Source of the DNA: Nitrobacter vulgaris
GTDB taxonomy: Bacteria; Pseudomonadota; Alphaproteobacteria; Rhizobiales; Xanthobacteraceae
Direction: 5' to 3'
DNA length: 41,163 nucleotides
NCBI RefSeq assembly: GCF_002028545.1
Contig: NZ_MWPQ01000035.1
Location: forward strand, 1-41,163
Positions 1 through 41,163 of this stretch are shown one piece after another. Within the stretch, counting starts at the first letter, position 1. Each line of letters opens with the position of its first letter. Under the pieces are notes generated by a model that was not told where the DNA came from, made no database searches, and saw only the letters and a program-made list of their open reading frames with translations. Both the position numbers and the translations under genes were made by a program.

Positions 1-2
1 AA

Positions 3-83
3 GCAATCGCCAACGCTCTCAAACGCTTCTCACCCGATGAATGTCAAAATTATCTCGCCGCCGCTGGATACGACGCTACCTGA
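3..83 (+). CDS. C-terminal end of IS630-type transposase (cut by window edge)
   Basis: Reading from base 3 gives 26 residues ending at a TGA at 81-83, with the sequence FSPDECQNYLAAAGYDAT at the end. This matches the C-terminal tail I know from IS630/Tc1-like transposases (a 'F-T/S-P-x-E-C-x-N-Y' stretch and a 'AAAGYDAT' end). The rest lies left of the window, so it cannot be said whether the element is intact. It puts an insertion sequence directly upstream of the protease promoter. Confidence 0.55.
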   Translation, partial: AIANALKRFSPDECQNYLAAAGYDAT

Positions 84-138
84 TCGAAAAATGCTCTAGC
101 GCGCGCGGCTGAGCGTGTGTCATGAACAACCGTCGCTG

Positions 139-152
139 TTGATGTGAGTCAA
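139..152. promoter_or_regulatory. FNR/FixK-type box upstream of the M50 protease
   Basis: TTGAT-GTGA-GTCAA fits the TTGAY-N4-RTCAA consensus bound by CRP/FNR-family anaerobic regulators (FNR, FixK, FnrN, Anr). Its centre is about 118 bases before the preferred protease start at 264, which would leave a leader of roughly 75 bases if the site is at -41.5. The box overlaps the upstream GTG at 144, which argues against that GTG being the start codon. Confidence 0.6.
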
Positions 153-263
153 TGTGAACTGGTTCACGGTATGATGGATAAATTTGGATGGCGTGGGTCC
201 GCAGATGCCGAGTCGGCTGGTTGTGACATGTCAACAGGCGGCGAAGCACGTCCGGGAGGATGC

Positions 264-1397
264 ATGATGGGTTGGTCCATATCGCTCGGACGCATTGCCG
301 GTACCGAGGTGCGCATCCACCTCACATTCTTCTTTCTCGTTGCATGGTTCGCTTTTGCCGCCGGCTCGAGGGGCGGACAAGCTGCGGCTGTCGAGGCCAT
401 TGTTCTCATTCTGGCAGTTTTCGGATGCGTTCTAGCTCACGAGTACGGGCATGTTTTGACGGCACGGCATTTCGGCATCGCAACGCGCGACATCACGCTT
501 CTTCCCATCGGTGGCGTCGCAAGCATCGAAAGAATGCCAGAAAAGCCTGGCCAGGAGCTGTTGATCGCGCTCGCCGGGCCGGCAGTGAACGTCGTCATCG
601 CTCTATTGCTTTTCACTGTATTCGGTGCGCGCCTCGATCCGGAACGGGCTGTGGATGCGGTTGGAGATCTTAAAATTGATCTCGTGACGCAACTCGCGGT
701 CGTTAATGTCATACTGGTGATCTTCAATATGATTCCGGCCTTTCCCATGGACGGTGGCCGCGTGCTTCGCGCTCTTCTATCCTATCGGCTCGATCGGGCG
801 CGAGCGACCCGCATTGCGGCATCCATAGGGCAAGCGGCTGCTTTCGGCCTCGGGTTCCTGGGGTTGTTTGGGAACCCGTTGCTGCTGTTCATCGCCCTGT
901 TCGTATTTCTCGCTGCGAGCTACGAGGCCCATGCGGTCGAGCTCAGGGAGGCCGCCAAGGGCGTGGCGACTCGCAAAGCCACCATCACGTCATTCGCCAC
1001 GCTCGATACCCAAGCGACCGTCCAACAGGCGGTCGATACGCTGCTTACGACGACGCAGCGCGAGTTTCCGGTCACGGATAGGAGCGGAAGGCTTCGCGGC
1101 GTGTTGACACGGGACGGTATGATCCGCGCCTTGGCGGCGACCTGGCCGGGGACCGCGGTGCTCGACGTGATGGAGCGCGATGTGGTGACAGTCAACTGCC
1201 ACGCACCACTCTCGGAGGCGGTCACAGCGCTCCAAACAAGCGGTCGCCCAGTTGTCGGCATCGTCGACGATGAGGCGCGTGTCGTCGGCATCATTACGCT
1301 TGAGAATCTGGCCGAGTACATGATGGTCGATGCCGCCAGCCGGGGATGGCGCGAACTGGCTCCCGCGTCACCCATGGATGTTTCGCACCACAAGTAG
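264..1397 (+). CDS. Membrane site-2 protease (M50) with C-terminal CBS domains
   Basis: Intramembrane zinc metalloprotease of the S2P/M50 family; members cleave transmembrane substrates such as anti-sigma factors. From the ATG at 264 (or 267) the protein has about 377 residues: an N-terminal hydrophobic segment, the zinc motif HEYGH at residues 59-63, more membrane segments, the second motif FPMDGGR near residues 160-166, and two CBS repeats filling roughly residues 235-375. CBS pairs bind adenosyl ligands and may sense energy state. An in-frame GTG at 144 would add 40 residues, but GGGAGGA at 254-260 fits 264/267 and the FNR box covers 144. No substrate gene is evident nearby. Confidence 0.85.
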   Translation: MMGWSISLGRIAGTEVRIHLTFFFLVAWFAFAAGSRGGQAAAVEAIVLILAVFGCVLAHEYGHVLTARHFGIATRDITLLPIGGVASIERMPEKPGQELLIALAGPAVNVVIALLLFTVFGARLDPERAVDAVGDLKIDLVTQLAVVNVILVIFNMIPAFPMDGGRVLRALLSYRLDRARATRIAASIGQAAAFGLGFLGLFGNPLLLFIALFVFLAASYEAHAVELREAAKGVATRKATITSFATLDTQATVQQAVDTLLTTTQREFPVTDRSGRLRGVLTRDGMIRALAATWPGTAVLDVMERDVVTVNCHAPLSEAVTALQTSGRPVVGIVDDEARVVGIITLENLAEYMMVDAASRGWRELAPASPMDVSHHK

Positions 1398-1568
1398 GTC
1401 TTTGGGAGGCCGTGCTTAGGTTTGCGATCATCATGTCCGACGGCAGCGATCACAAGCAGGAACGGTGGAGGCGGCGCTGCTCGGCGTCATCGCTGCCTGG
1501 CTCTTGCTCGGCTCAGTCACGTGCGTAAGGGCATACTCAGAGTGCATATTCAATGGGAGATCAGGACA

Positions 1569-1781
1569 ATGATTGCCAATGTAGGAAACTTGGACCGGGC
1601 GGCTCGTCTTGTGCTCGGCGTGGCGCTGATTGCAGTCGCGCTTCTTAGCGGCTGGGCCATCTTTGATGGAGTTGCGCTGAAGTACGGAACCATTGTCCTG
1701 GGCATCGTGATGATGGCGACAGCCACAATCCGGTTCTGCCCGCTCTACACCGTTCTGAGGGTCAAGACATGCCGGAACTGA
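1569..1781 (+). CDS. Small DUF2892 (YgaP-type) inner-membrane protein
   Basis: Seventy residues beginning MIANVGNLDRAARLVLG, with two hydrophobic helices and a FCPLY segment near the end. This is the DUF2892/YgaP transmembrane domain, which often accompanies rhodanese and sulfur-handling genes; its own function is not established. The start at 1569 follows a weak purine-rich region (GGGAGATCAGG). Its last 13 bases overlap the first YeeE gene, indicating translational coupling and membership of the sulfur operon. The 170 bases upstream contain no recognisable regulator gene. Confidence 0.8.
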   Translation: MIANVGNLDRAARLVLGVALIAVALLSGWAIFDGVALKYGTIVLGIVMMATATIRFCPLYTVLRVKTCRN

Positions 1782-2218
1782 GCGTTATCGAAACCCTTTT
1801 CACCCCCTGGCAATCGCTGGCGGGTGGTGTGCTGATCGGGCTGGCTTCGGTACTGCTGATGCTGACGCTGGGCCGGGTCATGGGCGCCACCGGCGTTCTT
1901 GCCGGCGTGCTGACCCCATCGGCGCATCCGGATGCCGGCTGGCGCCTTGCCCTTCTGGCCGGGATGATCAGCGGTCCTCTGGTCGTCCTGGCGGTCACCG
2001 GACAGATGCCTGCGGTCGAAGTGCCGGCGTCCATGCCGATGCTCCTGGCTGGCGGTCTGCTGGTCGGAATCGGGGTCACCTATGGGTCGGGTTGCACCTC
2101 GGGGCATGGGGTCTGCGGAATGGCGCGGTTGTCGCGCCGGTCAATCGCCGCCACGGCGACCTTCATGCTGACCACCGGATTGACCGTCTTTGTTATTCGC
2201 CACGTTCTGGGGGCCTAA
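1769..2218 (+). CDS. YeeE/YedE-family sulfur transporter half, PmpA-like
   Basis: A 149-residue membrane protein of the YeeE/YedE (DUF395) family, whose studied members import thiosulfate or other reduced sulfur. The signature GSGCTSGHGVCG at residues 106-117 supplies two cysteines (C109, C116) of the type thought to relay the sulfur substrate. It is about half the length of fused family members, and the next gene supplies the other half, as in PmpA/PmpB pairs. It overlaps the DUF2892 gene by 13 bases and is followed after 3 bases by the second half. The exact substrate is unknown. Confidence 0.85.
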   Translation: MPELSVIETLFTPWQSLAGGVLIGLASVLLMLTLGRVMGATGVLAGVLTPSAHPDAGWRLALLAGMISGPLVVLAVTGQMPAVEVPASMPMLLAGGLLVGIGVTYGSGCTSGHGVCGMARLSRRSIAATATFMLTTGLTVFVIRHVLGA

Positions 2219-2221
2219 GCC

Positions 2222-2671
2222 ATGCGTCTCGTTTCAACCTATCTCATCGGGCTGATTTTCGGCGTCGGCATCGCAGTCTCGGGCATGGCTAACCCGGCTA
2301 AGGTGCTCAACTTCTTTGATGTTGCAGGCACCTGGGACCCGAGCCTGATCTTCGTGATGGGCGGCGCAGTTATGGTGGCCTTCATAGGCTACCGCATCGT
2401 GCTGCGAAGGCCCGCACCGATCATCGACGCTAAGTTTCACTTGCCCGACAACCCGCGCATCGATGCGCGTCTGCTCGGCGGCTCGGCCCTGTTCGGCGTG
2501 GGCTGGGGCATCGCCGGGTTCTGCCCGGGCGGCGCACTCCCCGCCTTGGGAACGGGCCGGATCGAGGTCTTCGCCTTCGTGGCGGCCCTCATCGTCGGGA
2601 TCTTTTCTGCCAAGGGGCTGATGGCGCTGACCCATGCTCGCGCCGCGCGCCTGCTGCGCCGTGAAACCTGA
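2222..2671 (+). CDS. YeeE/YedE-family sulfur transporter half, PmpB-like
   Basis: A 149-residue partner of the preceding gene. It starts with a membrane helix, then SGMANPAKVLNFFDVAGTWD (residues 20-39), a hallmark of the second YeeE half, and carries GFCPGGALPALG at 99-110 with the conserved cysteine C101. Together the two proteins should make one complete transporter. The ATG lies 3 bases after the previous stop, so the pair is tightly coupled, and the persulfide dioxygenase follows after 18 bases. Transport of thiosulfate or a similar sulfane compound is inferred from the family. Confidence 0.85.
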   Translation: MRLVSTYLIGLIFGVGIAVSGMANPAKVLNFFDVAGTWDPSLIFVMGGAVMVAFIGYRIVLRRPAPIIDAKFHLPDNPRIDARLLGGSALFGVGWGIAGFCPGGALPALGTGRIEVFAFVAALIVGIFSAKGLMALTHARAARLLRRET

Positions 2672-2689
2672 ACTGAAAAGGAAACCATC

Positions 2690-3574
2690 ATGACCGACTA
2701 TCCGATCGACATGTCCGTGAAACCCCAGGTCGAGGCGTTCTTCGACCCGGCGACCAACACCATCAGCTACGTGGTCAAGGACCCCTCCTCGAATGCCTGT
2801 GCCGTGATCGATTCCGTCATGGATATCGACTATGCGGCAGGCCGGATCACCTATGATCATGCCGACGCCATCATCGACTACATCCGCAAGAACGATTTGA
2901 AGCTGGAGTGGATCATCGAAACCCACGTCCATGCCGATCACCTATCCGCCGCGCCCTACATCCAGAACGCCCTGGGTGGCAAGATCGGTATCGGCGACAA
3001 GATCATGGTCGTGCAGAATACCTTCGGGAAGATCTTCAACGAAGGCACCGAGTTTCAGCGCGACGGCAGCCAGTTCGACGCGCTGTTCGAGGATGGCGAT
3101 ACCTACATGGTCGGTACCATGCAGGCAGTGGCGATCCACACGCCTGGCCACACGCCCGCCTGCATGGTGCATGTCATGGGCGATGCGGCCTTTGTGGGCG
3201 ATACACTCTTCATGCCCGATGGCGGGTCGGCCCGCGCCGATTTTCCCGGCGGCGATGCGGCGACGCTTTACGACAGTATCCAAAAGGTGCTGGCCCTGCC
3301 GGATGAGACGCGCCTGTTCATGTGCCATGACTACGGCCCCGACGGCCGCGACATCCAGTGGGAGACCACGGTGGCGAGCGAAAAGGAGTACAACATCCAT
3401 GTCGGGAAAGGGACCACGAAAGAGCAGTTCGTGAAGTTCCGCACCGAACGCGATGCAACGCTGGCGATGCCGAAGCTCATCATCCCGTCGCTCCAGGTCA
3501 ACATGCGCGCAGGTGAGGTGCCGACCGACAAGGACGGCCGTCCGATGCTCAAGGTGCCCGTCAACGGGCTCTGA
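2690..3574 (+). CDS. MBL-fold persulfide dioxygenase (ETHE1/Blh-like)
   Basis: A 294-residue metallo-beta-lactamase-fold enzyme. Metal motifs are all present: THVHADH (H79, H81, D83, H84), HTPGHT with H154, GDTLF with D171, and MCHDY with H213. Their spacing and the MPDGGSARADFPGG stretch match ETHE1/Blh/SdoA-type sulfur dioxygenases, which oxidise glutathione persulfide to sulfite and need only one iron. AAGGAAACC precedes the ATG. In the known Blh/BigR systems these enzymes detoxify sulfide-derived persulfides and are controlled by an ArsR-type repressor, which is missing here. It probably acts with the flanking transporters. Confidence 0.85.
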   Translation: MTDYPIDMSVKPQVEAFFDPATNTISYVVKDPSSNACAVIDSVMDIDYAAGRITYDHADAIIDYIRKNDLKLEWIIETHVHADHLSAAPYIQNALGGKIGIGDKIMVVQNTFGKIFNEGTEFQRDGSQFDALFEDGDTYMVGTMQAVAIHTPGHTPACMVHVMGDAAFVGDTLFMPDGGSARADFPGGDAATLYDSIQKVLALPDETRLFMCHDYGPDGRDIQWETTVASEKEYNIHVGKGTTKEQFVKFRTERDATLAMPKLIIPSLQVNMRAGEVPTDKDGRPMLKVPVNGL

Positions 3575-3638
3575 CCAGACACTCCGTAGAAGAAGCGACA
3601 ACGGTCCACTGGAAGCCTGAAGCAGAAATAACCGTCGC

Positions 3639-5369
3639 ATGAACGTCGCGTCGCTCGCCCGCTATGTTCCGATCCTGAAATGGGGCCGGACCTATGGCCG
3701 AAACGCTCTGACGGGCGACGTGCTGGCGGCGGTGATCGTGACGATCATGTTGATCCCGCAATCGCTCGCCTATGCGCTGCTTGCCGGATTGCCGCCCGAG
3801 GCCGGGCTTTATGCCTCGATCGCACCCATTATCCTCTACGCGATCTTCGGCACCAGCCGGGCGCTGGCGGTGGGGCCGGTGGCCGTGGTGTCGTTGATGA
3901 CGGCCGCTGCAATCGGAAATATCGCCGACCAAAGCACCATGGGCTACGCCGTTGCAGCCCTGACCCTGGCGGCACTGTCGGGCGCGATCCTGCTGGTGAT
4001 GGGGCTTCTGAAACTTGGGTTCCTTGCCAACTTCCTTTCGCATCCCGTCATCGCAGGTTTTATCACTGCATCGGGCATCCTAATCGCGACCAGCCAGATC
4101 AAGCATATTCTGGGCATCAGCGCGGGCGGCGATACCCTGCCCGAAATGGTAATCTCGCTGGTCGGGAACCTATCTGCTACGAACTGGATCACGCTGGTGA
4201 TTGGGGTTAGTGCCACCACGTTCCTGTTCTGGGTGCGCAAGGGGCTTAAGCCGCTGTTGTGCCGAATCAGACTTGGCCCGAGACTGGCCGATATGGTCAC
4301 CAAGGCCGGGCCGGTGCTTGTCGTGATGGTAACGACGGCGGCGGTTTGGGGCCTCGGGCTGGATGCAGAGGGGATCCGGATCGTTGGCGTGGTGCCGCAG
4401 GGCCTGCCACCACTGACGCTGCCGTCGTTTTCAACCGATCTGATCCGCCTCCTCCTCTTACCAGCGCTGCTGATCTCGGTCATCGGCTTCGTTGAATCCG
4501 TGTCGGTCGCGCAGACGCTCGCCGCCAAGAAGCGCCAGCGGATCGATCCCAATCAGGAACTGATCGGTCTTGGCGTCGCGAACCTCGGAGCGGCCTTCAC
4601 AGGTGGCTATCCCGTGACGGGCGGGTTTGCCCGGTCAGTCGTCAACTTCGATGCAGGGGCTGAAACACCGGCCGCGGGGATCTTTGCAGCTTTGGGCCTG
4701 TCCATCGCGGCCATCGCGCTGACCCCGCTGATTTATTTCCTGCCCACCGCCACCCTGGCCGCCACAATCATCGTGGCTGTCCTGTCGCTGGTGGATTTCT
4801 CAATCCTCAAGCGCAGCTGGACCTATTCCAAGGCAGATTTCAGTGCAGTTGCCGCCACCATCCTGCTGACACTGGGGCTGGGTGTGGAAACCGGCGTTTC
4901 GGCGGGGGTGGTCCTGTCCATCGCGCTGCACCTCTACAAATCATCTCGCCCCCATTTGGCCGAGGTGGGTCTTGTTCCGGGCACGCAGCACTTCCGGAAC
5001 ATCCATCGTCACAGCGTTTTGACCGACCCGACCCTTCTCACCATCCGCATCGATGAAAGCCTTTACTTCGCCAACGCCCGCTTTCTGGAAGATTATGTTG
5101 CTGATCGCGTCGCCACGGATCGCCCTATCAGGAACGTGGTGCTGATGTGCTCTGCCATCAACGAGATCGACCTGAGCGCGCTGGAAAGTCTGGAAGCAAT
5201 CAATCATCGGTTGGAGACAATCGATGTGAAGCTGCACCTGTCGGAAGTGAAGGGGCCCGTGATGGACCGGTTAAAGAAATCCGATTTTCTTGATTTGCTG
5301 ACCGGCCAGGTTTTTCTGTCACAATACGACGCCATGCGGGCCCTTGCTCCTGAGCAGGCATTGACGTGA
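3639..5369 (+). CDS. SulP-family anion transporter with STAS domain
   Basis: A 576-residue SLC26/SulP protein. The N-terminal region shows the family signature (PQSLAYALLAGLPPEAGLYA, residues about 44-63), many membrane helices to about residue 430, and a C-terminal STAS domain (about 440-560) containing the SAINEIDLSALESLE core. SulP proteins carry sulfate, bicarbonate or other anions. Placement 64 bases after the persulfide dioxygenase suggests export of sulfite/sulfate made by it, or sulfate uptake; the sequence alone does not decide. It is convergent with the DUF302 gene. The 180 bases after its stop hold nothing I recognise. Confidence 0.88.
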   Translation: MNVASLARYVPILKWGRTYGRNALTGDVLAAVIVTIMLIPQSLAYALLAGLPPEAGLYASIAPIILYAIFGTSRALAVGPVAVVSLMTAAAIGNIADQSTMGYAVAALTLAALSGAILLVMGLLKLGFLANFLSHPVIAGFITASGILIATSQIKHILGISAGGDTLPEMVISLVGNLSATNWITLVIGVSATTFLFWVRKGLKPLLCRIRLGPRLADMVTKAGPVLVVMVTTAAVWGLGLDAEGIRIVGVVPQGLPPLTLPSFSTDLIRLLLLPALLISVIGFVESVSVAQTLAAKKRQRIDPNQELIGLGVANLGAAFTGGYPVTGGFARSVVNFDAGAETPAAGIFAALGLSIAAIALTPLIYFLPTATLAATIIVAVLSLVDFSILKRSWTYSKADFSAVAATILLTLGLGVETGVSAGVVLSIALHLYKSSRPHLAEVGLVPGTQHFRNIHRHSVLTDPTLLTIRIDESLYFANARFLEDYVADRVATDRPIRNVVLMCSAINEIDLSALESLEAINHRLETIDVKLHLSEVKGPVMDRLKKSDFLDLLTGQVFLSQYDAMRALAPEQALT

Positions 5370-5550
5370 AGCGCTGTTGGCGGCGCCATGCCGGCGTTCC
5401 ACGCACATGGCTTCGGCGATGATGATCCCCGGCGTGCGACGGGACGGCGACCAGAAGACCGACATTCGGACCATCGGCGAAGCCTGCTCTGAACTGGCGC
5501 GCTCGCCATTAGGCCTGCCGCTCCAGGTCCCAGCGCAGGTTTCTCTTTGC

Positions 5551-5937
5551 TCAAACGGCGGCTACGGCCTTGTCCAGCAAATCGCGCACCTGACCCGCGA
5601 CCTCACGCAAGGCGGGGTTATCGATGGCCTGCATCGATGCAACGGGATCAACCGCGCTGACCTCGACCCCACCCTCGACCTCCCGAAGGATGACGTTGCA
5701 GGGCAGCATCGCGCCCACCCGGGGCTCTATGCCGATGGCCTGATGCGCCATCCCCGGGTTGCAGGCGCCGAGGATCCGATAGGCCGGCATCTCGACATCC
5801 AGCTTCTTTTTCAAGGTTGCCTTGACGTCGATTTCGGTGAGGACGCCAAAACCATGCTTGCTCAGCGCGCTGCGCGCGCGAAGCTCCACATCGTCTATTG
5901 TGGCGTCTGCAATCATGCGATTGATTGTGTAGTTCAT
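5551..5937 (-). CDS. DUF302-family protein
   Basis: A 128-residue soluble protein of the DUF302 family, recognisable from the MPAYRILGACNPGMAHQAI segment, the LPCNVILRE strand and the VDPVASM motif. DUF302 proteins are frequent next to sulfur-oxidation and SulP/YeeE genes; their biochemical role is not established. It is the only member of the sulfur block on the minus strand. A perfect FNR/FixK box lies about 190 bases upstream of its start, giving a predicted leader of about 155 bases if used. Confidence 0.8.
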   Translation of the reverse strand: MNYTINRMIADATIDDVELRARSALSKHGFGVLTEIDVKATLKKKLDVEMPAYRILGACNPGMAHQAIGIEPRVGAMLPCNVILREVEGGVEVSAVDPVASMQAIDNPALREVAGQVRDLLDKAVAAV

Positions 5938-6552
5938 AGGTCATCCACTTTCTAGATTGGCCTGGGGTCGGTTTGCAAAAACACCAGACAGGGTTTGCTC
6001 GCTTCAGCTTGACCATGACAGCCCGAAATAGGCCGCCACTTCCTGGTTTTATAAGCGGCCGTGGGCAGGGCGCAAAAGGAGCCGTCATTCTGACTTTGGA
6101 ACTTAGTGAACGAACACAAACTGACCTTGACGAACATCAATCGTCGACACCATCGAGCGGCGCTTTTTGGTTCGGTCGACTTATGCTTCTCATATAAGCG
6201 ACGGCTTTCACGAGGCGTGCCCTAAGTGCGTTGACCAACTCGGTGCAATGACTGTCCGCTCCCGTCCGCACTAGCCTGGCAGCACGGGTGCAATGTTCGC
6301 CAGCTCAGGTCTTAATGCTTGACATCGTGCAGCTTCGCGCCAGATTCACGGAATTACAAGTCAGCGACTAGATCGCTTCGGAATTCTGAATGTCAATCGG
6401 CTCCTAGAACTTCAAATTCGCAAACGCACGCCGATTCTAGGCATCCTTTTGCGGACGTGGTTCGGATATTCTCTTTTAGAAGGTTTTTTCTGATCATTTC
6501 GCGGACGCGAATGAGGAAGCATCCAGCTTGGTCCTTTGGAAAGGCGCCAAGC
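5938..6552. other. 615-base region with no recognised gene; FNR box inside
   Basis: Short open frames here have no recognisable family and no ribosome binding sites. The only structured element I can support is the FNR/FixK-type box at 6127-6140. The rest may be the leader of DUF302 and the trailer of the zinc-finger gene that ends at 6553. Confidence 0.5.
6127..6140. promoter_or_regulatory. FNR/FixK-type box upstream of DUF302
   Basis: TTGAC-GAAC-ATCAA is a full match to TTGAY-N4-RTCAA. The nearest gene it could activate is DUF302 on the minus strand, about 190 bases away; nothing with a coding signature starts on the plus strand for over 1.4 kb. The long distance leaves room for an unannotated small RNA or leader. 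Confidence 0.55.
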
Positions 6553-6879
6553 TCACTGCTCTTGCCGTGCGCACCTGATACACAACGCCGCTTCCGGACG
6601 AACCTCTAGACGCTTGGCTGAAATCTGCTCTCCGCAGCGGACACACTCACCGTATGTTCCATTCTTGATTCGCGTCAATGCGCGCTGCACGGAAGCGATC
6701 TCTCGCACGAGGAGCGCAGCTTGTCCTTCGAGCGAAGCGTCATCCTCCAATTCGACCGCTTGTTCGGACGAGTCAGGATTGAGTGGTGTGGCCAAGTCCT
6801 GCGCAATCCGTTCCTGCCGTTCTTTAAGCTCCACAAGTTGTGCCTCAAGATGGGCTTTCGCTGCCGCAGTGTCGGCCAT
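6553..6879 (-). CDS. DksA/TraR-family zinc-finger protein
   Basis: A 108-residue protein with an N-terminal helical hairpin (residues 1-70, rich in Glu, Lys and Ala) and a C4 zinc finger CVRC-x17-CIRC (C79, C82, C100, C103) near the C-terminus. This is the DksA/TraR architecture; such proteins enter the RNA polymerase secondary channel and modulate promoter response to ppGpp. It is shorter than E. coli DksA (151 residues), closer to the short TraR/YbiI-like forms. The start at 6879 is chosen because AGGAG precedes it by 7 bases on the minus strand; a longer frame begins at 6930 without such a site. Confidence 0.85.
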   Translation of the reverse strand: MADTAAAKAHLEAQLVELKERQERIAQDLATPLNPDSSEQAVELEDDASLEGQAALLVREIASVQRALTRIKNGTYGECVRCGEQISAKRLEVRPEAALCIRCARQEQ

Positions 6880-7594
6880 GCCAAATCTCCTTTGTTTGCC
6901 CCAATAATAACAGCCAACGTCGCTTTGCAAAGCTGCTCATCATGAAGCCAATGGATGCCGCGCGCGGTCTCTTAGGCGCGAACAGATGACGATCCAATGA
7001 TTGACTGCCCAGCGTTGTGTTTCGGCGTGGGGGCTCGACCGTAGTCGGCAAGGGTCCATAATGCCAACTCAACGATATCCATGGGCTGAAGGCTTCCATA
7101 GCATAATTTTGACATGGTCGGTCGCGGCGGGATTGCCAAGGATATGATCGCGTTTGTAAAGCGCGACGTTCAAGTCGTGATCAACGACGTACGGATCGAT
7201 TGTAGGATTGGATGTAAGGGTTTGACGAGCGGCACCGCGCGCTATCGGCTTGAATCAGCATCGTAGCAAAACCGGGGTTCACAGCCTGGGCGGGGCAGGC
7301 GAGTATCTGGTGGCCCGGGGAATTACTGCCGCACTTGAGAGAAAATCGGGTTCCGCGTACTGAGGCTACAACTGTCTTCCAACTCTGCGGGTCAGCGCAG
7401 CCCAAGGCGCCGTCGAGCCTACAGGTATCCATGCATCTTGACGAAACGATCAGCTCATCGCGAAGTTAACTAAGTTCGCCGGGTTGCGACCTGGCTTTAG
7501 CGCTCTGCGAGTTCAACCCTACCCCGTTAGTTGACCGAAGTCGGCGAATATACGTCGCTGATAAAAGCAGCTTGGTTTTAGTCAGGCATTATCA
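6880..7594. other. 715-base intergenic region, no recognised gene
   Basis: It lies between the divergent zinc-finger and phosphoketolase genes. Open frames of up to 84 codons exist but show no family signature, hydrophobic pattern or convincing ribosome binding site. The right end carries a degenerate FNR-like site at 7531-7544. I see no repeat or RNA gene. Confidence 0.5.
7531..7544. promoter_or_regulatory. Degenerate FNR/FixK-like site before phosphoketolase
   Basis: TTGAC-CGAA-GTCGG matches eight of ten consensus positions, with the last two bases of the right half wrong. It is well placed: the centre is 57 bases before the ATG at 7595, so a -41.5 site gives a leader of about 16 bases. 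Support comes mainly from position and from the better boxes elsewhere. Confidence 0.3.
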
Positions 7595-9994
7595 ATGGAG
7601 TTCCGGATGGCGGAGCTGGATGACACGCAACTAGGTCTGATGGACCGCTACTGGCGAGCAGCCAACTACGTATCCGTGGGCCAGATATATCTAATGGACA
7701 ATCCCCTGCTGCGCGAGCCGCTGAAGGCACAGCACGTGAAGCCACGGCTTCTCGGTCATTGGGGCACAACGCCGGGACTGAATTTCATCTACGTGCATCT
7801 GAACCGCGTCATCAAGAATCGCGGTGCCGACATCCTCTACATCTGTGGCCCCGGTCATGGCGGGCCGGCGGTGGTTGCTAACACTTACCTCGAGAGCTCC
7901 TACAGCGAGATCTACCCAGAGATCACGCAGGACGAGGAGGGATTGCGGAAGCTGTTCCGGCAGTTTTCGTTCCCAGGCGGCATCCCAAGCCACGCAGCCC
8001 CGGAGACGCCTGGCTCTATCCATGAGGGAGGCGAACTCGGCTACGCCCTTGTCCATGCTTTCGGCGCCGCCTTCGACAATCCCGCCCTCACGGTGGCGTG
8101 CGTGGTCGGCGATGGTGAAGCCGAGACGGGTCCGCTGGCTGCTGCATGGCATTCCAACAAGTTCCTGAACCCGAAGGTGGACGGCGCTGTCCTACCGATC
8201 CTACATCTGAACGGCTACAAGATCGCAAACCCCACCCTGTTGGCGCGCATGTCGGACGCGGAACTCTGCGAGCTTTTCAGGGGCTACGGCTACGACCCTC
8301 TTTTCGTCGAGGGGCATGAGCCGATGCCAATGCACCGCGCCATGGCGGGATCTTTGGACCTGGCCATGGATCGTATCAACGACATCCAGGGGGGCGCGCG
8401 AGCTGAAGGCGGGTCAGGCGAGCGGCCGCGTTGGCCGATGATCGTCCTGCGCAGCCCCAAAGGGTGGACCGGACCAAAGGAGGTTGACGGTAAGAAGGTC
8501 GAGGACTTCTGGCGCTCCCATCAGGTCCCCGTGTCCAACGCCCGCGGCGATGACGCGCATCGCAAGATCCTGGAGGAGTGGTTGCGCAGCTACCAGCCGC
8601 AGGAGCTGTTCGACGTCAACGGGCACCTCCTGCCGGAGATCGCTGCCCTGGCGCCTGAAGGCGACAAGCGCATGGGATCGCTACCGCATGCCAATGGCGG
8701 GCTGCTGAAGAAGGATCTCCTCTTGCCGGATTGGAGGGGTATGGCGGTCGAAGTCGGCAGGCCCGGAGAGACGATCGCCGAGACGACCCGATACATGGGG
8801 GCTTATCTGCGTGAGGTCATCCGCCTCAATGCCGAGGCAAAAAACTTCCGTCTCATGGGACCGGACGAAACCGCGTCCAACAGGCTTGATGCAGTCTTCG
8901 AGGTGACGGATCGGGTCTGGATGGAGAAGATCGAATCCTACGATGTGCACTTGGCTCGGGATGGCCGGGTTATGGAGGTGCTGTCAGAACATCTCTGCCA
9001 AGGGTGGCTGGAAGGTTACCTGCTGACGGGCCGCCACGGCGTGTTCTCCTGCTACGAGGCCTTCATCCACATCGTTGATTCGATGGTCAATCAGCATGCC
9101 AAGTGGCTGAAGGTTATGGCAGAGCTCCCATGGCGCAAGCCCATCGCCTCTCTGAACTATCTCCTGACCTCCCACGTCTGGCGCCAAGACCACAACGGCT
9201 TTAGCCACCAGGATCCGGGATTCGCCGACTTCGTCGCCAACAAGAAAGCTGACATCGTGCGGCTCTACTTCCCGCCCGACGCCAACACTCTACTCTGGGT
9301 CACCGACCACTGCTTGAGGACCCGGAACCGGATCAACGTGGTCACGGCCGGCAAGCAGCCTCAGCCGCAATGGTTGCCTGCCGAAGAGGCCGAACGCCAC
9401 TGTGTGGTGGGTGCCGGGATCTGGAAGTGGGCCGGCACTTGCGGAGGGGGCGAGGATCCTGACGTGGTGATGGCCTGCTGCGGCGACGTGCCAACACTAG
9501 AAACCCTTGCTGCCGTCGACCTGCTGCGCCGCGAGTTGCCTGATCTCCGGGTCAGGGTTGTCAACGTCGTCGACCTGATGACGCTGCAATCCAAGGCAAC
9601 ACACCCGCACGGATTCACCGACGAGGAGTTCGACGCTCTCTTCACACGGGAAAACCCGGTGATTTTCGCGTACCACGGCTATCCCTATCTCATCCACCGC
9701 CTGACCTATAATCGGACCAATCACACGAATTTTCATGTGCATGGATTCCAGGAAGAAGGCACAACCACCACGCCCTTCGACATGGCGGTCTTGAACCAGA
9801 TCGATCGCTTCCATCTGGCCATGGCCGCTATCCGGCGGCTGCCCGATCTCGGCGCCGAGGGCGATCGGGCGATAGACAAGTGCAGGCTTTCGCTCGAGGA
9901 GCACTCCCGCTATGTGCGCGAGCACGGCGAAGACATGCCTGAGATCCAGAAATGGAGTTGGCTCCACAAGACCGCGGCAGAGGCAAGAGACTGA
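7595..9994 (+). CDS. xfp: Phosphoketolase (xylulose-5-/fructose-6-phosphate)
   Basis: A full-length (799-residue) thiamine-diphosphate enzyme that splits xylulose-5-phosphate (and often fructose-6-phosphate) with phosphate into acetyl-phosphate and a smaller sugar phosphate. Family signatures include [50 protein letters not shown], the ThDP-binding [11 protein letters not shown], and [11 protein letters not shown]-like [13 protein letters not shown] in the middle domain. The ATG at 7607 has GGAG six bases upstream and is an equally good start, four residues shorter. The acetyl-phosphate product is the substrate of the acetate kinase-PduL protein 4 kb downstream. X5P versus F6P preference cannot be read from the sequence. 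Confidence 0.93.
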
Positions 9995-10561
9995 CTAGCG
10001 CTCAGCCAGCGACGTTATACCGCTTCAGACTACACGAGCTCATCTGTCACGGTGACTTCAATCCTGGCTGCGTGGCCCTCGATGGACGTGCATGGCTGAG
10101 ACCGCGCTGGGAAAGCGCCATGTGGCCACGGGACTTGCCGGCCGTAAGCGCTTCCGCCATCAGGAGTTGAGAGCACGGCCGGTCAGGCGGGCCGCTCGCG
10201 TACGCTGGGCGCGAATGGGGAGGCGTTCTCGCCATGCCGGCAGTGAAGGCGATGCCCTCGAGCCTCTCCAAGCGGAAATCGTTGCGCCGGTCTCGCTCCG
10301 GATGCGGCGCACGAATATGTCGTCGCTTCGGTCGCGATCGAATCGTCGCGCATGCAACGCGCACATGTCGACGGAGATGCCGCCCCCCAGCAAGTTCTCG
10401 ACTTCGGAAGCCCTCATTACCCTCATATATCTGGACGTGGAGAGGCGGCGCCAGGATCAATCGTGCCACTACATTGGCACGAACGGTCGCCGCCGGGCGC
10501 TGGGGCGAATACAAGATGTTCTAATTGATAACGGCTCCCAGAAGCTATGAAGGCGGACGTC
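9995..10561. other. 567-base region without recognised gene
   Basis: It sits between phosphoketolase and the convergent ATPase relic. Overlapping frames on both strands are arginine-rich and look like out-of-frame translation of GC-rich DNA. One 20-base inverted repeat (10462-10481) stands out. The stretch could be a fully decayed gene, but no family can be named. Confidence 0.45.
10462..10481. repeat. 20-base inverted repeat, 7-base arms
   Basis: CGTGCCA and TGGCACG flank a six-base centre. It could be an operator or a weak hairpin between the phosphoketolase gene and the convergent ATPase relic. No U-run follows, so a simple intrinsic terminator is unlikely. Confidence 0.35.
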
Positions 10562-13323
10562 TCAACTGCGTAGTTCCTCGAACCAGCCGAGGCGGCGCAT
10601 CAGTAGCTTCTCGCCTTCAAGGAACAGCATCAGCGCGAAGCCGATTCCGATGATCAACGCGCCGTCGGCGAGGGTGAGAGGCTCGCTGTGGAATAGACCG
10701 TGCATGAAGGGGGCGTAGGTGAACAGCAGCTGGGCGATCACAACCACCGCAATCGCGGCAAGCACCGCCGGCGTGCCTAGCGCACCGCGCCAGGTTAGCG
10801 AGCGCATGCTGAGATAGCGCACATTGAACAGGCAGAATGTCTCGGCCACCACCAGCATGTTGACGACCATAGTTCGCGCTACGTCTATTGCCCGACCATT
10901 AGCCAGTGTTTCAAAGAAAACGCCAAACGCGACGCCCGCAAAAAGGACCGACACTACGATCACTCGCCACAGCAGGAAGGCGGACAAGAGTGGAGCATTT
11001 GCGGCCCTGGGGGGCGCTGCATGACGCCGGGTTCGGCAGGCTCGAAGGCCAGCACAAGGCCGAGACTTACGGCGGTGACGAGATTAACCCAAAGGATCTG
11101 GGTTGCGGTCATGGGTAGTGCAAAGCCGACCAATACGGCGAGGATGACCGCGATGGATTCACCGCCATTGGTCGGCAGCGTCCAGGAGATCACCTTGCGG
11201 ATATTGTTGTAAACGGTGCGTCCTTCTTGAACAGCCGCCACAATCGACGCGAAATTATCATCAAGGAGTATCATCTCCGAAGCTTCCCGCGCAGCTTCGG
11301 TGCCCTTGAGCCCCATTGCCGTTCCCACGTCAGCCTGTTTAAGTGACGGTGAATCATTCACTCCATCGCCCGTCATTGCAACGATCGCGCCACCTGCCTG
11401 GAGCGCCCGGACGATGCGCAGCTTATGCTCGGGGGTGGTGCGCGCGAAGACAGCTATTTGCGGGACCCATCGCCCGCAACGCCTCATCCGCCAGGGGATC
11501 GAGTTCGGCACCGGTCATCGCCCTGGGATCGTCAGCAAGGTCCAACTGCCTGGCGAGGGCCAGTGCTGTCGCGACATGGTCGCCGGTAATCATCTTCACG
11601 TCGACTCCGGCGGAGCGGCATTGCGCAATGGCGAGCAGGGCTTCATCCCGCGGTGGGTCGATGAAGCCGATCAGTCCAAGAAACACCACATCCGCCTCGA
11701 GATCGGAAAATGCCAGCCTTTCGGTAGTGCACGGCAGCCGCTTGGTGGCGAAACCGAGCACGCGCTCGCCGGCGGCGGCAGCGGTTGCGATGTGGGTGTC
11801 CCACTTCGCGGACTGACACGTCCCGCGTCATGGCGAGCAGGGCTTCAGGCGCACCTTTGAGGAATACGATCGACTCACCTGCCGGACTGCGATGCAATGT
11901 CGCCATGAATCGGTAAGCTGCGTCGAAGGGTATTTCATCGAGCCGTGCCCATTCGCCGCGGACATGATTCGGATTGAAGCCGGCCTTCATCGCCAGCGCT
12001 GTCAGCGCTCCCTCCATGGGATCGCCTTCGACTTGCCCATCGCCAGCCTCCCGCCTCAACTGAGCGTCGTTGCACAACACCCCGCACCGGATGATCGCAC
12101 ACGCAGCCGCAATCGCTGCCGCATCATCATCGTGATTCTCGGCTGTCAGCTCGCCTTCGGGCACATAGCCTGATCCTCCGACGAGCAATTGATGATCTTC
12201 GACAAAGACGTGCCGGACTGTCATCTCATTGCGTGTGAGAGTACCCGTCTTGTCGGTGCAAATGACCGACGTTGCGCCCAGCGTCTCGACAGCAGGCAGC
12301 TTGCGTATGACTGCCTTGCGCGCCGCCATCCGGTGGACGCCGATCGCGAGTGTGATTGTTATGACGGCTGGCAACCCCTCCGGGATCACTCTGACCGCCA
12401 CTGCCACGACGGCGATCAAGGCATCATCCCAGGCAAAACCCCGTACGAGAACGGCGAAGGCAAAGAGCAAAATCCCGCCGGCAAGCACGGCCCAGGTGAA
12501 ACGGCGGGCAAAGCTGTTGATCTGCCTGAGGAGCGGTGTGGTAAGCGGCTCAACCCCGCGCAGCAATCCGCTGATGGCCAATCTGGGTCGCCGCACCGGT
12601 CGCTACGACAATCGCCGTCGCCTGCCCCGCCGTCATCATCGTCCCGGAAAACGCAACGCTTAGGCGATCACCCAGCGGTGCCTCGATGTCGACCGGAGAC
12701 TCTTGGTTATCAGCGTTGACAGATTCGCCGGTCAGCAACGCTTCGTCGATCTTCAGCCCGCGCGCGTGGAGGATGCGCATGTCGGCGGGAACACGATCAC
12801 CCGCTTGCAGGATCACTATATCGCCCGGAACCAGATCCGCGACCTCGACGGTCTTGCGCCCACCATCCCGCAACACCGTTGCATGAGGCGAGATCAGGTT
12901 CCGGATTGCCCCCAGCGCGTGCTCAGCCTTGCCTTCCTGAACAAAGCCGACAACCGCGTTGGCAATCACAACAGCAGCTATGACGGCGGCATCGACAGTG
13001 TGGCCCAGGAACATGGCCGCAGTGGCTGCGGCAAGCAGGAAGTAGATCAGAGCGCTGTTGAACTGCGCTAGAAACCGGATCACCGGGTGGACAGTTGCGG
13101 GTGCTGTCAGGCTGTTCGGGCCAAATTTGGCCAGTCGCCGTAGCACCTCACTCTGATCGAGTCCGGAACGATTGCCCTCCAACAGGGTGAGAACCCCATC
13201 CTCCGGGAGCGCATGCCACGCGACCTCTTTGTCGATCTGCACATATTTCTCCGACGCTTGACGCTGCGTAGATGATTGCGAGTCCGAAGAGCGTAGGGAA
13301 GAATACCAACTAGCGGCGGTCAC
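10562..13323 (-). pseudogene. Cation P-type ATPase (P2-like), four frameshifts
   Basis: Joining reading frames on the minus strand rebuilds a nearly full P-type ATPase: N-terminal part with LLTGESVNAD, then [11 protein letters not shown] and [14 protein letters not shown], then the hinge GDGVNDSPSLKQADVGTAMG, and a C-terminal membrane part ending FLEGEKLLMRRLGWFEEL. Four frame breaks interrupt it: about 12577 (two bases missing between TQIG and ISGLL), about 11800-11812, about 11465, and about 11008-11014 in a run of six C/G. Two breaks fall at homopolymers, so an assembly error is possible for those, but four in one gene favour a true pseudogene. It resembles the intact ATPase at 20963 in family but not in detail, so it is not a recent duplicate. 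Confidence 0.85.
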
Positions 13324-13372
13324 TCATGGTAACATAAGGGCGGGGCTGAACAGCGCGAAATCAATCAAGATA

Positions 13373-13955
13373 GGTGATATACCGGCGATATTTGCGCATG
13401 GGCCTATCGGTCTGCGTTACAGTTGGCGCAAATCTGCTTGGCGCTGCGAATATCGTTGCCGTCGACAGGCTGCCCGAACAGCTCGGCATGCCGCGCGTCC
13501 TAGGGTCGGGACCCATAAAAGTGATTCCTTCGGCGCTGTGTTTGTGATTCACGGTCTCCGACAGGAGGCTTTTGATGGAGTCGCGATTGCAAAGATCATG
13601 CGCATTACTGAAGGCGGGATGTTGACGTCACAATCGAGGCGCTTGGCAAACAGGCGACGTTCGAAGCTTGTCTGCCGGTGCTCAGACCCGGCGGGACGCT
13701 GTCCAGCCTCGGGGTCTACTCCTCTGACCTGACCATCCCCTCGATGCATACGCCGACGGCATCGAGGACAATCGGAATGTGACAAGCCTTTGCCAAGGCC
13801 GCAAGGAGCGGCGGCTCGTAGCTGTCATTGAATCAGGGTGTGTGGATCTTACCGCGATGGTTTCCCATCTCTTCAGACTCGATGACATCGAAGCCGCTTA
13901 CGAACGTTTCGTTAGTCAAGAGGATGGCGTTTTCAAGATTGCCATCACATCCTGA
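13373..13955 (+). pseudogene. Zinc-dependent alcohol dehydrogenase, 5'-truncated and frameshifted
   Basis: Frame-joined translation gives the Rossmann half of a medium-chain alcohol dehydrogenase: a degraded FAHGPIG start, LLGAANIVAVDRLPEQLG (nucleotide-binding beta-alpha), then TIEALGKQATFEACLPVLRP, GGTLSSLGVYSSDLTIPS, and a C-terminal stretch ending LDDIEAAYERF and VFKIAITS before TGA at 13953. The N-terminal catalytic zinc domain is absent and there are at least three frame breaks. The left edge abuts the ATPase relic within 50 bases. The gene would have supplied ethanol or another alcohol as a fermentation end product beside phosphoketolase and acetate kinase; that role is inference. Confidence 0.75.
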
Positions 13956-14015
13956 GGGCCGGGACGGAGTGGCCCCTGCGACGTTGATGCGCTGAACTCG
14001 TCTGAAAGGCGTTTC

Positions 14016-15815
14016 GTGAAGATACTGGTAATAAACTGCGGCAGCTCGAGCTTGAAAGTCGGCGTTTTCGAAATCGAGGAAAAATCGACCGAAGTCTTCA
14101 AGGCGAGCTACGAAAAGTTTGAGGCCGGGTCCTGTTCCTATGAAATTACGTCGGGCGGCAAAACGGCGACAGGCGAAGCGCCCCTCAACGATATAGCCGC
14201 TGCCCTGGTTGCCCTTCCGCGCAGTCTTGCAGACCGTGGCGTCACGAAACTGGACGCGGTCGGACACCGGATCGTCCATGGAGGTGAAGACTTTCGAACC
14301 ACGACGGTCCTCGACGAATCAACCATCAAGGTTATCGAGACGCTGACGCCGTTGGCGCCGCTGCACAATCCCCCAAATCTTTTGGGTGTGCGAATTGCAA
14401 AAGAAGTCTGGCCGAACCTGCCGCAGGTTGCGGTCTTCGACACCGCTTTCCATAGCACCAATCCACCTCGCGCCACGACCTACGCGGTGCCGAGGACGTG
14501 GCGCGATGCTGGTCTGCGGCGCTTTGGGTTTCACGGCACTTCACACAAATATGTGGCTATCCGTGCCGCCGAAGAGATTGGGGTGCCGCTGCGAGATCTG
14601 CAGATCGTCAGCGTGCATCTCGGAAACGGGGCCAGTGTCTGCGCGGTGAATTACGGGGAAAGCATAGACACCTCCATGGGCATGACGCCGCTCGAAGGGT
14701 TGGTTATGGGAACACGTTCTGGCGACGTCGACCCGGGCCTGTTTGGATTCCTTTCGCGGCAACATCGGCTGTCGATCATGGAAGTTGAGGAAGCACTTTA
14801 TTCCGATAGCGGGCTCAAGGGACTCACGGGCTCCTCCGACATGCGCGATGTCGAAGATCGTGCCCGCGAAGGTGACGCCGATGCCCAGCTTGCTATCGCA
14901 TTGTTCGCCTATCGCGCTCGAAAATATATTGGAGCCTATGCGGCGGCGATGGGTGGCCTCGATGCTGTCGTCTTTACCGGAGGCATCGGCGAGAACTCCC
15001 CGTCAATGCGTCGGCGCATCTGCGATGGACTGGAGTTCATGGGCCTGCGGCTCGATCACGACCGAAACCAAGTTGTGGACCTTGCTAACCACGGTGCACC
15101 GCAGATCCAGGCCTATGGCGCCAGAGTGCGGGTAATCGTCACCAGGACTGCCGAGCAATTGATGATCGCCCGGGAGACAGCTGCTGCATTGAAGCCTATG
15201 ACATCAGTGCCCGCACCGATCCCGATCGCGGTGTCGGCCCGCCACGTTCACTTGTCCCGGCGAGCAGTCGAGGCCTTATTTGGGGCCGGCTACCAACTGA
15301 CTCCCGCTGTTTCTCTGCGGCAGCCTGGCAAATGGGCAGCCAGCGAGCGCGTGATGCTGGAGGGGCCTAAAGGTCGCTTAGAGCGCGTTGCCATTCTCGG
15401 TCCGGAGCGGCCCCGGACGCAGATCGAAATCTCAAGAACGGATGGCTTCGCGCTCGGCATCGACGCCCCGGTTCGCGACAGTGGGAAGCTGGAGGGGACG
15501 CCAATGGTGCGGCTCATCGGACCTGCCGGTATCCTTGACAGCGACGGACTGATTGTGGCCGCACGGCATATTCATACCAACCCGGATGATGCGTCACGCC
15601 TGGGCCTTATGGACGGCACGCTCGTGGACGTTCACATCGAAGACGAAGAGCGCGGGCTGGTGTTTGGTAAGACGCTCATCCGCGTGAGCGCCAACGCTGT
15701 AACCGAGATGCATATCGACACTGATGAGGCAAACGCCGCCGATATCCGCATCAGCGCTGAAGGATCGCTCGTTCCCGATCTTTCCGCCCTGGCCGTGCGG
15801 AGCACAGAGCCGTAG
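14016..15815 (+). CDS. Acetate kinase fused to PduL-type phosphotransacylase
   Basis: A 599-residue two-domain protein. Residues 1 to about 395 are a complete acetate kinase: INCGSSSLKVG (6-16), HRIVHGGE (84-91), FHGTSHKY (172-179), MGTRSGDVDPGL (231-242) and GGIGENS (322-328). Residues about 402-590 are a PduL phosphate acyltransferase: SARHVHLSRR (H410, H412), LRQPGKWAASE, ILGPERPRTQIEIS, ARHIHTNPDDA (H518, H520) and EMHIDTDEANA (H566), so the zinc-binding histidines are kept. The protein can therefore convert acetyl-phosphate either to acetate with ATP gain or to acetyl-CoA. The start is GTG at 14016 with GAAAGG upstream. It begins 60 bases after the dehydrogenase relic. No encapsulation signal was recognised. 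Confidence 0.9.
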   Translation: MKILVINCGSSSLKVGVFEIEEKSTEVFKASYEKFEAGSCSYEITSGGKTATGEAPLNDIAAALVALPRSLADRGVTKLDAVGHRIVHGGEDFRTTTVLDESTIKVIETLTPLAPLHNPPNLLGVRIAKEVWPNLPQVAVFDTAFHSTNPPRATTYAVPRTWRDAGLRRFGFHGTSHKYVAIRAAEEIGVPLRDLQIVSVHLGNGASVCAVNYGESIDTSMGMTPLEGLVMGTRSGDVDPGLFGFLSRQHRLSIMEVEEALYSDSGLKGLTGSSDMRDVEDRAREGDADAQLAIALFAYRARKYIGAYAAAMGGLDAVVFTGGIGENSPSMRRRICDGLEFMGLRLDHDRNQVVDLANHGAPQIQAYGARVRVIVTRTAEQLMIARETAAALKPMTSVPAPIPIAVSARHVHLSRRAVEALFGAGYQLTPAVSLRQPGKWAASERVMLEGPKGRLERVAILGPERPRTQIEISRTDGFALGIDAPVRDSGKLEGTPMVRLIGPAGILDSDGLIVAARHIHTNPDDASRLGLMDGTLVDVHIEDEERGLVFGKTLIRVSANAVTEMHIDTDEANAADIRISAEGSLVPDLSALAVRSTEP

Positions 15816-15939
15816 ATCCGAAATTGGATACTAGCACGATAGAACTGAAAAATGCTTGATGACATGCTTTCTCGCTCTCGCATCGGAGCGAAACTCGGAC
15901 AACGCCTTAGGTGTTTGGTCCCGGCATATCGGATAAGAC

Positions 15940-16248
15940 TTGAACTTCTTCTTTGGTGGTCTGTCGCCCGCAACCTCGGGTAAGCCGCTCGGCATCATCG
16001 CCGTCACATGGCTCATGGTGCGGCTGGGCTGGTGCCGCTTGCCGCCCGGCGTGACCTGGGGAGAGGTCGCCCTGATCGGCCTGCTCGCCGGGATCGGCTT
16101 CACCATGTCGATCTTTATCGCCATGCTCGCTTTCGAGAATGAAGCGCTGTTGAGCGCGGCAAAACTCGGCGTACTGTTGGGTTCACTGACGGCCGCGCTG
16201 ATCGGCTTGGCCTGGGGCCTCGTCCAGGTGCGGCGTCTTCGCCGGTAA
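15940..16248 (+). pseudogene. nhaA: NhaA Na+/H+ antiporter, C-terminal fragment
   Basis: About 100 residues match the end of Nha[14 protein letters not shown], then [20 protein letters not shown] and [20 protein letters not shown], covering the last two or three helices. The first three quarters of the roughly 390-residue antiporter are absent, and no start signal precedes the TTG at 15940. The fragment follows the kinase fusion by 124 bases that hold nothing recognisable. It marks the start of a 4-kb stretch of gene debris. Confidence 0.8.
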
Positions 16249-16279
16249 AGGCAGTTCTCCAGGATGAGATCGACCACGA

Positions 16280-16307
16280 CCTCCTTCAAGGCAGTCGCGG
16301 AAGGAGG
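16280..16307. terminator. Hairpin between convergent ends
   Basis: CCTCCTTC (16280-16287) and GAAGGAGG (16300-16307) form a perfect 8-base stem with a 12-base loop. It lies in the 65 bases between the nhaA fragment and the convergent small gene, a usual place for a bidirectional terminator. No U-tract follows on either strand, so activity is uncertain. Confidence 0.35.
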
Positions 16308-16313
16308 CGCCTG

Positions 16314-16514
16314 TCAGCTCGTTTTCTTCGCAAGCGCGTCCCGCTCGTGGGTGAGTCGCTCCAGTTCTTCCGTTTGTTGAGCGATCCTATCAGACACCAA
16401 AGCTTCGCTTTCAGCTCCTGACGTCGCTGTCGCCTGTTCGATCAATTGCCGGATATTGTCCTGAATGATGCCGATCCGGGCCTCGATCTCTGAGAGAGTC
16501 CGTGTTCCAGCCAT
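16314..16514 (-). CDS. Small coiled-coil protein, function unknown
   Basis: Sixty-six residues from the ATG at 16514 (MAGTRTLSEIEARIG...), almost entirely a charged amphipathic helix with heptad-like spacing (IEARIGIIQDNIRQLIEQ, then EELERLTHERDALAKK), separated by a short Gly/Ser loop. This suggests a helical hairpin or dimeric coiled coil. GGAG lies eight bases before this ATG on the minus strand; in-frame ATGs at 16520 and 16550 are alternatives, the latter without a binding site. I do not recognise a named family, though the composition looks like a real protein. It is one of the few apparently intact genes in this debris region. Confidence 0.55.
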   Translation of the reverse strand: MAGTRTLSEIEARIGIIQDNIRQLIEQATATSGAESEALVSDRIAQQTEELERLTHERDALAKKTS

Positions 16515-16787
16515 CGGCATTTCTCCGTATTTCGGCAATTCTTCGCTCATTCTTGGAGGTAAAATCCATGGACGACGTTCACAAGGCCCCCACCTTCAGG
16601 ATTAGGTTTGCCGCGAGGTTCCAGATTGAGCAAGGTTCCCGCCATTCTCTAGCCGGCCCTTCCAACCCTTGTCCTCCGAAGTAGTTGACGACACGGTCGC
16701 TGGATCGGTCGCCCGCCTTGTAACGGCGCAGCGCCTCTGCATCGTCGTCGAGAAACATCGCCAGCGCCATTTTGCTGACGATCCATT

Positions 16788-17458
16788 GTCCGCTTCGACG
16801 TGCTGGAACATAATGTCGCGATGCCGCTTGAGCAGCTGCACGATGCGCCGGAGGATCCCCTTGCGCTTCTCGCGGTTCGGGAACGCCTCGATGTCGGCCC
16901 GGATGCCGCTATCGGCGGCGATCGACTTGGTGAATTTGAGGCGCGGTTGGAGCTGGCAACGCCGCTCGAACAGCGCCTTGTAACCGAGCGGGTTGGTCGG
17001 CTTCCATGTCTTCACTGATTTGTCGGGCACCAGGTCACCGCCGTTGCTGCAACGGGGGTTGAAGATGGTCGGTGAGATGTCGAGGTGGAAAGCCCGCTCG
17101 TAGTTGAGGCGCCAGCACCGCTTCTTCTCCTCCAGCATCGTCCGGTACAGGCCGTGCTCGCGCAGCCGATTGCTGATGATCTGCTTCAGCACCGACGGGG
17201 AGGTCGTGTCGGTGAGGTTGTGGACCCGGCAGATGGTGTCGACATCGAAGTCATCGCGGCGATCGGGCGGATGGTGGTGCCAAGGGCGCTCAAGCCGTGG
17301 GCGTACAGCGAAATGTTTTTGAGGATCGGGTTGTCCGACACGCTCAACCAAGCGGCGACGGTCTCGTAGCTGGTCTTGGACTGCTCGTACTGCGTGTCGG
17401 TCGGCTCGAGTCCCTGACAGATCTCCTCGAGGATTTCCCAAGTTGCGGCCTTGCGCAT
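16788..17458 (-). pseudogene. CD-NTase-like nucleotidyltransferase (CBASS-type), frameshifted
   Basis: Joining two frames gives an N-terminal helix region from MRKAATWEILEE, the nucleotidyltransferase loop ISLYAHGLSALGTTIRPI, the metal-binding DDFDVDTICRV, EEKKRCWRLNYERAFHLDIS, then LVPDKSVKTWKPTNPLGY and KGILRRIVQLLKRHRD. The order of the GS-like loop, the DxD and the later HLD aspartate, with the 'PDK...W.PTNP' block, is that of bacterial cGAS/DncV-like enzymes used in CBASS anti-phage defence. One base is missing around 17258, and the loop normally read as G-S-x-A-L-G is G-L-S-A-L-G, so it should be inactive. The C-terminus loses similarity after residue EAD at 16788. No effector gene remains nearby. 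A related housekeeping nucleotidyltransferase cannot be excluded. Confidence 0.6.
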
Positions 17459-17501
17459 CTGGAAGTGGCCGAACGCGGTACGCGTGGGATACGGCGTATC
17501 C

Positions 17502-18027
17502 AAAGATGGAAGCCAAGGCTAACCAGTTCGCAGCGATGGTGCTTATGCCTCCGGATGATTTCCGCGAACAGACTAAGTCGTTCTTGGCGCCGACGCTCGC
17601 GCAGTTCGAAGATTTGAAAGATCGTTATGAGGTCTCGCTCACTGCGATCGTCTTGAACTGGCTAAAAACGACCGATCGGCGGGCGATGATTGTCGTTAGC
17701 AAAGATGGCTTTATCGACTGGTCATTGGGAAGCGACCGTTTATTCAGGTCAGGCGTATTCTTCCAGGCAAAGAAGGAAACGATCCCAATTCCGGAAAGGT
17801 CTCTGGCTGCGCTTGGATCCGCGTGCGGCAAAGAAGACGCACGACATCCGGCCGGGGTTTGGAACGCCCGGGAGGGCGTTCTAGAATCCGTTGTGTTCGC
17901 CGATGCGCATGGCATGACTATCTCGTTACTGATCTATCCGAAAGATGCGCCATCACGATGGGAAGCGGCTGAGGAAGAGGCGGAGCTGATGGACACCTAC
18001 GAAGCGTTCAAGCGCGGGCAACGATAG
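17502..18027 (+). pseudogene. ImmA/IrrE-family metallopeptidase, C-terminal fragment
   Basis: Begins inside EAKANQFAAMVLMPPDDFRE, the block that follows the zinc site in ImmA/IrrE (COG2856) proteins, and continues with LKDRYEVSLTAIVLNWLKTT and a RAMIVVSKDG strand to a TAG at 18025. The HEXXH zinc motif and any N-terminal HTH are gone. The 5' edge abuts the 5' edge of the nucleotidyltransferase relic on the other strand, so an inversion or recombination joint lies near 17460-17510. Such peptidases regulate mobile elements and some CBASS operons (CapP type), which makes a shared defence origin possible but unproven. Confidence 0.65.
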
Positions 18028-18081
18028 TAGCGTCAGCATCGAGATCGTCGTTATCGCTGCCGAAGTCCAAGAGTGGAAATA

Positions 18082-18446
18082 CTGTCCGTCGTCAGATAAT
18101 TTGAGACTGATCAGGCGTTTCGAGAAGAGAGGATCTGGCTCGTCAGGGGTTAGAGTTTAAGCGGCCCGCAGCTGATGCTGCAAGCGGCGGTTTGCGATAG
18201 TGGTAAGCTTGATACGTTTGCGTTCGGCGAGGATCGCCTCAGATCTGCCGAAGTAAACATCGGCAGGTGTAACGTTGCCGATGCTCTCGTGGTAGCGGAC
18301 GTGATTGTAGTGCTCGACGAAGGCGGCGATCTGGGCTTCGAGATCACCCGAGAGGAAGTAATTTTCGAGAAGGATGCGGTTCTTCAGCGTCTGGTGCCAG
18401 CGCTCGATCTTGCCCTGGGTCTGAGGATGGTACGGCGCGCCGCGCA
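18082..18446 (-). mobile_element. IS3-family element, 3' fragment (copy 1)
   Basis: The minus strand encodes the last 90-odd residues of an IS3-type DDE transposase (GAPYHPQTQGKIERWHQTLK, then AAFVEHYNHVRYHESIGNVT) with a stop near 18157, followed by a presumed element end CTGTCCGTCGTCAGAT at 18082. The bases 18082-18308 recur at 36149-36374 in the same orientation. The upstream part of the transposase is missing: at 18447 the frame is joined to an IS110 transposase fragment. Confidence 0.8.
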
Positions 18447-18697
18447 CATTAGCGTTCAGCGCGCCGATGCCCGGAATGCCCTGTCAACCGCCGGGCTCGA
18501 TCGTCGGTCCGCGCCATAGCTGCGAACTCAGCGTCAAATGCGGCGATCCGGAGATCCAGCTCCTCCCAGCGTGTGCGCATATCCCGGAGCAGGAACGTCA
18601 TCCGGGGGCTCAGAGCGCCCGCGCTGCAATCCAGTAGTTCGCTGAGCAGGAGGCGTAGTTGGGCATGGCCCTGCGCCACGACGTGCCCGCGCTCCAT
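18447..18697 (-). mobile_element. IS110-family transposase fragment
   Basis: The translation contains LSPRMTFLLRDMRTRWEELD and LRIAAFDAEFAAMARTDDRA, the linker region of IS110 transposases, followed after a frame change by TGIPGIGALNAN, the start of the C-terminal domain. Both the RuvC-like N-terminus and the serine-containing C-terminus are missing. It is distinct in sequence from the IS110 element at 34015-35332. Confidence 0.7.
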
Positions 18698-18746
18698 TAG
18701 AACAAAATAGGAACACTATCGCTGCCCGTCAAGACGGAAACGCGAC

Positions 18747-18920
18747 ATGCAAATCCATCTACTCACGAACGATCAATCGGAGGCCGAGAACCTTGAGATC
18801 GCGGTCGGGCAGGCCATCGCTGCCTGCGACGGCGATCTGCGGACGACGATCCGAGCTTTGATCGTAGCGAATGCGTTTCGGGAAAAGCAGGTCTCGCACG
18901 GTTACGCGCGCCGAAATTGG
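18747..18920 (+). pseudogene. Small hypothetical protein, N-terminal part
   Basis: Begins MQIHLLTNDQSEAENLEIAV and continues AIAACDGDLRTTIRALIVANAF, an acidic helical sequence of a type I associate with short uncharacterised rhizobial proteins. After about 50-58 codons the sequence runs into DNA encoding an FNR-type HTH in a different frame, so the 3' end is lost. Function unknown. Confidence 0.45.
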
Positions 18921-19060
18921 CGACTTTCTCGGCCTGACGATTGGAACCGTTTCGCGCGAGCTCACGCGGCTACGGCGAGTCGGAGTGATCAAGATTTCCT
19001 CGCACCGCCACATCAACATTCTGAATCACGAAGCGGCGATCTTCAACATCGCTGTCCGCA
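18905..19060 (+). pseudogene. FNR/FixK-type regulator, C-terminal HTH fragment
   Basis: In frame with 18871, the sequence TRAEIGDFLGLTIGTVSREL followed by TRLRRVGVIKISSHRHINIL is the winged helix-turn-helix of a CRP/FNR regulator, with the E..SR recognition pattern (TVSRE) of FNR/FixK proteins. The cyclic-nucleotide-like domain and any cysteine cluster are absent. The fragment shows that a regulator able to read the FNR boxes of this region was once encoded in it. Confidence 0.65.
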
Positions 19061-19139
19061 GTTATAGGCTCGCTTTTCAAGCTCATTGAGATGGTCGATC
19101 TTAATAGTGGGGATTGTTTTGAGGCCCATTTCGGCGACA

Positions 19140-19330
19140 GCCTGTTTCACGTCAATGAAACGCGTCCGTGAAGGCGTAGACGTGACGGTCACCTTTGCAG
19201 ATGCTGGCGTGGGTGAAGAAGCGCTGCGGCACCATCAGATGCAAATCGTCCTTTGCGCGGGTCATCGCGACACGCATTTCTTTTGGAAATGACATTCCTG
19301 TACTCCCGTTTCGGCAATTGCGATCGATCT
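19140..19330 (-). pseudogene. UvrD-like helicase, C-terminal fragment
   Basis: The minus strand reads EMRVAMTRAKDDLHLMVPQR followed by FFTHASICKGDRHVYA. The first part is helicase motif VI of UvrD/Rep-type superfamily 1 enzymes. Only some 45 residues are recognisable, with a small deletion in the usual LLYVAMTRA motif. Upstream and downstream sequence is scrambled. Confidence 0.65.
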
Positions 19331-19529
19331 CGGCGGCAGGAGCCCTGCTGCCGGTCGTCGAACGAGGAGATGACGACCTCGTGCACGTAGCCACGGACCA
19401 GCACCTTCTGGTGCCCACCAATGTCTAATAGACTGAATGTAGATACTCGGCTGAACGACTACTCGGTGCCCCCGGCCTATGTGTGGGGTCGAGGTGATTG
19501 CGCGCCATCTGCGCTCACGGCTTGCTCCT

Positions 19530-19774
19530 GATGCTGGCTCTATTTCCACTCGAGGCGCTGTCTGGCGGCATGACGCCCCGTGAAAGCATGCCCGGGTTTT
19601 ATCCAGAATATCATGCTTGCCGCCCCAAGACTCGCTTCGCGACCATGGCGCAGGCTGTTCTGTTCCGCGGCGCCGGCTTCGATGTGGTCTGGCCGCAATT
19701 TCATTGCGCTACTCGGGATCGGTTCTGCGCTATTCACTTTTTCTTTGTGGCGCCTCCGGAAAGCGCTGAGATGA
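19530..19774 (+). pseudogene. ABC-2 type transporter permease, C-terminal fragment
   Basis: Three frames together give LALFPLEALSGGMTPRESMP, then IQNIMLAAP, ATMAQAVLFRGAGFDVVWPQ, and finally IALLGIGSALFTFSLWRLRK before TGA at 19772. This is the C-terminal membrane end of ABC-2 exporters of the YhhJ/YbhR type. At least two or three frame breaks occur in 250 bases. The ATPase and the N-terminal permease part are absent. Confidence 0.7.
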
Positions 19775-19929
19775 CGGCGCACGATTCATGCGAATCGAAC
19801 CTGTCACCGAGGATGCTTCTCAGTCACTCGACTACGCCGAGTAGCCGCAGGTATCCGGCGCGATCCCTTGCGATGAATCAAAACATGGAGTTCCTTAGCT
19901 AGGTTAAAAATCTCCAAAAGGAGGGATTC

Positions 19930-20769
19930 ATGGCCTTCAAGGATGTTCTTCTAACGCTGACGAGCTATCCGGAGCCGACGCCCGTCTCGGTGGTGGACGA
20001 TGCAGTTTCGATAGCCGCCGCCCTTGGTGCTCATCTGGCGGCGATTTCCTACGAAGTACATGTAGAAGTGCCAGGCAGCTTCCTTGCCAGGACGATCATT
20101 GACATACCCGGGATCGCGGCCCACGAAACGGCCAAGAGCCGAAAGAATGCCAAAGAGCTGCTCGCCGCGTTTGAAGCGGCGGCTGCAAAATTCGGCGTTC
20201 CGCATGAAACCATTTTCGAAAAATGCGCACCCCATAGGACCGCAGCGCTGCTGGTCGGCTATGCGCGGCTTCGCGATCTCACGATTATGCCGGTCCCGGA
20301 ATCATATGAACTGTGGTGCGCGGAGGAGATCATCTTCGAATCGGGCAGGCCGGCGCTGATCCTGCCTGCTTCCCCGCGATCAGGTCCGTTCCAGCTCGAC
20401 ACCGTCGGCGTAGCCTGGGATTTCAGCCGTACCGCGGCGCGTGCGGTTTCGGACGCGCTCCCCCTTCTTGAGAAGGCGAAGAAAGTCCGCGCCGTTATTG
20501 TCACGAATGAAAAATCATTTGGCTCCCAACATTCCCCCGAAGAACTGGCAAAAAATCTTGCCCGTCACGGTATCGATGTCATTGTGGATGAGGTGGACGC
20601 CGAGGGCAGGCCGATTGGCGAGGTCCTTGAAGCATACGTGCTTTCGCGTCAGATCGACCTGCTTGTAATGGGAGCCTACGGGCAGTCCAGATGGCGTGAG
20701 TTCGTACTTGGAGGTGCAACCAGGAGTCTGCTGTCGAAACCGCCTGTTCCGGTTTTCTTCTCGCATTGA
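19930..20769 (+). CDS. Universal stress protein, two Usp domains
   Basis: A 279-residue tandem UspA-family protein. Domain 1 (residues 1 to about 150) starts MAFKDVLLTLTSYPEP and lacks the nucleotide-binding signature; domain 2 (about 155-279) carries GAYGQSRWREFVLGGATRSL, close to the ATP-binding G-x2-G-x9-G-S/T motif. Such proteins accumulate in growth arrest and hypoxia. A strong AGGAGG lies just before the ATG. The upstream sequence TTGCG-ATGA-ATCAA at 19868-19881 is only a half-good FNR site (8/10), 55 bases from the start. The gene is followed by a dispersed repeat and then the intact ATPase. Confidence 0.9.
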   Translation: MAFKDVLLTLTSYPEPTPVSVVDDAVSIAAALGAHLAAISYEVHVEVPGSFLARTIIDIPGIAAHETAKSRKNAKELLAAFEAAAAKFGVPHETIFEKCAPHRTAALLVGYARLRDLTIMPVPESYELWCAEEIIFESGRPALILPASPRSGPFQLDTVGVAWDFSRTAARAVSDALPLLEKAKKVRAVIVTNEKSFGSQHSPEELAKNLARHGIDVIVDEVDAEGRPIGEVLEAYVLSRQIDLLVMGAYGQSRWREFVLGGATRSLLSKPPVPVFFSH

Positions 20770-20799
20770 CGAGGTGCGATGCAAGGGCGCTATTCGCAT

Positions 20800-20930
20800 C
20801 CGGCGAAAATGCGTGCGGTTGGATTTGGCATGTTTCGAGCGAAGTGAATACCGGTTCGCGTGAAGAAAACGTGTCAAAACAGCATCCAGAGCTTCGCTTC
20901 TGATTCAATCAGAAGCGAAAATGTTCTAAG
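20800..20930. repeat. Dispersed intergenic repeat with 27-base palindrome
   Basis: The segment contains CCGGTTCGCGTGAAGAAAAC and a perfect palindrome (TTCGCTTCTGATT at 20893-20905, one C, AATCAGAAGCGAA at 20907-20919) followed by AATGTTCTAAG. I recall near-identical strings scattered between genes of many Rhizobiales, so it is probably a dispersed repeat and not a gene-specific site. The palindrome could form a 13-base-pair stem with transcription-terminating or RNA-stabilising effect after the stress gene. The family assignment is from memory. Confidence 0.6.
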
Positions 20931-20962
20931 AAAATTTCGAACGAATTCTGAGCGGTGTTTTC

Positions 20963-23776
20963 TTGCAGCAGCAGTGGCAGCAACCAAGAGATCCACATCG
21001 CCTCTCGGCGGATGAGGTATTCAAAGCGCTCGGCACGACGATGCAGTTCGGGTTGAGCGGTGACGAGGTTAAGCGACGCCTTGGGCGCTATGGCCGCAAT
21101 GAACTGCAAGCGGAACCGCCCAGGGCTGCCTGGCTGAAGTTCCTTGATCAGTTCGCCAACATCCTCGTGGCCCTTTTGATCGTCGCGGCGGTGATCTCCG
21201 CCGGCCTTTGGTTCTATGAATCTCGTTCCGCGCTGCCTTACGAAGCCATTGCGATCTTCGTCATCGTTCTTCTGAATGCGGTGCTGGGCTATGTCCAGGA
21301 ATCTCGAGCTCAGAAGGCCATGGCGGCGCTGCGCCAGATGGCGGCGACGCGTGCTAGTGTCATCCGGGAAGGCGCGCCGCAAACGATCGCCGCGGCGGAG
21401 CTGGTTCCGGGCGACATCATTTTCATCGAGGAAGGCAGCACGATCCCCGCTGACGCGCGGCTTGTTCAATCAACCGCGCTGCAGCTCCAGGAGGCAGCGC
21501 TGACCGGAGAAAGCCTTCCAGTCTCGAAGAACACGCTGCCCGTCACCACCGAGGCGGAATTAGGTGACCGGCACAACATGGTCTTCAGCGGGACGACCGT
21601 CGCTTATGGGCACGGTCGCGCCGTGATCACGGGGACGGGCATACAGACCCAGATAGGTCGCATCGCCGGTCTGCTCGAAAGGGCGCCGGAAGAGACGACC
21701 CCCCTTCAGAAGGAGCTTGATCGCGTCGGCAAGCTGTTGGCGATGGTCGTCATAGTCACCGCGGCGGCAATGATCGGGATCATCCTGCTCATTAGCGAGA
21801 TTCGCGGACTCTCCGATGTGTTCGATGCCTTGATCTTCGGCGTTGCGCTTGCCGTGGCAGCGGTCCCGGAAGGCTTGCCAGCCATCGTGACGGCCGTGCT
21901 GGCCCTCGGCGTGCAGCGGATGGCCAAGCGAAACGCCATCATTCGTAAGCTCGCCGCGGTCGAGGCCCTGGGTTCGGCGAACGTCATCGCTTCCGACAAA
22001 ACCGGAACGCTGACGAAGAACGAGATGACCGTCCGCCGTATCGTTACGGCCAGTGGATGCACCAATTTGAACGGCACCGGCTATGTCCCCGACGGGGACC
22101 TGGAGTTTCAGTCGTCGAATGACGCCGCCCTTCAGCACGAGCTGAGCCGCGCGCTGCGCGCGGCCGACCGGGCCAACAATGCAATTCTCCGGGAGGACGA
22201 TGGCAGATGGACGATTCATGGTGATCCGACTGAGGCCGCGCTGATTGTCGCGGCGCGCAAGGCGGGGCTGACGGCAGAGGCGCTGGACAAGCGTTTTTCC
22301 CGCATAGCCGAGGTCCCGTTCTCGTCGGAGCGCAAGCTCATGAGCACGATTCACGCTGATGCCAAGAGGCGCGAGCGGCTTATCGCTCTGACGAAAGGCG
22401 CGCCTGACGTTCTGCTCACCCGCTGTTCGCACGAGCTTGTAGGCAGAGAGGCGAGGCCGCTGACCGATGCGCGCCGGGCTGAAATCCTGATGAGCAATGA
22501 AGCGCTGGCTGCGGACGCGCTTCGGACGCTGGGAGTGGCATTCCGCTCGCTGCCACCCGACCTGGAGGAGCGAGAGGGCTTTGACGAAAGCGTCGAGCAG
22601 GATCTCGTCTTCCTGGGGTTGATCGGAATGATGGACCCGCCGCGGGAGGAAGCACGTATCGCCATCGCCAAGGCGAAAAGAGCGGGTATCCGCCCGATCA
22701 TGATCACCGGCGATCATCCGAAGACCGCCACCGTGATCGCCGCCGAACTTGGCATCGCATCCGGCGGCCGCGTCGTCGCTGGCCTTGAGTTGAAGACTAT
22801 GAGTGACGACGCGCTCGACCGGGTGGTCGCGGAGGCTTCGGTCTACGCGCGGGTCAATCCGGAGCACAAGCTGCGCATCGTCGAGGCGCTTCAGCGGAAC
22901 GGAATGATGGTGGCGATGACAGGCGACGGCGTCAACGACGCACCGGCCCTAAAGAGGGCGGATATCGGCATCGCCATGGGGATCACCGGCACCGATGTCT
23001 CCAAGGAAGCAGCTGACATGGTGCTGGCCGACGATAATTTCGCGACGATTGTGGCGGCAGTGGAGGAGGGACGGGCAATCTTCGCCAATATCAGAAGATT
23101 TCTGCGCTATCTGCTGTCGTCGAACTTCGGCGAAGTCATGACGATGTTCTTTGGCGTGCTGCTCGCTGGCGTGATCGGCCTTTCAGCGCCGGGAGGGGAC
23201 GACGGCACGCTCATCCTTCCCCTAATGGCCACGCAGATCCTGTGGATCAATCTGGTGACAGATGGCGGTCCTGCGCTTGCCCTCGGAGTTGACCCGATCG
23301 ACGCCCGAACCATGACTCGTTCGCCGCGCCCTCGAGGCGAAGGCGTGATCACCCGCCGGATGTGGAAAGGTATCTTTTTCGTCGGCGCCGTGATGGCGGC
23401 CGGAACGCTTTTCGTGCTCGACGCTTCGCTTCCCGGCGGTCTGATCGAAGGCAAGGGATCGGTCGCCTATGCGCAGACCATGGCGTTCACCACGTTGACG
23501 ATGTTTCAGCTGTTCAATGTGTTCAATGCTCGCTCCGATGAGCAGAGCGCGTTCGTTGGGCTGTTCAGGAATAACTGGCTGTCGGCGGCCGTCGTGTTTT
23601 CTCTGATCCTCCACATCGCTGTCGTCTATGTGCCGTTTCTTCAGGAAGCGTTCTCGACGACAGCTCTGGGTCCGGGCGACTGGTTGATGTGTACGGTGGT
23701 CGCAAGCTCGGTATTGTGGCTGCGTGAGCTTGGCAAGCTCCCGGTCCGGGCGGGTTCACCCCACCGCCGGGATTGA
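20963..23776 (+). CDS. P2-type cation-transporting ATPase (intact)
   Basis: A 937-residue P-type ATPase with an N-terminal cation-ATPase domain, actuator TGES at 181-184, helix M4 VPEGLPAIVT near 301-310, phosphorylation site DKTGT at 345-349, hinge MTGDGVNDAPALKRADIG, and helix M6 NLVTDGGPALALGVDP. The M4 and M6 residues resemble P2A calcium pumps of the SERCA/PMR1 type, so Ca2+ or Mn2+ export is likely, though Na+/K+ relatives look similar. The TTG at 20963 is the best upstream start (GAGCGG about 8 bases before); no in-frame ATG lies at a sensible place. The broken DUF1538 gene starts 24 bases downstream. Confidence 0.88.
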   Translation: MQQQWQQPRDPHRLSADEVFKALGTTMQFGLSGDEVKRRLGRYGRNELQAEPPRAAWLKFLDQFANILVALLIVAAVISAGLWFYESRSALPYEAIAIFVIVLLNAVLGYVQESRAQKAMAALRQMAATRASVIREGAPQTIAAAELVPGDIIFIEEGSTIPADARLVQSTALQLQEAALTGESLPVSKNTLPVTTEAELGDRHNMVFSGTTVAYGHGRAVITGTGIQTQIGRIAGLLERAPEETTPLQKELDRVGKLLAMVVIVTAAAMIGIILLISEIRGLSDVFDALIFGVALAVAAVPEGLPAIVTAVLALGVQRMAKRNAIIRKLAAVEALGSANVIASDKTGTLTKNEMTVRRIVTASGCTNLNGTGYVPDGDLEFQSSNDAALQHELSRALRAADRANNAILREDDGRWTIHGDPTEAALIVAARKAGLTAEALDKRFSRIAEVPFSSERKLMSTIHADAKRRERLIALTKGAPDVLLTRCSHELVGREARPLTDARRAEILMSNEALAADALRTLGVAFRSLPPDLEEREGFDESVEQDLVFLGLIGMMDPPREEARIAIAKAKRAGIRPIMITGDHPKTATVIAAELGIASGGRVVAGLELKTMSDDALDRVVAEASVYARVNPEHKLRIVEALQRNGMMVAMTGDGVNDAPALKRADIGIAMGITGTDVSKEAADMVLADDNFATIVAAVEEGRAIFANIRRFLRYLLSSNFGEVMTMFFGVLLAGVIGLSAPGGDDGTLILPLMATQILWINLVTDGGPALALGVDPIDARTMTRSPRPRGEGVITRRMWKGIFFVGAVMAAGTLFVLDASLPGGLIEGKGSVAYAQTMAFTTLTMFQLFNVFNARSDEQSAFVGLFRNNWLSAAVVFSLILHIAVVYVPFLQEAFSTTALGPGDWLMCTVVASSVLWLRELGKLPVRAGSPHRRD

Positions 23777-23799
23777 TCCCTTCGACGCGGACGTGATCG

Positions 23800-24440
23800 A
23801 TGCTGATGGAACTGAGACGCCGATTGCTGGAAGTGCTCCGGAGCCTTTGGGCCGCTGCTCGGCCTGATTTGCTTGCTTCAGATCATGCTCGTTCAGGCCC
23901 CTGCGGCGCTATTTATCCAGTTTCTGGCAGGTTCGATGCTTGTCATTCTCGGGCTGCTTCTGCTGTTTCTCGGGGTCGATTTCGGAATCTTGCCGATGGG
24001 CCGGTTCATCGGCGCTGAAATGCCGAGAAAGGGTTCGATTACGCTGATTATCAGCGTCGTTTTTGCGATGGGCCTTGTAACCACCATTGCCGAACCGGAT
24101 GTGCTGGTTCTTGCCCGTCAGATTGATGAGATTTCGCAAAAGAATATCGATGGCACGATTGTTCTCTACGTGATCGGAATAGGCGTCGCCCTCTGCACGG
24201 CCCTTGCGATGGCGCGGGTGGTATACGGGATATCGTTGCGCCTGCTGCTCACCTGCTTGCTCGTTTCGGCGATTTTGCTCTCGTTCCTCGCACCGGCAGC
24301 GTTCGTGCCGCTAGCCTACGACGCGGGCAGTGTCACCACGGGCGTTCTCACTGCGCCAGTGATCATCGCCGGAGCGGTGGGATTAAGCTCGGTGCTGGCA
24401 GGCCGCTCCGCGGTGTCCGATGGATTTAGGTTGCTCGGCC
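23800..24440 (+). pseudogene. DUF1538 membrane protein, frameshifted and truncated
   Basis: The start MLMELRRRLLEVLRSL at 23800 shifts frame near 23850 into GPLLGLICLLQIMLVQ and continues through LGLLLLFLGVDFGILPMG, FAMGLVTTIAEPDVLVLARQ, YVIGIGVALCTALAMARVVY and YDAGSVTTGVLTAPVI, the DUF1538 core. Pairs of DUF1538 proteins (UmpA/UmpB) were reported to act as Na+/H+ antiporters. After SAVSDGFRLLG the sequence changes abruptly about 50 bases before the GH4 stop codon, so the 3' end was lost at a recombination joint. The open frame running on to 24967 is antisense to GH4 and is not part of this protein. Confidence 0.75.
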
Positions 24441-24492
24441 ACCCGCAAAGGCATGACTTCCTGTCGGCCTCATCATGCCCGCACGTGGCCGA

Positions 24493-25770
24493 TCAGATGC
24501 ACGGCCGGATGTATTGCCGATTAGCCTCCCAGAGCTCTTCCAACAGATTCGACGCCGCAGTCGCGGAATTGACGACGGGATCGATCAGCAGCGCCTGTAA
24601 TGCGATTTCCTTGGAGGCTCGCACAGCCGCTTCTACGGCGAGCTGCTGGACGTTCACTTGTGCCAGGAGCAGCTTGGCAATGGCGTCAGGCAGCGGACCC
24701 AGCGATACCGGATGTATCCCGGCAGGATCAATCATTACCGGGGCCTCGGCGGCCGCGTCATCGGGCAGGTTCGGAATGGCGCCCTGGTTATACACGATAC
24801 CGGATTCGATCACGCGGCGCTCATCACGCATCGCCCCGGCAATCACCGCCGCGCCGCGCTCGCCGGAGGCCGTGCGCCATTCGGTAGGCACTTCTCCGCC
24901 AGACAGCACAGCGTCTATGGTTGACCGGAGCTTTTCGCGGTCCATCTCGTCACGGGCGAAGTCGTAGCCCTTTTCTCCCGCCTCCCATCTGTATGCCAGA
25001 AGCTCCCCGAGGTGTTCGTCGCTGCAGGTGGGCCACAGCCCGAAGGCGTGGAAAAGGCGGCGTGTCAGCGGAGCAAACGAGGGATCATATCGCATGTCCC
25101 GTTCCGAGGACGTGGATAGAGATCTTCGCCGGTACGGCGCTGGCGGATGTGAACAAGCCACTGGAAATGATTGAGCCCCCGCTCCCCACACCGCGACCTC
25201 CGCCGGCGGCATGTCAAGAATCCGCGCCACATCGTCACGCGACATGAACAGCCCATGGCACAGGCCAATCGTCCGTATCCGGCTATAACGGCCCAGCGCC
25301 AGGACGATACGATTTTCCGGATTGGAGAAGTCGATAAACAACGCCTGCGGACAGCGCTCCTCCATGTCCCGCACGATATCGAAGACGAGCGGCAAGGTGC
25401 GGAGCGTGAAGAACAGGCCGCCGGGCCCGCCATTCTCGCCGAGCGTATGGCGGATGCCGTACTTGCGGGGAATCTCGAAATCGAGCTTCCACAGCCGCAG
25501 CCGGTCAATGGCGGCCGCATTGATCACGAATCCGGCGCCGTCGAGAGCCGATCGCCGCTCGGTCGTATGTTCGATCGTGAACCCCGAGCCGGACGCCGCA
25601 TTCAGAACATGCGCGAGCTCGGCCATGCGCGCCAGACTTTGCGCGTCATGGTCCACCAGGGTCAACGTACTTCCCGCCAATTCGAGGGTCGAAAACAGAT
25701 GGCGCAGCATACTAAGTCCGAACGACATGCTGCCGGCGCCAATAAACACGATCTTGCAGCGCTTGATCAT
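24493..25770 (-). CDS. GH4-family NAD-dependent glycosidase with scrambled active-site segment
   Basis: About 425 residues of a GH4 enzyme (alpha-glucosidase/alpha-galacturonidase group), which hydrolyses glycosides through NAD+ redox chemistry with Mn2+. Visible: [10 protein letters not shown] (9-18), [13 protein letters not shown] (112-124), SNPENRI (149-155) and GLCHG (169-173, metal cysteine). The next expected motif, GLNHF, is not in this frame: a C/G run at 25176-25180 appears to have one extra base and a compensating change lies near 25105, so about 25 residues (from residue 199) are out of frame while the ORF stays open. The other frame reads [20 protein letters not shown]. If real, the protein lacks its metal-binding asparagine-histidine. 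The ATG at 25770 overlaps the preceding stop (ATGA), implying coupling; an alternative ATG is at 25782. Confidence 0.75.
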
Positions 25771-27131
25771 TTCGCGGCCCATCCAGGCTCGGCCGCGCCG
25801 GCATGAATCGTTTCGGCCCGGGCATTTACATCGGTCATGGTCCGTGTCAGTTCGCCGTAGGCGACATCCTCGATCGTCACGGTTCCGTAGTTGGAATTCT
25901 CCCCGTCGAATCGGCCCTCTGCGGGCTGATCGGCATGTTCGAACCAGTGGTAGCCGATGAGGTTCGGATGGAGCAGGCCGCTCTCGACGAAGCTACGGAA
26001 ACACCGGGCGCGGTCTGTTTGCCGGGGCACCCGAAGTCCGGCGCCAATGGTGTTGGGAAGCCCCGAATCGTCGCCGCGGAACGAGAATTCAGTCACCATG
26101 CACGGCTTGCCGATCGCCGCGTAGCTGTCGATGACGGCTGCGACGTCGGGGTCGTAATTGTTGAACGACAGGATATCCAGATGCGGACCGGCCGCATCAA
26201 TCACCGATGATGATGGGACGTAGGCGAAGCGGCAGCCGAGGAACAGGTGGTTCGGGTCGGCCTTGCGCACAGCGGCGCTTACTATTGTGAAGTAGCGGTG
26301 TGCGACCCTGCCCGCAAAGAGATCGCAATCCGCCAGGAAAGCGGCATGTTTCGAGTCAGATGCGCCGATCCGCGCATTCGTGGCCGCGTCTCGCTCGCAG
26401 ACCGACTGCCGCGGATAGGGCGGTACGATATGAGGGCTGGCGGCAAGCTCGTCCCATCCGCCGAGGCCTGAGCGCCAGACCGTATTGAAATCTGCGAATG
26501 ACGTGTAGCGCTCCTTGAGTAGCGCCAGAGAGGCCTGACGGCCGGGACTCTGTGGAGGCAAATTGAGAAACAGCGTCAGCAGCGCATCATCACCACGCCA
26601 ATCCGGTCCCCAGCGCAGTTCATTGTCCGAGAACCAGCCGATGATATGCTGGTCCTCGCACCACGGTGCGCAGAGATCATGTGCGCGCTGCGCCACATGT
26701 CGCTCGAACGCCGAATCGAATACATCAGGAAAAGCCTGCGGCGCCGCGTTGCGGTTGCCGGAGACGAATGCGGAGCCGAGGTGGAGCGTCGACGTCGAGG
26801 CCAGCGGCGACAGCCTAGCGTTGGCGACACGCATGTCGGACCACGACCCTAGCGTATTGAAGCCCCACGACAGCAGACGCGCAGCCGCCGCGGCGCGCCA
26901 GGCATCCTTGCTGCCGTATTTTCGCCGGCAAGCTTCAGCGTAAGGGATACGATCGCTATTCTGGACGGTATCCTGATCGTATCGGACCGTGTTGACACCC
27001 TTGGACAGAAAGCGACCGCCATCGGGATCGATCAGCCACCAGATGCCGGATATAGTCTCCGTGCGAAAGAACTTGCCTGCCGGCGCATTGCCGCGCGGGA
27101 TGCCACCCCATCTTGTCCGTACCATCGCCAT
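25767..27131 (-). CDS. Clan GH-A glycoside hydrolase (agarase/beta-galactosidase-like)
   Basis: From the ATG at 27131 the protein has 454 residues. [20 protein letters not shown] near the N-terminus is the first strand of a (beta/alpha)8 barrel found in agarase-like and GH5/GH42-like enzymes; [15 protein letters not shown] places the acid/base Glu at residue 171 after Asn, and [12 protein letters not shown] places the nucleophile Glu at 348, the clan GH-A arrangement. No signal peptide is seen, so it may act on imported oligosaccharides. The natural substrate cannot be told. An upstream extension to 27395 would overlap the divergent beta-glucosidase and is rejected. It is coupled to GH4 downstream and shares an FNR-box promoter region with GH1. 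Confidence 0.75.
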
Positions 27132-27186
27132 ACCGTGACGTGAATGGATCGTAGGAACAATTCTGACTGGTGATAGACCGGGCGCC

Positions 27187-27200
27187 TTGATCCCGGTCAA
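27187..27200. promoter_or_regulatory. FNR/FixK-type box between divergent glycosidases
   Basis: TTGAT-CCCG-GTCAA matches the consensus fully. It lies almost midway between the divergent starts at 27131 and 27260: about 62 and 66 bases from its centre, so a site at -41.5 would give leaders of 20-25 bases on both sides. One dimer could thus control both operons. Confidence 0.6.
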
Positions 27201-27232
27201 GTTCTCTCTTCCTGCGCTGGTATGTTGTATGA

Positions 27233-29767
<2,535 letters not shown>

Positions 29768-29833
29768 GGTAAACTCCTCCGGTGGATAACGCACATTTCG
29801 GAAAAACGTTATTTGGCGGATTCCGACCCGATC

Positions 29834-29847
29834 TTGACCTCCGTCAA
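29834..29847. promoter_or_regulatory. FNR/FixK-type box between SbmA-like and CBS genes
   Basis: TTGAC-CTCC-GTCAA is a perfect palindromic match. The centre is about 74 bases from the presumed SbmA-like start and 104 bases from the CBS start, so it could serve both divergent genes, with leaders of about 32 and 63 bases. Confidence 0.6.
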
Positions 29848-29944
29848 GAACATCAACATTGTTCAGTAGAGGAAGATCGACGCTCATTTGGTCCGGCCGT
29901 GCACGATACTCTGATCCAGAACCGATTTTTGATGATATGATAAG

Positions 29945-30487
29945 ATGACCATGAAGGCTCGCGACGTCATGACTCGTCATGTCGTTTCCGTTGCACCGAA
30001 CGAGGCGATCCTCGAAGCGGGCGAGCTGATGTTGCGCCATCACGTCAGCGGGCTGCCGGTTGTCGATGGAAATGGGCGGCTGATCGGAATCGTCACCGAG
30101 CGCGACTTTCTTCGCCCGATAGGTCCCCGCGCGGACGATCGCCGGCCCCGCTGGTTCGAGGTGATCGCGGCTCGTCCGGTGATTTCGGAGCCTGCAGAAT
30201 TGCGGTGCCGGCGTAAGGTGGCCGAGGTTATGACGCCCAATCCCGTGACAGTGGACGACAACACTCCTATCGACGAAGTGGTCCGGATAATGGAGACACA
30301 CCGTGTCAAGCGCTTGCCGGTTATGCGCGAAAGCCGCGTGGTCGGCATCATCAGCCGTGAGAACCTGATGCACGCCCTGATCAAGAGTATCCACAAGACC
30401 CAGGCATGGGCAAAGCAGGAGGAAGCAGACCGTGGACGACTTGCGGAACTTGAACGCGAAGCATGGCTGCACCGGACGCGCACCTGA
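29945..30487 (+). CDS. CBS-pair protein
   Basis: A 180-residue soluble protein with two CBS motifs: residues about 5-60 (ARDVMTRHVVSVAPNEAILE ... GLPVVDGNGRLIGIVTERD) and about 87-145 (VAEVMTPNPVTVDDNTPIDE ... RLPVMRESRVVGIISREN), followed by a charged helical tail (about 150-180). Such stand-alone CBS pairs bind AMP/ATP-like ligands and are common in hypoxia regulons. A 24-residue insertion between the repeats contains an Arg-rich segment. A second ATG at 29951 is possible. It stands 80 bases upstream of glucokinase, with no terminator seen between, so both may share the FNR-box promoter. Confidence 0.88.
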   Translation: MTMKARDVMTRHVVSVAPNEAILEAGELMLRHHVSGLPVVDGNGRLIGIVTERDFLRPIGPRADDRRPRWFEVIAARPVISEPAELRCRRKVAEVMTPNPVTVDDNTPIDEVVRIMETHRVKRLPVMRESRVVGIISRENLMHALIKSIHKTQAWAKQEEADRGRLAELEREAWLHRTRT

Positions 30488-30567
30488 CCCTCCCTGCGTC
30501 GAGATTCCGCTGTCGTCGGGCATGTCTGGTGCGGTCATAAGGCAGCGCTGCACGAGTCGAGAAATTC

Positions 30568-31584
30568 ATGGCTAATCCTGCAAGCTGCGTATTGCTTGGT
30601 GACATCGGCGGAACCAATGCCCGGTTTGCGCTCGTCACGGATGAGCGCATGGGGCCGATCGAGACATTGTCGGTCGCCGATTATCCGGATTTCGATCGGG
30701 CACTGGCCGCGTTCCTTGGTCGTCATCGGAACGGGCTGCCGATTTCCGGCGCGGTGTTCGCCGTAGCCGGAGCTGTCGAGGCCAATCGCAGCATACTGAC
30801 CAACAGTGGTTGGGTTATCGATGCTGGTCGATTGGGAGCGATATTCGATTTGCCAAGCGTGCGCGTGATCAACGATTTCAAGGCGGTCGCCTGGTCGCTG
30901 CCACATCTCACACCGCACGACCTGTTTGCGGTCGGAGGCGGCGAGCAGGCCGCGGCTGCGCCCGCAGTCGTGTTGGGGCCTGGAACAGGCCTCGGGCTCG
31001 CCTGTCTTGTGCCGCGTCCTCGCGACCCGCTCGTCGTCACTACGGAGGCGGGCCATACCACGCTTCCGGGCGCCAATGCGCGGGAGGATGCGGTCATCGC
31101 GCATCTACGTGGATGTTTCGGCCATGTCTCCGTGGAGCGCGCGTTGTCGGGTCCGGGGCTGGTCAGTCTTTACCAGTCGCTCGCCGCCATCGATCATCTT
31201 TCCGTACCTCCACGCAAACCAAGCGAGATCACCGAAGCGGCGCTTCGCGAGAGTTGTCCGACTAGCCGGGAGGCTGTCGACATGTTCTGCGCCATGCTGG
31301 GTACCGTTGCTGGAAATGCCGCGCTGACGTTCGATGCGCGTGGCGGCGTGTATATCGGTGGTGGCATTGCCCCGCGGATCAGCGAGTATCTGGCGTGCTC
31401 GCAGTTCCGCGAGCGGTTCGAAGCGAAGGGGCGTTTCCGGGCCTACGTCGCTGCCATCCCGTCCTGGGTGATCATGCACCCCGATCCTGCCTTCATTGGA
31501 TTGCAGCGTCTCGCCACGAGACCGAGCAGCGACAGCAAACCACCGCAAGGTAATTACGCTCAGGTGCCGTCGCATGGAGAATAG
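30568..31584 (+). CDS. glk: Glucokinase (ROK-independent, E. coli Glk type)
   Basis: A 338-residue ATP-dependent hexokinase-fold enzyme making glucose-6-phosphate. LLGDIGGTNARFAL (8-21) is the phosphate-1 loop; SVRVINDFKAVAWSLPHL contains the catalytic Asp of the Glk family; GPGTGLGLACLVP is the phosphate-2 region; TTEAGHTTLPGANAREDAVI and GGVYIGGGIAPRI complete the pattern. It lies 80 bases downstream of the CBS gene in the same direction. Together with GH1 it would feed glucose from beta-glucosides into the pentose phosphate/phosphoketolase route. The last 25 residues are non-conserved. Confidence 0.93.
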   Translation: MANPASCVLLGDIGGTNARFALVTDERMGPIETLSVADYPDFDRALAAFLGRHRNGLPISGAVFAVAGAVEANRSILTNSGWVIDAGRLGAIFDLPSVRVINDFKAVAWSLPHLTPHDLFAVGGGEQAAAAPAVVLGPGTGLGLACLVPRPRDPLVVTTEAGHTTLPGANAREDAVIAHLRGCFGHVSVERALSGPGLVSLYQSLAAIDHLSVPPRKPSEITEAALRESCPTSREAVDMFCAMLGTVAGNAALTFDARGGVYIGGGIAPRISEYLACSQFRERFEAKGRFRAYVAAIPSWVIMHPDPAFIGLQRLATRPSSDSKPPQGNYAQVPSHGE

Positions 31585-31653
31585 CCAATTAGGCTACGAA
31601 TGCGCATCACCAAGCGATAGTGCACCATGAAACGTCCAGTTATCTCATTGACA

Positions 31654-31962
31654 CTAAGGACGGACGAGACCTGTTGAAACGTCGTGGGATATTGGCCAGC
31701 ATCGCTTTAAAAACTCCAGTTCGAGCGCCTGACGGCCGGCCAACCGCTCGAGCGCGGCGATGCGCGCTTCGTATTCCTGGACCAGACCCGCAGCGCGCGT
31801 GTCGTCGTCCAGCGCGCCGGCCTCGTACTTTTCGACCCAGATGCGGATCAGGTTACGCGAAACGTCGTGGCGTTTGGCCAGCCCATGAAGCGTCTCACCA
31901 CCCAGAAACTCCTGGGCGACCTGGCGCTTAAACTCAAGGCTGTGGGATCGGTGTCTCGGCAA
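31654..31962 (-). mobile_element. IS3-family orfA, 3'-truncated
   Basis: Encodes PRHRSHSLEFKRQVAQEFL, then LAKRHDVSRNLIRIWVEKYE and ARIAALERLAGRQALELEFL, the HTH and leucine-zipper region of an IS3-group OrfA. After LEFLK the frame becomes unrelated (RCWPISHD), so orfB and the right end are missing. The start is TTG at 31962 next to a hairpin that holds the ribosome binding site. The element end interrupts the chrA relic. Confidence 0.8.
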
Positions 31963-31982
31963 GGGCTTTTCTCCAAAAGCCC
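31963..31982 (-). promoter_or_regulatory. Hairpin with Shine-Dalgarno in its loop before IS3 orfA
   Basis: On the minus strand GGGCTTTT and AAAAGCCC form a perfect 8-base stem with GGAG as the four-base loop, and the TTG start codon follows directly. The ribosome binding site is thus displayed or sequestered by the fold. In several IS elements such structures limit transposase translation from outside transcripts; that role here is inference. Confidence 0.5.
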
Positions 31983-31992
31983 GGCCACCCGG

Positions 31993-32276
31993 TCAATCAA
32001 CTTTGCTTACCTGTCCGGCACCAGGGGCCACTCCAAACTGGCTGGCAGGGCCCGGCAGAAATTGGCAAAACCGCACGAGATCGGCGAAAGCAATTTCGTC
32101 CATCCACTACCGGCGAACAAACTCATCGCGGAAGTAACCAATGTAGGCGATCGGGCCGCCGAAGCACCACAATCCGAGCTTAAGAAAATCCCGAGGACCT
32201 CCAAAGGCGAACCCAGCCTTGCTACGCGTCCAGTATCTGCCTCGTTCGAGAAATTGAGGCTGCTCACAACGTCCAC
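31993..32276 (-). pseudogene. chrA: Chromate transporter ChrA, N-terminal fragment
   Basis: Joined frames read LGSPLEVLGIF, LKLGLWCFGGPIAYIGYFRD, EFVRR, then WMDEIAFADLVRFCQFLPGP ending in SKVD and a stop at 31993. This is the start of ChrA, with the CFGGP motif and the CQFLPGP motif of the first repeat. Two frame breaks occur and the remaining 85 percent of the gene is missing, ending where the IS3 orfA element begins. It was probably destroyed by that insertion plus deletion. Confidence 0.75.
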
Positions 32277-32502
32277 TCTCAGATTGGAATTCTATAGCGG
32301 AGAGCACCATGCTGTTCTTGTTCGTTTCGAACTCAATGACGCCTGCGTCTCGTAGTTTACCTCCGCACGATCTGGAAAGCTCGGCCAGACGCGACGCAAA
32401 GATCGGTATAAGAGCCGCCTCAGCGAGAAATATCTTGTCGAGCATTGACTGAGGCCGTGCTCGCGCAAGACGGACCTCACAACAGGCTTGAAACGAACCG
32501 GC

Positions 32503-32688
32503 CTAACGTCGGCTAGAATAGATCGGTGCCGCCAAAACCACACCGGCTGCGATCTGCAGTACAAGCAGAAAGAACAGGGCTGCGATAGTTATTCTCGCTG
32601 CGGAATTATGCCTGAGCTCTCCACAAATGTATTGGTCGGACGATTTGGTTGGAACCAAAGGTGGCTGACCTTTCTTACTGTGGTTCAT
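32503..32688 (-). CDS. Small single-span membrane protein, unknown function
   Basis: Sixty-one residues: a polar N-terminus (MNHSKKGQPPLVPTKSSDQY), a central region with one Cys, and one strongly hydrophobic helix (ITIAALFFLLVLQIAAGVVL, about residues 33-52) ending in APIYSSRR. GGGGAG six bases before the ATG is an excellent ribosome binding site. A near-perfect FNR/FixK box is centred 69 bases upstream (32751-32764), giving a predicted 28-base leader. No family is recognised. The size and anaerobic-type promoter recall small subunits of respiratory complexes, but that is only a suggestion. Confidence 0.5.
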   Translation of the reverse strand: MNHSKKGQPPLVPTKSSDQYICGELRHNSAARITIAALFFLLVLQIAAGVVLAAPIYSSRR

Positions 32689-32750
32689 TGAAATCTCCCC
32701 GAACAGACGTTGACCAATTGTCTGCTTGCACTCTTTCCGGACGCAGGGGA

Positions 32751-32764
32751 ATGATCTGGATCAA
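32751..32764. promoter_or_regulatory. FNR/FixK-like box before the small membrane gene
   Basis: On the minus strand it reads TTGAT-CCAG-ATCAT, nine of ten consensus positions; the core CCAG/CTGG is common in rhizobial FixK boxes. Distance to the ATG at 32688 fits a -41.5 activator site. Confidence 0.5.
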
Positions 32765-33118
32765 CATGGGAGGGCAGCGCCGCCGCTGGTGGTCTCAGCG
32801 TTCCTGGCGTTGCTTGAGAACTAGCAACAATAGCCCGGGTGCGCTGAGATGTTCTCTCTCGAACGGAAAGGCTGTGCCTCTCCGCTCATCCTAGCCTTGT
32901 CAAAGCCTCTGGGGTCTGAATCCATCAAAGTCTCGTGCGATCAGAGTCCGCTCTAAATATAACACGCATCAAATCGCCGCGCTCTGGCATTACCTGGCGC
33001 AACTCCGGAATGCGCTAGGTGTAGTTTCGTCGAAAGCCGCTTGCCGCGCGTATGCCAACATGCCTTCGAAGATCACCTGCGCCTGTTCAGACAGGTTACG
33101 ACTACATCCTTCTCCATT
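32765..33118. other. 354-base region, no gene recognised
   Basis: It separates the divergently oriented small membrane gene and cytochrome b561, including their promoters at both edges. No repeat, hairpin or coding family was seen between the two boxes. Confidence 0.4.
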
Positions 33119-33132
33119 TTGATCGACATCAA
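33119..33132. promoter_or_regulatory. FNR/FixK-type box before cytochrome b561
   Basis: TTGAT-CGAC-ATCAA is a perfect match. Its centre is 56 bases before the ATG at 33182; a -41.5 site gives a leader of about 15 bases containing the AGGAGG ribosome binding site. Confidence 0.65.
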
Positions 33133-33181
33133 GTCTGCCTATGACACGCGATGTAGACTTCAAGTGAAGAGGAGGTCCAAT

Positions 33182-33742
33182 ATGCTGATCTGCAATTCCG
33201 CAAAGGGATATGGTGCGATACCGCAGGCGATCCATTGGCTTACCGTCATTCTTGTGGTTGCTGCCTGGATTCTCGGTCTTGTAGGCGATGAGTTGCCAAA
33301 AGGAACGCTGCGTGATGCGGGGCTGTCTGTTCATATATCTGCAGGACTCGTCGTTATAATTCTGCTTGTTGTTCGGTTGGCTTGGAGCTTCTTCAACCCG
33401 GCACCATCCGCAGGGTCTACAATGCTCGGCGTCTGGTTAGCTCGCGTGGGGCACGTCGCTCACTACTTGCTCTATGTCCTGCTGTTCGCAGTTCCTATCG
33501 CGGGGATTGTGCTGCGGTTCGCGGGCGGCGAATCTATTCCAATATTTGGATTGTACGAAATTGCATCCCCTTGGGTTAAAGATCGGGCATTGTCCGAGAC
33601 TGTCGAAGAGGTACACGAAGTTCTCGCTCATACCTTAATGGTTGTCGCAGGCCTGCATGCCGCCGCAGCTTTAATCCATCATTGGATACTTCGTGATCAA
33701 ACGCTGGCAAGGATGCTTCCTCGTTTTGGCGAGAAGGAGTAA
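33182..33742 (+). CDS. Cytochrome b561
   Basis: A 186-residue four-helix membrane protein of the prokaryotic cytochrome b561 family (CybB/YodB type) that shuttles electrons between quinone and periplasmic or substrate partners through b hemes. Candidate heme histidines lie in QAIHWL (helix 1), LSVHISAG (helix 2), GHVAHYLLY (helix 3) and VLAHTLM/LHAAAALIHHW (helix 4). The ATG at 33182 follows AGAGGAGG; the longer frame from 33041 overlaps the FNR box and is rejected. The gene appears intact, stands alone, and ends 90 bases before the IS481-like element. Confidence 0.88.
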   Translation: MLICNSAKGYGAIPQAIHWLTVILVVAAWILGLVGDELPKGTLRDAGLSVHISAGLVVIILLVVRLAWSFFNPAPSAGSTMLGVWLARVGHVAHYLLYVLLFAVPIAGIVLRFAGGESIPIFGLYEIASPWVKDRALSETVEEVHEVLAHTLMVVAGLHAAAALIHHWILRDQTLARMLPRFGEKE

Positions 33743-34014
33743 ATGAACTACATCCGCGGGCGGGGCCCTTCCTCGTAGCATTTGTTGGATGGGTTGCTGG
33801 CAATGCGCCGTTTTGGCACAAACGTCTGAGTGTAGGAATGTACAGACTTGCGAGACATCCTTTCTCTTGAGCCTCAATGGCAGGAAGGATGATCGGGATG
33901 CACAAGTTTCGGCGAGATGTGGACCACAAGCTGCGGGTGCTCCAGCACGCTGATAAGATTGGCGATGTCGGCAAGGCTTGCCGGTATTTCGGCGTCGGTC
34001 GCGCTAGCTTCTAT

Positions 34015-34248
34015 CTCTATGGACCGCTCTCCCGTTGCAGGTCGATTTTGATCTGATCTGCTTGGTCCGTTGCAAACATCTATCCGGCGTCACCTGAAGT
34101 GATCCAGGGCGCCCAAATGGGGAATCCGCTCGCGCCCGCCTCTACAGTTGGTAGGCCACGAAGGCCTCGATAAAAGTCAGGCTCTTGGCGCGCCGGTCCG
34201 ACCTGTGCATCTCATTTCTCCGTCGTCTCGCAATCTCCAGACGGGTCC
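34015..34248 (-). ncRNA. Candidate seekRNA/bridge RNA region of the IS110 element
   Basis: IS110-family elements carry a guide RNA in a non-coding end; in the IS1111 subgroup it lies downstream of the transposase. Here the 234 bases after the transposase stop are the only non-coding space large enough. I did not derive a secondary structure or guide loops, so this is a position-based call. Confidence 0.3.
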
Positions 34249-35267
34249 TCAGAAAGCGGCGCGGTACGGTTCGCCGGTTCGAAGCACAGCCCAGATGATC
34301 CGTGCATTCTTATTGGCGACCGCCACCGTGGCGCGGTTGAAACCGCGCCGCTCCCGAAGCTGATTGACCCATTGGTTATTGAGGTCTGTCTTGGATGGCG
34401 CCGTCCGGACCACAGCTCTGGCGCCGTGAACGAGCAAGCTGCGCAGGTGCTGGCTCCCGCGCTTAGAAATGCCCATTAACGTGGTGCGATCGCCACTGGA
34501 GAATTGCCGCGGCACGAGGCCGATCCAGGCGGCAAGATGACGGCCGTTCTTGAATTCCGCGCCGTCCCCGATGGCGGCGATGATTGCCGTGGCGGTCTTA
34601 GGCCCAACACCTTTGATTGTCGCGATGCGCTGGCAACGCTCGCTGCCGCGGAAAACCGCATCGATCTTCTTGTCGAAGATCGCGATGCGGCGGTCGAGAT
34701 CTCGGAACAGATCATGCAGCTCAGCGATTGCCTCCCGCGCCAGCGGCGTCAGTTCGTTCTCCAGATCCGACAGGATCTCCGGAACCAATCGCCGGGCGCG
34801 GGTAATGCTCTTGGCAATGGCGAAGCCTCGATCGAGCAAGAGACCTCGGATTTGGCTGACCACGGCGGTGCGATGTTTGACCATGCGCTGGCGAGCGCGA
34901 TGCAGGGCCTGGATGTCCTGCTGCTCGACCGTCTTCTTCGGGACGAGCGGAATGTGCGGTTGGCGTGTGCGGCGGTGCAGATCGCCTCAGCGTCGTTGCC
35001 GTCGTTCTTCTGCCGGCGCACAAAGGGCTTCACATATTGCGGGCTGATGATCTTCACCTGGTGGCCGAGCGCCTCGAACTTGCGCGCCCAGCAGAACGCG
35101 CCGGTGCAGGCTTCCACCACGATCGTGCAGCACTCGACTTGCGCGACAATATCGAGAAGCTGATCGCGCATCACCCGCCGCTTCAGCACGACGCAGCCAT
35201 GATGATTGACCCCGTGAAGTTGAAACACGTTCTTGGCGATATCGATACCGAGCGTCTCGACGGTCAT
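34249..35267 (-). pseudogene. IS110-family transposase, one frameshift
   Basis: Frame 1 begins MTVETLGIDIAKNVFQLHG and holds the DEDD (RuvC-like) residues: D in GIDIAK, E in VVEACTG, and two Asp in QKNDGNDAEAI. Near 34970 the frame shifts; frame 2 continues with PHIPLVPKKTVEQQDIQALH, a coiled linker, TIKGVGPKTATAIIAAIGDG and the C-terminal GISKRGSQHLRSLLVHGARA with the catalytic serine. Full length would be about 340 residues, the family norm. The single frameshift should inactivate it unless bypassed. Confidence 0.85.
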
Positions 35268-36148
35268 TGCAGTTCTCCTTCCTGTTGCAGGCTCTCAGCC
35301 TGAATGGTGGAGGGAGAGCCGTCCATCCCATTAGATGGCGAACAGCTTATCGACAGCACGGCCTGGCAGGCCGTGAGAACCGCGAGACGGCCGAAGAATC
35401 CCGCCAATCGAACGGTGCCGGAGATCGTCGAGAAGGTGCTACATCTGCGCAAAACCTACTGTCTGGGGCCAATACGCATCGTCTGCTATCTGGCGCGCTA
35501 TCACGCCATCATTATCTCCGATGCAGGCGTGTATCGCATTCTCAGGCGCAATGGCCTCAACCAGATGCCCGGCGGCACGCGCGTTCGCAAGATCCACCCC
35601 AGCGATATCAGAAACAGGTGCCGGGTCACCAGATCCAGGTCGACGTCAAATTCTCGAAATTCGAGGGCAAAGACGGAAAGCCCGTGAAGCGCTACCAGTA
35701 CACGGCGATCGACGATGCCCCGCGCATTCGCGCCTTGAAAATCCACGACCAACACAATCAGTCAAACGCGATCGACTTCATCAATACCATCATCGAAAAA
35801 TTCCCGTTCCGAATCCGCGAGGTTCGAACCGACAATGGTCATGAATTCCAGGCTCAATTCCATTGGCATGTTGAGAACCTCGGCATTCGCCACGCCTACA
35901 TCAAACCTGCGTCGCCGCAGCTGAACGGCAAGGTCGAGCGGTCGCATCGAACAGATGAGCAGGAGTTCTATCAGCTCCTCACCTACACCGACGATGTCGA
36001 TCTTCGCGCAAGGCTCTCCGAGTGGGAGCAGTTCTACAACCTCTCCCGGCCTCACGGTGCATTCAACGGAAAAGCACCTTACGAGGTTCTCCGCGAACGG
36101 CTGTAATTCAAGGGCGGATGTCTCATAAGTGCGCTGACATTACATCTC

Positions 36149-36374
36149 CTGTCCGTCGTCAGATGATTTGAGACTGATCAGGCGGCTTGCGAAGCGAGGC
36201 TCTGGCTCATCAGGGGTTAGAGTTTAAGCGGCCTGCAGTCGATGCTGCAAGCGGCGGTTTGCGATAGTGGCAAGCTTGATACGTTTGCGTTCGGCGAGGA
36301 TCGTCTCAGATTTGCCGAGTAAACATCGGAAGGTGTAACGTTGTCGATGCTCTCGTGGTAGCGGACGTGATTGT
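36149..36374 (-). mobile_element. IS3-family element, 3' fragment (copy 2)
   Basis: Nearly the same sequence as 18082-18308, in the same orientation, starting at CTGTCCGTCGTCAGATGATT. The minus strand encodes the transposase end (SETILAERKRIKLATIANRR) but has a one-base deletion near 36318. At 36374 it is joined to a TraA fragment. It begins only 10 bases after the IS481-like right end. Confidence 0.8.
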
Positions 36375-36720
36375 CCAAAAATGCGCCGTGTGGTCGAGCA
36401 TCTTGCGCGCCGTCGGGTGAATTCCGCCTTCAAGATTCTGGAAGCGCGACATTGCATCGTCGAGACCGAAGGACAAAGATCGACCGTTGTGACTGCAGTG
36501 GACACATGGTTTGCTGCCCGACAGGAGCAGCCCGACAAGGACCATCTCCTGATCGCACGCTCCAACGCCACGGTGTGCCGCCTCAATGCCGAGATCCGTA
36601 GGCGCCTGCGCGCCTCGAGTCAGATTCAGGGGCTGGACGTATCGATGACCGCGTCGTCAGCATCGGGCGATTCTCACGTCTCGCCGTCGGGGAGCGGATC
36701 ACGTTGCCGTCGCGCGAATC
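36375..36720 (+). pseudogene. TraA-type conjugative relaxase/helicase, internal fragment
   Basis: The frame at 36381 reads RVVEHLARRRVNSAFKILEA, then AAVDTWFAARQEQP-like AVDTWFAARQEQPDKDHLLI, ARSNATVCRLNAEIRRRLRA and IQGLDVSM. This is the RecD-like helicase part of Ti-type TraA relaxases from rhizobial plasmids. Both ends are missing and the frame is lost near 36660 (the alternative frame gives RFSRLAVGERITLPS). It indicates past plasmid or ICE DNA in the region. Confidence 0.7.
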
Positions 36721-36879
36721 TCCGGCAATGAGCTTCGCGCCGCTGGTTGTGGAAGAGCCGTTAGACGAGCGTCACGTTCCGGTGCGTTTGTCGGTACTTC
36801 ATAAAAAGCCTCGTCTGATGATCGGTTACATGGAGACCCGGTACGTTGGTGATTTTCTGGAATGGAGAACCACCTTTTT

Positions 36880-37088
36880 GTCCAGCCGCGATCTTGCCTG
36901 ATCGGCAATTCACGCTTGGCAGAAAATCCGATCACGTAGCTTGGTGTAACTGCTGTATCATCGATGACGACACCAGCTGCCTTTACGCCCGTTTTTGCTG
37001 CCTGACTGGCCACATCGTCAATGGAGGCTGCTACCACCTTCGCGATCGCCGCAATGTCGTCGAGAAGGGCGATCAGTCCGATGCTCAT
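36880..37088 (-). pseudogene. DUF808 (YedI-like) membrane protein, N-terminal fragment
   Basis: The minus strand starts MSIGLIALLDDIAAIAKVVA and continues SIDDVASQAAKTGVKAAGVV and IDDTAVTPSYVIGFSAKREL, the opening of DUF808 proteins. After KRELPI there is a frame break (the other frame gives GKIAAG) and similarity ends, so some 230 residues are lost. GAGGG six bases upstream of the ATG shows that the start region is intact. Its promoter region is shared with the transporter at 37243. Confidence 0.75.
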
Positions 37089-37242
37089 TGTTAACCCTCG
37101 AGGAACTAATAAGCACACGAAATCGTGCACACATCGTTCATGAACATATCTGCAAGCTCCTGCGGACGTGCCGACAAAGAGTTCGAAGTGGATTGCGGCG
37201 CGTTCAATCGGGCACGTGGTATTTCAGCAGAAATCCGGAAGC

Positions 37243-38871
37243 ATGCTGACATCGACGCAAGAGTGGTTCAAGCGAACGTTCGTTGATGTCTTTCGGCAGC
37301 TGCGCTGGGCATTTCTGCCGCCGCTCATGGTCTATTTCGCGGCCGGGATTTCCGGGGTGACTGCGATCGTCGGCACGTTTTTTGTCAAAGAGTACCTCGG
37401 ACTTTCGGCGGCGTTTCTCGCTGCACTTACGTTCTGGGCTGGTCTGCCGTGGGCGTTGAAAATGCCACTTGGCCACCTGGTTGATCTGGTTTGGCGGTGG
37501 AAGGCACTCCTGGTGTATCTCGGCGCCGCGCTGATCGCAGCGAGCCTCGGCATCATGTACGCACTCATCATGCACACCGAGGCCATGCGTCAATTACTGA
37601 GTGTGGAAGCATGGTTCGTGGTGAGCAGCCTGCTAGCACCAGCAGGTTATGTGGTGCAGGACACGGTTGCGGATGCCATGACGGTTGAAGCCGTACCGCG
37701 AGTGCACTCCGACGGCAAGCCGCTGGCTGAGGAGGAAACTAAGGCGCTCCATACCACGATGCAGACGCTCGGCCGGATCGCACTTATCGGCGGACTTGTG
37801 TTCGTCGCGCTGCTCAATATCGTGATGTTTTCTGGCGTAGAGAGCCTGGAGCAAAGCCAGAAGGCCGATGTCTACGCCCGCATCTACCTGATGGCGCTCG
37901 CCATCCCCCTGGTGTCAGTCAGTGGCATGGTGCTGTCCCAATCCATGCTTGCCGCACGAGCGAGGCAACTTCGTGAGCAGGGGGTTAAAGCGGACGAAGT
38001 TGACCGGCTGGTTTATTCGCCGGGCCAATCAACAGAGCCCGACTACTGGATATTCGGCGGGGGGGCGGCGTTTGTGGTTCTGACGCTCGCAATAGGTATC
38101 AGCGACATACCGCTGGCACAGGAGATCGTCTTCTGCGGATCGATGGCGATCACCTCGGTGCTTATCTACCAGCTGGTCCAGAAGGTGCCACGCGCCAAGG
38201 CGCGGGCGCTCATCGGCACCGCACTCATAATCTTCGTGTTTCGCGCGGCTCCCCTTCCAGGCGCAGGGGCAACGTGGTTCATGATCGATCAACTTCACTT
38301 CGACCAGCAGTTTCTGTCCGTGCTTTCTCTGATTGCATCCTGCCTTACGCTCATAGGCATGGTGCTACTGAGACCGTTGATGGCGAGCCGATCGATCGCC
38401 TATATTGTTGTTCTGCTGACGCTTGCCTCCGGTGTTCTGGCGTTGCCGAATATCGGGCTTTACTACGGCATTCAGAACTGGACAGCACGCCTGACTGGCG
38501 GTGTGGTCGATGCGCATTTCATCGCAATTATCGAAACCACACTAGAGTCTCCATTGGGCCAGGTCGCGATGATTCCCCTGCTGACTTGGATTGCGCGCAA
38601 TGCACCAGCGGACCTCAAGGCAACGTTCTTCGCGGTGATGGCTTCGTTCACCAATATGGCGCTGACGGCTAGCAGTTTACTTACAAAATATCTGAACCAG
38701 ATATTCGTGGTGACTCGCGAGGTTAAGGATCACGCGACCGACACCGTTCAAACGCCCGCTGACTATAGCCAGCTCGGCTGGCTGCTGATCACAGTGACCC
38801 TGATCGGAGTACTGATGCCTCTTCTTACCGTACTTTTGGTGCAGAGGTCGCGGCTTCAAACCCACGACTGA
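37243..38871 (+). CDS. MFS-type membrane transporter (BT1/folate-biopterin-like)
   Basis: About 542 residues with roughly 12 hydrophobic helices. FWAGLPWALKMPLGHLVDLV and RWKALLVYLGAALIAASLGI resemble the helix 2-3 loop of the BT1/FBT group of the major facilitator superfamily, and GYVVQDTVADAMTVEAVPR its 'D-x-x-ADA' helix 4-5 motif. A long hydrophilic loop between helices 6 and 7 (about 230-290) contains EPDYWIF. Substrate unknown. The ATG at 37243 is preceded by GGAAG at very short spacing; GTG at 37215 is an alternative. It looks intact and is flanked by unrelated fragments on both sides. Confidence 0.6.
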   Translation: MLTSTQEWFKRTFVDVFRQLRWAFLPPLMVYFAAGISGVTAIVGTFFVKEYLGLSAAFLAALTFWAGLPWALKMPLGHLVDLVWRWKALLVYLGAALIAASLGIMYALIMHTEAMRQLLSVEAWFVVSSLLAPAGYVVQDTVADAMTVEAVPRVHSDGKPLAEEETKALHTTMQTLGRIALIGGLVFVALLNIVMFSGVESLEQSQKADVYARIYLMALAIPLVSVSGMVLSQSMLAARARQLREQGVKADEVDRLVYSPGQSTEPDYWIFGGGAAFVVLTLAIGISDIPLAQEIVFCGSMAITSVLIYQLVQKVPRAKARALIGTALIIFVFRAAPLPGAGATWFMIDQLHFDQQFLSVLSLIASCLTLIGMVLLRPLMASRSIAYIVVLLTLASGVLALPNIGLYYGIQNWTARLTGGVVDAHFIAIIETTLESPLGQVAMIPLLTWIARNAPADLKATFFAVMASFTNMALTASSLLTKYLNQIFVVTREVKDHATDTVQTPADYSQLGWLLITVTLIGVLMPLLTVLLVQRSRLQTHD

Positions 38872-39062
38872 TAGAGTCGCGACCGCCTTCGCTCAATGTG
38901 GCGCTGGTCTCTACCGAACCGTTTGCCAGATGCCGTGATCTATCTCGTGCTCATCGTAGCTGTTGTAAACTCCTCGGATATGGGCACGGACGCGCCGGCA
39001 CCGAGACACAACTCGGCAGTCAATTCTTCGAGGTCATCTGTTGGCGCGTAAGAGCCTAATTT

Positions 39063-39395
39063 TTGATCACCCACGAGATCGTCGCACGAAAAACAAATCC
39101 ATCGCCGCGATGCCGTCGGCATGGTTATGAAGAAACGTCTTCCAGCCTTGCGACCGGTGACCCCCGTCTCTTCACCATATACTTGGCCACGCTCGTTTGG
39201 CCGATATCGATGCCGAGCTTAAGCAACTCTCCGTGGATCCGAGGAGCTCCCCACAGCGGGTTGGCGATGCTCATCTCGCGGATAAGCTTGCGTATCTCCG
39301 TTGATAAGTTTGGTCGGCCACCACGAGGTCGTGTTTCCAACACCAGTACGATTTGAACCTCGCGCGGTGCCACTTTATAACGGTATCTAGCTTCA
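39063..39395 (-). pseudogene. DDE integrase/transposase fragment
   Basis: Joined frames read LDTVIKWHRARFKSYWCWK, then GGRPNLSTEIRKLIREMS, ANPLWGAPRIHGELLKLGID and GQTSVAKYMVKRR, then GWKTFLHNHADGIAAMDLFF. This is the linker preceding the rve catalytic core of a widespread rhizobial integrase-like transposase; the D in AAMDLFF would be the first catalytic aspartate. Frame breaks occur near 39325 and 39140, and both ends are missing. Confidence 0.75.
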
Positions 39396-39923
39396 TGGCA
39401 CCGATCAATACAGCTCGGCAAAGATTAAGCGGGCCATGGGCTGAACGTCTGCTTTTGGGCGGATGCCATCTTATATGTCAATCTGATGCCGAGGGGACAA
39501 GATCTCGGCTGCCAGGGAGGCCCGCGATCGGAACAAGAATCAGCGCCGACCGATCGGGCTGCAAGCTATCTCTCATGAGATAGTAACATTGCGCGATTCG
39601 GCTTCAATTGCCAGCCGAACTCGCTCCCCGACAGGGATACGTTCAAGAGCGCGGGATCAGCCCAACGATTTCTGTCTGTTCACGTCGCCACCTATAACAC
39701 TTCGACCTCGAGTGCCATCTCATCTCATCTCAGCGAAGACACACCTAACATTCCGAGTTTCGGCCATGCCGGCATGCCGCAATATGATTACTGCGGCGTG
39801 ATCGCGATTGAATGATGGATTTGTCGCGCTTATCATCCGCTAACGTGAAAATGCCCATGGATGGCTGCTTTTAATGCAGCAATTGCGTGAACTTGGCTAA
39901 AATAAAGCTTATAAGGAGACCCC
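39396..39923. other. 528-base region without recognised gene
   Basis: Short frames only, no family signature. The right end is the leader of the stress-protein gene, with ATAAGGAGACCCC before the ATG. I found no FNR-type box meeting the consensus here, unlike most other intact genes of the window. Confidence 0.45.
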
Positions 39924-40334
39924 ATGTATCGACAAATCCTGATTCCAACCGATGGCTCGGAACTGGCGCATAAAGGCGTCGTACATGGGTTGTCGCTTGC
40001 GCAAGCGGTGGGTGCTAAGATCATTGTTCTTACAGTTGAAGCTTTCAATCCATATGATGCGTCCGAGTCACGGATGAAGCACGCGCGGGAGCACGCTGCT
40101 TTGATTCTGAATGAAATAGCCAACGAGGCGAAGGCCGTTGGTGTGGAGTGCGAGACGCTGCAGCTCGTTCAGCATGACCCCGACGTAGCTATCGTGGCTG
40201 CCGCAAAGGAGAAAAGCTGCGACCTCATTGTGATGGCTTCACATGGAAGAAGCGGGATTGCAGCGGCACTGCTCGGTAGCGTTACGGCCAAGGTACTCGT
40301 GCATACAGCCATTCCGGTACTAGTCTGTCACTGA
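39924..40334 (+). CDS. Universal stress protein, single Usp domain
   Basis: A 136-residue UspA-family protein starting MYRQILIPTDGSELAHKGV and carrying the complete nucleotide-binding signature in MASHGRSGIAAALLGSVTAK (G-x2-G-x9-G-S), so ATP binding is expected. Length and fold match single-domain UspA proteins, which dimerise. AAGGAGA six bases before the ATG is a strong binding site. It is monocistronic as far as can be seen. Its role as a stress or hypoxia protein is inferred from the family. Confidence 0.9.
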   Translation: MYRQILIPTDGSELAHKGVVHGLSLAQAVGAKIIVLTVEAFNPYDASESRMKHAREHAALILNEIANEAKAVGVECETLQLVQHDPDVAIVAAAKEKSCDLIVMASHGRSGIAAALLGSVTAKVLVHTAIPVLVCH

Positions 40335-41012
40335 CGCGGCCACGCCCGAGTTGAATCATTAGCACCTACGCCGGTCGGAGATTCAGCATAGGCATTGTCA
40401 GCATTGTCACTTTGTGGTCAGCCCTGATCTCCGACCATAAGTGCATCATGAGCAAAACAGCTATGCCGTGTAAACCGGCGCTGAACAATGCCTCGTGAGC
40501 GGTAACTCCTTGTGACCAGTAACGGAATCGACGTCAGAGTTGGGTTGCGCATTAGCCATGGTGACGTACCCCTCACGATTCCAATGGATCAGCCAATCAT
40601 GCTAATCCGCAAGAATTTAATAGGTCCTGATAAGTCATCGAAATAAAAGCGAGGGCGGCAATCATCCCCCGAAAAGTTAGAATAACCCCGGCCACAAGCA
40701 TCGGCACTAGGCCATCACCCGAACGTGGATTGGCTTGCTAGCAAAGTCTTCGGTGTCTTTTTGCGATTGAGCTTTTTTTGAACTTGCTCATAGGATGGTG
40801 ATGACCAGATTTGCAGCCGAGCAAGGAGCCACGCGGGCACGCTCGTGCAATAATTTGCACTCGCCTTGCGAAGGGATGTCCGGGTTTTGTTGAGTTTCTG
40901 AAGAGGTCGGCGTTCTCTATCTTGAGCCGGTAGGCTGAGGGTGCTGATTCCGCAAAGCAGAGTAACGAGAGATATAACACCGGCTGGTTCGCCGGCGAGG
41001 CTCAAAGAGAAG
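40335..41012. other. 678-base region without recognised gene
   Basis: The longest frame (about 100 codons on the minus strand near 40715-41035) runs into the inverted repeat at 41013 and has no family signature or ribosome binding site. No tRNA or strong hairpin was noticed. Confidence 0.45.
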
Positions 41013-41041
41013 GGATGTCTCGTAAGTCCGTACATTCCTAC
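41013..41041 (-). repeat. Solo terminal inverted repeat of the IS481-like element
   Basis: GGATGTCTCGTAAGTCCGTA and the following nine bases are the reverse complement of 33832-33860 with only two differences in 29. It is closer to that left end than the element's own right end at 36116 is. It marks the end of another copy, or the far end of a composite structure. Confidence 0.7.
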
Positions 41042-41070
41042 AATTCGCGACGAAGCGTCGAAGCCTGCTG

Positions 41071-41163
41071 ATTCCGGAGCAAGCCGCCCACCTATTCCAG
41101 GATGATGCCGCCCACCTGTTCCGATTAATTGTCGCCCAGCATTCCGATTAATCCTCGCCCAGC
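41071..41163. repeat. Four tandem 23-24 base repeats running off the window edge
   Basis: Units begin at 41071, 41094, 41118 and 41141 with the pattern RTTCC, about eight variable bases (GATTAATN in two of them), then GCCCACCT or CGCCCAGC. Multiple short direct repeats of this kind occur at the ends of IS21-family elements, where they bind the transposase; the adjacent gene would lie right of the window. A minisatellite is the alternative. Confidence 0.55.

Follow-up and report, generated by a model that had tools for sequence, protein, structure and literature searches.

Here we report that the window, the 41,163-nucleotide stretch of a Nitrobacter vulgaris contig analysed as a whole, probably (about 78% in our estimate) belongs to a FixK/FNR low-oxygen regulon, as the first-pass annotation of this DNA had proposed. 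We prefer this reading because its TTGAY-N4-RTCAA sites are enriched, mostly occupy promoter positions and recur upstream of several homologues, and because the genome encodes two FixK2-like proteins. It adds one more case to a regulon that rhizobia and related bacteria are already known to have.

Boxes exceed the chance level

Six exact matches to TTGAY-N4-RTCAA are present in the window (Table 1), against 0.14 in shuffled sequences. The first-pass annotation had correctly placed five of them (139, 6127, 27187, 29834 and 33119) and had missed the sixth, at 6665, which is probably fortuitous and no promoter site. The 3.9-Mb genome contains 40 exact sites, compared with 3 for the reversed control, so a proportional share would give the window, with 1.06% of the genome length, 0.4 sites; it carries 6 of the 40 (binomial P = 3.9e-6). 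Since the window was picked out for its cluster, a cluster scan is the fairer test: when 40 sites were placed uniformly, six within 33 kb arose in 12 of 20,000 simulations. Comparable clusters exist on two other contigs, at C23:148-160 kb (6 sites) and C66:97-114 kb (5 sites). Outside the window, 28 of the 34 sites were examined, 17 of which lie at most 250 bp from a called start and 5 within called genes. The excess extends to the order, with exact sites exceeding the control count in all 61 sampled genomes (including this one), and 1.42 Mb of DNA around GH1 genes holds 134 exact boxes, against 1 and 4 for two controls, the families most often fronted by them being CBS, GH1 and USP. A short palindrome clustered by chance would agree with the intragenic position of the 6665 site and with the genome-wide frequency of the looser FixK2 consensus TTGM-N6-KCAA (351 sites versus 198 in the control), but the shuffles, the genome control, the cluster scan and the recurrence near homologues described below make this explanation extremely improbable. 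The boxes are real, enrichment and recurrence in relatives contradicting a chance cluster.

Table 1. Genes, gene remnants and candidate boxes of the window
Feature	Position	Strand	Basis or remark
FixK/FNR box TTGATGTGAGTCAA	139..152		exact; 111 bp upstream of M50-CBS protease
Site-2-type M50 protease, two CBS domains	264..1397	+	Pfam PF02163, PF00571
DUF302 protein	5551..5937	-	Pfam PF03625
Box TTGACGAACATCAA	6127..6140		exact; 189 bp upstream of DUF302
DksA/TraR-like frame	about 6553-6879	-	houses the 6665 site
Box-like TTGATTCGCGTCAA	6665..6678		exact; inside DksA/TraR-like frame
8/10 site TTGACCGAAGTCGG	7531		matrix score -2.3 bits
Phosphoketolase (XFP)	7595..9994	+	Pfam XFP_N/XFP/XFP_C
Acetate kinase fused to PduL-type phosphotransacylase	14016..15815	+	PF00871 + PF06130
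FNR-like regulator gene fragment, HTH only	18899..19035	+	PF00325/PF13545
Candidate degenerate box TTGCGATGAATCAA	19868..19881		48 bp upstream of USP; fits loose TTGM-N6-KCAA
Universal stress protein (USP)	19930..20769	+	PF00582; C66 copy 89% identical
P-type cation ATPase	20963..23776	+	C66 copy 92% identical
GH4 glycosidase	24493..25782	-	PF02056/PF11975
GH50 (agarase-like) glycosidase	25767..27131	-	profile match to beta-agarase 4bq2, E 6.7e-60
Box TTGATCCCGGTCAA	27187..27200		exact; between divergent GH50 and GH1
GH1 beta-glucosidase	27260..28648	+	PF00232; TIGR03356 exceeds cut-off
SbmA/BacA-like ABC membrane protein	28616..29770	-	PF05992/PF06472; start codon uncertain
Box TTGACCTCCGTCAA	29834..29847		exact; between SbmA-like (-) and CBS protein (+)
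Two-CBS-domain protein	29945..30487	+	PF00571
Glucokinase	30568..31584	+	PF02685; directly 3' of CBS gene
Small membrane protein, ~60 aa	32506..32688	-	sequence
9/10 box ATGATCTGGATCAA	32751..32764		62 bp upstream of small membrane protein; 14.0 bits
Perfect box TTGATCGACATCAA	33119..33132		49 bp upstream of cytochrome b561
Cytochrome b561	33182..33742	+	PF01292; NF008566 under its curated cut-off

The six exact sites score 17.9-21.5 bits, four of them ranking in the lower quarter of the genome's 33 other exact sites compared; the matrix was derived from exact matches only and is therefore harsh on any variant site. On this scale the 9/10 match at 32751 is acceptable, and the box of the FixK2-dependent unit bll3117 (ATGATCTGGGTCAA; PMC9104804) likewise has A as its first letter; the weaker box claimed at 7531, far below the exact sites, is unsupported on its own.

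An exact or 9/10 box lies in promoter position, 49-111 bp from the start codon, for seven genes: M50-CBS, GH50, GH1, CBS, SbmA, the small membrane protein and cytochrome b561. These distances use family-supported frames, that of the small membrane protein being drawn from sequence alone and the SbmA start being uncertain. The DUF302 box is farther away, which bears out the earlier statement that all but one lie within about 120 bases. The automatic gene caller had placed the 29834 box in an over-long SbmA frame and left the CBS and cytochrome b561 genes uncalled. Upstream of the USP copy on contig C66, the counterpart of the candidate degenerate box reads TTGCGATGGATCAA.

Recurrence upstream of homologues

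The boxes recur to very different degrees: (i) Among 79 GH1 homologues from alphaproteobacterial relatives, 20 have an exact upstream box and 50 a box within one mismatch, compared with control averages of 0.12 and 1.98 across 59 permuted palindromes; the homologues with the exact box are 60-75% identical, and the closest GH1 kin suggest that the genome belongs to the Rhizobiales. (ii) GH50 homologues have no exact box (0/22), 18 of the 22 having one within one mismatch (control mean 0.49), and the exact box before GH1 is absent at all 23 loci with a GH50 homologue. The highest controls within one mismatch reached 32 (GH1), 14 (CBS) and 9 (GH50), all from two palindromes sharing TTGAT-N4-ATCAA with the box; the next best gave 4, 3 and 2. 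(iii) Exact boxes precede 8 of 24 CBS-family homologues, 10 of 17 USP homologues and 4 of 12 GH4 homologues. The eight CBS proteins are 26-34% identical and the USPs 27-42%, identities so low that these boxes represent a habit of the families, not conservation of the window's sites. (iv) The nearest homologues of GH1, CBS, cytochrome b561, DUF302, M50-CBS and XFP, defined as the best matches among the sampled genomes and examined after the larger sets, all (6/6) have a box with at most one mismatch within 300 bp, whereas of the 59 control palindromes 50 gave none, 7 gave one and 2 gave four. The DUF302 neighbour (79%, L184) has ATGATCTAAATCAA at -164 and that of cytochrome b561 (56%, L104) TTGATTCATCTCAA at -59. 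(v) Past the nearest homologue, conservation appears weak for three genes, the counts of exact boxes and of boxes within one mismatch being 0/18 and 1/18 for DUF302 (control patterns reach 3/18) and, order-wide, 0/29 and 3/29 for cytochrome b561 (controls up to 2) and 1/29 and 6/29 for M50-CBS (controls up to 4). (vi) The one exact box among 11 phosphoketolase homologues belongs to a paralogue in the same genome (contig C32, 67% identical), with the perfect box TTGATCTAGATCAA 202-206 bp upstream. No exact box was found before 59 SbmA or 43 glucokinase homologues; in the single syntenic relative found (L078), the SbmA-like/CBS intergenic region contains TTGATTTCCCTCAA. The small membrane protein had a single weak match among 149 other genomes.

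A mosaic island with boxes probably read in trans

The contig has a mosaic make-up. Its USP-ATPase unit is a ~91% copy of the C66 unit, the window encoding two USPs; a second P-type ATPase gene is broken over four successive frames (10562-13323); transposase genes or fragments are present; and the 137-bp FNR-like fragment is 91% identical in nucleotides to C1:7987-8123, part of the gene for the genome's Cys-rich FNR-like regulator. The boxes could be real and in part relics of an acquired or duplicated, decaying island that retains working boxes only before GH1, CBS and maybe cytochrome b561. The FNR-like gene cut down to its HTH, the broken ATPase, the transposases, the 8/10 match upstream of phosphoketolase and the poor conservation of the M50-CBS and DUF302 boxes speak for such decay; yet M50-CBS, DUF302, GH1, GH50, CBS and cytochrome b561, the neighbours of exact boxes, keep open, family-matching frames, and the survival of six exact sites would be unexpected in a wholly decayed region, so we consider this explanation unlikely. 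As the FNR-like gene is only a fragment in a mosaic contig, any regulator that reads the boxes would have to act in trans.

A Glu-x2-Ser-Arg motif in the recognition helix is important for FNR-type proteins. The relic HTH reads GTVSR, as does the intact FNR-like protein on contig C1, Gly replacing in the alignment the Glu of FNR (ETISR) and FixK2 (ETVSR). The first-pass annotation was right that an FNR-type HTH relic lies at 18905; given this Gly, the relic is a poor guide to the regulator that recognises the boxes. Five intact HTH_Crp_2 proteins are encoded in the genome: the C1 protein, one each on C54 and C2, and the two FixK2-like proteins on C66 and C23 (E 2.6e-101 and 7.9e-81 against the FixK2 of solved structure). 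The latter match FixK2 closely, without an N-terminal Cys cluster; the C66 regulator has Cys where the solved C183S FixK2 variant has Ser, and a FixJ-type response regulator adjoins one FixK gene. The C1 protein has CxxC-x7-C near its N-terminus and Cys at frame residues 112 and 118; oxygen sensing by FNR (4Fe-4S) involves four cluster cysteines (PMC2908626). Since FNR, FixK and DNR target sites are near identical in alphaproteobacteria (PMC2908626), another Crp/Fnr protein, such as a DNR-type nitric-oxide sensor, might bind here and the regulon answer NO or redox rather than oxygen. As the five include one Cys-rich FNR-like protein beside the pair of close FixK2 relatives, and the gene set resembles an oxygen regulon, we judge this improbable.

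Comparison with known low-oxygen regulons

The Mycobacterium DosR dormancy regulon also has CBS, M50-CBS and cation ATPase members, and its regulator and DNA site are unrelated to FixK/FNR; the likeness to the window is one of gene content only. Its protein kinds are similar, with many USPs and alpha-crystallin (PMC6127331). The lxa locus of Burkholderia cenocepacia, from another bacterial class, likewise groups USP with stress and metabolic genes, is raised at low oxygen and has a FixK homologue as its proposed regulator (PMC6127331); compared by description, it has a heat-shock protein and phosphofructokinase not found in the window.

The closest parallel is the FixLJ-FixK2 regulon of Bradyrhizobium diazoefficiens, which shares phosphoketolase-acetate kinase, USP, CBS, DUF302 and glucokinase (these comparisons cover parts of the cited papers). 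In Bradyrhizobium, FixK2-dependence is reported for phosphoketolase, acetate kinase, CBS and USP genes (PMC9104804, PMC2908626); PMC9104804 Table 2 gives boxes for phosphoketolase-acetate kinase, USP and further dependent genes, and CBS, USP, DUF302, glucokinase and phosphoketolase are induced by microoxia (PMC6515984). Much of the gene set being already known as co-regulated at low oxygen, the earlier description of the genes as otherwise unrelated was too strong. The 27187 box has the same 14 letters as that of bll0818 (PMC9104804 Table 2), and the 33119 box those of blr4652 (PMC9104804); together with the FixK2-dependence of similar genes, this points to an ordinary, partly decayed FixK/FNR island. 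Boxes here also front M50-CBS, GH1/GH50 and cytochrome b561, none of which was found in the parts of PMC9104804 and PMC6515984 covered; the window further differs from B. diazoefficiens in its mosaic, partly decayed island and in a kinase joined to PduL (TIGR00016 and NF011652 both exceed cut-off). The predicted alphaproteobacterial FNR/FixK regulons have a near identical motif, with phosphoketolase, CBS, Zn-alcohol dehydrogenase and Hsp20 under FixK and UspA in the FNR list; in contrast to the window, we found no glycosidase in the parts of the PMC2908626 table covered.

Proposed mechanism and implications

The binding, oxygen response, activation and metabolic role that we infer would run as follows. 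At low oxygen, one or both FixK proteins (C23, C66), whose level a FixLJ-type two-component system probably raises, would bind the palindromes, possibly along with the Cys-rich FNR-like protein, and recruit RNA polymerase from about 50-110 bp before the start codons. GH1, GH4, GH50 and glucokinase would release and phosphorylate sugars, the phosphoketolase-acetate kinase/PduL branch would yield, independently of respiration, acetyl phosphate, ATP and acetyl-CoA, and the M50-CBS protease, CBS, USP, cation ATPase and cytochrome b561 would guard the membrane and energy state.

We only tentatively suggest that GH1/GH50 with GH4 are recurring FixK/FNR members, maybe recruited repeatedly, forming a low-oxygen glycan-to-acetate module with glucokinase, phosphoketolase and acetate kinase-PduL. 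The structural model of GH50 (mean pLDDT 69) has GH50 agarases as its top Foldseek matches. Mapped onto the GH1 tree, the presence of an exact upstream box switches at least 6 times, and drift of sites within one mismatch could explain some of these switches. Among the papers that literature searches listed, none visibly links control by FixK to a beta-glucosidase or another glycoside hydrolase.

Taken together, the Bradyrhizobium-type low-oxygen gene set reaches this 3.9-Mb genome, with the GH1/GH50 glycosidases, the M50-CBS protease and cytochrome b561 as concrete candidate targets. If the regulation of the glycosidases is true, polysaccharide breakdown would be coupled to oxygen limitation via phosphoketolase fermentation.

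Results

A cluster of FixK/FNR-type boxes

The window holds six exact matches to the palindrome TTGAY-N4-RTCAA (the box), against a mean of 0.14 and a maximum of 1 in shuffled versions of the same DNA. Five of these had been named in the first-pass annotation, and all five are present; the sixth, at 6665, had been overlooked, and the site at 32751, described there as a 9/10 match, is one. The claimed clustering also holds against the genomic background: the 3.9 Mb genome (95 contigs) has 40 exact sites versus 3 for the reversed control, and the window, which makes up the whole of contig C21 and 1.06% of the bases, carries 6 of the 40 (binomial P = 3.9e-6). When 40 sites were placed at random, six fell within 33 kb in 12 of 20,000 simulations. 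Comparable clusters occur on two further contigs, C23 (6 sites) and C66 (5 sites). Across the order, the box outnumbered its control in all 61 genomes sampled, our own genome included, and the motif is therefore in general use there. The looser FixK2 consensus TTGM-N6-KCAA (9 window matches versus 3.1 in shuffled DNA) was too noisy as a search pattern (351 versus 198 for the control, genome-wide) and was kept only for position 19868. Scans of the window with Rfam (gathering threshold) and for tRNAs gave no match.

All but one box had been said to lie within about 120 bases of a start codon, and the measured distances agree: 49-111 bp for seven genes, with DUF302 the exception. They refer to frames with family matches, save that of the small membrane protein, which was taken from the sequence alone; the automatic gene caller extended the SbmA frame too far, so that it took in 29834, and left the CBS and cytochrome b561 genes uncalled. 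The site at 6665 was discounted as regulatory because it falls within a DksA/TraR-like reading frame. As a box before the phosphoketolase gene 7531 is not supported, although homologues of that gene do have boxes: a matrix built solely from exact sites gives 7531 -2.3 bits and the exact sites 17.9-21.5. Outside the window, 28 of the 34 sites were checked for neighbours; 17 lie 250 bp or less from a called start and 5 fall in called genes.

Boxes and other features of the window
Feature	Position (strand)	Gene or content	Distance to start (bp)
Exact box	139	M50-CBS (site-2-type protease)	111
Exact box	6127	DUF302	189
Exact box	6665	within DksA/TraR-like reading frame	
Exact box	27187	between divergent GH50 and GH1	55 (GH50), 59 (GH1)
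Exact box	29834	between divergent SbmA-like and CBS	~63 (SbmA-like), 97 (CBS)
9/10 box	32751	small membrane protein	62
Exact box	33119	cytochrome b561	49
Sulfur genes	1569-5369 (+)	YgaP-like TM, YeeE-like protein, DUF6691, persulfide dioxygenase-like MBL protein, SulP	
Second P-type cation ATPase	10562-13323 (-)	four successive frames; apparent pseudogene	
Fusion gene	14016-15815 (+)	acetate kinase and PduL-type phosphotransacylase in one frame	
Possible nucleotidyltransferase	16602-17516 (-)	weak SMODS/DncV-like match	
FNR-type relic	18899-19035	HTH only, 137 bp	
USP and cation ATPase	19824-23744	89-92% copy of a C66 unit, in two pieces	
Agarase-like protein	25767-27131 (-)	454 aa; no Pfam or NCBIfam match	
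SbmA-like gene	28616-29770 (-)	no obvious start codon at expected place; start guessed from sequence as ATT following a GGAGG-like stretch	

Conservation of the boxes in relatives

A protein scan with the GH1 beta-glucosidase gave 80 named loci, the best 80 of 111, including Bradyrhizobium, Rhodopseudomonas, Rhodoplanes, Pseudolabrys and Reyranella; one was omitted from the box count, and the counts on these loci exclude homologues that cover less than half of the query or whose upstream stretch is too short. These best 80 of 111 loci (1.42 Mb) contain 134 exact boxes versus 1 and 4 for two controls. Of the 79 usable loci among these best matches, 20 have an exact box upstream of GH1 and 50 have one if a single mismatch is allowed; at that tolerance, 59 permuted palindromes used as controls average 1.98. 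The highest controls, 32 and 30, are two palindromes that share TTGAT-N4-ATCAA with the box, and the next reaches 4. GH50 homologues lie on the opposite strand directly before GH1 in 22 of 23 listed cases, and upstream of them the box is exact in 0/22 and within one mismatch in 18/22 (control mean 0.49; two box-like palindromes reach 9, the next 2). Exact boxes also precede the CBS (8/24), USP (universal stress protein; 10/17), GH4 (4/12) and cation ATPase (2/9) homologues of these loci, and none precedes those of SbmA (0/59) or glucokinase (0/43). Because the exact-boxed CBS and USP homologues are just 26-34% and 27-42% identical, respectively, we read their boxes as a habit of the families, not as proof for the window sites.

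In a maximum-likelihood phylogeny built from 81 GH1 proteins, presence of an exact box has to change 7 times, 6 of these changes being forced by well-supported branches, versus a mean of 19 with shuffled labels; some changes may be drift, because many rows without a box hold a one-mismatch box. The window clusters with two relatives' loci, L078 (box) and L090 (no box). The gene order GH1, SbmA-like, CBS is common to L078 and the window, and between its SbmA-like and CBS genes L078 carries a box with one mismatch.

Genes not found near GH1 in the relatives were searched for order-wide, counting at most the best 30 matches, less those whose upstream stretch was too short (1 of 19 DUF302 loci). 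Among these best matches, exact and at-most-one-mismatch boxes precede cytochrome b561 in 0/29 and 3/29 (other patterns up to 2), M50-CBS in 1/29 and 6/29 (up to 4), DUF302 in 0/18 and 1/18 (up to 3) and phosphoketolase in 1/11 and 4/11 (others 0), the sole exact case being the genome's own paralogue on contig C32. For six genes, the closest homologue found was taken singly, and in every case it has a box with at most one mismatch within 300 bp (6/6); on the same six, 50 of the 59 permuted palindromes gave 0, 7 gave 1 and 2 gave 4. Taken together, the comparison supports the boxes strongly at GH1 and GH50, fairly well at CBS and more weakly at the remaining genes.

Candidate regulators

Besides the window relic, a PF13545 search of the genome found five intact Crp/Fnr proteins; a further match was weak and fell below the cut-off. 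(i) A protein encoded on C66 aligns with the solved FixK2 (4i2o) at E 2.6e-101; within LPM-S-RRDIGDYLGLT it carries Cys in place of the Ser of 4i2o, which is the C183S variant (PMC9104804). (ii) A C23 protein matches it at E 7.9e-81, and its gene adjoins that of a response regulator whose output domain is LuxR-type, with a histidine kinase about 6 kb away. (iii) An intact FNR-like protein on contig C1 (L163 7413-8144, G000:C1) can be aligned with FNR and carries CxxC-x7-C at its N-terminus, but the recognition helix has GTVSR in place of the usual E-x2-SR, and its DNA target may differ. The FNR-type HTH relic reported at 18905 is indeed there, 91% identical to the C1 gene and sharing GTVSR. 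It is unable to act as a full regulator and, being a fragment, leaves the window boxes to be read in trans, which we infer would most likely be done by the FixK proteins.

Mosaic structure and unusual enzymes

The homology of the USP-ATPase unit to C66 ends about 106 bp upstream of the USP gene, and the C66 cluster comprises like gene kinds (CBS-BON, USP, ATPase, alcohol dehydrogenases, FixK). The window phosphoketolase and metallo-beta-lactamase-fold protein have paralogues on C32 (67%) and C88 (69%), respectively, each with a box 202-233 bp upstream. Database searches of both window halves for a known plasmid gave no record covering 80%; sulfur genes, phosphoketolase, alpha-galactosidase and insertion elements were among the matches listed. 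The persulfide dioxygenase-like protein and SulP share about 78% identity with Paracoccus marcusii plasmids, and the sulfur genes were probably acquired. An AMO/PmoA search, meant to show whether the host is a methanotroph, found no match in the host, but none in the control genomes either, and so carries no weight.

The fusion protein has 599 residues, with the kinase part reaching to about 390 and the second domain spanning about 400 to 580. The 26 other matches in 41 genomes of the order (E <= 1e-60) cover the kinase part, and none extends past residue 452 of 599, nor do four GH1-linked matches pass residue 420. A literature search judged by the titles listed (6 of 49) found no such fusion. 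For the agarase-like protein, profile and fold point to a GH50 glycosidase. The possible nucleotidyltransferase is perhaps a CBASS remnant or relative.

Discussion

Similar regulons have been described. In Bradyrhizobium diazoefficiens, FixK2-dependent boxed units include phosphoketolase-acetate kinase, USP, GroEL, Hsp20 and PEP synthase (PMC9104804), and of the boxes given there TTGATCCCGGTCAA (bll0818) is letter-identical to 27187, TTGATCGACATCAA (blr4652) to 33119, and ATGATCTGGGTCAA (bll3117) is an A-first variant, as in 32751. CBS, USP, DUF302, glucokinase and phosphoketolase are listed as microoxia-induced (PMC6515984); a predicted FixK regulon includes phosphoketolase, CBS, Hsp20 and Zn-alcohol dehydrogenase, and the same source cites the CBS gene blr6074 as FixK2-dependent and calls FNR, FixK and DNR sites nearly identical (PMC2908626). 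The lxa locus is described and compared with DosR (PMC6127331). Literature searches judged from listings, which are not proof of absence, found no link between FixK and glycosidases: none of the eight papers listed of 38 contains both FixK and beta-glucosidase, and of two papers for FixK and glycoside hydrolase one, PMC4018554, has each term once.

The low-oxygen regulon proposed in the first-pass annotation remains the best interpretation, its observation being correct apart from small corrections. That the window would form part of a FixK/FNR low-oxygen regulon we hold at a probability of about 0.78, a confidence reduced slightly because those CBS and USP homologues that carry boxes are distant. 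On this reading the regulon is of a known kind but in a new setting, and part of it has decayed. What is less familiar about it is that glycosidases recur among its members and that acetate kinase and PduL are fused in one enzyme.
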